Shown here: positions 1 to 64,000 of the stretch, one piece after another | Position numbering within the stretch: position 1 is the first letter of the stretch | Layout of the letters: each line of letters begins with the position of its first letter | From: Nephrocerus scutellatus | Taxonomy: Eukaryota; Arthropoda; Insecta; Diptera; Pipunculidae | DNA: 64,000 nt | Reading direction: 5' to 3' | Assembly: GCA_947095585.1 (NCBI GenBank) | Contig: OX352762.1 | Span: 51,105,843 to 51,169,842, forward strand | The notes under the pieces: model-generated | Database searches by the model: none | What the model saw: the letters and a program-made list of their open reading frames with translations, nothing else | What the model was told of the DNA's origin: nothing | Program-made: the position numbers and the translations under genes

Positions 1-2050
1 CGTTCTGTAATATACTATATTCAAACCTTATGGCGTACTGGCTTGGAATGGGACTCACCACTACCAACAGAATTGATTCATAAATGGCCGGATTACCGCA
101 ACAATTTGCATCGATTGCAGCAACTACGAATTCCACCGTGTTTACGAATGCGAGCATCAGCTACAATACACTTGCATGGCTTGTGCGACGCTAGCATCAA
201 GGCATATGCAGCTGTCGTATACGTCTGCACGACGAGCACCAATGGCGACTTCACATCAGCACTTGTTACCGCCAAAACACGTGTTGCACCATTTCGAGTT
301 GATCAACAAGGCAACTCAACGACAACAATACCACGATTGAAGTTGTGCGCAGCACGAGTGTTGGCAGTGACTATTACTAGTATAAAACATGCATTAGACT
401 TGGCTCGTGCACCCTGCACGCTATGGAGTGATTCCACGATTGTACTTTGTTGGCTAACTTAATCTACTGCTACGCTCAAACCCTTTTGCCGCGAACAGAA
501 TTGGCTACATACAGCAACATACAAACGTGGCTGATTGGCGACATGTCCGCACTCATCTTAATCCAGCCGATTGTGCGAGTCGCGGGATTCCTGCAGAATT
601 TTTGGTTGATCACACGTTATGGTGGCATGGCCCAATTGAACTAATGCGAATCAACATGGCAACTAATTTTCCATCTCTTTCGGAAGCAGACATAGAGGCG
701 ATGGCATTGGAAACTAAACCCTCATATTGCGCGTGCTTGACAGCCTATCATACAGACGAGATATCTCTTTGGCGACGACGTCATCAGCATCGATTAAGTC
801 GAACGTTTTGCTTCAATTGGCCGACTAATACGAACTACTGCGTATGTGCTTCGTGGCAATCCCACTCGGCGACAATATTGGCATCACACCTTGGTGGACT
901 GTGATGAAATGGCTATGGCTTTAAAATGGCATATTCGAGCAGAACAGGACAGCTACTTTTGGAATGAAATTCAACAGATAACACATTCTCGACATGTTGC
1001 AGTCACGAGCGAATTGGCATCTTTGGCACCATATCAGGATTCAGATGGCATATTGCGAGTCGGCGGTAGACTACGTAGTTCTGAACTATCGCCTGAACAA
1101 AAGCATCCAATCATTATGGCAAAAGAAAACACGCTATCACGGCTCATCGTACGTGATATTCATCTTACTAACTCCTACGCGCAGGCTGCCCTGATGCTGC
1201 AGATACTACGGCATCGATATTGGATCTGCAGTGGCCGTGCGCTTGTCAAGCAATGCATATATGAGTGTGTTATATGTCGACGACACACTCAGCGAATGGC
1301 ACAACAACAAATGGCATTATTACCGGTGGCGCGGGTTTTGGCATCCCTACCCTTTGCATCATCAGGCATCGACTACTGTGGGCCTTTTAATTGGGGCACA
1401 ACGCACACGGACGACGAAGAAAACATATATGGCCATCTTGGTCTGCAATGCAAAACATTACAGCAATTGGAGAATCAACAGACTCAATGGCATTTTATCT
1501 CAGCAGCGGCGCCACATCAAGGCGGTTTATGGGAAGCCGCCGTTACTTCGATCAACTACATACATTGCTCGTGCGAATTGAGGCTTGTTTAAACTCGCGA
1601 CCGTTGGTTGCAGTACATGATGGCACGGATGAACGTTTGTCGTTGTCTCCGTCGGATTTCTTGATCGGTCGTTCGATCGTGGCATTACCTGAACCTCCTG
1701 TACCAGAGGCTCATACAAATCGACTTCAACATTGGCAACTTCTACGACAAATACATCAATCATTTTGGCATCGTTGGCACGATGAGTATTTGGCTTCGCT
1801 ACAGCAGTGCACAAAGTGGTGACGACCAGCCGAAAATCTACAAGTTGGTGACGTAATCGTACTTCGTTACGAAAATATGCCGCCAGCCAAATGGCGACTG
1901 GCGCGTATAATTGCTGTTTATACAGGCAGCGACGGTCTTGTTCGTAACGTCTCTGTCCAATATTCCTTGGAGGATGAGCATACTGGTGCCAAATTGAAGA
2001 CCACAACTCGACCAGCACAGAAGGTGTCGACTATTCAGCACTGTTCCTGA
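1..2050 (+). pseudogene. BEL/Pao pol remnant: RNase H, integrase, C-terminal domain
   Basis: Three forward frames together read the 3' half of a BEL/Pao retrotransposon polyprotein. Seen in order: an RNase H-like segment with HGLCDAS and PRLKLCAA (160-360); the BEL signature WRHVRTHLNPADCASRG (about 530-590); an integrase zinc region ending in CVICRRH (about 1150-1290); the integrase core start SGIDYCGPF (about 1365); the core end PHQGGLWEAA (about 1520-1545); then LNSRPL and SPSDFLIG; and a basic tail domain (1838-2045). The second zinc histidine seems lost (SYAQ where families have HxG), and the core between DYCGPF and PHQGG is shortened. At least three frameshifts make it a pseudogene. Its 5' part lies outside the window. 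Confidence 0.88.
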
Positions 2051-2186
2051 GCCTACCGGCCCAGCAAGGCAGTAAATGTATAAAAGAAAACATGGCTGGC
2101 AACACCAAAGTTGTACGACGTACGTAATCACACACATACAGAATGTATTTTGTTTTTTCTCTTCATCTACGACGATGGTATTCCCT
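2051..2186 (+). other. BEL 3' flank, possible start of its LTR
   Basis: This short stretch lies between the last BEL coding sequence and the first base that aligns with the LINE-A copy near 41,020. It could hold the polypurine tract and a truncated 3' LTR, but no second copy is visible for comparison, so the LTR is unproven. Confidence 0.25.
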
Positions 2187-3188
2187 ATTAGTTCTGAAGA
2201 GGTGTTCTTCCAAGCTGTCATTACCATTGCGTAAGCTTTTCCATCTATCCTATTCTTCTGGACTCTTCCCCAGAAGTTGGAAAACAGCCTTTATCCAGCC
2301 CATACCCAAAAAAGGTGAGCCGTCGTCTCCTTCTTCGTACCGGCCCATAGCACTTACATCCATTCTTTCCAAGGTCATGGAAACGCTGATAAATTTTCAG
2401 TTCATGAAATATCTTGAAACCAATGAAATCCTTAGTGACCGGCAGTACGGATTTCGTGGGCAACGTTCCACTGGTGATTTGATGGTATATCTCAACGAAC
2501 AGTGGAACAGGTCTTTGCATCAATTTGGTGAAAGCAAAGCTGTTGCACTCGATATTTCCAAAGCATTTGACAGAGTTTGGCATCAAGCTCTCTCATGTGG
2601 AAATCAAACAACTTCGTATGTTAAGCACGTTAAATTTTGACCTAGACAGCATAATAAAATGGGGAGAAAATAATCGAGTAGAATTTAACGCTTCCAAACC
2701 CAATGCTAATGCTGTCTCCTGTCGTCCAAGCGAATCCTAAATCCATTATCCATGAATGGCACTTGCATCGAAGAAACTGAAAATCTCGAAATTCTCGGTA
2801 TGTGCGTTAACGACAAGCTTCGTTGGAATGACCACAAATTTACCGTCGCCAAAAATGCTGCGAAATGTTTAGGTTTTTTAACCAGGTGCAAGAAATATTT
2901 CACTCCCTCTGATCTGGCTACAATTGCCATATCTGGTCTGGTGCGCCTAAGACAACTTTGCATCTGCTAGATAGAATACAAAACCGAGCGATAAAACTTA
3001 TCGGTGTCGCAAATATAGCGAAATCAATAGATTCGCTTGAACACCGCAGGAACGTTTCTTCCTTGTCACTGTTTTATCGCTTCTTTTACCAGCGGTGCTC
3101 AAGAGAAATAGCCAGCTGCATGCCACCTCTCCTTGAATTCAACCGCAATACTCGTGGCGCTCTAAATGCTCATCAGTTTACCCTTAAG
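2187..3188 (+). pseudogene. LINE-A reverse transcriptase fragment with internal deletions
   Basis: Nucleotide-level copy of the LINE-A element at 39.6-42.6 kb. It begins at the segment matching 41,022, in the linker before RT, and carries LRKLFHLSYSSGLFP and the RT motif AVALDISKAFDRVWH (about 2540-2585). Compared with the long copy it lacks about 280 bp, joining DRVWHQALS to the region after the catalytic FADD motif, and about 41 bp near 2925. Homology stops abruptly near 3188 inside the C-terminal part. At the 41,029 site this copy keeps the intact reading frame while the longer copy has a 1-nt deletion. It cannot encode active RT because the FADD box is missing. Confidence 0.9.
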
Positions 3189-3309
3189 CCAGAAAATATA
3201 GCAGCACTGAATACAGAACTCAGAGATAGATATAAATCCACAACCAATACCTCAAATTCATACATCCTTAACACAAATAACACAAAGCAATTTTTCTGTC
3301 ACAACCTAC
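3189..3309. other. Unassigned junction sequence
   Basis: The reading frame runs on to 3359 from the LINE-A fragment, but this part has no match to other LINE-A copies and no motif I recognise. Confidence 0.3.
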
Positions 3310-3590
3310 AAGGAGAGAATAACGCTTGGTTTACATTTGTGGCTTGCGAGAAAATATAAGCAGGACGGCTGTTAAATTGAAGTGTAGTTAGGCAGACGAG
3401 AGAAGTAGTATAATTTTCAATGTTACAATAATGCTATAGATAACATTTCCCATGTTACCATAAAATAACTATAACATTCGTGTAGTGTCAATCTCTTCTG
3501 GCTAACCGCAACTTCAATTTAACTATAGTCGGCCCGCTCCCTTTGTCTCGCACGTCTCAAATGTAAATTTTGCATAACCCAACATATGAA
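3310..3590. repeat. Foldback (inverted-repeat) element, about 280 bp
   Basis: The arm at about 3329-3396 pairs with the reverse complement of about 3498-3572. Shared blocks include TTTACATTTG and GTTAAATTGAAGT. Arms of about 70 bp with mismatches surround a roughly 100-bp AT-rich loop. No transposase is present. It resembles a MITE, but termini and TSD could not be fixed. Confidence 0.6.
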
Positions 3591-3949
3591 TGTCATACAC
3601 ATTTGATTAATGTAAAATGAATTATTCCTGCTAACACCGTCCTGTAGATGTCGGGGAGAATAAGTAAAAATAATTTAGCAGTACATTGTACTTTTTTATT
3701 GAATTGATACTTTTGACATATCATATATTATTCTCCCTCTTCTTTTCTTCGTCGGTAAACTGGTTACATGTGAAAAATTTATGTCTGCAATAAAATTTGA
3801 AAAAATTAATAATCGCAAGAGAAAATAATCATCATTGTTTTAAATAACATGTTTTTTGGTCCTTCGAACCGGATAAACGGCACCTATCATAACACGTAAA
3901 TTATTTTAAATTTATATAAAATACGCTCAAAATAAAACGCGATATAAGA
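3591..3949. other. AT-rich spacer
   Basis: No coding segment, known repeat or structured motif was recognised beyond weak local inverted similarity around 3650 and 3730 (blocks of type GGAGAATAA / TTATTCTCC). Confidence 0.4.
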
Positions 3950-4300
3950 GTCGATGCAATGGTTTTCGGGGTAGCTGAGTTGAATGGTGATGGTAAGACA
4001 GGGGATGGGGTCGATAGCTGAGGGGTGGTGGGGGTGATCGATATTAGTGTCGATTCAATGGTTTTCGTGGTCGCTGAGTTGAATGATGATGGTAAGACAG
4101 CTCTAGTAGGTTGGGTCGATGACTGCGGGAGATGACCGATGTAAGTGTTTATTCTCGAGTGTAGTTCTCGGGGCCACTGAGACGAATAGTGTTGGTAGGA
4201 CACCCCTATGGGTTAGTTGTATCCCCGAAGTGGGGAGGGTGCCGATATTAGTATCGATCCCATAGTTTTCAGGGTCGCTGAGATGAATAGTGGTGTTTAG
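3950..4300. repeat. Decayed minisatellite, four units of about 99-105 bp
   Basis: Units begin near 3950, 4049, 4146 and 4251. Each has a conserved half of type TCGATxCAATGGTTTTCGGGG, then GCTGAGTTGAATGGTGATGGTAAGACAG, split here in two blocks, then a more variable half. The first two units are closest and the last two are diverged. A reverse-strand frame through it (3901-4203) is a by-product of the repeat period and not taken as a gene. Confidence 0.8.
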
Positions 4301-4319
4301 AATGGTACTCGGCGACCAT

Positions 4320-4805
4320 TTGGCGACGAATTTGGGGGTGAGAACATTGTCGCCCCTACTTCAAATTGAAAAATGTAGATTAGTAGCCGTGTTTTATGGT
4401 AATATTAAATTGCCATCGATTTTTGAAATCTGCCGCAGAACTAATAAATTCCATTTATCCGACTCGCCAAAACTTTGCAACGGAACAAGACTGTGTGTAA
4501 AAGAGATGCCGGGCAATGTAATTGAAGCGACTATCTTGACAGAAAAGGGACAGTGTTAAACAGTTTTTATCCCACGAATAGCACTCAATTCGACGGATCT
4601 ACCTTTTAAAATTAAAAGATTGCAATTTCCAGTAAAACTTGCGTTTTCGTTGGCGATCAATAAGTCGGACTGCGGAGTATAGATTTGAGATCGCCATGTT
4701 TTGCCCACGGACAACTTTATTTTGCTTGTTCTGGGATGGGTTGACCTAAGAATTTATTTATTCTTGCTCTTGAAGGTGAAACTAAAAACATTGTATACAA
4801 CCAAG
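4320..4805 (+). pseudogene. Helitron Pif1-like helicase, C-terminal remnant
   Basis: The single forward frame reads LCNGTRLCVKEMPGNVIEA (about 4476-4532), VFIPRIALNSTDLPF (about 4565-4610), KRLQFPVKLAFSLAINKS (about 4615-4667) and CFAHGQLYFACSGMG (about 4699-4743), then PKNLFILALEGETKNIVY. This order matches the end of the Pif1-like helicase domain of Helitron Rep-Helicase proteins, including the INKS(Q) and HGQLYVACSR boxes. Stop codons occur near 4557, 4681 and 4744, and the usual Q after INKS is replaced. Only about the last 160 residues remain. The matching 3' terminus lies 160 bp downstream. Confidence 0.88.
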
Positions 4806-4966
4806 TTTTGTATTTAATTAATATTATGTATGTTTTTTTTAATTTTGTTTTAAAATTTGAATATAATTTAAAATAAATTTTGTTAATAAAAACTGCAATT
4901 TTATATTATAGATAGATATCATTCTTTTTTTAACCCCTGTCTAAAAGAAGATTGGGATAAATAAAT
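4806..4966 (+). other. Helitron 3' untranslated spacer
   Basis: AT-rich sequence between the helicase remnant and the terminal hairpin, without other features. Confidence 0.5.
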
Positions 4967-4994
4967 ACCTGGGCAACACCGGGTAATCAGCTAT
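4967..4994 (+). mobile_element. Helitron 3' terminus: hairpin plus CTAT end
   Basis: An imperfect hairpin, ACCTGGGCAACACCGGGT (4967-4984), is followed 6 bp later by CTAT (4991-4994). Helitrons end in a short GC-rich hairpin about 10 bp before CTRR. Here the last base deviates from CTRR, which is compatible with decay. Position just downstream of the helicase tail on the same strand supports the call. Confidence 0.75.
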
Positions 4995-5040
4995 AATAAG
5001 CTATAACTTAAAAAATTCAATAAAAAATTATTTCGTTAAA

Positions 5041-6360
5041 TGTAACGGTCAAGACATTGAATCTCTGAATACCAGATTAACCACAGCATTAGCAACGCAC
5101 AAAACATTTTTCCACATTCAAACCTAAATTGAAGCTTTGGAAGACGGCGAAGAAGATGAAGAAGGAAAATTTGACAAATTTCATGACGCATATTTCGAAG
5201 TCGTTTCCAAGGCAAATACTATGAATAAAAAAGCATCGCAGATAGTGAACCTACCAAAAGGTGTGCACAACGGCAACTAAAAACCATTCGAACATATGCG
5301 GTTACCCACCATCAAAATACCAGTTTTTGACGGGAATTATATAAATTGGCTTGCTTTCCAATTCATCATTTGCGTTCAGCACATCAAAAGTCACATAGTA
5401 ACTTCAATTCAAATCGCAGCAGATAATTATGATGTGGCATACACAACGTTAATTTAAAGGTACGAAAATCATAAAATGATAATCACAAAACATGTAATGG
5501 CATTATTAAATATTGCATCATTACCAAGAGAATCACCAGATGATCTCAACAATCAGACACATTCGCATATTGAAGCAGTAAGAGCAACCAGTCGACGAAT
5601 GGAACATACGCAAACGCAAAAAGATTCTAAGACAACCACATCGTCATCAAATTCATGTACTGCTAATCATCCAATTTATCGATGTCAACAATTTCTCAAG
5701 CTTTCAACTAATGATCGTATAAATCGTGTAAGAGACCTGAATATGAGCTCAAATTGCTTCAGTCTTTTTCATAGACATTATCAGTGCACATGTGGTACTT
5801 GTAAATATTGCAACAAAAACCACAACACATTATTACATCTCGAAAGACGAGATGCACATTCTTTTAAAACAGGTACTTATAAATCAAAACAAAGCGGAAA
5901 TGAAACAATTACAGCATGCCAAATCCAAATTACCAAATCGTACGATCAACATTATCAGTAAATCAAATTAATTTACCAGTGACACAAGAAGCAAATGAAC
6001 CAAAATCACAAACACCAGTCAATTGTCATCACTCAGAAAAGGTACGTCAAACAACACAAGTGTTATAAACTGCAGTTGTATTCGCATTTGATTCAATTAG
6101 CGTAGTTCATCGCTGTCGAGTTTTATTGGATTGTGGCGCACAGTCAAATTTTAGATCATTTATGTCAGTTGCTATATCTTAAGCGGCACAGTTATTCAGT
6201 TATTGGAGTTAACCAATCCGCATCACAAGTTTAACACAGTGTCAACATTACTATTCAATCGAGATTTAATAACTACACCCACAATCTTGAATTTTTGGTT
6301 TTAAATCACATCACCAACAATTTGCCAAATTTCCAAATGGTGTGAAGAACACTTCTTTGC
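5041..6360 (+). pseudogene. BEL/Pao gag-protease remnant
   Basis: Forward frames give, in order: an acidic helix-rich part with DKFHDAYFEVVSKAN (about 5175-5220); RLPTIKIPVFDGNYINW (about 5300-5350), typical of the BEL gag domain; HPIYRCQQFLKLSTNDR (about 5670-5720); a Cys/His knuckle-like region with CTCGTCKYCNKNH (about 5786-5825); then VLLDCGAQSNF (about 6118-6150), the aspartic protease active-site region with DSG changed to DCG. The protease continues weakly to about 6350. Several stops and frameshifts. Whether it belongs to the same family as the pol at 1-2050 cannot be told because they do not overlap. Confidence 0.85.
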
Positions 6361-6785
6361 AAACGTCAAATGCGATTCTATTGGAAGGTTTATTGTTAAA
6401 CTACTGTTCAGGGACGACAACTTCCAACTCGGGCTTTAAAAAGATTTCATTGTACGGAAAATAAACTTGAAATAAATCTAGAAGTAAAAACAATGTATCA
6501 TGACTTCTGTTTATGAAAGGTGAATTTACCAATCAAAAATGTTGCTCAAGTCCTGGTCCAAGCGAATGCACAAGAACAAGGATATCGCTGATGTTATGGT
6601 AGAAACCGATCAAAATGTTTTAATTGTTATCATGGCGATGGCACCAAAATTTGAACTTGGTTAGCTGGCGAGTTGAAAGAAATAATCAATCCAATGGCTT
6701 GAATAATTCTGTCTGTTATTAAAAATATAGCTTCTTAAATACTAAATTATTGCTGATTCGTATAATTTTATTTCGGTTACATTGC
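6361..6785. other. Unassigned, possibly further BEL decay
   Basis: No recognisable domain. It may continue the protease-RT linker of the preceding remnant but stops in all frames prevent a call. Confidence 0.3.
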
Positions 6786-7254
6786 TAAATGTGCATTTAA
6801 TACACATGTGTATCTCCGATAGACAAAACTTTTTGTAAAAAATTTATTTGGAGACCCTGGGTCCCGGGCCCCAAAATTTAAAATTTTATATACATGTATC
6901 TCCGATGAAAAACACTTTTTGTAAAAAATTTTGAGACCCGGGCCCCAGGGTCATTGGGCCCCAAAATTTTTTTAAAAAAAAATTAACCCGATTTTTTCTA
7001 AATTTTATATACGTGTGTATCTCCGATGGGCAGCACTTTTTGCAAAAAAATTTTTTTAAAAAACAACCCGATTTTTTAAAAATTTTGTATCTCCGATGGA
7101 CAAAATTTTTTGTAAAGTTTTTGGAGTGTGGCCCTAGGTCCGAGGGGTGCCCATATAAATTTTTTAAAAATTAGCTCGATTTTCTTCAAATTTTAATACA
7201 TACCCATCTCCTATTAGAGAATTTACATGAAAAATTTTATTTTTATGGGTTGTT
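6786..7254 (+). repeat. MSR copy, 5' truncated
   Basis: Three to four AT/GC-patterned monomers with TGTATCTCCGATGGACAAA and GGGCCCC cores end in the MSR 3' module: TTAGAGAATTTACATGAAAA at about 7215-7234, then TTTTTATGGGTTGTTTTT. The 5' module (AAATTCTCTATATTAAC) is missing. Confidence 0.8.
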
Positions 7255-7255
7255 T

Positions 7256-7905
7256 TTAATTTTTAAATTGTATTTACAAATACGATTACTTCGAGAAATG
7301 CTCTCGGATACATTTTTTTGCCAAATGTAATGTCAAAAATCAATTCAATTTCCTACAAATCTGTGGCACAATATTTATACATTCCGTCAACAAGAGCGAG
7401 ATAGTGAGGTTTGTGTTACTACTACTACGTATAAGAAGTTCCTGCAGCAACAGTGCAACAATATTGCACGTGGAATGGATGCAGTCTTACCACTTCACTC
7501 CAGTGCATAATCTGCTTCAAACCGACTTGCCCAGAAGGACCTAATTTTGTGAGTGGACAGATGAAAATGGTGGTGAAATTGGACACATGACCTTAAATCT
7601 GTTTGAGGAAGATTATGCACTGGAGTGAAGTGGTAAGAGTACATCCGTTCCAAGTGTAATTTTGTTGCACTGTTCTGCAGGAACCCTAAGACGTCATGCA
7701 ACTCTTCTTATACTAGTAGCAGTAACACAACACGCACTATCTCGCTCTTTTTGATAGATTGATATATATTATATATTATTAATATTATTATTATGGATTT
7801 GTAGGAAATTGCATAGGCTCTAATGTAACATTTGTGAAAAATATGTATCCAAGAGCATTTCTCGAAATAATCGTGTTAATAAATACAATTTTAATATTTT
7901 TTTAT
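7256..7905. repeat. Long inverted-repeat (foldback) element, about 650 bp
   Basis: The left arm (about 7258-7560) is the reverse complement of the right arm (about 7580-7905) with scattered mismatches and indels. Paired blocks include CGAGAAATGCTC, AATTTCCTACAAATC, AGAGCGAGATAGTG and ATTATGCACTGGAGTGAAG(TGG). Only a short spacer separates the arms. No transposase is encoded; the reverse-strand frame at 7495-7701 lies in the palindrome. Best read as a non-autonomous foldback DNA element; superfamily unknown. Confidence 0.82.
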
Positions 7906-8204
7906 TTTAACGATCTTTATATCGGTATGGCTTAATAATGTAAAAAATGTACATTGTTTAATCTTAAAAATGTATTCTTCTTTCAAAAAGACCAATAGTA
8001 ACCTAATAGCCGAAAGCGTTCAAGAGTTATGGGGTGTGAAGTAATGTAAGGTCAAAAACACGTTTTTGTTCATTTACAAACTTCTAACCGGTACGATTGT
8101 TTCACGAAATTAACCAAGGAATCACCCCATTAAGTATTTTCAACCTTAACGAATACACCCTGTATAATAATATACATGTATAATATTGTTACGAAATTTA
8201 GGTT
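7906..8204. other. Unassigned AT-rich stretch
   Basis: No coding signal. ACACCCTGTATAATA near 8154 resembles ends of some small DNA transposons, but no partner end was found. Confidence 0.3.
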
Positions 8205-8510
8205 TTCGAGTTCGTAAAGGATTTTTCAAATAAAACACAACACAAGTTTATAAATAAGAACTTTAATTTATCATAAGCAAAAATAACAACAGTTCACAAT
8301 TTAATATTGGACAACTTTTTAATGCATACAAAAACACTTTAAAAATACTTGAACTATTATTTACAATGTGGCACCTCTATTAGCTTGCAATTATCTTTTT
8401 AACTTGACTGGTTGAATTCCAAACTACGGATAAATTTCTGCGGCAAATGCCGTACCATTTATAGTAAATCATTAGCTTTGCGTTCTTGTCTTTTCTCTTT
8501 ATTTTTAAAT
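8205..8510 (-). mobile_element. Possible isolated or truncated LTR
   Basis: Read on the reverse strand the stretch ends with TTTACGAACTC...ATTTCGTAACA, an ending common in BEL and gypsy LTRs of insects, with TTTATTT-type tracts upstream. No second copy or coding region adjoins it, so this is a weak call. Confidence 0.3.
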
Positions 8511-8516
8511 TCTCTA

Positions 8517-9303
8517 TAAAAAAAAACAACCCATAAAAATTTAAATTTTACATGTAAATTCGCTAAACGGAGATATATATGTGTGCAAAGTTTGACTCGG
8601 TTAATTTGGAAAAAATTAATATAAAAAGTTTTGTCCATTGGAGATACACATGTGTTTAAAATTTGAAGAAATCGGGCTGATTTTAAAAAATTTGTATGGG
8701 CCCCTCAGGCCTCAGGGGCCGTTCACTCCAAAAAATTACAGAAAGTTTTGTATATCGGAGATACAGATGGGTTTAAAATTCGAAGAAAATTGGACGTAGT
8801 CTCTAAGCCTCAGGGCCCGTTTACTCCAAAAAAGTTTTGTCCATCGGAGATACACATATGTATAAAATTTTACAAAAATCAGGCTAATTAAAAAAAAAAT
8901 ATTGGCGCCCCTCGTTCCTCAGGCCCCGTTCACTACAAAAACTTTACAAAAAGTTTTGTCCATCGGAGATACACATGTGATTAAAATTTGAAGAAAACTG
9001 GGTTATTTTTTTAAAAAATTTGTATGGGGCCACATGACCTCGGGGCCCGGGGTCTTCAAAATTTTAACAAAAAGTGTTGTCCCTCGGAGATACACATGTG
9101 TATAAAATTTGAAATCAAAATTTTAACAAAAAGTGTTGTCCCTCGGAGATACACATGTGTATAAAATTTGAAATTTTTTATATTGGCCGCGGTGCCCGGG
9201 GTCTCCAAAATTTTTACAAAAAATGCTATCTATTCGGAGACTCTCAAGTATATAAAATTTGAAGAAAATCGGGTTAATTTTTTTTGAAAAATTTTGTATG
9301 TGG
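8517..9303 (-). repeat. MSR copy interrupted by hAT-1 (left part)
   Basis: Reverse-oriented MSR. It opens with AACAACCCATAAAAATTTAA and ACATGTAAATTCGCTAAA, then several monomers with CATCGGAGATACACATGTG. Inside it a 59-bp block (9057-9115) is repeated exactly at 9116-9174. The copy resumes at 16,898 beyond hAT-1. Confidence 0.88.
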
Positions 9304-9311
9304 CCTCAAGA
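9304..9311. repeat. hAT-1 left target site duplication
   Basis: CCTCAAGA immediately before the CAGGGTTGG terminus, identical to 16,890-16,897. Confidence 0.95.
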
Positions 9312-9320
9312 CAGGGTTGG

Positions 9321-9795
9321 AAAAACCCCGGGTTTTTTGGGTTTTTTATTTTATGAAAATTTGAGTTTGATTTTGCACGATAAAACATTTTTCCAGGAAT
9401 ATATTGAATATCGTAACAATATTAGCTTCTCGAGCATACTTTTACTTTTTGCCTGTTCACACAAACGTGCCTAATCCACCTTCGTTGGCCGCGCCAACAT
9501 GATCGCCATGTGAGTTAAAGCCAAAACTACATGTTGCGGCGAACATGTTCATTGTCTGATGTTCGCTTAAGACTGCTATTGCACTATGCTGTATTAAATG
9601 CGTCAGACTTTTGTTTAGTAGACGTTTTATATAAAAACATCATCACAGCTACAAATCCATCATGCAGCTACAAATACTGTATTTTGTTTACACGGCTCAG
9701 GGTTAACTATCGCATGATATTACGACGCAATATCTGAAATCGAATGATCCTCAAATGTTTAAAAATCTTGAAAAGGAAAATACTTCAATCAATAT
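9321..9795 (+). other. hAT-1 5' non-coding region
   Basis: Sequence between the left terminus and the copia-1 insertion. It has subterminal CCCGGG motifs at its start and no convincing coding segment. Confidence 0.5.
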
Positions 9796-9987
9796 TGTTG
9801 TAATTTCAGTGAAGGGAAAACACGTTTTATCAGCTTGAAGGTTAAATTGCAAGAGAGCAAGTAATTTGTTTTTCATATTAATATACTAGATAACATGACA
9901 GATGTACTCTTGGCAACAGTATAGTTCATTATATCATTATAATTCTAACAGGGTGTTGGAACACTTATATATAATTTAATTGCAACA
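9796..9987 (-). repeat. copia-1 3' LTR
   Basis: 192 bp, starting TGTTGCAATT and ending ACAACA on the reverse strand. Aligns with 14,473-14,673 with a few substitutions and a 10-bp-scale indel (GGCATGAAAGAGACAACAG in the other copy versus GGCAACAG here). A purine-rich AGTGAGGC tract adjoins it. Confidence 0.92.
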
Positions 9988-10048
9988 GCCTCACTAGTGT
10001 TCCAAGTTAAAGTAATAGCATCAATATTATCAATATAAAAATAATAAT

Positions 10049-11702
10049 TCAAAAATTAGATATCAATCTCCAAATTAAAAAAACTTTAAATATGTTAATT
10101 AAAAAATCATGGGCAAAAATCTTACAGAAATTTACCGGCTTGGTAAAAATATCGGCAACCATTTTATTCGTTGCTAAATATTGTAAATCCAATTTAATTT
10201 CACCTTCAGCTTCTTGGTTTAAGTGCTCCTGGATGAAATATTTGCGTACATCTATGTGTTTTGTACGAGCATGATAGCTTTTATTTTTCGCGAGATGTAG
10301 TGCTCCTTGGTTGTCATAATATAAAGTGATGATCTTCGTTGCATCTGGAAACAATTCACACTCGAAATGTTTTAGCCAGAGCGCTTCTTGTATTGCAGCA
10401 ACCATGGACATAAATTCTGCCTCTGTCGAAGACAATGCAATAGTTGGTTGACGCCTTGTTGTCCATGAGACAGCTCCTCCTTGAACACGAAATACATATC
10501 CTGTGGTTGATCGTCGCTTGTCAGGATCAACGGCCAAATCAGCATCACAAAATCCGATGAGGTCTTCATTTTTCTCAGGATAAAAGGTCAGCTTGTATTC
10601 GACTGTACCCTTAAGATATCGCAGCACCCTTTTAACTGCTGCCCAATGTACACTGCCATATTTTTTGTTGTACCTGCTGAGTGCACTGACAGCATAACAG
10701 ATATCGGGACGACTAATTTGAGCAGCATACATTATGCATCCGATCGCTTCCTGATATGGGATTCGGCGCATGTCTCGTTGCTCAACTTCAGACTTTGGAG
10801 AGAATTCTTCCGATAATTTTTGGTTTGGGTCCATTGGAGTGTTAGCTGGATTGCAATTCTCCATATTAAACCGCTTGAGAACATTTGTAATATAGTGGCT
10901 TTGATCAATCGATATAGAGCCTGAGAAATTTCGAGAAATGTTTATACCAAGTATTGATTTAGTTTCGCCTAAATCCTTCATCTTAAAATGAGTTGACAAT
11001 TCAGTCTTCAATTTCGTGCACATCGTTGCATTTGTTGAAAAAATCATTATATCATCGACCCAGACAGCTAATATGATTTTGTTCTGTAGTGAATGCTTGT
11101 AGTAAATACAGTGGTCACTTGATGATCGCTTGTATTTCATTTGCCCCACCAGTACATCATTCAGCTTATCGTTCCAAACACGACTTGACTGTTTCAAACC
11201 ATATAGTGCTCGCTTAAGACGACAAACCCTCCCCTTTGGCTGCCATTGCCAACAGAAATCGAATTGATGCATAACGTGCTACAGGTGAGTAAGTTTCGTC
11301 GTAGTCAATGCATCTGACTTGACAGTACCCTTTGACAACAAGTCGAGCTTTATACCGGTCGATAGTGCCTATACCATTTCGTTTTATTTTGTAGACCCAT
11401 TTAGTGTCTATCGCCTTTCTTCCATCAGGTAGCTGGCACAAGTCCCAAGTATTATTGGACTTCAAAGAGTTTAGTTCGGTATTCATTGCTGCTTCCCATT
11501 TCTCGCTTTCGTCACAGTGTCTAGCTTCTTGAAAGCATTTGGGTTCGCTGATGTCTCTGGTAGCTGCTGGCAACATCGCATATAGACTGAGAGTATTGCG
11601 TACATCTTCAGTGTCTTTCGAAATTGAGCTTTCTTCCACTACGATCGGGCATGGAACAACTAAAAAGTTCACTGTTAGCAACGTCGAAATCAGTTTCAGC
11701 AA
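10049..11702 (-). pseudogene. copia-1 reverse transcriptase and RNase H
   Basis: Two overlapping reverse frames. From 11,702: ETYSPVARYASIRFLLAMAA, the start of the RVT_2 copia RT domain. From 11,272: CRLKRALYGLKQSSRVWN, then the catalytic box AVWVDDIMIFS (about 11,060), HFKMKDLGETKSILGI, and DICYAVSALSRY. RNase H follows: VSWTTRRQPTIALSSTEAEF (about 10,430-10,490), YDNQGALHLAKN and HIDVRKYFI, ending KMVADIFTKPV near 10,120. Family motifs are all present. The domain is split by one frameshift near 11,240 and was probably continuous with integrase upstream. Confidence 0.92.
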
Positions 11703-13011
11703 CAGAAGTGTATGACGAATTCCTACTATCTACCGCCTCACTGAATTCGTTATCTGCTGAGTTGATCTCAATAATGGTGTCGTCCATCTCTGTTACGATG
11801 TCGTCAGACTTCTCCAACACTGAATGACTTGTATCAACACTTGACGTCACTGTAGCCTCACTGAAGTCATCGTCCGAATCACTGTCATCACTTGAATCGC
11901 TTCCGGAAAAAACATTTTCAACATAATGGATATCTTCTGATGCCTTGGATGAGAGAACAGAGTCATTAGAAATGCTATTTTTGAAGATTACCTGATTTCC
12001 ACTTGGTTCTATGAATGTAACATCTCTACTGACGATGATTTTTCTCGCCCTTGGGTCGTAAAGTCGATATGCCTTTGACTGCTCGCTGTATCCAACCATG
12101 ATACACTCACTAGCTTTTGCTGATAGCTTGTTGCGCTGTGCTTTGGGTATATGGGCAAAGGCTTTGCTTCCAAATACTCGCAGCATTGATAAGTCCGGCT
12201 TTCGTTTAGCCTAACGCCCCTCCGGCGTTTCACCTTCCATTCCACGACAAGGTATTCTGTTTGTCAGGTAGGCTGCTGTCGCTGCTGCTTCGCCCCAAAA
12301 ACTACCGCTTAAGTTTCCGTCAAATAGCATGCATCGGATCTTCTCTTCGAGCGTACGATTCATTCGCTCTGCAACGCCATTCTGCTCCGGAGTGTGAGGC
12401 ACCGTTCGTTGATGTAGTATGCCATGATTTGAAGTAAATGTTTCGAACAATTTGTTGCAGTATTCTTTACCATTGTCTGTACGAAGTATTTTGATTTTGC
12501 AACCTTGTTGATTTTCAACAAAAATTTTGAACCTTGTATAAATGTCAAAAACTTAATTTGACGAAGCGTCGGGTACAAAAACACTTTGCGACAGTAGTCG
12601 TCAATAAATGTGACAAAACATTTAGCCCCTCCAAATGAACGCACTGGCATAAATCCAACATCACTGTGTATTACCTCGAGAACACTTTTTGCATGGTTTT
12701 TGCTTTTTTTTAAATGAAGAACGGGTCTGTTTAGCTTTGATACATACCGCACATTTGATCTCCTTCTTGTTACTTCTCGAGAACTCTATTCCGGTTATGG
12801 CTGTTTTAACTTTCTTTAATTTTGATTCACATGGATGTCCTAATCGACGATGCCATATATTTTCCTCCATTGCTACTGATGTAGTTTCTGCTGATGCATT
12901 TTCTGCTGATGCATTTTCAGCTGATGTACTTACTGCTAATACAGTTTCTGCTAATGCATTTTCTGCTGATGCATTTTCTGCTCGGTCCATTGAGCAGTTT
13001 AATTTGTACAA
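11608..13011 (-). pseudogene. copia-1 integrase with ENASA repeat insert
   Basis: Reverse frames 12,661-13,011, 12,360-12,752, 12,211-12,450 and 11,608-12,186. Seen: the zinc-binding pre-integrase part WHRRLGH...CAVCIKAK; the core start IHSDVGFMPVRSFGGAK and FIDDYC; the core end TPEQNGVAERMNRTLEEK; and the C-terminal piece FGSKAFAHIPKAQR to SRDVTF, then an acidic serine-rich linker. Just before the zinc part, 12,885-12,985 holds a 15-bp repeat encoding about seven ENASA-like pentads, not a usual copia feature. At least three frameshifts. Confidence 0.9.
12885..12985 (-). repeat. 15-bp coding minisatellite (ENASA pentads)
   Basis: On the plus strand, units of type TCTGCTGATGCATTT recur about seven times with substitutions. 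Translated on the reverse strand they give AENASAENA-like pentads within copia-1. Confidence 0.88.
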
Positions 13012-13078
13012 ATCGTTAACAAGCGGTGCCGTTGCAATTAATGATTTGTTGGCATCAAAAATCTTGCAGCTTTCTTTG

Positions 13079-14446
13079 TCAAAAACCGCGCTTTGCCATC
13101 TGACTCACCGACATAAGATTTGCACAAATGTCTGGTATATGAAGAACGTCTTTCACAGTAACATCGCCATTTTGTGACATATAATTTGTGCCAATAGACA
13201 TTTTTATATCACCTGCACATTTCACATTTAGATGAGAATTGTCGCCCACAATTATTTCTTTCTTCGAAGGCTTTCGGACATTTGTCAAACTAGCATCGCT
13301 CATTGTGATGTGAGCAGAAGCACCTGAGTCTATATACCACTCATGAGAAGGTTTTGCTTTAGCCACAAATGAACACAAAAAAAAGTTTTTCAGATTTTCT
13401 TCTTTTGTTTGGACACTTGTTGGCGAAATGGCCCAATTCATCACAAACATAACACTTCACAGATTTGCCGATTTTCTGTCTTGAATATTGCCGCTTATTT
13501 TTCTGGTTATTGTATGACTTTCTCGCATTATCCGACTTAGGTGCAACCTCTTGTAGTAGGCGATTTTGGACAAAATCAGATGTTAACTCTGGCTTCGAAT
13601 TTTCAATGGCCATTACCATTGGACGATATTCGACTGGTAAATTTGCCAACAATAGCGCTGCCACAACATCATCTCCGATTTCCAGACCAGCTTTCTTGAC
13701 TTTGGTCGACATAAGTTTAATTTTATGAACATAGTCTTCCATCGATGCACAATCAGCTTGTTTGAGTCCAACCATTTGTTTAAGCAGATCTACACGCCGC
13801 CCAATTCCATTGTCCTCAAAAGCACCACAAACTGCATCCCACGCTTCTTTGGCCGTTGTACACTTTTCGGTGAACGTATATAGAGCTGATGAAAGTAATA
13901 TTTTTAACATTTGGATCGCCAAAAAAATTTTTCTTCATCCGTCTCTGTTCCATTGAAGCACTTCCAGTGTCCTTTTGTCGCAAGATACGCCTTTGCTTCA
14001 ACCTTCCACTCGTCGTAATTGCTCCTACCTTCCAATTTCTTAGGTTTTCCCATTTTATGCAAGCGAAGGGCACATAACCTGTTGTAATTTCAGTGGAGGG
14101 AAAACACGTTTTATCAGCTTGAAGGTTAAATTGCAAGAGAGGAAGTAATTTATTTTTCATATTAATATACTAGATAAAATGACAGATGTACGCCCAATTC
14201 CATTGTCCTCAAAAGCACCACAAACTGCATCCCACGCTTCTTTGGCCGTTGTACACTTTTCGGTGAACGTATATAGAGCTGATGAAAGTAATATTTTTAA
14301 CATTTGGATCGCCAAAAAATTTTTTCTTCATCCGTCTCTGTTCCATTGAAGCACTTCCAGTGTCCTTTTGTCGCAAGATACGCCTTTGCTTCAACCTTCC
14401 ACTCGTCGTAATTGCTCCTACCTTCCAATTTCTTAGGTTTTCCCAT
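13079..14446 (-). pseudogene. copia-1 gag and protease
   Basis: The gag start codon is at 14,446 (repeated at 14,053 by the duplication) and begins MGKPKKLEGRSNYDEWK. Gag helices follow (AKEAWDAVCGAFEDNGIGRR, LPVEYRPMVMAIENS), then a CCHC knuckle CYVCDELGHFANKC (about 13,415-13,455). Protease reads WYIDSGASAHITMSDASL (about 13,295-13,345). A frameshift in an A/T run near 13,920 separates the first about 45 codons from the rest, and another lies near 13,370. The gag start resembles UBN2-type copia gag. Confidence 0.88.
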
Positions 14447-14583
14447 TTTATGCAAGCGAAGGGCACATAACCTGTTGTAATTTCAGTGGAGGGAAAACAC
14501 GTTTTATCAGCTTGAAGGTTAAATTGCAAGAGAGGAAGTAATTTATTTTTCATATTAATATACTAGATAAAATGACAGATGTA
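13798..14583. repeat. 393-bp tandem duplication inside copia-1
   Basis: 13,798-14,190 and 14,191-14,583 are direct copies; I saw one difference, in the A/T homopolymer at about 13,920 versus 14,313. The unit runs from inside gag through the gag start codon and primer site into part of the 5' LTR. The junction is GATGTA/CGCCC, sharing a C. It probably arose by slippage or replication error after or during insertion. Confidence 0.95.
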
Positions 14584-14673
14584 CTCTTGGCATGAAAGAG
14601 ACAACAGTATAGTTCATTATATCATTATAATTCTAACAGGGTGTTGGAACACATATATAATTTAATTACAACA
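14473..14673 (-). repeat. copia-1 5' LTR
   Basis: 201 bp with TGTTG...CAACA ends, next to the primer binding site. Partial copy of its 3' portion is repeated at 14,080-14,190. Confidence 0.92.
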
Positions 14674-14833
14674 AATTTTAGTGAGGAATATTATGAGTTT
14701 ATTGAATTTTATATTTTAAAACTAACTAAAACTAATGTAAGTATGTACTCCTAATTTAAACAAATAAATATTTAGTAGTAAAATACAGGATTGAATTTTG
14801 AAATAAAAAATAATATTCCCTATAGAAATAAAG

Positions 14834-16499
14834 AATGCCTCGAGGAAGTGGACGTAAAAATGCTGCTGAGTGGAATAACGTAGTGCGTATCGAATATTCT
14901 ACAAAAGTTAAGTGAAAGCACTGTGATTGTGAAATTAGCAACGAAGTAGAGCGCATAAGAGCACATTTATTAAGATGTAACAAAAAAGTTACAACATGCG
15001 ATAGTGATACGGATACTGATACTGAAATTTCCACTGGAAATACGTCTCTTACAGCCACTGGTAGTGGTAGTCCTCAGCAGAAGAAAAACAAAACCAAACA
15101 TTGTATTCAATTATCTATGAAAGAATTTTCCGTTAAAACTACTTCAAATCAAAAAGAAAAATTGGACGAAATTGTGGCAAATTTTTTTTTTGCTAATAAC
15201 ATCGCTTTTAACGTGGCTGATAACAAATATTTTACAGAAATTATAGAATCGCTACGACCTGGATATACTGCCCCTAGCAGAAAACAACTGGCTGATAAGC
15301 ACCTTCTTGAAATTGATTAAGAAATAACCGATCATTTAATAACTGAATTGAAGGATTCCAGTTTGACACTCATTTTAGATGGCTGGTCGAATACTTCAAA
15401 TGATCCACTTATCGCGTGTTCAGTCCCATACCGGTTGTAATAGTTTTTTAATAAGTGAAGAGGACACCGGGTCCGAACAAAAAACTGCCGAATATTGTGT
15501 TGCTGTGACAGAAAAATAAATTGACTTCATAAAAACTAAATACAATAAAGAAATATTCGCCTGTTGCACGGATAACGAAAACAAAATGAAAAAAAATGAA
15601 GGATACTTTAGAGGAATTTTTTCTTATGGGTGCTCAGCACACATGATCAATCTTTTGTACAAAGATATAATTCCAGTAGAAGTCACCAAACAAATAATAA
15701 GTGTACAAAAATACTTTAGAAATCACCACCAGCCACATGGATGGTTAAAAGAAAAACATGGAGTTATGCCTCATCCGCCAAATGATGTAAGGTGGAATTC
15801 TTATGATGATTGCTTAACAACATTTATTTCAAATTTTCACATCTATGCACAAATAAGATCAGAGCATTTAAATGAATTTAATAACGATATCCACAGAATT
15901 TTAAATAATGTGCAATTGTATAACGAGGCCTTAAATCTTCAACAAATGTTATCTCAAATAAAAATGGCATTAGATGGTCTGCAAGGTGATTCCACTTCAA
16001 TTGCCACAGCTGTCGAAATTTGGTATAATTTAATTGAAAAACGAATGAAAAGTGTACTCACTCCGGCTCACTATTTAGCAAACATGATGCATCCAAAATA
16101 CTTGGGCAAACTGCTTAGTGAAGAAGCAGAGAGCGCAGCAGAAGACTGGATAAGCCAAAAACACTCTACCTTTTTGGCATACTGTTTGGCATTTAAAATT
16201 AACGATGGAGAAAACTTCCCAGTATCTATGTTCAAACCGGAGGTGCTCGAAAAGTTAAGCGCAAAAAAATTGTGGAAAATATTACACGTAAAAAACGAAA
16301 AATCTTCAAAGTTGCCTCCAAATTTTTGCAATTTTTTATATCACTAATGAACTGCCCAGCTAGCTCAGCTTCAATTGAAAGAATTTTCTCAACATACGGT
16401 TTAATTTGGAATAAACTAAGAAACCGACTTGGTTTTGAAAAGGCGTTATCTCTAGTCAAAATTTATCGCCACTTAAGATCTGAACCACAAGACTGGTAA
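14834..16499 (+). pseudogene. hAT-1 transposase (BED finger, DUF659-like, hAT C-terminus)
   Basis: Begins MPRGSGRKNAAEWNNV. A BED-like zinc finger follows with CDCEIS and IRAHLLRC (about 14,925-14,975). Then GYTAPSRKQLADKHL (about 15,259-15,305) and LTLILDGWSNTSNDPLI (about 15,365-15,415), which carries the first catalytic Asp; CCTDNEN (about 15,563) fits the second. YGCSAHMINLL and PPNDVRWNSYDDCL continue the fold. The dimerisation end is CPASSASIERIFST (about 16,350-16,395), containing the probable catalytic Glu. Stops near 14,914, 15,318 and 15,437 and a frameshift near 16,340 inactivate it. Confidence 0.9.
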
Positions 16500-16880
16500 A
16501 TTGAAAAGTTATTACGAATTTGATTTTTTTTATTATTTAGTTAATTAATTATTTTGTACTGGTCAATTTTATTTTTAATTTTTCATATCTGTGATATGTA
16601 TTTGCTCCATATACATATATTATAGTTACCTTATTGTTAAGTAACATTTAACAAATGAATTTTTGAAACACCTATCCCCTTTATGATCTAAAGAATGAAC
16701 TTTTTTAATAAGTTAAAAATATGTAATTGAATTGGTTTCTTAGAAAAAAAATTAAACAGAAAACATACGTTTTTTAAGAAGTTCTTTTATTTATTACACC
16801 CCAAAAAGAACACCCGGGTTTTTCTTAAAGTATTACCCAAAAAACCCCGGGTGGGTTTTTTTGGGTTACCCAGTGGGGAG
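16500..16880 (+). other. hAT-1 3' non-coding end
   Basis: AT-rich tail after the transposase stop. The last 80 bp contain three ACCCGGG/CCCCGGG subterminal motifs flanked by T or A runs, partly self-complementary and matching the left end. Confidence 0.7.
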
Positions 16881-16889
16881 CCAACCCTG

Positions 16890-16897
16890 CCTCAAGA
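16890..16897. repeat. hAT-1 right target site duplication
   Basis: CCTCAAGA, identical to 9304-9311. Confidence 0.95.
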
Positions 16898-17015
16898 CCC
16901 CGGCGCCCAGGGGCTCCAAAATTTTTACAAAACGTGTTGTCCATTGGAGATATACATGTACACATATAAAATTTAAAGAATGTCGGGTAAATTTTGTAAA
17001 ATATTTGTATGGGAA
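16898..17015 (-). repeat. MSR copy interrupted by hAT-1 (right part)
   Basis: Continues the MSR monomer broken at 9303: CCCCGGCGCCCAGGGGC, then TTGTCCATTGGAGATATACA. Homology fades after about 17,015. Confidence 0.8.
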
Positions 17016-17334
17016 CCCCGACCCCAAGGTCGTGCCTTGTTCCATATGCCGTCGTTACTCACTGCTTGCTGTAGAAGCTTGTTTGAGAGGCCTTCGGTTC
17101 TCCCTCAGTGCCTTGTTTCATAGGCATTCGGTACTGCGCTCCCAATGCGCACCTACTCGCTATTACCCACCTACTCGCTAGTATTTTATGTTGCTTTAAT
17201 GAAAACCAATTCCAAGAAGGCAAGAAGCTAAAAATACTGATAAAAGTACTCTTTTCAATTGCTCGCTCATCTACTTAGAAAAAATGCGATGACAACTGAT
17301 GCCGTTGTATGAGATACAAGTGTTACTATTTTCA
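17016..17334. other. Unassigned stretch with short internal repeats
   Basis: GTGCCTTGTTYCATA occurs twice (about 17,032 and 17,110) and CACCTACTCGCTA twice (about 17,149 and 17,167). It could be part of an LTR, but no ends or second copy were found. Confidence 0.3.
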
Positions 17335-17782
17335 CTTTTTAAATTCTCTATATTAACTTCACTTGCCCGTGGCTGGCTGGCCAAATTTTGCACGCATGTA
17401 TATCTCCCATGACAACACTTTCTATTAAAATTTGAGGCCCCTCGGGCCGCGGGGTCGGGGGGCTCTCATACAAATATTTTACAAAATTTACCCGATTTTC
17501 TTTGAATTTTGTACACATGTGTGTCTTTCATGGAAAACACTTTTTGTAAAAATTTGGAGCGATCGGCCCCTTGGGGACCCCAATATACAATTTTTAAATA
17601 TCGCTATATCGCATCAGATCACGGAAAAGTCTGAGCTCTGTGCTTTGTGAGCAGCGCTGTTCGCTGCCGCTGCGTCATTTGGTGAATGATTTTGACACAA
17701 AACGAGCACGCAGTGTGTGTGTGTGTATCCCCGATTAGAGAATTTACAAGAAAAATTTTAATTTTTATGGGTTGTTTTTTTA
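17335..17782 (+). repeat. MSR copy with both end modules
   Basis: Starts in a T run with AAATTCTCTATATTAACTTC and CCCGTGGCTGGCTGG; two monomer-like segments; a GC-rich inner part near 17,640-17,670; a GTGTGTGTGTGT tract at 17,718; ends ATTAGAGAATTTACAAG then TTTTTATGGGTTGTTTTTTT. Confidence 0.85.
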
Positions 17783-18357
17783 CTTTTTACTTTTTACTTT
17801 TCCATATAACAGAGCAACAGAGGTGGAATACTAGGGCTCACTTGCCCACTTTCTTTTACCCTATTAACTTTTGAATTATATGAACAAATTAGTTTAATAC
17901 TCCTAGCTTGTTATCAGAAAAAAGATCATATTAAAATAATGAATAGTTGCTTAAATTAATATCTATGTTGGAAAAATTAGCAATTAGCCAACTAAAACAA
18001 ATAACCTTGGCCAGCTGCAACAGGTGAGATTTTTCTAAATCTCATTAGTTTTGGATGGTTGTGTGACCTGACTTAAATCATACGCAAAAATTAATTCCAC
18101 GAGAAAAATATCGTTGACGAAATACAACGCTCACAGGTCCGGTATCTTAAAAAAAAGCAAAATAGATGCAAAGAAATGACAAATTTTTATGTTGTATGCT
18201 CAAACAAGAAAGCTATTTTCACTATTTTCAATTTTCGTTTATCCCTTTAAATAACTAACATCTTAAACGGATACAAACTTTTTTATTGCGAATCACAATC
18301 ATTCCCATTTCAACCAAAATTCGAGCGTCAAGAGTCGACACATAAAATGACCAGCAT
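17783..18357. other. No feature recognised
   Basis: AT-rich; a short ACTTTTT triplication at 17,782-17,800 and otherwise no repeat, coding or structural signal that I could support. Confidence 0.4.
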
Positions 18358-19470
18358 AAAAAACAACCCATAAAAATTTAAATTTTTCATGTAAATTCTC
18401 TAATTGCGGCTTTGAGGCACAACCACTTCCAGATTTTTATAAAATATTTTTTTATCTGAGTGTACAAAATTTGAAGAAAATCGGGTTAATTTTTAAAAAA
18501 AATTATATGGGCGCCCCACAGCCCTAGGGTCCGATCACTTTAAATTTTTATAAAAAGTGTTGCCACTGGAGATAGACATGTGTGTAAAGTTTCAATAAAA
18601 TCGGGCTTTCAGAAGTGGAATAATAAGTGGGGTTGTGGGGCCCTATACAAATTAAAAAAAAAATAATCCGATTTTCTTCAAAATTTATATACATGTGTAT
18701 CTCCGATAGACAAAACTTTTTGTAAAAGTTTTGGAGACCCCGGGCCCCGGGGTCGTGAGGCACCATACACATTTTTTTAAAAAATTAATCCGATTTTCTT
18801 CAAGTCTTGTTGAACACATGTGTTTATCTCCGATGGACAAAAGTTTTTTCAAATTTTTTGGAGTGATCGGGCACTGAGACCCGCCCGAGTGGTGCCTATT
18901 AGCTCGATTTCCTTCAAATCAAGATAATATGTATTTCCTATTAGGGAATTTACATGAAAAATTTTAATTTTTAGGGGTTGGTTTTATAAAAAAATTGTGA
19001 ATCGGAGATAGACATGTGTATGGGTACTTATTTTTATAAAATTTGTATGGGTGTCCCCTGACCCCGTGCCGATCAGGATCACTTTCAAATTTTTACAAAA
19101 AGTGTTGTCCATCGGAGATACACATGCGTATAAAATATTAAGAAAATCGGGTATTTTCTTTATAAAATTTGTATTGGTGCCCCGACCTCTGGGCCCGATC
19201 CCTTCCAAATTTGTACAAAAAGTGTTTTCCATCGTAGATCCACATGCGTATAAAATTTGAAGAAAATCGGGTAAATTTTGTAAAATATTTGTATGGGAGC
19301 CCCTCGACCCAAGCCCCGATGGGCCCAATTTTTAATAGAAAGAAAAAGAAAGTATTGGGAGATACAGATGTGTGCAAAGTTTGAATAAAATCGGGCTTAA
19401 GAAAGTGGGTTAAAAATGTATCACAAGATTCTACCCACCAGCCAGCCAGCCAAGGGTACGCGAAGAATAA
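18358..19470. repeat. MSR cluster with mixed orientation
   Basis: A reverse-oriented 3' module (AACAACCCATAAAAATTTAA, 18,363) is followed by monomers in both orientations; a forward 3' module at 18,933-18,983 (TTAGGGAATTTACATGAAAA); then reverse monomers to ACCCACCAGCCAGCCAGCC near 19,434, the reversed 5' module. At least two or three copies have recombined. It abuts BEL-2 near 19,470. Confidence 0.82.
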
Positions 19471-21256
19471 ATCTTGTAAATAGATAGGTAAATGTCGTGT
19501 TATCTCTGCCATCTTTTCCTGTTTCCTTTTCGCTATGAGCTGCTATGTTGCTAGCAATCTTGACTGCCTTCTCTTCAATGTGTTCGGATACGTCGTAGTT
19601 TTTCTGCACTGGCCAATGTTGCTCTGATTGACTTATGAAGCTTGGTTCAGTCCACCATAACGGATGGCTCCTCAACTCAGTCAACGATATACCACGACTC
19701 GTGCAATCCGCTGGGTAAAATTGCGATGGGATATGACGCCAAATCATTCTTTTGAACAGGCTTGTGATCTTTGCAACTCTGTTTGCGACAAACGATGCCC
19801 ATCTTCTTGGTTGGCTGGACAGCCAGTCCAGCACTATTTTGGAGTCCGTCCAAAGGGTGATCCGTGTAAGTTTGAGCTTGCTTTCATTGAGGATCAACTG
19901 CACGTGACTAGCAAGAAGTTAAGCACCCAGAAGTTCCAGCCTGGGTAAGGTTACAGATTTCAGAGGCGCGACCTTCGTTTTTGAACTTTTTATGTGACAC
20001 GTAATCTGGTTAACCTTGATAACACGCAGGAAAACGACTGCGGAGTAGGCTATCTCACTCGCATCGCTGAAGCCGTGTAGTTCAAGGTCCTCATCCCCGT
20101 CCGGTATACTGCCCATCCATCTGTTCAACTGAATAGAATTTGACTTCTCGATTTCCTTTCGCAACCTGAGCCATTCATTGAGGATGTCGTCCGGTAGATT
20201 GTCATCCCAATCCACATTACTACGCCACAAATTTTGTAGCAGGATTTTTGATCGAATCAGAAGCGGAGAAAGCCAGCCAAACGGGTCAACCAATCGACTA
20301 GCTTCAGAAAGTATCGATCGTTGGTGTGCATTTTCCTGACTGGAAGTTGTGTCGCAAAGCAAAATCGGTCTTGAAGAGGATCCCACTGGATTCCGAGCAC
20401 CTTGATTGTGTAATAACTGTAGTAACTTGATATGCACACAGATTACTCTCATCGTCCAGCCAAAGGATTAACTGGTATCTCTGGTCCATCTGGTTTACCG
20501 CCACCTGACGGTACATCTTCTCAATGTCCGCTGAAAAGACGAATTTATACAGGCCCAGAGTGTAGATTGGACTGTTGGACCTGTCAAAAGCATATCGTTG
20601 AGCGACGGGTTCTTACCAAGTTTTGAAGACGCATTGAATACCACTCTCAGTTTAGTGGTTGTACTTTCCCCTTTTAAGACTCCGTGATGCGGTATATAGT
20701 ATGCGTTGGGCTCAACGGGACCGTCGACCTTTCTCATGTGACCAAGCGTACAGTATTCAGATAGAAACTCATTGTATAGACGATGAAGTTGTGGATCTCG
20801 TTTGAATCGTCTGTGTAGCGCGTTTATCTGGGATATTGCTATCTAGTAATTGCTTGGTAGGATGCTTTGATCGGATTTAAACGGTAGTCGTTCGATAAAA
20901 CGTCCATCCTGAGAACGTGTTATGTTTTCCTTATAGTGCTTAATGCAGGCTGCTTCTTCTGCGCTCAGTACATGTTGCTTAAGGTCCCGAACACCCTCTA
21001 TCTCCCAAAATCGCCGCAACGTATTGTCGATGTCGAGCAAAGTGCAGTGCGATTGGATTACTTGGGCTTGAGTAGCTGTGGTTCCACCCACTATCCAACT
21101 AAATTTCGTATTTTGGGCAAACAGTTTGCTATTGGGTGATTTGAGTCGACCTTCTTCCAAGAGCTCAAAGAGTATATCTGCCCCCAGCAATATGTCGAGG
21201 CTTCTGGTCTGATAGCACCTCGGATCTGCGAGTTGCACGGTAGCTAAACAATTCAA
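19470..21256 (-). pseudogene. BEL-2 pol: protease end, RT, RNase H
   Basis: Reverse frames read in order: DILLGADILFELLEEGR (end of the BEL protease domain, about 21,190); the linker to 20,843; RT pieces PNAYYIPHHGVLK and TTKLRVVFNASSK (about 20,650-20,710) and MYRQVAVNQMDQRYQLILW (about 20,460-20,516); then DPFGWLSPLLIRSKILLQ; the RNase H-like HGFSDASEIAYSAVV and LPRLELLGA (about 19,920-20,090); and IWRHIPSQFYPADCTSRG (about 19,690-19,750). After MYRQ the segment that should hold the YVDD box is deleted, joining to IQWDPLQDRF. Integrase is absent: an MSR truncates the element. Confidence 0.9.
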
Positions 21257-22321
21257 ATATCACGATACAGCAGCTCAGGCAATGTAGCTGCTATCTTAGG
21301 GATGACCAGTGCGTTTAAAGTCATTTCATCAATGCGGTTTGGTAGCCTTGATTTTATGCGAATGGTGACGATGCCTCGAGAGGTGAGAGCTTATGTATTA
21401 CCAATGCCGGTGATATTTATTCGACCATTGGATCTCTTTAAGCCTAGTTGTTGTGAACAAGACTCGGTTATGAAGGAGGCTTGTGATCCGGAATCGAATA
21501 ATGCTCTGAATTCTCGTTCGATCCCATGATTGTCAACTACAGCTCTTGGTAGAACTGCAATGACCTTTGGCGCAGCTTGTAGACTTTGTATCTTCGGCTG
21601 AGTCAAAACTGAAGTGACGTTTTCAGAGTTTGAGTCAGCAGCGGTGATTTGCTCATCAGAATGTAGTGACTTATGATGTCTCCGGTGACAAACGGCGCAT
21701 CTTGACTTTGAGCGGCAAAACTGAACACGGTGCCCAGCGTTAAGACATTTAAAATATCGGTTAGGTGAGCGAATGTGTTCTTGGCGTTCCTTAAGTGGCA
21801 ATGCGTTGCATTTGGACACTCAATCAAACGGTGAGCTCCCTTCATACAAAGTGGGCAATGGCTGGATTTATACACAATTGGTTCCGCAGAGGTGGTAAGC
21901 TTTGGAACTCGGTTGGCTCACCTGAGAATGTTGGAATGTCGACCTTAGCATACTTGACGACATTGATTGGTTGGTGCATGGTATTGTCGAGAAATTCATC
22001 ATTGTGACATACGGTTGATTCTTGACGTGATAATGCTTGACGTGTACGTAGTCCAGCATTTAACATAGATATTGCTGACAGATAGTCGTCTTCGAATTCG
22101 CTAATTTGAGATTCTTCAGCTTCGGTTTTGAGTATGATTGCTTCTAGCTTCTTTGCGTACGATAGTCTAGATTTGATTTCGTCGACAGACACACTTGAAC
22201 CACCTGTTAGTTCATTGGCAAATTTAACAATTTTTGTTAAACCGCCCTTGCAAGCAGAGCGTTGTCTCTTGAGACTTTCATACCTTATCTCCTTTTCCTT
22301 TTGACATCTTCGACGATTCAT
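21257..22321 (-). pseudogene. BEL-2 gag and protease, copy A
   Basis: The reverse frame from 22,321 begins MNRRRCQKEKEIRYESLKRQ and reaches VDIPTFSGEPTEFQS (gag domain) and NQLCINPAIAH near 21,845. The next frames give HCPLCMKGAHRLIECP, YFKCLNAGHRVQFCRSKSRC (zinc-knuckle pair, about 21,690-21,770), AVCHRRHHKSLH, and the protease motif RALFDSGSQASFIT (about 21,455-21,495). A large part of gag between INPAIAH and the knuckles is missing and there is a frameshift. No LTR lies upstream; an MSR starts near 22,375. Confidence 0.9.
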
Positions 22322-22369
22322 GTGGTTTTATTTTTGTCGTACACTAATGGTGGTTTTTTTGCTATTCCG

Positions 22370-22870
22370 ATTCCGAACATATAGAGAATTTAAAATTTCA
22401 TGTAAATTCTCCAATAACCAAAAGTATACTGAATTCCACTATAAATGAAAAACAAATGCGAAGCACTGCAACGCAACAACAAAGAAATCACAATCGTAAA
22501 GCAAGCAGCGCTGCTTAAAGCGCATCAGCTCATCAGCGCACACAGAACACAGTCATTATAGTAAGAAATGATCTGACGCCGGGGAAAAAAATTTGTTTGC
22601 GAGCGCCCCGACCCGCGACCCGATTACACTCAAAATTTAATAGAAAGTATTGTCATCGGTAATATACATGTGTGCAAAATTTCAATAAAATCGGCCTAAA
22701 GGAAGTGTGTGAAAATTTGAAGATTCTGCCCACGAGCCAGCCAGCGAAGTTAATATATAGAATTTAAAAATTAAAATTTTTCTTGTAAATTCTCTAATCG
22801 GAGATACACAGGTAGGCAGTTTGGGCAAAATTGGGTTAATTTAAAAAAAAAAATTATGGTAGTTAAGTAA
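22370..22870 (-). repeat. MSR copy (copy A), with partial second copy
   Basis: ATTTAAAATTTCATGTAAATT and CCAATAACCAAAAGTATACT open it (shared with the copy in hAT-2 at 29.9 kb). It runs through CATCGGTAATATACATGTG and AGCCAGCCAGCGAAGTTAAT to a terminal AATATATAGAATTTAAAAA, then a partial MSR end (TTCTTGTAAATTCTCTAATC). Confidence 0.82.
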
Positions 22871-23224
22871 AAACTTTTATACATCATGCCAGAAGAAGAA
22901 GAAGACACACAGTGGTAGACATTCAAAATTTTCCTTGCCATTTTAAAAAACTGATGCTAACAAAAAAATTTTATTTTAATGATACAGAAATAGTTTTTTA
23001 ACTGAAATATTTCTTAAAAAAGTGGAACACATAAATAAATAAGTATCTTACAAACAAAAGGGTCAAAATTTATTTAATTTTGTTCTTACGCTTTGCTTTA
23101 AAATAACTTTTAAAGATAAAAGAAAATTAAGTAGAAACATATAAGAATATAAGACATTGTGATATGCACAATCACTTGACTGAGGCCACATTTTTTGATC
23201 TTTTGATTTGAGTCGTAAAACAGT
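22871..23224. other. AT-rich spacer, probably Tc1-like 3' non-coding
   Basis: No coding signal; contains a GAA run (GAAGAAGAAGAAG at about 22,891). It may be the non-coding end of the adjacent Tc1-like fragment. Repeated at 25,512-25,865. Confidence 0.35.
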
Positions 23225-23500
23225 TTGGAATTGAATCATACAGTTCTTTTTAAATAATTAAGCAAAATCCTGTCCCAGGCATCTCGGAGAGTTTCGATTA
23301 AGGCGTAATTATGTTTAAACTGACTACCGGCTTCATAAACTTTTCGAGATAGATGGGCCGAAACGTTTTCGATATTGTTTAAGTCCGGTGAATAGGGCGA
23401 CCATGACAAAAGTACTGTCCGACTTATTTCCGACTGAATCTAGCCTCTAGCTACCCTGGCTGTCTTGTTGGAAAATCTTGTTGGAAATCAATTAGGCTTC
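23225..23500 (-). pseudogene. Tc1-like transposase C-terminus, copy A
   Basis: The reverse strand reads TARVARG, a stop, IQSEISRTVLLSWSPYSPDL and NNIENV, then LSRKVYEAGSQFKHNYALIE and LRDAWDRILLNYLK. SPDLNxIENVW with the third catalytic acidic residue is the hallmark of Tc1/mariner DDE transposases. Only about the last 85 residues are present. Confidence 0.88.
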
Positions 23501-23504
23501 CTTA

Positions 23505-23848
23505 ATTTTTTATTTCTGTCAAGACAACGGTGATACCAGTACTTACATATGGATCCGAGACATGGGAGTTTAGCAAACAGCATTCTGACCTCTTAGCCGC
23601 GTTCCGGAGGAAAGTCTTATGGAGAATTGTAGGCTCCTTATGTGAAGAAGGTCGATTGCGAAGACTCTTTAATGCTGAGATCTACGAAAGTTACCGCGCA
23701 TCCAAATGCATCCCGCCCAACCTCTTACCTAATCGCAATACCCGTTCCTTATCTCGAGCTAACGGGTCTACCATTAGACCTAACTTCGGATATACCAATC
23801 AATTCAAGGATTCCTTCTTTAGCCGCTCAATAATTTTGTAAAATGAAT
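23505..23848 (+). pseudogene. RTE-type LINE / LINE-A chimera, copy A
   Basis: One open frame (23,530-23,841) fuses two sources. The first part, VIPVLTYGSETWEFSKQHS to LLAAFRRKVLWRIVGSLCEEG and IYESYR, matches the RTE-like tail at 51,076-51,180. From about 23,715 it becomes LLPNRNTRSLS to FKDSFFSRS, a LINE-A relative C-terminus (compare 42,290-42,390). It is cut off by the duplication junction. Confidence 0.85.
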
Positions 23849-23851
23849 AAT

Positions 23852-24962
23852 GATAGCACCTCGGATCTGCGAGTTGCACGGTAGCTAAACAATTCAAATA
23901 TCACGATACAGCAGCTCAGGCAATGTAGCTGCTATCTTAGGGATGACCAGTGCGTTTAAAGTCATTTCATCAATGCGGTTTGGTAGCCTTGATTTTATGC
24001 GAATGGTGACGATGCCTCGAGAGGTGAGAGCTTATGTATTACCAATGCCGGTGATATTTATTCGACCATTGGATCTCTTTAAGCCTAGTTGTTGTGAACA
24101 AGACTCGGTTATGAAGGAGGCTTGTGATCCGGAATCGAATAATGCTCTGAATTCTCGTTCGATCCCATGATTGTCAACTACAGCTCTTGGTAGAACTGCA
24201 ATGACCTTTGGCGCAGCTTGTAGACTTTGTATCTTCGGCTGAGTCAAAACTGAAGTGACGTTTTCAGAGTTTGAGTCAGCAGCGGTGATTTGCTCATCAG
24301 AATGTAGTGACTTATGATGTCTCCGGTGACAAACGGCGCATCTTGACTTTGAGCGGCAAAACTGAACACGGTGCCCAGCGTTAAGACATTTAAAATATCG
24401 GTTAGGTGAGCGAATGTGTTCTTGGCGTTCCTTAAGTGGCAATGCGTTGCATTTGGACACTCAATCAAACGGTGAGCTCCCTTCATACAAAGTGGGCAAT
24501 GGCTGGATTTATACACAATTGGTTCCGCAGAGGTGGTAAGCTTTGGAACTCGGTTGGCTCACCTGAGAATGTTGGAATGTCGACCTTAGCATACTTGACG
24601 ACATTGATTGGTTGGTGCATGGTATTGTCGAGAAATTCATCATTGTGACATACGGTTGATTCTTGACGTGATAATGCTTGACGTGTACGTAGTCCAGCAT
24701 TTAACATAGATATTGCTGACAGATAGTCGTCTTCGAATTCGCTAATTTGAGATTCTTCAGCTTCGGTTTTGAGTATGATTGCTTCTAGCTTCTTTGCGTA
24801 CGATAGTCTAGATTTGATTTCGTCGACAGACACACTTGAACCACCTGTTAGTTCATTGGCAAATTTAACAATTTTTGTTAAACCGCCCTTGCAAGCAGAG
24901 CGTTGTCTCTTGAGACTTTCATACCTTATCTCCTTTTCCTTTTGACATCTTCGACGATTCAT
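23852..24962 (-). pseudogene. BEL-2 gag and protease, copy B
   Basis: Same content as 21,257-22,321, shifted by 2,641 bp: gag start at 24,962, knuckles near 24,330-24,410, protease DSGSQ near 24,100-24,135. Here the protease end runs into the LINE chimera of copy A and has lost connection to pol. Confidence 0.9.
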
Positions 24963-25010
24963 GTGGTTTTATTTTTGTCGTACACTAATGGTGGTTTTTT
25001 TGCTATTCCG

Positions 25011-25511
25011 ATTCCGAACATATAGAGAATTTAAAATTTCATGTAAATTCTCCAATAACCAAAAGTATACTGAATTCCACTATAAATGAAAAACAAATGC
25101 GAAGCACTGCAACGCAACAACAAAGAAATCACAATCGTAAAGCAAGCAGCGCTGCTTAAAGCGCATCAGCTCATCAGCGCACACAGAACACAGTCATTAT
25201 AGTAAGAAATGATCTGACGCCGGGGAAAAAAATTTGTTTGCGAGCGCCCCGACCCGCGACCCGATTACACTCAAAATTTAATAGAAAGTATTGTCATCGG
25301 TAATATACATGTGTGCAAAATTTCAATAAAATCGGCCTAAAGGAAGTGTGTGAAAATTTGAAGATTCTGCCCACGAGCCAGCCAGCGAAGTTAATATATA
25401 GAATTTAAAAATTAAAATTTTTCTTGTAAATTCTCTAATCGGAGATACACAGGTAGGCAGTTTGGGCAAAATTGGGTTAATTTAAAAAAAAAAATTATGG
25501 TAGTTAAGTAA
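25011..25511 (-). repeat. MSR copy (copy B)
   Basis: Duplicate of 22,370-22,870. Confidence 0.82.
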
Positions 25512-25865
25512 AAACTTTTATACATCATGCCAGAAGAAGAAGAAGACACACAGTGGTAGACATTCAAAATTTTCCTTGCCATTTTAAAAAACTGATGCTA
25601 ACAAAAAAATTTTATTTTAATGATACAGAAATAGTTTTTTAACTGAAATATTTCTTAAAAAAGTGGAACACATAAATAAATAAGTATCTTACAAACAAAA
25701 GGGTCAAAATTTATTTAATTTTGTTCTTACGCTTTGCTTTAAAATAACTTTTAAAGATAAAAGAAAATTAAGTAGAAACATATAAGAATATAAGACATTG
25801 TGATATGCACAATCACTTGACTGAGGCCACATTTTTTGATCTTTTGATTTGAGTCGTAAAACAGT

Positions 25866-26141
25866 TTGGAATTGAATCATACAGTTCTTTTTAAATAATT
25901 AAGCAAAATCCTGTCCCAGGCATCTCGGAGAGTTTCGATTAAGGCGTAATTATGTTTAAACTGACTACCGGCTTCATAAACTTTTCGAGATAGATGGGCC
26001 GAAACGTTTTCGATATTGTTTAAGTCCGGTGAATAGGGCGACCATGACAAAAGTACTGTCCGACTTATTTCCGACTGAATCTAGCCTCTAGCTACCCTGG
26101 CTGTCTTGTTGGAAAATCTTGTTGGAAATCAATTAGGCTTC
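25866..26141 (-). pseudogene. Tc1-like transposase C-terminus, copy B
   Basis: Duplicate of 23,225-23,500 with the same SPDL-NNIENV region and the same in-frame stop. Confidence 0.88.
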
Positions 26142-26145
26142 CTTA

Positions 26146-26575
26146 ATTTTTTATTTCTGTCAAGACAACGGTGATACCAGTACTTACATATGGATCCGAG
26201 ACATGGGAGTTTAGCAAACAGCATTCTGACCTCTTAGCCGCGTTCCGGAGGAAAGTCTTATGGAGAATTGTAGGCTCCTTATGTGAAGAAGGTCGATTGC
26301 GAAGACTCTTTAATGCTGAGATCTACGAAAGTTACCGCGCATCCAAATGCATCCCGCCCAACCTCTTACCTAATCGCAATACCCGTTCCTTATCTCGAGC
26401 TAACGGGTCTACCATTAGACCTAACTTCGGATATACCAATCAATTCAAGGATTCCTTCTTTAGCCGCTCAATAATTTTGTAAAATGAATTGCCCAACTCT
26501 GAAATTCCGCATCTGTATGATCTTTAGTCATTTAATAGACAAGTGCATCTTTTCCTCTCCTTAATTTCCGATTTT
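26146..26575 (+). pseudogene. RTE-type / LINE-A chimera, copy B, with further 3' end
   Basis: Same chimera as copy A, but past the duplication boundary the LINE-A-like C-terminus continues: LPNSEIPHLYDL in the shifted frame (about 26,490-26,525), aligning with LPSSVFPHHYDPQAF of the long copy. This shows that copy B holds the original right-hand junction. Confidence 0.85.
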
Positions 26576-27660
26576 TTTAGATTAAGATATTTTATTTAAC
26601 ATTTAAGAAATATACAATTTTGACTTAAAACTAAACTTATAACTATTATTAATAAGTGTCGGCTAAACAATAGGGGCCCGACGTATTAACATTGTCTTTT
26701 ATTCGTATTGCTTATAATTAAACAATATTTTTGACTACTTAATCTACTACATGTTATATTTAAAGCAATTTAATTTTAAACAATAAATTCTAAAATAAAA
26801 TAAAAATGAAAAGAATATGAGAGGGTATAAACAGGGCGATCTTCAGCCTCTGTAATGTTGATTGATGGCCATCTCGTAGAAGGAGACGTCTTGATTATTA
26901 AGGATGTCGTCGAATCTAGCATCTGTGAATCCTCTGATGTGTATGTACCGGTGACTTGGCTCGATTTCTTCGCTTCTCAGTCCTTGCATCTCAGGACTTG
27001 GATGAGTTTCCAATCCGTCGACGAATTTCCTCGCCATTTGAAACAAGTGATCTATTATTGGCAACAGACCTGCTGCTTCGTAAAGTCTTGCAGTCGACAC
27101 AAACTTATAGCTGTTTGGCACCCTCCAAAGCCCTGTACAGATCCTTAGTACCTTCCTTTCAAATAGGGAGATCTTCTTCATCGTTGTTGGTGAGACGGTG
27201 AACCATATGGGATAGCCATAGGTTATCACTGGCCTGTTGAGTTGCTTGTAGATGAGCAGCCTGGTGTTGTTGGACAGTCCGTTTCGTCTTCTTAGTAGCG
27301 GGTGCACCAAATGAAGAGCGTAGTTCGCTTTTTTCATTGTTTTTTCTATGTGAGAGTTAAACTTGAGCCTCTCAGTAAATTGATTCCCAGGTACTTAGTC
27401 TCTGACTTGGTGTTTATTATCGTGTTATCCGGAAGGGTGATTTTTAAGGCTCTGCACCTGCTTGCGATTTTTCTTATCCTTGTTTCGGTTGCTGGAACTC
27501 GGAAGCAGACGAGTTCCGTTTTGTTGGCGTTAATCTTCAGTACCCACTTCAGGTAGTACTCCCAAAGGTTTCGGAGGTGTTCCTCCACTCTTCGGGCAGA
27601 TATCTCAGGAGAGCGGGAAACGGCCTAGGTTATGGAGTCATCCGCGAAAAGCATGGTCCT
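26576..27660 (-). pseudogene. LINE-C reverse transcriptase, C-terminal half plus 3' UTR
   Basis: Reverse frames: TMLFADDSIT (about 27,625-27,655, the RT catalytic box); LKINANKTELVCFRVP (about 27,480-27,530); TKYLGINLLRGSSLTL; then NYALHLVHPLLRRRNGL, LLIYKQLNRPVITYGYPIWF and ISLFERKVLRICTGLW (about 27,150-27,330). This is the thumb and C-terminal region of an insect non-LTR RT distinct from LINE-A and LINE-B. A frameshift lies near 27,340. 26,576-26,842 is AT-rich and read as its 3' UTR. Clade not resolved. Confidence 0.85.
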
Positions 27661-27679
27661 TGTTCAATCCTTCATTTCC

Positions 27680-27735
27680 GAACGCCCACGCTGTGCTAAG
27701 CAATGTAAGTGTGCAAATCCCTTGAGCGAGTACGT
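27680..27735 (+). repeat. LINE-A 3' UTR scrap
   Basis: AACGCCCACGCTGTGCTAAG and GCAAATCCCTTGA match the region just after the LINE-A stop at 42,490-42,550. Confidence 0.75.
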
Positions 27736-27870
27736 TATAACCAAAATTGTCTTAACTTCGTTAACTCAGTTAATATCGAATATCAGCGGATTTTTCTTCA
27801 AAACAATTTTTATCTGCAGACAAGTCATCACTCCAATTTTCGTGAAATTGAACGGAAGTCCGTAGATGTG

Positions 27871-28645
27871 TAATTTTAAATTCTATATATTAACTTTGCG
27901 TGCCCGTGTGTTTGCTTGCTTCTTTGTTTATTTGTCGTGGAATCTTGCGATCACTTTCCGATGACAACACTTTCTATTAAAATTAGGGGCCGAGGGGCTC
28001 CCATACAAATTTAGCCCGTTTTTTTTTAAATTTTATATACATGTGTATCTCTGATGGACAACACTTTTTGTAAAAATTTTGGAGACCCCCGCTCCCGGGG
28101 TCGTGAGGCTCCATACAAATGTTTTAAAAAAATTAACCCGATTTTCTTAAAATTTTATACAGATGTGTATATCCGATGGACAAAACTTATTGTACAAATC
28201 TTGGAGACCCCGGGCCCCGAGGTCGTGGTGCCCCATACAAATTATTTAAAAAAATTAACCAGATTTTCTTAAATTTTAAACATATGTGTATCTCCGCTGG
28301 ACAAAACTTTTTGTACATTTTTTTTAAGTTATTGGTTCCTCATACATTTTTTTTAAAAAAAAAACCCGGTTTTTTTAAAAATTTTAACACATGTTTATCT
28401 CGCATGACAACACTTACTATTGAAAGTTGGAGGTGATCGGGCCCCAAGTTCGGGGGTTCCCATACAAATTTTTCACGCATATGTATCTCCGGTGACAACA
28501 GTTTTTGTAAACATTTTGAAGTAAAGGGGCTCTAATATTAATTTTTTCCAAATTAACCCGGTTCAAACTTTGCACAAATATGTATCTCATTTTAGAGAAT
28601 TTACATGAAAAATTTAAATTTTTATGGGTTGGTTTTTTTATTTGC
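27871..28645 (+). repeat. MSR copy, apparently complete
   Basis: Starts AAATTCTCTATATTAACTTT with GCGTGCCCGTG, contains at least three monomers spaced about 120 bp (TGTGTATCT-type boxes at about 28,042, 28,163 and 28,285), and ends TTAGAGAATTTACATGAAAA then TTTATGGGTTGGTTTTTTT. Confidence 0.88.
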
Positions 28646-28686
28646 TATAATCGCTGGCTGAGAGAACAACTCAGCCGGAACATATG

Positions 28687-28694
28687 CTTATGAT
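28687..28694. repeat. hAT-2 left target site duplication
   Basis: CTTATGAT, identical to 36,372-36,379. Confidence 0.95.
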
Positions 28695-28984
28695 TAGAGG
28701 GTTCCCGCCCGGGAACTCCCGGGAATTTTTTCTATTTTCTTGTTCCCGTTTCCCGGGAAATAAAATTAAAATTCCCGGGATTTTCGGGATTCTATATATT
28801 CCTGCTCAAAAAACACCACACATAAGTTTTTTATAAATTTATTGCGTACTAACAAGGACAGAAAACATACCAAGAAATGGTCATGTAAAGAGCCTACATT
28901 TTCAAGCAAAGTCTGATGCCTAGAATATAAATGTTATATGTATTCTTAATTGGTATCATAACAAAGGACAAAAAAATTAGTTAG

Positions 28985-29890
28985 CTTTCCTGGAACCTGG
29001 ACCTGGAATTCATGAATTTTACGAAGTTGCGAAATGTGAAGTAAAAGAAAAAATTAAATCGCATAAAGACACCCGTTTATGCGGAAAATTTAGCCTCATA
29101 TTAGATGAATGGACAAGCTTACGAAACCGGTGCTACCTCGACATAAATATTCATTTTTATAAAGAATACGTAAATTTAGGACTGGTTAAAATTAAAGGAA
29201 GTTGCTCTGCTGATAAAACAGTAGAACTTGTTAAGAAAAAGATATCTGATCTTGGCATACATTTATCTGATGTAGTAGCAGCAACTACCGATGGTGCTGC
29301 CGTCATGATCAAATTTGGAAGATTATCTGGATATATCCACCAACTATGCTATAATCACGGCATTCATTTAGCTGTTATTGGTGTAATTTATAAGAAAGAT
29401 GAAGATATCAATCCCAGTCCTAAACATTACTCGATGACAATAACTTCCAAATTTTTTCAAATATTTTAAGCGCACTGAAGCCGGTTTAACTAGCTGTTGA
29501 AGCGTTAGGAAGACTCGATGCAAATTTGGTTACAGCTGATGCGAATTTAAAATTTGTATTTGATTCTTTGCGCGAGAATAATGAATAGAGAACTGTTGGA
29601 ACTTTTGTCTATTCGCATTAAAGAACGAAGAAACTGAGATCTTGTGTCATTAGCAAAATACCTTCAAACACTTGATTTACAATCTACTGCTACAGCTTAA
29701 TTGCCTACATCTTCAAAATCTGCAATAATTCGTTATGGTCAACTGACTATCAGTAGATTATTTCGTAAAGAGGTAGACTACGTTGAAATTGAAAACGCAG
29801 ACCAAAGAGAATATTTTACCGGGGAAGATAGTCAAACATTGCATTCGAATATAACTGAAAGATTGGCTATAAATAAAGCACTTCAAAATA
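28985..29890 (+). pseudogene. hAT-2 transposase, main part
   Basis: The forward frame from about 28,990 reads EFYEVAKCEVKEKIKSHKD, CGKFSLILDEWTSLRNRCYL (first catalytic Asp in LDEW), VVAATTDGAAVMIKFG (second Asp) and CYNHGIHLAVIGVIY (the Cys-His box), with a stop near 29,468. A second frame, 29,701-29,890, adds the linker region SAIIRYGQLTISRLFRKE. This is a different hAT family from hAT-1, shown by unrelated termini and little shared protein sequence. It has stops and is non-functional. Confidence 0.85.
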
Positions 29891-29892
29891 GA

Positions 29893-30335
29893 CAAAAAAA
29901 ACACATAAAAATTAAAATTGTTCATGTTAATTATCTAATAACCAAAACTATACTGAATTCCACTATAAATACTGATATACAAAAACATATACGAAGCACT
30001 GAAACCCAAAAACAAAACAGCCCCAATCGTAAAGCAAGCAGCGCTGCCCACAGCTCACAACGTACAGCGCACAACGCACACAGAACACAGTCATTAAAGT
30101 ATAAAATGATCTGATGCCGGGAAAAAAAATTTATATGTGAGACCCCCGACCCCGCGGCCCGATTACAATCAAATTTTAATAGAAAGAATTGTCACCGGAA
30201 ATATAAATGTGTGCAAAATTTCAATAAAATCGGGCTTTAGGAAGTGTTAACAATTGATCACAAGATTCTGCCCACCAGCAAGCAAGCCAGCCAGCGAGAT
30301 GGGCACGCGAAGTTAATAGAGAGAACTTAAAAATG
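29893..30335 (-). repeat. MSR copy inside hAT-2
   Basis: Begins AAACACATAAAAATTAAAA, TTAATTATCTAATAACCAAA; inner part CGTAAAGCAAGCAGCGCTGC; ends GCACGCGAAGTTAATAGAGAG, AACTTAAAAA. Same subfamily as 22,370. It splits the hAT-2 transposase. Confidence 0.85.
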
Positions 30336-30567
30336 GAAAGCAGCTCAACAGTAAGTGAGACAAAAATTATTCAAAAAGAATTGCAGTTCAACAGTTAAAA
30401 AGACAAAAAATCTTCAAAAAGAATTCCAGATATATGAGAGTACTGAAAACATTAGTAGAAACTTGCATAAGCTGTTACTTCAATTGAAAGCGAAAGGACA
30501 TTCTCAGCTTCGTCAAACTTTTGTACCAAAAAAAGATCGTCATTGAGTGATTACTCGCTTGTCTTTC
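30336..30567 (+). pseudogene. hAT-2 transposase C-terminus
   Basis: The frame read at about 30,480-30,555 gives SIESERTFSASSNFCTKK then RSSLSDYSL, the hAT dimerisation motif with the probable catalytic Glu. A longer overlapping frame is an artefact of a frameshift. Confidence 0.85.
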
Positions 30568-31434
30568 TTTTTTAAATTCTCTATATTAACTTCGCGTGCA
30601 CGTGGCTGGCTGGCTGGGTGGCTGGCTGGTCAGATTTTCTGATCAATTTTTCACCAACTTCCCATAGCCCGATTTTATTGAAATTGCACACATGTATATT
30701 TCTGGTGACAATACTTTCTATTAAAATTTGAGGCCCCCGGACCTCGCTCCCATACAAATATTTTACAAAATCAACGCGATTTTTTTTTAAATTTTATACA
30801 AATGTGTATCTCCGATGGAAAACACTTTTTGTAAAAATTTTGAAGAGATCGGGCCCCTGGGTCGGGGGGGCACCCATACAAATTTTATGAAAAAAGTTTC
30901 CGATTTTCTTCAAATTTTATACGCATGTGTATCTCCGATGGACAAAACTTTTTGTATAATTTTTGAAGCGATCGGGCCCCGGGATCGGGGGGCTCCCATA
31001 CAATTTTTTTTTTAATTATCAATTTTTAACGAACTTCCTAAAGCCCGATTTTCCTAAAATGTGTATTTCCGGTGACAATAATTTCTTTTAAAATTTGGAA
31101 GGGCCCCGGGTTCGTGGAGCTCGCATACAAATTTAAAATAAAAATTAACCGATTTTTTTTAAATTTTACACACATGTGTATACCCAACAAACAATACTTT
31201 TTCTAAAATTTGATAGTGATCAGGCCCCGGGTTCAGCCGCAAGGGACTTATAAATTTTTTTTAAATATCATAAAGTGGCATCAGATATCGTCGTGCTTTA
31301 ATGACTGTGTGCGGTGTGTGCTGCGCAGTCGGCTGCGCTGCTTGGTTTTGGTGGTGGAGAGAGAGATCACGCACAAATGAACCCAGGAAATGAAACGAGA
31401 CATAAATGTTTTATGCTTAATTCAACTTACTTAC

Positions 31435-31651
31435 TGATGCAAAGTTAGCATTAATACAGTGGATGAATAAAGAAAAACCGAATTACAAAATACGTCTTAT
31501 CGTTTTAATAATAAAAGGAAGAAGAAATAATATATGACATTAAGAATATAAAGTCAGTACAGAAACACATTTAAGTGTGAAACACATTACAGAAACACAT
31601 TTAAGTGTGAAACACATTATAATCTCTATGGGGATGTTCAGTTTCTCAACA
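31435..31651 (-). repeat. copia-2 3' LTR
   Basis: 217 bp; longer than the 5' LTR because a 30-bp unit with CAGAAACACATTTAAGTGTG is present twice. Roughly ten other differences from the 5' LTR were seen. Confidence 0.93.
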
Positions 31652-31678
31652 CCTCCACTAAATCCTCATGGTGATTAG

Positions 31679-33400
31679 TTACTTGACTCCATTTTCATTA
31701 CAGCAAAACAAATGCTTTTCTGTAGGAACCGGCTTCGTAAAGTAGTCTGCTAACATATGATCAGTTTGAATATATTCAAACTTGATGCTTCCATTACTGA
31801 CTTTTTCTCTTATAAAGTGATGGCGTACATCTATATGCTTAGTCCTCGGTTGATACGATGATTTTTCGCTGAGTTGAATAGCTCCTTTATTGTCACACTT
31901 AATGATAAGAGTTTCGTCATTTAGCTTGAAGACCTCTTTCGATAAGCTTTTCAACCATAAAGCCTCCTGAGTGGCACTGGACATGGCCATATATTCTGCT
32001 TCAGTGGTAGATAGAGCAACGGTTGGCTGTTTCTTTGAGCTCCAGGAAATCGCTCCTCCAAGTTGCATAAAAACATAACCAGTTGTTGACCGCCTATCTA
32101 TTGAATCAGCTGCCCAATCGGAATCACAATAACCTTGCAATTCACTCCCACCATTATTGTGATACGTTAACTTGTACTGAATGGTCCCCTTCATGTATCT
32201 CATGATGCGCTTTACTGCAAGCCAATGTGCCATTCCAGATGTTTGATTAAATCTGCTGACGGAATTTATGGCATATTGGATATCTGGTCGAGTCAGCTGA
32301 GCTGCAAATAAAATAGAACCCACAGCTTCCTGCTATGGGATTTTTTCCATCTTCTTTCGAGACTCTTCGTCTTTAGGACACATTTCTATGGTCAATTTTT
32401 GATTCATATCAGTTGGAGTTTTTACAGGATTACTGTCTGCCATCCTAAATCTATCCAAAATTTCTTGGATGTAACGACTTTGATTGATTGATATGGATCC
32501 TGTGGCTTTATTTCGAGTAATTTCCATACCAAGAATAAATTTTGCTTCTCCTATATCCTTCATCTTGAATTGGTCTTGAAGGTTCCGTTTTAACTGGTTC
32601 TTGGTTCTGACATCGTTGGAAAAAATTAGAAGATCGTCGACATATATTGCAACAATTAAAATGCTCTTATCGTTAACTTGATAATAAATGCATTCATCGA
32701 CTTTAGATCGGTTTAATCCAAATTTAATGAGATTTGTGTTTAACTTCTGATTCTAGATGCGACTATCCTGCTTGAGCCCGTATAAAGATTTCTTCAAGCG
32801 ACATACTTTTTGCGTTCCATCTTCGAATTGTTGTGGTTGAACCATATAAATCTCGTCATTTAGTTCACCCTGCAAAAAGGCTGTTACTGCATCTAACTGG
32901 TCAATCTGTAAGTTATACTTCACGGCCATGGAAATTAAAAAACGAATAGAAGCATAACGTACCACTGGAGAAAACGTCTCCTCGTAGTCTATTCCTTTAC
33001 GTTGCGCACATCCCTTCACAACCAAACGCGCTTTATTCTGGTTCACAACTCCGCTTGAATTGCATTTCGTCTTAAACACCCACTTGCAGTTAATTGGTTT
33101 GCGGTTTGCAGGGAGATTAACCAGTGTCCAAGTTTCATTTTGCATAAGCGAGTCATATTCACTTTGCATGGCTTGCCGCCATTTCGATGCATTAGGTGAA
33201 GATAAGGCTTCCTCCACTGTAGCTGGATCGTGTGACTTGTTAGAAGCCAATGAGACGAAATCGCTATTATCAATAGGCTTTGGCTGTCTATTTGATCGTC
33301 TGATCTGTAAGTTGTCTAAAATCGTTGACCGCGGTGGCAGATACAAATCATCATCTTCCTGATATGTTACTGAATTCTGAGAGGATTCATCGGACTGGTA
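31679..33400 (-). pseudogene. copia-2 RT and RNase H
   Basis: RT: KWVFKTKCNSSGVVNQNKAR, EETFSPVVRYASIRFLIS, QLDAVTAFLQGELNDEIYM (about 32,860-32,925), CRLKKSLYGLKQDSR. The catalytic box VAIYVDDLLIFS reads near 32,620-32,655. Then MKDIGEAKFILGMEI, and after a stop near 32,333, GSILFAAQLTRPDIQYAINS. RNase H: ISWSSKKQPTVALSTTEAEY (about 31,985-32,045), CDNKGAIQLSEKSS, HIDVRHHFIREK, and DYFTKPVPT. Breaks occur near 32,333 and 32,565-32,752. Confidence 0.93.
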
Positions 33401-34795
33401 GTTTGATTCTGAATCTAATGAGACCGGCAGACCATTTCTGCCTACAGCACTAGAGTCACGTTGATCATCAAACAATAACGGATCTACATCTTCTATCTCA
33501 GGATTTTCAAATGTTTGCGTTAGCTCATTTTTATTTTCCGCATTTTCTAATACAAAATAAAATTGACTGTTACCTGATGACTGACAACCACCACTATTTC
33601 GTTCACAGCGCTCATTTTTAAGAAAAACAACATCACGGCTTACGAAGGTTTTCATTGTATTCGGATCAAACAACCGATACGCCTTAGATTGGTTACTGTA
33701 TCCCACCATAAAGCATGATTTAGACTTCGGATCGAATTTCTTCCTTTTTTCTTTTGGCACGTGCATCATTACTTTGCATCCAAACACACGAAAATGCGAT
33801 AACACTGGACGAACGCCTGACCATGCTTCTTCCGGTGTTTTATTGCTGACGCCTTGACAAGGTGATCGATTTATGATATAAGCTGCAGTATTAACCGCTT
33901 CTGCCCAAAATTTAATAGATAGATTTTCGTCGATCAGCATACATCGCGCTTTTTCAACTTACGTTCTGTTCATGCCTTCAGCCATACCATTTTGTTGTGG
34001 TGTATACGGAGCACTAGACTGATGCACAATTCCACACTGTTTTAAAAAGTTTGAACAATTGTTATTGAAGTATTCTGTACCATTATCCGTTCGAAGCACT
34101 TTCATTTTTTGCCCTGTCTGATTTTCAGCCATGCATTTAAATTCCTTTAATCTAGCAAACACCTCTGTTTGATAAAATAAACGACAACCTTTCAGCTATA
34201 ATCATCCAAGAAAGTCACAAAATATCGGGAACCACCAAAAGAATCAACATTAATTGGGCCACAAACATCTGAGTGCACTAACTTCAAAACTTGTGATGAA
34301 GTAGAACTACTGTTTTTAAATGGTTTTCTTGATTGCTTGCCTTCTAGACAAATTTTGCAAATTTTACTTTCCGCAGTGTCAAACTTTAAATATTCAGGAA
34401 AATCACTTTTTAGTTTCTTCAGATTGTCATATCCGATATGGCCAAACCGCCTATGCCATAGTAATTGTTCCATTCCATTGTACATTCGTAAGTACTGATA
34501 CCGCCAACAATTTACCATCTCTGCCAATAATACGACATCCATCTGAATTGCAATTTACCGACTTTCCTTTTTTGTACTAATGTGCTCACTGACCACAAGT
34601 TGGTACAAAGCCCTGGAACAAATAAGCGTTCCGAATGTCTATTTCTTTGGTACGATTTTCACATTTTAAGTTAACTTTAACATCGCCTGTTAACACAGCC
34701 TGAAGTTTTGTATCGTTGGCAATTGTTACATCATTGGATGCAGTTTCCTTGACATTAGTGATCCATTCAGAATTATTGGTCATATATGGTCGCAC
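33400..34795 (-). pseudogene. copia-2 protease end and integrase
   Basis: 34,586-34,795 is the rest of the protease after the active site. 34,192-34,542: WHRRFGHIGYDNLKKLK, CKICLEGKQSRKPF, VHSDVCGPINVDSFGGSRYF and FLDDYS. 33,959-34,162: RTDNGTEYFNNNC and APYTPQQNGMAEGMNRT, where the usual E-R after A is E-G. 33,753-33,940: INRSPCQGVSNKTPEEAWSG, then FGCKVMMHVPKEKR to SRDVVFL. Frameshifts near 34,165 and 34,560 and one stop at 33,960 interrupt the frame. Confidence 0.92.
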
Positions 34796-35483
34796 CAGAA
34801 TCTATAAACCAATCATTCGGATTGCACTGATTCATTACAAAACATGTTAAATTCGCATTGTCAGTTTGATTCTTTTTATATTGAGTGTTCTTAACAAATT
34901 TGTTTCTGTCTTTATTTTTTGATGGGCACTTATTTTGGTTATGTATAACCTTTTTACATTTAAAACACTTCACATGTTTTGCATTTCTTAAAAATAACGC
35001 CGAAGAACCATTTTTTGTCCCTTCCAAGTTGACTTCCTGCAACAATTTCGTTTTTATTTGATCTGACGAAATTTTGACACCAGAACTTTCGATTGCCATT
35101 ATCATGGGGTTATAAACGTTGCTTAAACCAGCCAGCAACAAAGTACCGATCCATTCGTCATCAATCGTCATTCCAGCTCCTTTTAATTTGTGCGCAGTTG
35201 TAGTGATTCTGTTCACGTATTCCTCAATTGAGCCACTGCTTTTAAGTGAAGTTGTGACTAAGGTTCGCAACAAATTAACTCGTCTCAGCAGTCCGGAATC
35301 ATCAAATGCGTTTTTAAGCAAATCCCATACTTCTTTAGCTGAAGTTGCATCTTGAATGTGTGCAAAATTATTCGGCTCCACTAGCAATATTAGTTTCGCC
35401 TTTGCCATCGTGTCATTCTTGGCACGTTTTTCTGGGTTAGTTTCCTCTGCCGTACCGTCAACATAAGTCCAGCGATTTTCCAT
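34773..35483 (-). pseudogene. copia-2 gag and protease active site
   Basis: One long frame begins MENRWTYVDGTAEETN. UBN2-type gag helices follow (AKEVWDLLKNAFDDSGLLRR, GLSNVYNPMIMAIESSG), then a CCHC knuckle CFKCKKVIHNQNKC (about 34,930-34,975), then WFIDSGA (about 34,795-34,815). The true start is probably just upstream or at 35,483. Nearly intact gag; the frame breaks within protease. Confidence 0.9.
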
Positions 35484-35589
35484 TTCTAGAAAGGCTCGAC
35501 GACATTTGTAAAAATTTATCTGAATTCGAAACGAAAGAATTATTAAATTACAATTTACAAAATATAATTATTTTCCTGGGCCCATAACC

Positions 35590-35785
35590 TGATGCAAAGT
35601 TAGCATTAATACAGTGCTAATGAATAAAGAAAAACACTTAGCCGAATAACGAAACACGTCTTATCGTTTTAATATTAATAGGAAGAAGAAATAATATATG
35701 ACATTAAGAATATAAAGTCAGTACAGAAATACATTTAAGTGTGAAACACATTTTAATCTCTATGGGGATGTTCAGTTTCTCAACA
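35590..35785 (-). repeat. copia-2 5' LTR
   Basis: 196 bp, TGTTGAG...TGCATCA; adjoins the GGTTATGGGCCCAGG primer site. Confidence 0.93.
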
Positions 35786-36152
35786 CTTACTTATTTACTG
35801 AATTGTATTTTTATTGATGTCGTTTTTTGTTGTCGATATCAACTTACAAATAGAACAACAAGTTTTCACAATATTCTGTTATTTGGCGTTTTCATAAATT
35901 AGTTCAGAGCAGTCAAAGAGTTCTCAAGAAAAATGCTCGTGTTTCTTATTTGCTCAGAGTATGAGCGTGCTCTAAGTGCTCAGAATAAAATGATCTGAGC
36001 ATTTTCAAATTTGACATCTGATGTCAAATGTCTCTTTCGATTATTTTCTCCTACAATAAAAAAAATTACCCAGGATCGAGGGGCTCTCATATCAATTTCT
36101 GCGATTAGAGAATTTAGATGAAAAATTTTAATTTTTATGGGTTGTTTTTTTT

Positions 36153-36371
36153 AAAAAACTTATTTCTTGAATAAACAAGAAATTCAACCAAAGAATTAAT
36201 TATGAACCATTTGAAATAATTTTGTACTAATTTTTTAATATATTATATGTTAATATTTGTGTGTAAACCACCTTAAAGTAATATTTTGAATTTTCCCGGG
36301 ATTCCCGGGAAATTTAATTTTAAATTCCCGATTCCCGGGAATAAAAAATAGCCGGGAAATGATACCCTCTA
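36153..36371 (+). other. hAT-2 3' non-coding end
   Basis: AT-rich, with TTCCCGGGATTCCCGGGAA and related motifs in its last 90 bp, matching the left end in inverted orientation. Confidence 0.8.
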
Positions 36372-36379
36372 CTTATGAT
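36372..36379. repeat. hAT-2 right target site duplication
   Basis: CTTATGAT, identical to 28,687-28,694. Confidence 0.95.
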
Positions 36380-36477
36380 AGACAATGAATAATTGGGCAA
36401 AGCATACGACTGTGAGTATGTAACATTTAAAATTGTTATGTAATTCTATTGATTCTAGGTCAATTTCTTTTGAGAAC

Positions 36478-37965
36478 TTAAGTGACTGTCACCACAAAGT
36501 CTGTCGGTGTCACGTGTTGACGGGGTGCTGGACAGGGGGGTTGCTGGTTTAGCTCCATCTTTCGACATTGTCTTCGTTTGTAGATTAGTGCTATGATGAT
36601 TCCAAGTGAAAGAATAAGAGCGGCATAGGCACAAGTTGAATGATGATATTTGATGTGTTGGAGTTGTTGGAGTTGTAATGGCAAATCCGTCAATACCTAA
36701 TGGTGCAGCTTGATATGGATGTCTGATATGTTTTTAAGATGATCAGTGCAGTTCTTGATGTAGAAGTTTTCAAAAAGTGATTGCATTTTAACTGGATACA
36801 CGATATCACTTATGTTTCCAGTGGCTGTGTATGAGGATTGAAGTGAAGAGGAATATGTTTGGTGACCTTGAATAACGATCGACTTATGCTTGAGCATGCA
36901 ATCTGGATTTATTTTGAGGAGCCGGGAGCGCTTCAAAGTATATTGGGAATGTTCTTGTCCGCATACGGCGATTATTCGAGTGGGGTTCTGCATTGTGTAC
37001 AGCCATTGGTTATTGTATTCCAACCGTGTAAGCGAAGTGTTATCCATAGTGGGCGCAACTTTGCAATTAGTGCGAGTGTTATTATTGAGAAGTGAGAATT
37101 CACACAAGCATCTGACCTCGTCTGCGTTGAATTTATATTGTATGTTTGAGCACAAGAAATCAACTTCCTTTATTGTTATGCATGATCTCCACTGCCTTTC
37201 AGTCAATACAAAATATTGATCTCTGTGAGCATTTACAGCTATGAGGTCACTGCATGGTCGAATCGCAACCATTATGTTGTTTAATGTCGTTGGAATTGGA
37301 TGTGGTTTGAAGAGTTCGAAAGTCTTTGGATCACACAAATGGATGGTTATGTGAAAGATGACATGGTCGTTGGTTACTCCACCTTTTACGTTCATTATCT
37401 TATAAAGTTGTAGGAGGTTATCTTGGCTGACCGGCAACCGTAAAGATGTTGAAAGGTGACTTCTTACTTGTATTAATTCCAATTGAAGTTGTGATGGTGA
37501 TAACAACATTGGGCTCACTTTTCCGTGGTGCGAGTCGGATAATGCTGCGACTATTGTAGTTTGAATTCGATGTAATCTTGCTGATATCATGGAAAGTTGA
37601 ACAGATAGTGACAAACAAAATTTGAGCTAAATTTGTTTGTTGACTCCTTTTTATCCTACACGAGGATACGATTTCCGTTAATTGTACATCTAGGCTGTCG
37701 AATTTCTCCTTTATCTTGCGTTCATCTTGTTTGAATAACTGATCGTAGCATCAATAAATGATGTTTAATTCCTGCGGAGCCCTTTAAGGTTGCCTTCGTT
37801 TTCTTTGATTGAGTTGATGGTGTTCGACATTGGTTCTGCGTAAGTCGAATCTAAGACACCGAACAGCGAATTAGCGATGTTGCCGACAAAGTTTACAAAG
37901 CCACGTTTGACTCTCTTGCCTTTCAGTAGAATGTTTTCATCCTTCAAGTCTGCTAATCCGAATTC
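36478..37965 (-). pseudogene. Envelope-like gene remnant (baculovirus F / errantivirus type)
   Basis: Three reverse frames. The upstream one (37,765-37,947) has a basic RxKR-type cleavage site followed by a glycine-starting hydrophobic segment, as in baculovirus F and insect errantivirus Env. The large middle frame (36,697-37,614) is a cysteine-containing ectodomain with several N-glycosylation-type sites. The last (36,478-36,693) has a membrane segment of about 20 residues and a short basic, proline-containing tail. Frames are broken between them and the N-terminal subunit is not seen. No gag or pol of the same orientation adjoins. hAT-2 and MSRs separate it from any downstream LTR. Confidence 0.8.
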
Positions 37966-37967
37966 AA

Positions 37968-38258
37968 AAAAATAATATTTGGCGCGACAGACCGTTGTGG
38001 TTCAAGTCATAGCTTCTCGCGACCATTTGTGTTATGCATAAATATTTTTTTTACACAAATGGAAGGGACCTACAATTTAAGGCCGGATCCGACCGGCGAA
38101 TTAAGAAGTTTTCCGTGACAAGTTTATTACTCTCGAAACGTTTGTCACCCAATCGCGAGAGGTGGGACACCGTGAAAAATACTTTTGGTGTAAATGGGAT
38201 TCGAACCACGAACCCCTGCTCAGTAGCCAAAAGCTTTTCCACTGAGCAACGGCGCCCT
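37968..38258 (-). mobile_element. tRNA-derived SINE, copy 1
   Basis: On the reverse strand: GGCGCCGTTGCTCAGTGGAA (box A-like), TTCGTGGTTCGAATCCC (box B), CACGGTGTCCCACCTCTCGC, CCGGATCCGGCCTTAAATTG, TGGTCGCGAGAAGC, GACCG..., ending in an AATAATATTT-like tail. The tRNA-like head starts near 38,258. Same family as copies at 47.4, 51.5, 51.9 and 63.7 kb. Confidence 0.9.
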
Positions 38259-38283
38259 CAAAAGATGAATTAACAAAGTATAT

Positions 38284-39145
38284 ATTAATAGACGAGTATC
38301 ATAATTCAACATACGGAGGACACCAAGGTGTAAGAAAAACAATAATAAAGCTAAAGCAAAAATACATATGGAAAAACATGAGTAAATTGGTTAAAAATTT
38401 CATTAAAAAGTGTCACCTATATGCAGGAAATAAACAGACTAGACATATAAAAGAACCTCTAACATCTGACAGTTTTCAGACAATATCAATAGACACCGTA
38501 GGACCTTTACGTATTTCCAATGGCTACAGATGCATTTTAACTATGCAATGCGAATTCGACAATTACGTAAATTTTCACACGCCCATAGACGAAAGTGACT
38601 GTTTCATACACTCTAACCTAGCCTCGAAAGTAGCCGTTATACACCCTAGTGAGTTAACATATAAAATACTTTTGTTTTTTACTGCAGTCACAGCTAAAAC
38701 ATATTCCCAGAGTAATTTTGCATTGCGCATAGCCGGTTTTGCAGAAAAACCGGTTTTGGTTGTGTGTAAATAGCGTACATTACTCGCAGAAAAGTGCTCA
38801 TCGTGATCGTTTGATTGCCTCACTCGGCTACCGCCTCGTGCTTCAAGCTTCTAACTCGCACAATAAACTCCACTTTCCTCGCTCGTTATAATATACAAAT
38901 CAGACTGAAATCAGCTCTAAAGATATAACAAATAAGGTCAAAATAAAAAACTCAACAACATAATAATCACTATACAAATACACTTAAAGCTGAAATAGGC
39001 GATTTAGTACTAGTAAAAGTAGAAAATTGGAATAAAAGCCAAAGATCATATAAAATTATTAACAAAAATTATGTAAACACAATAGTAAACATTAATAGTG
39101 TCCATAAAAAATTACACAATAACAATTGTACAAACCTAGAATAAA
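38284..39145 (+). pseudogene. Ty3/gypsy integrase remnant
   Basis: Forward frame: HNSTYGGHQGVRKTIIKLKQ and KCHLYAG (zinc-binding region, with the first Cys of the last CxxC present and the second changed), then SFQTISIDTVGPLRISNGYR (first catalytic Asp) to FDNYV near 38,575. After about 330 bp of unrelated sequence, IGDLVLVKVENWNKSQRSYK to INKNYVN (about 38,990-39,080) fits the gypsy pol C-terminus. It lies opposite in strand to the env remnant. The integrase catalytic Asp/Glu pair further on is missing. Confidence 0.82.
38600..38930. other. Unassigned block inside the gypsy remnant
   Basis: Replaces most of the integrase core. It contains CCGGTTTTGCAGAAAAACCGG, an inverted repeat (38,732-38,753, given in part). 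No family recognised. Confidence 0.35.
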
Positions 39146-39480
39146 TAAATAAGTGCTTAAATACATTTTACATTTACATTTAAAATTTAAAACTAAGCTC
39201 TTATAATTTTTTTATTTGTTCATTACATATTATTGTAGAAAATTTTTCTTTTCTTTATAAAAAAAAAACGTTTTTTTAATGGTGAAAGTGTAATGTATAC
39301 CCATATGCCGGTGCCCACATCCAACATTGATGCAATAGAGTACCCTCACCACTATCAGCGACACAATTACCACAACTTACATTGCCTCGAAAAGGTCAGG
39401 AAGACCTAAATATTGGCGTAATTTCGTATTATTATTTTAAATAACTTCTATAATTAAGCTATTACATTAAATTATAATGA
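39146..39480 (+). other. Gypsy 3' flank, possible LTR start
   Basis: A-rich tract at 39,259-39,270 then GTGAAAG TGTAATGTATACCC (about 39,283-39,303). TG start after a purine-rich tract is compatible with a 3' LTR of the gypsy remnant, but no second LTR is seen. Confidence 0.35.
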
Positions 39481-39550
39481 AAAACGCATCAGATGTTGGA
39501 CTTCAGGATGCGAAACCAGCGAAAACGCCAATGAATGTTAATAATCCATT

Positions 39551-42500
39551 TTGAGACATTCTCTTCTCAATTCGGTAAAAAGAAGCGGTAAGTTGTGTTT
39601 TGTGTGTTTGTTTGTTGTAGTTATGTGTGTTTTCAGAGTGGATCTCAGCAACATACGTGGGCTGAGAACGAATTCGTTCGCTGTGTTTAACCATGTACAT
39701 GTCCACAGGCCAGCAATTCTGGCACTGAGTGAAACTCAGGTATTTGATAATTCTGATGCATCGGAATTTAATCTACCTGGGTATAGCTTGGTGCCATTAT
39801 TTTTCCCTCGACGCGGACTCGAAATCTATGTCCGTAGTGATGTTGCGTTTCAGCTTCTGCCTCAATTTAGCCAAAGTTCAAATCCGGAATTCAATTTCAT
39901 TTGGCTCAAAGTAAAGGTACATGAGCGCAACATCTACTACTGTTTCCTTTACAGAAGCCCCCACTTAGACAGTGTTTCAACTCAGAACGAGTTTGATGCA
40001 CTGTCTGATTCCATCTTAAGAATTGGAATTCGTAAAAATGAAATCGTTATTGCGGGCGATTTCAATGTACACAATTCTGGATGGCTTCGCCATTCTGGCC
40101 AGACAACACTCGAAGGAAGGTGTGTTGAGTTATTCGCTGAGTTTAATCACCTTACTCAGCTTGTAAATGAGCCTACACGAATACCTGACATTGCAAATCA
40201 TTCCGCAAACACCCTAGACTTGTTCCTTACCTCTCGTCCTGATAAATACTCGGTCAATGTATTATCGCCCCTAGGCTCATCAGACCATTGTGTAGTATCA
40301 GCTAATTTCTCGTTAATAAACCACGTAGTTAGAGAAAAAACTCCCAAAAAAATAGTATGGCAATACGAGAAAGCCAATTGGGACGGCCTTAACAACTTCT
40401 TTGGGAGTTATAACTGGTCGCTATTGTTTCGCGATAGCAACGTGGATGCCGCCGCTGATGCAATAACAAACATCATTATTATTGGTATGAGAAAGTTTAT
40501 CCCTTTTAGGAATAAATCTATCAAATCAAAGGAAGATGGATGGTATGACTTGAGCTGTAAAGAGGCTTCTAGGATTAGAGAGGTATGCTTTCGGTTTTAC
40601 AAAGCAAACCCTTCCGAGGAAAACCGAAAAAAGTTTAAATGAGCAAGAAATGATTGCAATGCCCATCTTCGGCGAGTCAAATTCGCCTACGACCGAAAAT
40701 TAAGGCAAAAAATACTACAATGTCCCATAGGTAGTAAAAATTTTTGGTCTTTCGTGAAAAGAATCAAAAATTCAGCCTCGTCGTCGATTCCAACGCTCAT
40801 TTATAATGACATTCCAGTTGTCAGCTCTATGGACAAGGCCAATCTGTTTGTTGCGCATTTCGCAGCTAGCTCTACGCTTCCAGATTGTGCATTGTCGCCT
40901 CCTGCAGCTCAGAGTATTGAACACTCTATGGGACAGATCTTCATTCGTACTCGTGCAGTTGCTAGAGTTTTAAATGATCTTAATACATACAAATCCGCTG
41001 GTCCAGATGGTATTTCTCCATTAGTTCTAAGAGGTGTTCTTCCAAGCTGGCGTTACCGATGCGTAAGCTTTTCCATCTATCCTATTCTTCTGGACTCTTC
41101 CCGAAAAGTTGGAAAACAGCATTTGTCCAGCCCATACCCAAAAAAGGCGAACCGTCGTCTCCTTTTTCATACCGACCCATAGCACTTACATCCATTCTTT
41201 CCAAGGTCATGGAAACGCTGATCAATTATCAGCTTAAGAAATATCTTGAAACCAACGTAATCCTTAGTGACCGGCAGTATGGGTTTCGTGGGCAACGTTC
41301 TACTGGTGATTTGATGGTCTATCTCACCGAACAGTGGAACCGATCTTTGCATCATTTTGGAGAAAGCAGAGCTGTTGCACTCGATATTTCAAAGGCATTT
41401 GACAGAGTTTGGCATCAAGCTCTTTTGTCTAAAATGCGTGCTTATGGTGTCGATGATAAACTGCTTCAATGGATTAGAAGCTATCTTTTGGACCGCTCAA
41501 TTCAAGTTGTTTTAGACGGTTTCAAATCTGAAATACACCACATAAATGCTGGCGTTCCCCAGGGCTCTGTTCAGTCCCCGACACTCTTTCTCATTTTTAT
41601 TAATGATCTCTTATCTGTGACTTCTTATCCAATTCACTCTTTCGCTGACGACAGCACTCTCAGCTTCTCATATAAGTTTAAGGAACGTCCCTTCACCTCT
41701 GATGTGGAACTCAAACAACTTCGTATGTTAAGCACGTTAAATTCTGACCTTGACAGCATAATACAATGGGGAGAAAACAATCGAGTAGAATTTAACGCTT
41801 CCTAAACCCAATGCTGTCTCCTGTCGTCCAAGCGAATCCTAAACCCCATGCCATTATCCATGAATGGCACTTGCATCGAGGAAACTGAAAATCTCGCAAT
41901 TCTCGGTATGTGCGTTAACGACAAGCTTCGTTGGAATGACCACATATTTACCGTCGCTAAAAATGCTGCGAAATGTTTAGGTTTTCTAGCCCGGTGCAAG
42001 AAATATTTCACTCCCTCTGATCTGGCTACCATTTACAAGGCTTTTATTCGCCCAAAACTTGAGTACAATTGCCATATCTGGTCTGGTGCGCCTAAGACTA
42101 CTTTGCATCAGCTAGATAGAATACAAAACCGCGCGATAAAACTTATCGGTGACGAAAATACAGCGAAATCGATTGATTCGCTTGAACACCGCAGGAACGT
42201 TTCTTGCTTGTCACTGTTTTATCGCTTCTTCTATCAGCGGTGCTCAAGAGAAATAGCCAGCTGCATGCCACCGCTCCTTGAATTTAACCGCAATACTCGT
42301 GGCGCTCTAAATGCTCATCAGTTTACCCTTAACCCCATCTACGGACGTACAGTTAAATTCAGGGATTCGTTCTTCAGCCGTACAACTCGTATGTGGAATG
42401 CTCTGCCAAGCTCTGTCTTCCCACATCACTATGATCCACAGGCATTCAAAACACAAGCTCATAGACATCTCCTCTTTTCTCCTCCTCTTCCTTAACGCCC

Positions 42501-42575
42501 ACGCTGTGCCAAGCATATAGCCGAGCATTATAAGGGTGCGAACCCCTTGAAGCGTGCGCGAATTATAAAAAAAAA
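39551..42575 (+). pseudogene. LINE-A, longest copy: endonuclease and reverse transcriptase
   Basis: Endonuclease from about 39,640: SNIRGLRTNSFAVFNHVH, ALSETQVF, FCFLYRSPH-type box, IVIAGDFNVHNSGWLRHSG (about 40,050-40,100), NTLDLFLTSRPD, LGSSDHCVV. RT: SAGPDGISPLVLRG, FPKSWKTAFVQPIPKKG, YRPIALTSILSKVMETL, QYGFRGQRSTGDL, AVALDISKAFDRVWH, NAGVPQGSVQSPTLFLIFIN, SFADDSTLSFSYK (about 41,640), then the C-terminus to 42,495 and a short A-rich end near 42,567. CR1/Jockey-group EN+RT LINE; ORF1 not seen, so 5' truncated. Breaks: TGA at 40,640, a 1-nt deletion near 41,029, TAA at 41,803. Confidence 0.92.
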
Positions 42576-42689
42576 ATATCGGATCAAATATATAACAACA
42601 CAAAGAACAGTAGTAAGTTGATTGGACGTCTACTTTACTTATCAGTAAACACATTGTAAAGTATTTGAGGGCAACGGCAAATATGAAGT

Positions 42690-43830
42690 TTTTTTTATAA
42701 TGTACATTGTAATGCTGGCTGTTGCACTCGATATTTCCAAAGCATTTGACTGCGTTTGGTATCAAGCTCTTTTATCCAAAATGCGTGCTTGTGGAGTCGA
42801 TGAACAACTGCTTCATTGGATTAGAAGCTATCTTTTGGACTGCTTAATTCAAGTTGTATTGGACGGTTTCAAGTCTGAAATGTGATGTATTTCAGACATA
42901 TAAATAAATACTGGCGTTTCCCAGGGCTCTGTTTTGTCCCCGACTCTCTTTCTTATTTTTAATAATGATCTCTTTTCTTTGCCTTCTAATCCAATTCACT
43001 CTTTCGCTGACGACAGCACTCTCAGCTTCTCATATAAGTTTGAGGAACGTCCCTCCACTTCTCATGTGGAACTAAAACAACTACATATGTTTAGTTTAGC
43101 ACGTTAAATTCTGACCTAGACAGCATAATAAAATGGGGAGAAAACAATCAAGTAGAATTTCACGCTTCCTAAATCTTATGCCATTATCCATGAATGGCAC
43201 TTGCATCGTGGAAACTGAAAATCTCGCAATTCTCGGTTAACGACAAGCTTCGTTGGATGACCACATATTTACCGCCGCCAAAAATGCTGCGAAATGTTTA
43301 GGTTTTCTAGCCCGGTGCAAAAAATATTTCACTCCCTCTGATCTGGTTACTATCTACTTTTATTCGCCCTAAACTTGAGTATAATTGTCATATCTGGTCT
43401 GGTGCGCCCAAAACTACATTGCATCAGCTAGATAGAATAAAAAACCGTGCGATAACACTTATCGGTGACGAAAACATTGCGAATCTATTTCGCTTGAACA
43501 CCGCAGGAACGTCTCCTGCTTGTCACTGTTTTATCGGTTCTTCCACCAGCTGTGCTAAAGAGAAATAGCCAGTTGCATGCCACCTCTCCTTGAATTCAAC
43601 CTCAATACCCGTGGCGCTCTAAATGCTCATCAGTTTACCCTTACGCCCATCTTTGGACGTACAGTTAAGGTTATGGATTCGTTCTTCAGCCGTACAACAC
43701 GTGTGTTGAATGCTTTGCCAAGCTTTGTCTTTCCACATCACTATGATCCAAAGGCATTCAAAAAACAAGCTCATAGACATCTCATATTTTCTTCTCCTTT
43801 TCCTTAACGCCCACGCTGTGCCAAGCATAG
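42690..43830 (+). pseudogene. LINE-A, second copy, RT C-terminal half
   Basis: Starts at AVALDISKAFDCVWYQALLS (42,719) and continues colinearly with the preceding copy: SFADDSTLSFSYKF region (about 43,000-43,045), GTCIVETENLAILG, to FSRTTRVLNALPSFVFPHHY (about 43,690-43,745) and the 3' UTR start at 43,806. More decayed, with several small indels. It ends where an MSR begins. Confidence 0.88.
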
Positions 43831-44330
43831 AGCCGATCATGGAGCCGCACCCATACAAATTTTGTAAAAAAAAAAAGTACTCGATTTTCTTCAAATTTTA
43901 TACGCATGTGTATCTCCGATGAACAACACTTTCTGTATAAAAATTTGGAAGTAATCCAGGTCACAGGTCGGGGGTATTTTTTTTTTTATGAAAAAAGTAC
44001 CCGATTTTCTTCAAATTTTATACGCATGTGTATCTACAAAGGACAACACTTTTTGTAAAAAAATTTAAGCGATCGGGCTGGGCTTCCGGGGTCGTGGGGC
44101 ACCCAATTTACAATTTTTACCAGATTTTCTTCAAATTTTATATGCATGTGTATCTCACTGGACGGACAACACTTTTTGTAAAAATTTTGAAGTGAAATGG
44201 CCCCGGGGTCGGGGGAGCTCTCTAACAAACATTTTAAAAAATTTCGATTTTATTCAAACTGCACATTGTGTGTTCCCGATTAGAGAATTTACACGAACAT
44301 TTTTAATTTTTATGGGTTGTATTATTTTTT
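43831..44330 (+). repeat. MSR copy, 5' truncated
   Basis: Three monomers with ATACGCATGTGTATCTCCGA boxes near 43,900, 44,020 and 44,140, spaced about 120 bp, and a 3' module TTAGAGAATTTACACGAACA then TTTTTATGGGTTGTATTATT. Confidence 0.88.
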
Positions 44331-44339
44331 TATAATGTA

Positions 44340-45960
44340 CACACGCTAAAGGGATTTGCACCTTTATAATGCTGAGCACAGCGTGTGAGTTAGGAAATTA
44401 GGGAGAGGAAAAGATGAGATGTGCACGCGTTTCTTAAATGACTGCAGATCATATAAATGCGGATCTGCGAATCGTGCTATTCATTCCATATAACTATAGT
44501 GCGGCTAAAGAAGGAATCTCTGAATTGATTAGTACGTCCGAAGATAGGCCTAATGGTAGACCCGTGGGCTCTAGTTGAGGAACGGGTATTACGGATGGGT
44601 TCGAGAATGGGCATCACCAATAAGTTTTAGCGCGCGGTTCTGAATTCTGCCTAGTAGATGAAATGAGGTCTTGGGGCTCCTGCCCAGACAATACAGTTGT
44701 ATTGAAGTTTAGGGCAAATACATGCCTTATAAATAGTAGCCAGATCTGAAGGAGTGAAGTACATCTTGCACCGTTTTAGGAAACCTAAACATTTCGCAGC
44801 ATTCTTAGCGACAGCAAACAAGTCGTCGTTCCAACAAAGCTTGTTGTTGACGCACATACCGAGAATTGCGAGTTTTTCAGTTTCTTCGATGCAAGATGCA
44901 TTCATGGATAACGGTTGGGGGGTTTAAATTACGCTTGGACGACAGAAGACATCAGTGAGTTTTAGAAGCGTTAAATTCAACTCTATTATGTAGTCCCAAC
45001 CTTGTTATCCTGTCGAGGTCAGAATTTAACGTGCTTAACATACGTTGTTGTTCAAGTTCCACTTGCGACGAAGAGGGGCGTGCAGAAAGGGTGAAATCAT
45101 ATGAAAAGCTAAGAGTGCTGTCGTCTGCGAAAGAATGGATTGGGTTAGAAGTGGCGGATAGGAGATCATTAATGAAAATCAGAAAGAGTGTCGGAGACAA
45201 AACAGAGGCTTGGGGAACACTGGCGTTTATGCGGTGAACATTGTCTGCGCAGAGGTAATGCCAACGTTAAAGAACACCTCTTCTAAACTATAGCGGGAAT
45301 GTCACAAGGCCCAGCAAATTTATGAATGTTGAGATCATTTAATACTCTTGCCACTTGACGAGTACGAAAGTAAATCTGTCCCATAGAGGATTCAACTTAG
45401 CGTAGAGCTAGCTGCGAAATGTGAAGCAAGCTGACTGGCCTTGTCTATAGAGCTGACAGTTGGAATGTCATTGTGAATAATTGAATTGAAGACGACACAG
45501 TATTTTTAATTCGTTTCACGAATGACCAAAAGTTTTTACTTCCTTTGGGACATTGAAGTATTTTTTGTCTCAGTTTTTGGTCATAGTCGAATTTGGCTCG
45601 TAGGTAGGTATTGCAATCATTTCTGACTCGTCTAAATTTGGTTCGGTTTTCCACAGTGGGGTTTTTTTTATATAACCGAAAGCATACCTTACGGTTCCTA
45701 GTAGCCTCTTTGCAGCTTAAATCATACCAAGCATTTTCCTTCGCAATTACGATTTCAGAGATTGATCAAGTGGTAAAATTCTAGTCGTTGTCATCCAACT
45801 CTTAACTTTGAGCCAAATTAAATTAAAGTCCGCGTTGGAACAATGATTGAACTGTGCTTGTGTTTGATTAGCTACATCACTACTTACATGGATAGACCGC
45901 GGTGGGGAAATAATACTGGCACCAAGTTGTAACCAGGCCAACTAAAATCCGAAACGTCGG
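44340..45960 (-). pseudogene. LINE-A relative, reverse orientation
   Basis: Reverse frames: endonuclease part FNLIWLKVKSWM (about 45,800); FRRVRNDCNTYLRAKFDYDQ and ILQCPKGSKNFWSFVKRIKN (about 45,510-45,640); a gap where most of RT is missing; MSPTLFLIFINDLLSATSNP and SFADDSTLSFSYDF (about 45,100-45,190); SIEETEKLAILG-type and NAAKCLGFLKRCKMYFTPSD (about 44,730-44,810). 3' UTR near 44,345-44,400. Forms an inverted pair with the copies at 39.6-43.8 kb. Confidence 0.88.
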
Positions 45961-45964
45961 AATC

Positions 45965-46285
45965 TGCATTAACCTGGGGTTTTTTTTTTTATATATTTAA
46001 ACTTATTGCCAAGGGAATAATCCCTGAATGACTTGCGACACGGCAATAATGTGAGCTAAGCCCAAAGGTAAGAATAAATCGGAGAAATGTGATTTACAAT
46101 ATATCACAGCCCAAAGGTAAGAATAAATCGGAGAAATGTGATTTACAATATATCACATTCCTTATACACGAAACTAAAATGACGCGAGTCCAAATGCTTT
46201 AAGGAATGGATCATGGTCAAGGAAAACTACAAAAAAACCTTGACCAAGAAAATATTACAAAAAAAAAAAAAAAAAAAAAAAAACA
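45965..46285 (-). repeat. LINE-B 3' UTR, reverse, with 25-bp A tract
   Basis: Matches the reverse complement of 56,190-56,515 in segments: TATTGCCAAGGGAATAATCC, GCAATAAT, AAATGTGATTTACAATAT, GTCCAAATGCTTTA, CTTGACCAAGAAAATATTAC. A block of about 48 bp (CCCAAAGGTAAGAATAAATC...) occurs twice in tandem (46,059 and 46,106). It is flanked by T and A tracts. Confidence 0.85.
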
Positions 46286-46747
46286 GACGAGTAGGACACA
46301 CACCGACACAATCGAGACAAGCCGTGGTGAGAAAGAACAATGACGGTACTCAATTCAACCGTTGCAAGTGTTATGCCTTTACAAAAACAAGAGTTGACCG
46401 TCACAGCAATCACACATTGTTCGCCACTACAGAGAGAGACAGAGCTATTCGCACTGGGTATTCGAATTTATGTGTAGACAAAAAAGATTCATTAGTACGT
46501 TCAACTGCGAAGCGTCGACTGAGGAAATGAATGATGAATGGAAAAGGAAAGTAGAAAGAAAACCGGCACACACACGCCACGCTATTGAGCACTGTTGATA
46601 AAATCAACCCCGACATTGCACTGGGTTGCTGCTTTTTTGGATTTTATATTTTCGGTGGAACCGCCGCGCGCACTGAAAACACGACGAGCGCGATGGTAGT
46701 CGAATGCAGCACCCAGACACAGCCGTTATTTTCTTTCTTTTTTAAAT
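46286..46747. other. Unassigned, less AT-rich stretch
   Basis: Base composition is more balanced than around it (for example GGAACCGCCGCGCGCACTG near 46,659). No domain recognised in any frame. It may be a LINE 5' UTR or ordinary host sequence. Confidence 0.35.
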
Positions 46748-47145
46748 TTTCTTTAGCATAACTAATCACGTACTAAGTCAAGTGCTTCTTTGGTCGGAAG
46801 AATATAAGCTCAGCCTCAATCCGAGAAAAACTAAGGCGCTAATAATTAATAGAAGTAAAACCAAAGAAAATTACCCAATGCTGCATCTTAATGGCTTACC
46901 AGTGGAACCAGTGGAAACTGTATCAAATTTTAAAAATCTAGGAATTTATTTTAGTGAAACCTTCAGTTGGAATGTCCACATTAATAAAATAGTGTCTAAA
47001 GTTTATGGCGTCCTACTGCAAAATTTCTTCCACAGCACGTTAAATTGAAGCTTGTGAAATCGTTTATTTTACCTATCATGCTATATGGATGTGAGATTTT
47101 TGCATGCATTGATAGTGAGTCAAGGAGTTTTTCTTAAACAAAACA
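46748..47145 (+). pseudogene. LINE-D reverse transcriptase, C-terminal piece
   Basis: The forward frame reads LLWSEEYKLSLNPRKTKALI, LHLNGLPVEPVETVSNFKNL, GIYFSETFSWNVHINKIVSK, then after a shift LVKSFILPIMLYGCEIFACI (about 47,050-47,110). This is the post-catalytic part of a non-LTR RT, different from LINE-A to C. Truncated on both sides. Confidence 0.8.
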
Positions 47146-47149
47146 TTTT

Positions 47150-48345
47150 ATTGGGTAATTCTAGTGGTGGGTACTACCTCTTTTATTCATAATTACTTAA
47201 CAAATTCGATCCGGCATGGAATCGTAAAGGGCATTTAAGTAATCCAGTGAAATTTCTCTCCAGGCTAATCAAATGGCTTCAATAAGAGATTCTCTGTCTT
47301 CAAATTGATGGCCATACTCGTACACTTTTCGGACTAACCATCCCTATACGTTTTCCATAAGGTTCAGGTCCGGGGAGTACGGTGGCCACTGAAGCAATTC
47401 CAAATTTTGCTCTCTTACCCAATTTTTCCGTGGCTCAGTGGATAGAGCTTGGACTTCAGGGGGTTCGTGGTTCGAATCCCAGTAACACCAAAGTATTTTT
47501 CACGGTGTCCCACCTCTCGCGAAAGTTTGACAAACGTCCGAGAGTCACGGAAAGCTTCTCACTTCGCCGTTCGGATCCGGCATTAAATTGTAGGTCCCTC
47601 CATTTGTGTGCAAAAATATGCATGCTCAACACAAATGGTTGCGAGAAGCCAGGCCTTGGGCCGTATGGTCTGTCGCGCCGATATTATATTACCCAATTTT
47701 TAACTAACCGCGCTGTATAAGTTTCAGTCGTTTTAGATGATTAGCACTGTTAATCACTCTTATAACTGTGGAAAAACTAGCAGTAACCCCAGGTTTTTTG
47801 CTTAATTTTCGCAGTTGAGTCGCAGGAATTGGAGGCAGCACGTAATATTGCTCTTCTATCAGCCGCTGTTGTTGCTGATTTATTACCCCCTTCATGTTTT
47901 TACATACGACTCTTTGTCCTCAAGTACAAATAGATCACATTAAAGCATAGATTTTCAACCTTAAGTGATTTTGCTTTGCCCATGTTACTCCAAATTTCAG
48001 TTTATCGATTAAAATTACTTAAAACACTTTATAAATTGCTTAAACGTATCAATCTTTGCAGTACACACAAAAAAAATGCAGAAAATATAACCATGTACCT
48101 ATTCAGTTGACGAAAAAAAAAATGCATTTTTCCATATGGAATGCTTTGGAAGAGAGCCAGCGTAAAAATAATGCTTTTTGAATTATTCTTTCTCACTTAT
48201 TTTCGCAACATCATAGACAAACAGTTAGCAGCAAGAAATAATAAAGTCACGTACAATATTTGGAAATAATGAATCCCATACCCTTGAAAAATGTTGTACC
48301 TATTCAGTTGAACCAGAGTGTGTGAGTGGTAATCATGTAAATTAA
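47150..48345 (-). mobile_element. Tc1-like element remnant split by a SINE
   Basis: Reverse strand: N-terminal transposase piece (47,895-47,704) with ATQLRKLSKKPGVTASFSTV and RVINSANHLKRLK; then, beyond the SINE, NWVREQNLELLQWPPYSPDL and NLMENV (about 47,345-47,430), with LVRKVYEYGHQFEDRESLIE and LDYLNALYDSMPDRI (about 47,200-47,330). The middle of the transposase is deleted. At the 5' side GTACCTATTCAGTTGA occurs at about 48,103 and 48,297, compatible with the repeated binding sites in Tc1-type ends. The right-hand limit is a guess from the second of these. Confidence 0.82.
47428..47688 (+). mobile_element. tRNA-derived SINE, copy 2
   Basis: CCGTGGCTCAGTGGATAG, GTGGTTCGAATCCC, CACGGTGTCCCACCTCTCGC, TGTCTGGTCGCGCC-type end. 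Flanked by a perfect 13-bp duplication TTACCCAATTTTT (47,415-47,427 and 47,689-47,701), placing the insertion inside the Tc1-like transposase. Confidence 0.95.
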
Positions 48346-48394
48346 AACCCCTGAGCGCCGAGGCCCGAGGGGTGCCCATGTAAAATTAGTTCGA
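47896..48394. other. Tc1-like 5' end and AT-rich flank
   Basis: No coding signal. Includes the two GTACCTATTCAGTTGA boxes and a short MSR-like scrap (GAGGGGTGCCCATGTAAA) near 48,368. Confidence 0.45.
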
Positions 48395-49155
48395 TTTTCT
48401 TCTTTTTTAAATTCTCTATATTAACTTCACTTGCCCGTGGGTCGTCGGTCGTCTGTCGTGGATTCTTGCGATCAATTTTTAACCCACTTCCCATGGCCCG
48501 ATTTTATTGAAATTTTGCACACATGTGTATTTCCGGAGACAACACTTTCTATTAAATTTTAAGGCCCCTCGGGCTGCGGGGTCACGGGTCCCGGGTTCGG
48601 CCGCAAGGCCCTTATACATTTTTTAAATATCGATACTGGCATCAGATATTCGTCGCTCTTTATGGACTGTCTGCGGTGTGTGCTGCGCAGTCGGCTGCGC
48701 TGCATGGTTTTGGTGGTGGAGAGAGAGAGAGAAATCTTAGCTCACGCACAAATGAACCCAGCAAATGAAACGAGACATACATGTTTTATGCTTACTTCAA
48801 CTTACATTTTTATTTACTGAATTGTATTTTTATTGATGTCGTGTTTTTTGTTGTCGATATCAACATACAGATAGAACAACAAGTTTTCACAATATTCTGT
48901 CATTTGGCGTTTTCATAAATTAGTTCAGAGCAGTCAAAGAGTTCTCAAGATAAATGTTCGTGCTTCTTATTTGCTCAGAGTATGAGCGTCTGATCTGATC
49001 TGAGCATTTTCAATTTTAACATCTGATGTCAAATGTCTGTTTCGATGATTTTCTCCTACAATAAAAAAAAAATGGCCCGGGATCGAGGGGCTCCCATATC
49101 AATTTCTACGATTAGAGAATTTAGATGAAAAATGTTAATTTTTATGGGTTGTTTT
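48395..49155 (+). repeat. MSR copy with long inner block; unoccupied copia-2 site
   Basis: AAATTCTCTATATTAACTTC start; CTGCGCAGTCGGCTGCGCTG block near 48,683; GAGAGAGAGAGAGA tract at 48,719; the CTTCAACTTACATTTT site at 48,796 matching the copia-2 target; TTAGAGAATTTAGATGAAAA and TATGGGTTGTTTTTTT end. Closely similar to 30,568-36,152 without copia-2 and, reversed, to 52,600-53,165. Confidence 0.9.
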
Positions 49156-49159
49156 TTTT

Positions 49160-49550
49160 AAAACACAAATGTGTATTACTGATTTTTTTGGAGAGGTGCC
49201 CATGTTAATTTTTTAAAAATTAGCCCGATTTCATTCAAATTTTAAACACATGTGTATCACTGATGGACAAACTTTTTATAAATTTTTTGGAGTGGCCCTG
49301 AGACCCGAGTGGTGCACATGTAAACAATTTAAAAAGTAGCTCGATTTTCTTCAAATTTTAAACACTTGTGTATCACTGATGGACAAAAATTTTCCTAAAT
49401 TTGTTGGAGTGATCGGGCCCTGAGACCCGAGTGGTGCCCATGTAAATTTTTTAAAAATTAGCCCGAATTTCTTCAAATTTTAAACACATATGTATATCCT
49501 ATTAGAGAATTTACATGAAAAATTTCAATTTTTATGGGTTGTTTTTTTGT
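49160..49550 (+). repeat. MSR copy, 5' truncated, three short monomers
   Basis: Monomers with AACACATGTGTATCACTGAT at about 49,245 and related boxes near 49,365 and 49,485; ends ATTAGAGAATTTACATGAAA and TTTATGGGTTGTTTTTTT. Directly follows the preceding MSR. Confidence 0.88.
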
Positions 49551-49729
49551 TCGTAAACTGTTAGACATTCTATTAAGACATTAAAAAAAAGGGGCAATTT
49601 ATTATTTTAACAACAAAGTAATTCATTTGTAGTTCTATAATTTTGCTGTTCCTATCACGTGTATTTTTCGGACTGCACTTTGCAAAGATCTAAGTGGTTG
49701 AGACCCAATAAATCTTACTATCGATGATT
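49551..49729. other. Unassigned spacer
   Basis: AT-rich; no feature recognised. Confidence 0.35.
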
Positions 49730-51470
49730 GATAAAAGACGAACAATCACCACCAATATTATGGTCTTTGGGACCAATCGTTTACACGAAACATGGATCGG
49801 ATGGACTCATACGCGTAGTCTCAGTTAAGACCGCTATTCTGGACGCCGTCGTCGTCGTAAGCGAATGTGCTGTGCATTGATAATCGCGTAAAAAAATCCT
49901 AAACAACAACAAAAAAACACCAGTAATTGCTAGTGCTAAGTGCAATGGTGGTGTCCGTGCAACCCATGCTCAACAGCCCAACTAAAGTATTTGAAGAATT
50001 ATACTGGTGTATGCTTGCATGCAGCAATAATTTGTTCGTTGCGAGTACAAGGTTTGCGCGTAAAAATAACCCCAAAGCCTCATGGGTATCTCCTAATGGA
50101 GCCACTCGCAACCAGATAGACCACGTATTGATAAACCGCCGCCAAAACCCGAACCTGATGACGGTACGAACGTAACGAGGTGCCACGTCGACTCGCGCCA
50201 CTATCTTGATGGTATAGTGCTCCGAGCGCGGATTGCATCATCACGAAAGACTGTATCCGCGAATCCGATTCGAGTAACACGACTGCCCTAAGGAACGAAG
50301 AGACCAGAAACAACCACGGTCAAGCAATAGGGCTCGCCCTAAATGCAATGCTGACTCCATCTTAGGCAATAGTCTTAGATATCGGAACTACTGGTTCGAT
50401 ACCGAATGTAAGCTAGCGCCTGAACGTTATAATGTTGCGTACCGAGCAATGCAACAATCTCATAGAACACGGGTACGCGAAGATGAATGTATAGAGCTTC
50501 GCGGTATGACGCAATATTCACCGCGTTGCACATACTTCAAAGACAAAGAGGGCAATCTGATTCGCCGATCTCTAAGCATCTTAGAGCGATGGGAAGAGCA
50601 CTTTCATGTGTTGCTTAATGGCCAGCTAACTGAGAAATTGGAGGTTCCACCAATGACCGAAGACCACACTATGCTGCCGCCACCAAGCATAGACGAAGTT
50701 AGCAGAGCGATAAATCGGCTCAAAAATATTAAGGCCCTGGGATCAGATGGTATCCCGGCGGAGCTGATTAAAACAGGGGGACCCGCAATACACCAAGCAA
50801 TTCATGAAATAATTGTGCAAGTATGTGAGGAAGAAGCGATGTCAGAGGACTGGCGAAGAGGCGTCCTGTCCCCCATACATAAGGGAGATATCACAACATG
50901 CAGCAGTTATCGTGGTATAACATTGTTGAGAACCGCGTATAAGATTTTCTCTCTATTCTTCGATTCAGGATTCAGGACGCTAGTCATCATTTTTCCATAC
51001 CATACGACTGCGGCTTCATACCAGGCAAATCAAAACTGATCAGATTTACATCTGATCTGATCTGATCTGATCTGACCTCTTAGCCGCGTTCGAGAGAAAA
51101 GTCTTACGGAGAATTGTTGGCCTCGTATGTGAGGAAGGACGATTCCGGAGACTCTATAGTGATGAGATCTACGAGCGTTACCGCGATGTCGACATCATGA
51201 AGAAAGTTAAGCTCGGTAGGCTCCGGTAGGCAGGACACCTAGCTCGCATGAGCGAAGAGGATCCTGCTCGGAAAGTCCTTGCCGGTAGGATTTATGTAAC
51301 ACGACAGCGAGGCCGGCCAAGCCTACGCTGGAAGGATGGCGTAAACCAGGACTCTCAAGAGTTTAGGGATGCCAAACTGGATGACATAGGCTCGAAATCG
51401 GGACCGGTGGAGATTTTTTGCGTGAGACCAGTACCGGACACCGGTTGTAGAGGCAAATATGATGATGACT
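49730..51470 (+). pseudogene. RTE-type LINE remnant
   Basis: Endonuclease end: NNLFVASTRFARKNNPKASW then VSPNGATRNQIDHVLINRR (about 50,028-50,145), the HKATWxSPDGxTxNQIDHxLID box of RTE-like LINEs. RT start (50,449-51,039): YFKDKEGNLIRRSLSILERW, VSRAINRLKNIKALGSDGIP, AELIKTGGPAIHQAIHEIIV, DWRRGVLSPIHKGDITTCSS, YRGITLL. The RT core then breaks off near 51,040 at a TGATC-type microsatellite. The tail follows: LAAFERKVLRRIVGLVCEEG and SEEDPARKVLAGRI...GRPSLRWKDGV (51,076-51,350). The catalytic palm is missing. Confidence 0.88.
51048..51075 (+). repeat. TCTGA microsatellite
   Basis: Five tandem TCTGA-type units at the internal breakpoint of the RTE-type LINE. Confidence 0.85.
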
Positions 51471-51950
51471 AAATTTAAGTCTGGAATTGAATTTCATATA
51501 GTTCAAAGTCGAAGTGTGGCGCCGTGGCTCAGTGGATAAATGCATGGCTGCTGAGCAGGAGGTTCGTGGTCTGAATCCCAGTGACACCAAATGAATTTTT
51601 CACGGTGTCCCACCTCTCTAGAATGTCTGACAAACGTCCAAGATTAGAAAGTTGTCACGGTAAGCTTCTCAATTCGCCGTTCGGATACGCCATTAAATTG
51701 TAGGTCCCTTCCATTTGTGTAAAAAAATGTACATGCAGAACACAAATGGTCGCGAGAAGCTAGGCCTTGGACCGCATCGGTCTGTAGCCCCGAATATTAT
51801 TATTATTACAAAGTCAAAGTACAAAAGCTAAACATACACTACTTGTTCGTTTATAGAAGCCTCAATCTAGACAGAGCTTCTGGTTGGCTTCGCGTTGATG
51901 ATGAGTATGAGATATTCGCAAAAATAAACAATCTTATTCAGCTTGTGTGG
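51471..51950 (+). pseudogene. LINE-A endonuclease fragment, split by SINE copy 3
   Basis: Before the SINE: LNLSLELNFI then a stop and FKV (51,471-51,515). After it: VQKLNIHYLFVYRSLNLDRA then SGWLRVDDEYEIFAKINNLI and QLV (51,821-51,947). These align with FNFIWLKVKV...IYYCFLYRSPHLD...SGWLRHSG...HLTQLV of 39,890-40,160, with the middle deleted. Confidence 0.85.
51516..51808 (+). mobile_element. tRNA-derived SINE, copy 3
   Basis: GTGGCGCCGTGGCTCAGTGG, GGTCTGAATCCCAGTGACAC, CACGGTGTCCCACCTCTC, tail ATTATTATTATT. Flanked by CAAAGTCGAAGT (51,504-51,515) and CAAAGTCAAAGT (51,809-51,820), a 12-bp duplication with one mismatch. Confidence 0.95.
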
Positions 51951-52210
51951 GCGCCGTGGCTTTAGTGGTTAGCGCGCTGGATTTCTGAGCAGGTTCAAAG
52001 TTCGAATTCTAAAAACATCTCTCGGGAATGTCTGACAAACATCCGAGAGTAATAATTTTCACGGAAAGTCGCCAAGTTCGCATTTCGGATACAGCATTAA
52101 ATTATAGATCCCTTCCGTTTGTGTGCAAAAATATAACACGTACAACACGAATGGTCGCGAGAAGCTAGGCCTTGGAACGCATAGGTATATCGCGCTGTTA
52201 CCAATTCTTT
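51949..52210 (+). mobile_element. tRNA-derived SINE, copy 4
   Basis: GGGCGCCGTGGCTTTAGTGG, GTTCAAAGTTCGAATTC, then TGTCTGACAAACATCCGAGA and TGGTCGCGAGAAGCTAGGCC, ending GCGCTGTTACC with a TTATTATT tail. More diverged; its B box region lacks the usual CCCAGTGACACC part. No clear TSD. Confidence 0.88.
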
Positions 52211-52257
52211 ATTATTGTTTATCAAAAATGGTTTGTTGTTATTCCAAATTTTTTATT

Positions 52258-52372
52258 TGGTGTTGCTATATTTTTTAATATCTCTTAATTTATATACCTT
52301 AATATATGTAGATATATTATAGGTATATACAATGATTTGTTGGTTTATATTTAAATATCTTTTAAATATATT
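52258..52372. repeat. AT-rich repeat shared with 61,325-61,435
   Basis: About 95 bp of near identity, including ATTTATATACCTTAATATAT and GTAGATATATTATAGGTATA. Both copies lie next to SINE and LINE-A endonuclease sequence. Confidence 0.8.
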
Positions 52373-52599
52373 GTATTTAATCAACAACTGAGAGTGCGTT
52401 GAGATATACGCAAGCTATAAAATTTCCGGAAATAATAATAGATTTTTTGAAATATTTTAAATATGTATACGTTTTTTCTTATTTAATATTAATTAAAATT
52501 AAGTTCTTTTCTTTTATTTCGGGTTGTGTTTTGTGTCCATTAGTGTTAATTGTTGTGTTGCTTTTTTATTTCTGGAGTTTGAAGAAAATTTTATTGGCA
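52373..52599. other. AT-rich stretch, no feature
   Basis: A hydrophobic low-complexity frame (52,399-52,740) runs through it and into an MSR; no gene evidence. Confidence 0.4.
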
Positions 52600-53165
52600 A
52601 AAAAACAACCCATAAAAATTAAAATTTTTCAACTAAATTCTCTAATCGCAGAAATTGATATGGGAGCCCCTCGATCCTGGGCCGTTTTTTTTTATTGTAG
52701 GAGAAAAGCATCGAAACAGACATTTGACATCGGATGTTAAAATTGAAAATGCTCAGATCATTTTATTCTGAGCACTTAGAGCACGCTCATACTCTGAGCA
52801 AATAAGAAACACGAACATTTATCTTGAGAACTCTTTGACTGCTCTGAACTAATTTATGAAAACGCGAAATGACAGAATATTGCGAAAACTTGTTGTTCTA
52901 TCTGTAAGTTGATATCGACAACAAAAAACGACATCAATAAAAATAAAATTCAGTAAATAAAAATGTAAGTTGAAGTAAGCATAAAATTTAAGCATCGTAA
53001 GCATTTATGTCTCGTTTCATTTGCTGGGTTCATTTGTGCGTGAGCTAAGATTTCTCTCTCTCTCTACCACCAAAACCATGCAGCGCAGCCGACTGCGCAG
53101 CACACACCGCACACAGTCCATAAAGGGCGACGAATATCTGATGCCAGTATAGATATTTAAAAAAT
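52600..53165 (-). repeat. MSR copy, reverse; inverted partner of 48.6-49.15 kb
   Basis: AACAACCCATAAAAATTAAA start (3' module reversed), ATTTATCTTGAGAACTCTTT, TAAGTTGATATCGACAACAA, then GCGCAGCCGACTGCGCAGCA. Very similar, in reverse complement, to 48,600-49,155. Confidence 0.9.
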
Positions 53166-53462
53166 GTATAAGGGCCTTGCGGCCTTGCTTGGGCTGCGGG
53201 GTCGGGTGCCTTCCATACAAAAATTTTAAAAAATTTACCCGATTTTCTTCAAATTTTACACACATGTGTATACCCAATAAACAATACTTTTTCCAATAAA
53301 ATGATCTGAGCATTTTCAATTTTAACATCTGATGTCAAATGTCTGTTTCGATGATTTTCTCCTACAATAAAAAAAAATGGCCCAGGATCGAGGGGCTCCC
53401 ATATCAATTTCTGCGATTAGAGAATTTAGATGAAAAATTTTTATGGGTTGTTTTTTTATTCG
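53166..53462 (+). repeat. Recombined MSR pieces, forward
   Basis: One monomer fragment (CCCGATTTTCTTCAAATTTT, ACACACATGTGTATACCCAA) joins near 53,296 to the inner block ATAAAATGATCTGAGCATTT and runs to the 3' module TTAGAGAATTTAGATGAAAA, TTTATGGGTTGTTTTTTT. Confidence 0.85.
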
Positions 53463-56400
53463 TAATGACATACGTTTTAGTATACCTAATTTTATTTATC
53501 CAAACAATAATCCAAACTTCAATACGATATGGATTGAAATTAAAATTTCAAACCATTCGATGTTTATTTGTTCCCTTTATCGTAGTCCAAATTTGTCACC
53601 TGATGACACTTAAAAAGAGTTTAATTACTTATCAGAATCTATAGACAAAATTTACCAATCCTCAAGATTATCAGAATTGGTTGTTTTGGGCGATTTTAAT
53701 GTCCATAATGATTTATGGTTGACCTATTCGAATGGTAGAGATAGTTCTGATGAAACTGCAGAACTATTTTCAAATATTAATCTTCTCACCCAACTCGTTG
53801 ATAAGCCAACTAGGTATCCTGATACTTCTGGTCAATCTCCTCACCTTTTAGATTTATTTCTAACTACTATGCCAGATAAATATTCAATTGGTGTATCTGC
53901 TCCATTAGGACTTTCTGACCATGCATTGGTAGTAGCCAAATTTTCAATAACTCCAGCCTTTATAGAGCCTAATCATAAAAGGCTACTCTGGCACTATAAA
54001 AATGCTAACTGGGAGCACCTGAACAAATTTTATAGCTCATTTGATTGGTCAACCTGCTTTTCCAGCAATAATGCTGATGAAGCATCTCAACTTATTACGA
54101 CAACCATTTTGCTAGGAATGAAAAATTGCATTCCATCTTCATTTAATAAAAAAATACTCGTAAGAATAAATGGTTTAACGATAATTGCAGGTCAGCAGTC
54201 GCGTGTAAAAAGCAGCCCATTTGGACTACGTTAATTACACTTCTGAAGAAAACCTTGTTATGTTTCGATTAGCAAGAAACAGATCAAACGCTATTTTGAA
54301 AAGGTCAAAAATAATATTTGACCTTAAGATTCGAGATAACATGCGAAAAGTTTTGAATACTGATTCAAACAGTCGAAGCTTTTGGTCATTTGCTGCATTG
54401 GTTAAAAGAAACTTTGCAGACAATACAACGTCTATTCCATCTTTATTTCATAATGGTATTCATTATAGAACTGATATTGAGAAAGCAGATCTCTTAGCTT
54501 CTCATTATGCTGGTGCGTCTACCCTTCCTTTAACTAACCAAAGCCCTCCAATTCTCCAAAATCTAGGCCCAGGTATGTCTAAAATCTATTTCCGGAAACG
54601 GGTTGTTTCAAAGATTCTTAAAGAACTTGACCCTAATAAAGCGACTGGCCCAGAGGGTATTCCGCCATTAGTATTGAAAATATGTCATCATACTTTGGCA
54701 AAACCGCTTAGCAAATTGTTTCATCTCTCAATGAAGAGTGGTGTTTTTCCATCAATTTGGAAAATAGCAAATATTCAACCCGTTCCGAAAAAAAGTGATA
54801 AATCGGCACCTACGAACTACCGTCCAATTGCTTTGTTGTCGGTTCTATCTAAGGTAATGGAATCTATCATTAATTTCAGAATAATGAACTATCTGGATTC
54901 GAATGTTCTTTTATCCGATGTTCAGTATGGATTTCGTAAAAATCGCTCTTCAGGTGAACTAATGACGTGCATGACTCATTGTTTGGAGCGAAGCATTGAA
55001 AACCTAGGTTAATCAAGCGTTGTTTCCTTAGATATTTCTAAAGCTTTTGATAGAGTTTGGCATGATTGTCTTATTAATAAGATTCGTGCGCTGAACTAAC
55101 ACTCCTCTCTCATTACATGGATTGAGAATTATTTATGGAACCGTAAAATAAAAGTTGTATTAAATGGTATATCTTCAGATTCACATGGGATCAATGCTGG
55201 CGTGCCTCAAGGGTCATCTTTGTCGCCCACGCTCTTCTTGATATATATCAACGACCTGTTGTCTTCTACAACCATCCATAATTCATTTGCTGATGATACA
55301 ACACTATTGGCTTCCATTGAATTTGTCAGTCAAAAAGAATGTAATTCTCGCTTGATAGGTTCGCGTGAATTAATGAATTCGATAATTCGGTCGAACATTC
55401 AAGTCATTCTTGATTGGGACAGATCGAATAGAGTAGAATTTAACCCAAATAAATTTCAGTCTTGTCTTTTTTCTCAGAAGACAGTTCAACATTACGTTTC
55501 ACCTGTTATTAATGGTGCCCATATTTCGAGATCAGATTCTCTGAAGTTGTTAGGTTTAAAAGTATCTAGTAATCTTTCCTGGAAAGAACATTTTTATGAA
55601 ATTTCAAAAAGAGCTAGCCAATGTTTGGGCTTCATAAGACGTTGTAACTTATACTTCACTCCCTCAGAAGTATTAAGATTATATAAATCTTATGTTAGAC
55701 CAATTTTAGAATTTAATTTATATGTGTGGGGTGGGGCTCCAAAATCTCATTTGGTTCATCTTGATGGAGTTCAAAATAGAGTTATACGTTTGATAAACGA
55801 TGTATGCATTACTTCGTCTGTTGATACTTTGGAGCTCAGACGAAATGTAGGAGCTTTATCTGTTTTCTACAAATTCTACAATGATAGATGTGCTTTAGAA
55901 ACCCGTTCTCTAGTTCCAGGTCCTTTTGTCAGTAACGTAAACACTCCTTAAGATCCACTCAAAATAGATTTGCCTTAAAACTTTTTTCTTGTAGAACCCA
56001 ACACTTTAAATCCTCCATTTTTCCGAAAGTCTCTTCGATGTGTAATCAATTGGCAGATCCCGTGTTTCCCGATTCTTATAATCTGCAGGCCTTCAAATTA
56101 GGCGTTAACAACTTCCTTAAGGATGAAGATGAAGGTTGAAGTGCTCATAAGCTTTTTATTGAATATAAAATTTAAAAAAAAAAAACCATTATTAAATTAA
56201 AAATTTGTAATATTTTCTTGGTCAAGGTTTTTTGTATTTTTCCCTGACCATGATTCATTGACGAAAGCATTTGGACTCGGTCTTTTCGTTTTTCCGTATT
56301 GCTTTTTCAATGAATCAGGGAGAATTCTGAGAAAATAAATTGAAACCGGCTACAAACGTGAGGAATGTGATATATAATATTGTAAATCACATTTCTTCGA

Positions 56401-56515
56401 TTTTTATTTTATTTAGAATTTAATAAAGGGCTTAGCCCAATTTATTGCCGTGACGCAAGTCATTCAGGGAGTCCTCCCTTGGCAATGAGTCTCTTTATAT
56501 TTAAAAAAAAAAAAG
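53463..56515 (+). pseudogene. LINE-B: endonuclease, reverse transcriptase, 3' UTR and poly(A)
   Basis: Endonuclease (5' truncated by MSR): FICSLYRSPNLSPDDT, LVVLGDFNVHNDLWLTYSNG (53,660-53,730), LLDLFLTTMPDKY, LGLSDHALVV. RT: NKATGPEGIPPLVLK, FPSIWKIANIQPVPKKSDKS, YRPIALLSVLSKVMES, QYGFRKNRSSGEL, SLDISKAFDRVWHD, NAGVPQGSSLSPTLFLIYIN, SFADDTTLLASI (about 55,280-55,315), LEFNLYVWGGAPKSHLVHLD. 3' UTR ends in A(12) at 56,503-56,515. Same general group as LINE-A but clearly a separate family. Breaks: frameshift near 54,190, stops near 53,610, 55,010, 55,098 and 55,949. Confidence 0.92.
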
Positions 56516-59086
56516 GGGGGGTTTGGAGCGGAAGCACCCATGCCAAGTTAGATAGAAGTCTACTTCTCTATGGCTTCTACCGGTCCATAATTCTATAGAT
56601 GGTATTAATCTATGGGTCCATCTACTCTTACTTGACTGGACCCATCTTCTTTGCCAGCTTGGCTCTTGTGAGATACCCGCGGCGCCTATAAATCACCTGA
56701 CGGACCTTGGCCAGTAAGTCGATTGGGAGCATACCAGCAACCACAAACGCTGCATCGCTCGAGATGGTTCTAAAGCCACAGATCACTCTTAGAGCACTCA
56801 ATCGCCTGATAGATGACATCTTTCGCCAGTAGCTAACCTTATCCATTGCGTCAGCCCAAATTGGCACTCGGTATAAAAGGATGGATGAGACAATATTAGC
56901 CAATAGCTTTCTTCTTGTTTGCCTTGCTCCTCCAGTGTTAGGCATAATTCGAGACAGTGCTGAACATACAGTCTATGCTTTATTGCTGGCAGCCTTTATA
57001 TTTTCTTTGAATGAGAGTTTCGTATCAATTACCATTCCCAGGTATCTAATTGATGGCTTAGATATAATCGAACAATTACCAACTACAAAGGTTATTGTCT
57101 CTCTTATTTTCCTACTGGATATTAGTAGAGCTTCAATTTTATGTTCTGCCAACTGTAATCCGATTGACGTCAGCCAATCCCGGATAGTCCTAATTGTTGC
57201 ATTACATATTGCAGTTATCTCCTCTTTGTGTTTTGCCACAACGATGACTGCGATGTCATCTGCAAAACCGACAATCTCTGCCTCTTCAGGTATTTGGAGC
57301 CTAAATATGCCATCATACATTATATTCCATAATAATGGGCCTAGCACAGACCCCTGTGGAACTCCTCCGGTAACCTTATATTCCTTCAAGCCATACCACA
57401 GTTCCCTGTGGTATAGCAGAATTCTGTTACTGAAGTAATCTGCCACCATCCTCAGAATGTACGATGGGACCTCTCTCCGACGTAGTTCATTGAACATACA
57501 ACTCCATTTGGTTGAATTAAAAGCATTCTTGATATCGAGGGTGACTATGGTGCAATACTTTTTAGTTCCTCCCTTCCACATTTTCCCATCTATCGCTTTT
57601 TGTGCCAAATTTTTAACAAAATCAATGGCATCAATTGTTGAGCGTGCTTTGCGGAAGCCATATTGATGTTCTGCTAGGTCTCCTGATTGTACTCCGGCTT
57701 CCTGTAGCCTACCGCCGATAATTCTTTCTAAGATTTTGCCCGTTGTGTCGAGGGGACGGTATGAGGATGGTTCGTCTGGTGGTTTTTTACCTTTAGGGAA
57801 TAGGACAAGTCTTTGTTTTTTCCACTCCGCTGAGAACACCCCTTCTTTTATGCATGAGTCAAGCATGTTTGCAAACATATTTGAATAGTTCCTAATTGCG
57901 GATTTTAATGACACGTTAGGAATGTTATCTGGTCCTGGGGTCTTGTTATTGCCTACCTTTCTGGCAGCCTGGAGAACTTCATCGGCCATCACGGGCGGAA
58001 TTTCTTCATCGGGATTACCTATCCCTACATTAAAGTCGTGTTCTATTTGTTGCGGGAACAATACGTTTACAATACTATTCAGCATTATTGGGCACGAGGG
58101 GGATGTAAACGAGTTACCCTTAACTTTTGTCATTACCGTTCTGTACGGTCTACCCCAGGTGTCTTGTTCAACTTGTTGACACAGTTCCCTGAGGCATCTG
58201 CGTTTACTTGCCTTTATAGCCGTCCTAAGCTGTGATCGGACATTACAATAGTGCTGGCGCAGATCATCAATGTTCCTACGCCTCTATCTTTGGTATTGCC
58301 GTCTGGCCCGTAGGCACTTCCGACGCAGCTCCGCTATTACTTCATTCCTTCAGTAGGTAGATTTGCGTTGGCCGATTAATACTTTCCTCGGCATTGCTGA
58401 ATCACAAGCTCTTCTTAGCGAGGTCATGACTTTAGACACCTTTTCCGTCGCTGTCCCTGAGATACAGGTATCCTCCAACATGAAAAGGAACAATTTTTCA
58501 TCAAATGAATTCGCTTCCCAACCCACCGCTTTCTTTCTAAGTTTTTGATTTGGTCCCACACCACCTATTTCACACAGTATGGCTTGGTGGTCACTATGTG
58601 TGTATGATTCGCTGACTTCCCAAGTGTCTTCCTTGCTTAAGAGGCAGCTACTAACAAACGTTAAATCGATTATCGAGCTAGCGGACCCCCTACGGAAAGT
58701 CGGTATATTTCCATTGTTCACAGTCACAGTGTAATCTGCAACATAGCAAGTGCTTCCAAAAGTGCCTCCCCTCGAGCATCTGTTTTCCATTAAAGCTGTA
58801 AACTCTGCTAATGATGCACTTGGTTTTGCATAACAGCTATATATATGAATGCCATCGACCTTCGCTCTTATAAAACCTGATTCCAAATTCATTTCTCTTG
58901 GAAACAACGCTTACCACAGACCCATATGGCAGCGCTACCTGTAGCGTCGGTTGCAAATATGCTTTCATTGAGGTTTCTGTATGCTTCGCTGATAATAGCA
59001 ACATCTACCTTCAGTTCACGCACGGTTTGATGCAAAAGATCCTGTGCAGCTTCACAATGATTAAGATTCATTTGGATAATAATCAT
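56516..59086 (-). pseudogene. R1-type LINE ORF2: endonuclease and reverse transcriptase
   Basis: Start ATG at 59,086 overlaps the ORF1 stop (ATGA). Endonuclease: IIIQMNLNHCEAAQDLL, VAIISEAYRN, then after a frameshift near 58,895, SIIDLTFVSSCLLS and SYTHSDHQAILCEIG (about 58,555-58,620). RT: NNKTPGPDNIPNVSL, PKGKKPPDEPSSYRPLDTTG, EHQYGFRKARSTIDAI, TLDIKNAFNS, GGVPQGSVLGPLLWNIMYDG, VGFADDIAVIV (about 57,240-57,285). C-terminus ISSDAAFVVAGMLPIDLLA, then in a shifted frame SRWTHRLIPSIELWTGR and LTWHGCFR near 56,540. Stops at 58,350 and near 58,289. The end is cut by the LINE-B poly(A). Confidence 0.92.
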
Positions 59087-60286
59087 TTCTTCCGTGCTAG
59101 CTGTACTGCCTTCTGATATGCATTACACTTGAAGCTGCCTGTCACATGTCTTGAATTCCCGGTGTTATCCTTCTGATGACAGAGCATGCATTGAGGCTCA
59201 TTAGTACAGGCCTTAGCTATATGCCCTCCTTTACCGCATTTTAAACGTAGCTTGGAGCGGTCTTTGTCGCTTTGACACTTATGCGCATAATGTCCATAAT
59301 AAAGGCATTTATAGCATTTTAGTATGACTATTTTCTCTCTAATGCTACAGGACACCCATCCAATACGGACTCTTTCTTCATTGGTCACTTTATTAACCAA
59401 ATTGCCTGGCACATTCACAATCGCTGTTTGTGTTCCGCGGTAAGCGGCTCTCATTGTTACAATTTTAAACGAGCCCTTGGCTTCTATAAACTTCTGTTCA
59501 AGTGCTTCACGCACTTCCTCTGCAGTAGTGACTTCGTCAATATCTCTGATTTCTATTTGTACCTCTTGTGTTAGGATTTTGACATCAGCGTCTTGACCAA
59601 TTAGTTCTCCAAGTTTCTCTTGGTACTCCCAAGTTTTTGATTTTTCTGCGGTGTTCTGCAGCTCCAATAGAAGCTCCCCTTGCTTAGTCATTCTTATGTG
59701 CTTTACTTCGGCACCGAGACTTGAGAGGCTGGGATCTGCCTTCAATTTGCGTAGCAAATCGGCATATTCGACCGTACTCTTCTTTTTGATGAGTAGTGCA
59801 TCCGGACGAGGAGGTCTTTTACGTTTTCTATCCTTCCTTTGTCCTACTTTCTGCCATTTTGGATTTGGTTCCTTTTCTTCAACATTAATCTTTGTTGCCT
59901 TGTCCTTTCTTGGAATTGCTTTTGGGGTATCATGATTACCGACTGAGTTCTTCCTAGGTAAGGGAACCGGTCCTTTAGGATTCTCCATTATGATTCCTAT
60001 TGTCGGAGTAGTTTGACACGTGTTATCAATTTTTAATCTCCGCATGGATATTGCTTCTTGGTTTGATAAATTCGGATAGTTCCTGAATCTTCTCTCCTAG
60101 TCTTTGAAATACAATTTCCCGGCTTTCTATGGTCCTATTTTCTGTTAGCGATATCGACGGGGGCGGTCGTTTCAGACTTCCACTCATCGAGTTTATAGGA
60201 GGTGTCCTTCTGGTTTTTGTATTCCTCCTTGCCAAACTGCTTATATCATCTAGTTTAGCCTCCTTGTGTGCCATATCGGGGCTCAC
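59083..60286 (-). pseudogene. R1-type LINE ORF1 (gag-like, zinc knuckles)
   Basis: Main frame 60,045-59,083 (320 aa): charged N-terminal part, TVEYADLLRKLKADPSLSSL, a coiled domain, LKCYKCLYYGHYAHKCQSDK, CGKGGHIAKACTNEPQCMLC and a third CxxC...H...C group (about 59,105-59,320), the usual three-knuckle end of R1-clade ORF1. 60,286-60,026 is an N-terminal piece in another frame (MSPDMAHKEAKLDDIS). One frameshift apart from that keeps ORF1 largely open. The first knuckle is CYKC-H-C; the second lacks its first Cys (RLKC). Confidence 0.9.
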
Positions 60287-60329
60287 TCCTTTCTCTCCTT
60301 ACTCTCCTCCTCCTACTAAATTTGTTATC

Positions 60330-61335
60330 ATCTCTGTTGGGTTGGGTTCTCAAGATGACTCAGCCACTTGGATCGCCGATGATCGGCAACCAGTTTTTGC
60401 ATGCCCTTGGTTAGCTGAGTATCTTGAGGGTCAGCAGCGAGGGAAGCAGGATAGTTGGTCGCGACGTTCCGCAAGCCGGAGGGCTTCGGTGTAGCGGTGA
60501 TCCTGGTGGGAAAATCATCATTCAAGGTGACAAAGTCAGTTTCTTTTAATATGTCCACAATGCAGTTTCCACGGTTGTCCTCAGGAACCAAAGGGGGTGA
60601 TGGGCATTGAAGTCCCCCATCACAATTTTGTTTTCACCCTGGAGAAGGTGCAGTGGGGATATGGTTGATAACCATTTAATGTGCTGTTTACGGGGGGTAT
60701 GTAAACATTGGTGAGTAATAACTCGAAGTCTCCAGTGTTAACTGAAATACTCATTGTCTCAAGATGAGGAGCGGGGGCGGGTTGCTGGCAGATGTATTTG
60801 TATGATACATTCTGCTGAAGAATAAAAGCAGGTCCCCGCCTCTGTCGGATCTGTCGTGTCGAATGATTTGATAACCGTCAAAGGATGTCAATGAGCATGA
60901 GTTGGGAATTTTGGTCTCCTGCACGGCAAGAATTAAGATGTTATTGCGAAACATATAGTTGGTGATCTCTCTTAATTTGTTTCGCAGCCCATTACAGTTC
61001 CATTGAAGGATCTTAAAGAAATAACTGAATGGCCTGTGTGCTGACCGTGTTGAGTTTGTGGAGGGGGGTCGGTGCATCGTTAGTGCACAGGGGTGGTGTC
61101 GAAGATGGAATGTGGGGTGGGGGGTTGTTGTGATACTCCTTGGAAGCAGCATGTGCCAACGAAATTAATGTTATGATCGTTGCACTGTGTAGCCCTGAGC
61201 ATTGCCGCAGAAGACACCATTTGGCACAACTGTTGCAACGTACAGAGGCTTCACTTTTCCGGATAGGACAGTAACAGACCGAGCAGTACCAGATCCTGGG
61301 ACATGGGTTCGCCTCGATCCCGGCTCTTCTTAGTA
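60330..61335 (-). pseudogene. LINE-E N-terminus: degenerate 2A-like motif, zinc finger, endonuclease
   Basis: Reverse strand from 61,335: RRAGIEANPCP (about 61,297-61,330), resembling the RSGIEPNPGP 2A-like box of some LINEs with Gly changed to Cys; then CSVCYCPIRKSEASVRCNSC and AKWCLLRQCSGL, a PHD-like cysteine cluster (about 61,195-61,290). A proline-rich linker leads to FKILQWNCNGLRNKLREITN and ILILAVQETKI (about 60,920-61,030), the EN start. The EN end VPEDNRGNCIVDIL, FVTLNDDFPTRITATPKPSG lies at 60,480-60,591. The middle of EN is deleted, and a linker-like KLVADHRRSKWLSHLENP follows near 60,340. Confidence 0.8.
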
Positions 61336-61435
61336 GGATGTATATATTTTAATATCTTTTAATTTATATACCTTAATATATGTAGATATATTATAGGTAT
61401 ATACACTGGTTCGTTGGTTTATATTTTAATGTATT
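61325..61435. repeat. AT-rich repeat shared with 52,258-52,372
   Basis: ACCTTAATATATGTAGATAT and TTATAGGTATATACA blocks are shared; followed by a SINE-like tail (CAGCGCCAAATATTATTATT, 61,446). Confidence 0.78.
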
Positions 61436-61464
61436 TTTATGTAACAGCGCCAAATATTATTATT

Positions 61465-61515
61465 AGTTAGCTTGTAAATGAGCCGAAGAGTTCATGGCAT
61501 TGCCAATAATTCCAA
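61465..61515 (+). pseudogene. LINE-A endonuclease scrap
   Basis: AGCTTGTAAATGAGCC and GGCATTGCCAATAATTCC match the QLVNEPTRIPDIANHS region at 40,158-40,205. Confidence 0.65.
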
Positions 61516-61544
61516 CCTGGTTTTGTTCATTACTTATATTTTTC

Positions 61545-61770
61545 AATTCTCTATATTAACTACGCGTGCCCGGCTGGCTGGATGGTCAGATCTTGTGATC
61601 AATTTTTAACCCACTTCCCAAAGCCCGATTTTATTGAAATTTTGTGCACATGTATATTTCCGGTCGTAGGGCTCCCATACAAATTTTGTTCCCCGGCATC
61701 AGATCATTTCATAATATAATGACTGTGTTCTGTGTATGTTGAGCAGCGGTGCTTGCTTGGGGGGGGGATT
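61545..61770 (+). repeat. MSR copy, 3' truncated
   Basis: AATTCTCTATATTAACTACG, CCCGGCTGGCTGG, AACCCACTTCCCAAAGCCCG, GTGCACATGTATATTTCCGG, then GCATCAGATCATTTCATAAT; ends before a GGGGGGG tract at 61,760. Confidence 0.85.
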
Positions 61771-61774
61771 TGTC

Positions 61775-62430
61775 AAGAAATGTTCACCCTTATAATTCTA
61801 TGCACAGCATGATCGCTAGGGAATCAAGGAGAGGAGAGGAAAGGCGGAGATGTCATATGTATCCTTTATATTCGCAGATCATACAGACGCAACACATAGA
61901 GCCTGGAAAAATTATAATACGCTGCCAAAGAAGGAATCTCTGTCTGTTTTAATCGGTATGTCCGAATATGGGATCAATGGTGTAACCGTGGGCTCGATAT
62001 GATGCACGAGTAGTGCAGATGGGTTGGAAAATAGGCAGGATGCACCTGGAGGTTTTTTGGAACACTGCTTGTGGTAAAACCAATGTTATTGATTTTACTC
62101 TAATGTGCAATCCCCATATTGTTATGCTATCAAGATCGGAATTTAACATGCTTAAGATACTTTTTTGTCCAGTTACCACTTACGAAGAAGAGGAAATTGC
62201 AGAAAGTTTGGACATATATGAAAAGCTTAGAGTGCTGTCGACAGTGAAATAATGAATTGGATTATTAGTAGCGAGCATGGTTTCGTGACAATTGAATTTA
62301 TCAAATTTATTAAAAAAAAAAAAAACAAAATGTAAAGTTTTTTTCGGGAACAACTCTGTACGTGTGGTTAAAAGGATCTGAGAGAAATAGAAAGTGTACT
62401 CAGAAACGCATGAGACTGAGCTATGCACAA
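61775..62430 (-). pseudogene. LINE-A relative, highly decayed, reverse
   Basis: Reverse frames show NPIHYFTVDSTLSFSYMSKL (about 62,195-62,255; FADD changed to FTVD), LSMLNSDLDSITIWGLHIRV (about 62,090-62,160) and TIDPIFGHTD near 61,955. 3' UTR-like sequence near 61,780-61,850. An A13 tract at 62,312 interrupts it. Confidence 0.78.
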
Positions 62431-62829
62431 AATTTCAGCTCTCTAGGACGCATGCGTCACATACACCACACGCGATTCGCTACACGCATCACACTCAGGC
62501 ACAGAAATGGTTTATGAGACAGACCTACAACCAAATTTTAAATCTCTAGGATGTATTAAAATTGCTTTAATAACAGCTCAAAGAACTTTAAAATAACTTG
62601 CATTACCAGCATTAGAGACCATTTGTATTAATCTCAGGTTTTTACTCATATCTTCAAGCAATGATATAACGTGTTTTTTTAAGAGGTTGTCGATTTTTTT
62701 TTTGAATAAAACACATATAAAATTATGAAATGACCAAAATTTTTTTTTATTTGGTAGATAATTTTTTGGCATTTAACATTTAAACACAATTTCTGGCATA
62801 TGGCTACCACGACTATTTTTCACAAATGT

Positions 62830-62862
<33 letters not shown>

Positions 62863-63060
62863 CATAATGATTTGCCAAACAATACTGAGTAGAAATGCCA
62901 CTTTGAGCTGTCAAAACAACTGTCATAAAATAAAACGACATCTATCGGAAAAACAAACCTCCCAAAAAAACACCCTATATATGCACCATGCCTTATAACC
63001 ACACCTGAAACTGTCAACAACATGAAGAGCCAAGGTGTAACGGTAGTTTCAAAGTCTACG
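62431..63060. other. Unassigned, with homopolymer tracts
   Basis: Two related phrases occur (TTTCAGCTCTCTAGGACGCA at 62,442 and AATTTTAAATCTCTAGGATG at 62,535). A T tract of 31 bp is at 62,832-62,862 and shorter T tracts at about 62,694 and 62,741. A reverse frame at 62,862-63,107 has no recognisable domain. Confidence 0.4.
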
Positions 63061-63067
63061 CGCATAT

Positions 63068-63400
63068 TTGAAAGGTGATAGGCATATAGGCTATGGCAAA
63101 GCATCACCTTTTGGTCTTATTCTTCTAACTTTTGATCGTGACCGCCTTCCAGAGAAGGTTGAAATTTCCTGGTATACTGTGAAGTCAAAGAATATATCCC
63201 AAATCCCATTGGTTTCAAAACTTGTGAAAAGCTCGGGCATTCAACTAATCGTTGCAAAAATAATTCAGTTTGCAGCGATGTAATTTCCTACCCCACATCC
63301 TTCAAAAATGCACACGCACAATTGCCTTGGAGAACATTACTTCTCTTCTAAGGAATGTCCGAAATTTATCCAATTGATCCAATTCAAAACCAACCACCTA
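63068..63400 (+). pseudogene. LINE ORF1 fragment (RNA-binding end and zinc knuckle)
   Basis: The frame at 63,068 reads SPFGLILLTFDRDRLPEKVE and ISWYTVKSKNISQIPL, similar to the GLILLTF...LPxxIxxGWYxVKVRxYIPNPMRC region of Jockey/CR1-group ORF1 proteins. In another frame HNCLGEHYFSSKECPKFIQL (about 63,318-63,378) gives a CxxCxxxH-type knuckle with the first Cys lost. The NPMRC knuckle itself is deleted. Confidence 0.75.
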
Positions 63401-63686
63401 ATAAACTCTCAACTCCATTCAATCCTCTAAACACATTGACATCATACCTCAATTCTCCAAATTCTTAACTAAAAAACCATCATGAACAGAGCAAACTTAT
63501 TTAGACGATGATCATCCGATTTCCTAATAAACTCTATAGTCTATCTTTCTGATTTCTACGTTTAGTAAACATAATATTAAATTTTTATATTAAAAGTCAA
63601 ACTCATGCTACGTTCATATTACGTTTCCTCCAGGCAACAAATTCTCTCGAACACAACTTACTCGTTAATAATAATATTCGATGTGT
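63401..63686. other. AT-rich stretch, no feature
   Basis: May continue the LINE ORF1 remnant at first; no domain recognised. Confidence 0.35.
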
Positions 63687-63835
63687 TGGACCGTTGCGGT
63701 CCAAGGTCTAGCTTCTCTCGACCATGTGTGTTGCGCATTAAATTGTAGGTCCCTTCCACAACACAAATGGTCGCGAAAAGCTAGTCCTTGGACCTCAATG
63801 GTCTGTCGCGCTGAAATATTATTATTATTATCATC
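63687..63835. mobile_element. SINE copy 5: tail-to-tail inverted SINE end
   Basis: 63,740-63,835 is the forward SINE 3' half: GCATTAAATTGTAGGTCCCT, AATGGTCGCGAAAAGCTAG, TTGGACC, GTCTGTCGCGCTGAA, then ATTATTATTATT. 63,687-63,739 is the reverse complement of the same tail (GGACCGTTGCGGTCCAAGG, TAGCTTCTCTCGACCATG). The tRNA-like head is absent. The unit can fold into a hairpin. Confidence 0.85.
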
Positions 63836-64000
63836 GGAATTCTAATATTGTTATATCTTCGGGACGAAATGAGTCAAATCACAAGAAGAAACAAACACTA
63901 AAATCCGCTATTCAATTGCTAAAGAATCAGGTCATCAAATTGCCGCATGCAAAAATGTACGACATATATGTTTCACCAAGTTCCTTAACTGTGCTTTTGG
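63836..64000. other. Window end, no feature
   Basis: No coding or repeat signal that I could support. Confidence 0.35.

What the first reader, a model, noticed from the sequence alone, without database searches (positions are those of the whole stretch)
6786..61770. MSR: an abundant repeat with inverted ends and internal 120-bp monomers, possibly a Helentron-like non-autonomous element
At least a dozen copies share one architecture. The 5' module is AAATTCTCTATATTAACTTC plus a GGCTGGCTGG tract. Next come one to several AT/GC-patterned monomers of about 120 bp. The 3' module is TTAGAGAATTTACATGAAAA, an AAAAATTTTAATTTTT palindrome, and GGGTTGTTTTTTT. AAATTCTCTA and TAGAGAATTT form short inverted subterminal repeats, and the T-rich ends often lie in T runs (17,335; 30,568; 48,395). 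Subterminal inverted repeats, an internal tandem array and a 3' palindrome are known for DINE-1/Helentron-associated elements. The family link is inference; no Helentron protein with these ends is in the window.
Basis: partly seen in the sequence, partly recalled or inferred. Interest (0 to 1): 0.75.

Follow-up and report, generated by a model that had tools for sequence, protein, structure and literature searches.

The report
Abundant fly rolling-circle transposon (HINE)
This is a very common, protein-less jumping DNA of a fly-like genome that looks and behaves like the known Helentron/DINE-1 type of rolling-circle transposon: a new family of a familiar kind, with some copies joined head to tail.

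Summary
The window holds 15 3' modules and 8 5' modules of one repeat, covering 12.7% of it. The 34-base 5' end with up to 2 mismatches occurs 10,883 times in the 613-Mb genome, reversed control 0. Anatomy: an 11-bp subterminal inverted repeat directly after a T-run; a short microsatellite of several types; AT/GC monomers; the second subterminal repeat; an AT palindrome; GGGTTG plus T's. No protein of its own was found.
Unoccupied paralogs of one insertion show entry into a T5 run without visible target duplication; a second site agrees more loosely. In 25 measured copies (of 30) flanks outside the T's are not duplicated.
Not shown: the autonomous partner. Many Helitron Rep/helicase genes exist; none read carries both ends. 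New detail: 325 head-to-tail junctions against one 5'-to-5' site; the few read look more like serial insertion at copy ends than fresh concatemers. A new family of a known kind.

The parts
17336..17781 (+). complete copy, subfamily A: T5 17336-17340, 5' subterminal repeat core 17341-17350, GGCT tract from 17371, 3' repeat core from 17736, palindrome 17751-17766, GGGTTGTTTTTTT 17769-17781
48403..49158 (+). complete copy, subfamily B (GTCG microsatellite, AGATG 3' end)
27874..28643 (+). complete copy, subfamily C, with a 122-bp monomer array
22382..22810 (-). head-to-tail joint: 3' module of one copy (22765-22810) runs via AATTTTT straight into the 5' module of a second copy, which runs into a third 5' fragment at 22382-22391
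25023..25451 (-). same joint in an exact duplicate 2,641 bp away
29887..30333 (-). copy with 5' module at 30309-30333 and 3' module at 29894-29939
30569..31430 (+). 5' module, GGCT tract and 123-bp monomers; no 3' module seen
6795..7262 (+). monomers and 3' module
8520..9311 (-). monomers and 3' module
16889..17031 (-). monomer fragment
18358..19465 (.). composite: minus-strand GGCT tract and monomers (19451-19031), plus-strand 3' module 18930-18988, minus-strand 3' module 18358-18407
35791..36151 (+). 3' half, subfamily B
43846..44332 (+). monomers and 3' module
49191..49548 (+). 122-bp monomer array and 3' module
52599..53170 (-). 3' part with an AGTTG/B-like 3' end
53188..53458 (+). subfamily B 3' part, palindrome shortened
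61539..61664 (+). 5' module with GGCT tract

Best explanation
MSR is a family of non-autonomous rolling-circle transposons of the Helentron type (a HINE; works like DINE-1). Inferred mechanism: a Rep-helicase supplied in trans nicks at the T-flanked 5' end (subterminal repeat TAAATTCTCTA), one strand is copied and displaced through the interior, replication ends after the 3' subterminal repeat, the AT hairpin and GGGTTG(T)n, and the strand is joined into a host T-run without target duplication. Shown here: the anatomy, the T-run target, no visible duplication, no own coding frame in the window copies, high identity among the copies compared, and head-to-tail joints. Not shown: the enzyme and the intermediate.
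For: 5' end 10,883 times, control 0. Subterminal repeat 11 bp in the consensus ends; its 10-bp core a perfect pair in 28 of 30 copies, which were however chosen for recognisable ends. Microsatellite after the 5' module, linked to subfamily: GTCG in 11 of 12 B copies, GGCT in 10 of 14 A copies. 3' palindrome after the 3' repeat in A, B and C copies, with single exceptions (L043, L066). L041 site: empty CATTTTTATTAATG, filled CATTTTT|element|ATAATG, 12 empty alleles aligned. T-runs of 5 or more at both ends in 25 of 25 copies measured, 30 considered. Median pairwise identity 96.8% (A) and 98.4% (B), 12 copies each, last 380 and 700 bp. Orientation: 325 head-to-tail joints against one 5'-to-5' site. 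The same feature list is printed for DINE-1/HINE.
Against: No autonomous element with both ends was found, though an MSR 3' module does lie in the same orientation about 1 kb beyond one Rep-helicase relic (C1:42.34 Mb) without a 5' end in the 1.5 kb read upstream. T-runs on both sides mean that a short T-only duplication cannot be excluded. The partial inverted repeat beside the 5' repeat of Drosophila DINE-1 is absent (longest exact complement 5 bp). The 3' hairpin is all A/T and weak (-2.2 kcal/mol; mononucleotide shuffles mean -1.07, s.d. 0.94). The second empty site is loose and the window copy's paralog unusable. The pattern that supplied most copies itself contained five T's, so the 5' T-run count is biased for those; the 6 counted copies from the DNA search also show 5 or 6. 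In joints with a non-T base, 14 of 31 have only two T's before the 5' end, so T5 is not required.
Confidence: 0.88

Rival explanations
1. A TIR cut-and-paste MITE whose inverted repeats are subterminal and whose target duplication is a short T-run (for example TT), hidden in the T tracts.
For: Inverted repeats at both ends; T's on both sides of every copy measured; DINE-1 itself was once filed this way.
Against: The 3' repeat lies 35 nt inside the end and the 5' one directly after the T's, unlike a TIR element; microsatellite and 3' palindrome unexplained; no TSD beyond T's; no transposase with these ends seen in what was read.
Confidence: 0.07
2. The head-to-tail arrays are rolling-circle concatemers (read-through past the 3' end), not separate insertions. 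(Compatible with the best explanation; a rival only on how arrays arise.)
For: 325 direct joints against one 5'-to-5' site; a coarse expectation for random T-run targeting is about 11; the commonest joint, T7 (35 of 69 pure-T joints among the 100 listed), equals one 3' T tract.
Against: In the two pairs compared, neighbours are no more alike than random copies: 97.5% against medians of 97.3-97.5% (A pair in L133, which has a 5-base spacer between T-runs) and 98.8% against 98.6-98.9% (B pair in L132, itself in a 7-kb tandem repeat). Two joints link different subfamilies (L133, judged from 41 bases; window 22746-22810). Insertion into a T-run also forces head-to-tail order. 3'-to-3' joints were not counted.
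Confidence: 0.3
3. Not one transposon family but satellite monomers dispersed by recombination.
For: Monomer stretches without ends occur (for example 16889-17031).
Against: Fixed ends next to unrelated flanks, and an unoccupied site, show discrete insertion.
Confidence: 0.03

Closest known systems
HINE, non-autonomous Helentrons (mite, Culex, Drosophila; PMC4067079: passages and sections 6 and 8 read)
   Same: 12-15-bp subterminal repeats 2-4 nt from the 5' and about 38-60 nt from the 3' end, 3' palindrome, micro- or tandem repeats inside, T-rich target, variable T's, no target modification
   Different: MSR repeat is 11 bp, of another sequence, not itself palindromic, and 35 nt from the 3' end; no Helentron partner identified here
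DINE-1/INE-1 of Drosophila (PMC2374699: passages and first part of section 6 read)
   Same: subterminal repeats, microsatellite then species-specific central repeats, 3' stem-loop, TT/T-rich insertion, hundreds to thousands of copies per genome
   Different: 13-bp repeats of ATACCC/TATACC/TACCC types there, TAAATTCTCTA here; GTCY microsatellite there, GGCT/GTCG/TTTGTGG here; partial inverted repeat beside the 5' repeat absent here
Helitron2_Cv and Helitron3_Cv of the blowfly Calliphora vicina (PMC3630058: passages and sections 16 and 18 read)
   Same: DINE-1-like, 11-bp subterminal repeats (Helitron2_Cv), proto-microsatellite, 3' stem-loop, 395-750-bp consensus, 41 and 40 copies in 600 kb
Cg_HINE of the oyster (PMC7492417: passages read)
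   Same: 11-12-bp subterminal repeats, microsatellite, array of satellite-like monomers, 3' palindrome, TT/T-rich site without TSD
   Different: unrelated host and monomers (Cg170 there); inverted repeat beside the 5' repeat present there

Membership tests
HINE (non-autonomous Helentron) | subterminal inverted repeats near both ends | tested here: met
   11 bp in consensus ends; 10-bp core perfect in 28 of 30 copies chosen for recognisable ends
HINE (non-autonomous Helentron) | palindrome or stem-loop between the 3' repeat and the 3' end | tested here: met
   AAAAATTTTAATTTTT or AAAAATTTAAATTTTT in A, B and C copies; absent in L043 and L066; hairpin weak
HINE (non-autonomous Helentron) | insertion in T-rich/TT sites, variable T's at the ends | tested here: met
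   5' T's 5-10, 3' T's 5-16 in 25 measured of 30 copies
HINE (non-autonomous Helentron) | no target-site duplication | tested here: inconclusive
   none beyond T's in 25 copies and at one clean empty site; a T-only duplication cannot be excluded
HINE (non-autonomous Helentron) | ends shared with an autonomous Rep-helicase-endonuclease Helentron | tested here: inconclusive
   not found; Rep matches abundant; searches partial
HINE (non-autonomous Helentron) | single-stranded rolling-circle intermediate | not testable with these tools
   needs DNA from the animal
Drosophila DINE-1 in the strict sense | 13-bp subterminal repeat of the printed types | tested here: not met
   TAAATTCTCTA against the printed table
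Drosophila DINE-1 in the strict sense | partial inverted repeat beside the 5' subterminal repeat | tested here: not met
   longest exact complement of the 5' end in the next 65 nt of one typical 5' module is 5 bp
canonical Helitron | 5' TC, 3' CTRR, insertion between A and T | tested here: not met
   ends are T(n)AAATTC and GGGTTGT(n), in T-runs
TIR DNA transposon / MITE | terminal inverted repeats with fixed-length duplication of 2-9 bp | tested here: not met
   3' repeat 35 nt inside the end; no duplication beyond T's; a T-only duplication stays open

The most novel reading that the evidence does not exclude
The element seeds its own satellite-like arrays: copies enter or run through the T tract at the end of an existing copy, so that over 300 exact head-to-tail joints, with a single 5'-to-5' joint found, have been built, either by strong self-targeting or by rolling-circle read-through. 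It would show how Helentron-type elements start tandem arrays of whole units.
Probability: 0.3. Interest if true: 0.5.

Novelty: new member of a known kind. Interest (0 to 1): 0.35.

Why it matters
It puts a very abundant repeat of a large fly-like genome in its place: a HINE with at least three subfamilies, two of them mostly with their own microsatellite. The exact head-to-tail joints give a countable record of how such elements come to lie in tandem, which bears on the origin of satellite DNA from transposons. Otherwise it is the expected behaviour of a known class.

Tried and rejected
Autonomous partner, by several partial routes, none positive. (a) 30 Rep loci (about 3.5 kb each) scanned for MSR ends: 8 hold a motif, 6 of these were read and show MSR copies beside or inside Helitrons, never a pair of ends around Rep. 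(b) Four longer Rep stretches, L069-L072, 8-9 kb each: the MSR beside the 1,100-aa Rep-PIF1 ORF of L071 is a separate copy of about 360 bp that starts some 240 bp behind the stop. (c) Flanks of two relatives of that ORF: at C1:42.34 Mb an MSR 3' module lies in the same orientation about 1 kb beyond the end of homology, with monomer sequence before it, but no 5' end in the 1.5 kb read upstream; at C6:16.88 Mb a 5' end lies about 2.9 kb downstream. I take both for neighbouring copies, unproven. (d) 49 odd 5' ends, 20 read: MSR variants and SINE or LINE inserts. (e) 116 odd 3' ends, 15 read, three of them from one array: subfamilies; the one with a foreign interior (C4:97.07 Mb) was followed 3.6 kb upstream to an unrelated open frame. 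(f) A 7-kb array unit with joints (L132): segmental repeat with other transposons, no Rep recognised. (g) OTU family PF02338: 2 hits, 9 candidates scored. (h) Nine further 5' ends without a recognised 3' end carry 38 to 655 bp of MSR-like sequence.

Rows dropped: one search kept 30 copies with both ends within 1.5 kb; one search dropped 5 of these for a non-canonical 3' end. The expected number of random self-insertions (about 11) uses the T-run density of this one window (553 runs) and copies within 2 mismatches; local duplications inflate the observed 325 (several listed rows share one joint).

Species: not identified. H2B in L065 matches Histone H2B chains of the PDB over its full length; that it is fly-like is recalled knowledge. 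A protein look-up of a neighbouring open frame gave nothing. Viral contigs, exact 22-base 5' end: 0. Rfam: 0 in the window. End sequences in the paper library: 4 unrelated papers; Repbase, Dfam and supplements could not be searched, so I do not claim the family is unpublished.
Full report
What is there. The window (C2:51105843-51169842 of a 613-Mb, 9-contig genome) lies in repeat-dense DNA. The quoted motifs are all present. I count 15 3' modules and 8 5' modules, and a library of 30 complete copies covers 12.7% of the window, the reversed library 0. Tandem monomers of 120-123 bp are confirmed by TRF at four places.

Genome-wide. The 34-base 5' end with up to 2 mismatches occurs 10,883 times, nearly equally on both strands, and 0 times for the reversed pattern. 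A DNA search with the window copy scored 40 of 3,598 first-look candidates; most listed long matches are about 97% identical over 400 bp. Complete copies fall into subfamilies by the bases after the 3' repeat: A (ACAAG, about 430-540 bp), B (AGATG, about 850-960 bp), C (ACATG, about 350-1,150 bp). Median pairwise identity is 96.8% for 12 A copies (last 380 bp) and 98.4% for 12 B copies (last 700 bp), which suggests recent spread; these copies were picked by good matches, so older ones are under-represented. Microsatellite type follows subfamily in A and B: GTCG in 11 of 12 B, GGCT in 10 of 14 A; the 3 C copies have three different types.

Anatomy. T-run, AAATTCTCTATATTAACTTC(A/G)C..., CCCGTG, microsatellite, a conserved block, interior with monomers, then TTAGAGAATTTACAAG...ACATG or ...AGATG, AAAAATTTTAATTTTT, ATGGGTTG, T-run. 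The longest exact inverted match between the consensus ends is 11 bp, TAAATTCTCTA; 35 nt follow the 3' repeat. The DNA hairpin at the 3' palindrome is weak, -2.2 kcal/mol against a shuffle mean of -1.07, s.d. 0.94. None of the 18 open frames of 200 aa or more in the window overlaps an MSR stretch; of the 10 scanned, 7 have retroelement-type domains, one of them (798-1592) below its curated cut-off, and 3 have none.

Target. I joined the flanks of the L041 copy and searched the genome: of 40 hits scored (2,187 candidates), 38 are unoccupied copies of the same LINE and 2 are the flanks of the occupied site. Twelve empty alleles were read: CATTTTTATTAATG as consensus where the occupied allele has CATTTTT, the element and ATAATG. 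The element thus sits in a T5 run; 5 T's precede and 8 end it, so about 8 are added; one T of the right flank is missing in the occupied allele. A second site (L063) has four weak paralogs (73-77%) with T7 at the joint, and its right flank does not align well. The paralog of the window copy (C2:50.04 Mb) differs too much at the joint to be used. Over 25 copies the 5' T-run is 5 in 20 and 6 to 10 in 5, the 3' run is 5 to 16, and the base after the 3' T-run is A in 19 of 25. Shared flank letters outside the T's are near chance: 1-mers 9 (8.6 expected), 2-mers 1 (0.3), 3-mers 1 (0.2), 4-mers 0. A TSD made only of T's cannot be excluded.

Head-to-tail joints. GGGTTG and T's run into AAATTCTCTATATTAACTTC at 325 places (144 + 181; gap up to 14), reversed control 0. 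Of the 100 listed, 69 are pure T, most often T7 (35) or T6 (16); of the 31 others, 14 have just two T's before the 5' end, in line with the TT rule printed for DINE-1. Two 5' ends face to face, with a slightly different pattern, occur at one place; 3'-to-3' joints were not counted. Random targeting of T-runs would give roughly 11, a coarse figure. Strand-specific T-run targeting and rolling-circle read-through both predict this orientation. The few arrays that I read (L132, L133, L134 and the window at 22.4-22.8 kb) lean towards serial insertion: in two pairs, neighbours are as alike as random copies, and two joints link different subfamilies. That is too few to decide.

Partner. PF14214 gives 151 matches in the genome (150 of 622 candidates scored), many with long open frames, and one clade has a 1,100-aa Rep-PIF1 frame. 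In the Rep loci read (30 of about 3.5 kb, 4 of 8-9 kb, and the flanks of two more) none has both MSR ends around Rep. Where MSR ends stand near Rep genes, I take them for neighbouring or nested copies, as expected at this density; one same-orientation 3' module about 1 kb beyond a Rep-helicase relic is the only hint the other way.

Comparison. The feature list printed for HINE and DINE-1 (PMC4067079, PMC2374699) matches on subterminal repeats, microsatellite, central repeats, 3' palindrome, T-rich target, variable T's and no visible target modification; the 13-bp Drosophila repeat and the partial 5' inverted repeat are not met.

Verdict. A new family of non-autonomous Helentron-type elements (HINE), ordinary in mechanism, notable for abundance and for exact head-to-tail joints.

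Noticed in passing
L072 and L027 (C2:66.22 Mb): Tandem array, unit 5,637 bp, of a Helitron with a CTAGT-like end plus adjoining MSR monomers and an MSR 3' end in the units seen. May be read-through into an MSR or later tandem duplication.
   Followed up: partly
L022:3263-3330 and L132 (minus-strand reading, about 3843-3960): The 11 bp TAGAGAATTTA, equal to the MSR subterminal repeat, directly precedes the same Helitron-like start (TTTGTATAT...TTGTGCCTAACTAG) in two loci with otherwise different flanks.
   Followed up: no
C4:62.507-62.532 Mb; also C3:76.5-76.65 Mb and C2:38.52-38.58 Mb: Clustered Rep-domain matches, evenly spaced at about 8.2 kb on C4, suggest tandem arrays of Helitrons.
   Followed up: no
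L099, L101, L103: The first 25 bases of MSR are followed within a few to 15 bases by a tRNA-like SINE start (GGGCGCCGTGGCTCAGTGG) in 3 of 20 odd 5' ends read. LINE-like sequence follows in L106 and L115.
   Followed up: no
window 21801-23600 and 24442-26241: An exact direct duplication (1,800 bp compared, 100% identical; offset 2,641) carrying the MSR head-to-tail joint.
   Followed up: partly
window 13798-14584: 393-bp tandem repeat, 2 copies, 99% alike.
   Followed up: no
window 10049-11278(-), 32753-33958(-), 36697-37626(-), 40984-41805(+), 53614-54234(+), 56973-58283(-): Open frames with RVT_2, Baculo_F (env-like), RVT_1 and endonuclease domains: a repeat-dense region.
   Followed up: partly
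L131:1644-3014 (+): 457-aa open frame, in a region with three MSR 3' ends 12-14 kb apart, has no relative at E<=0.001 in the protein search.
   Followed up: partly
L064 and L065: An MSR copy lies within about 1-1.5 kb of an H2B gene in two neighbouring loci; H2B reads complete in L065.
   Followed up: no
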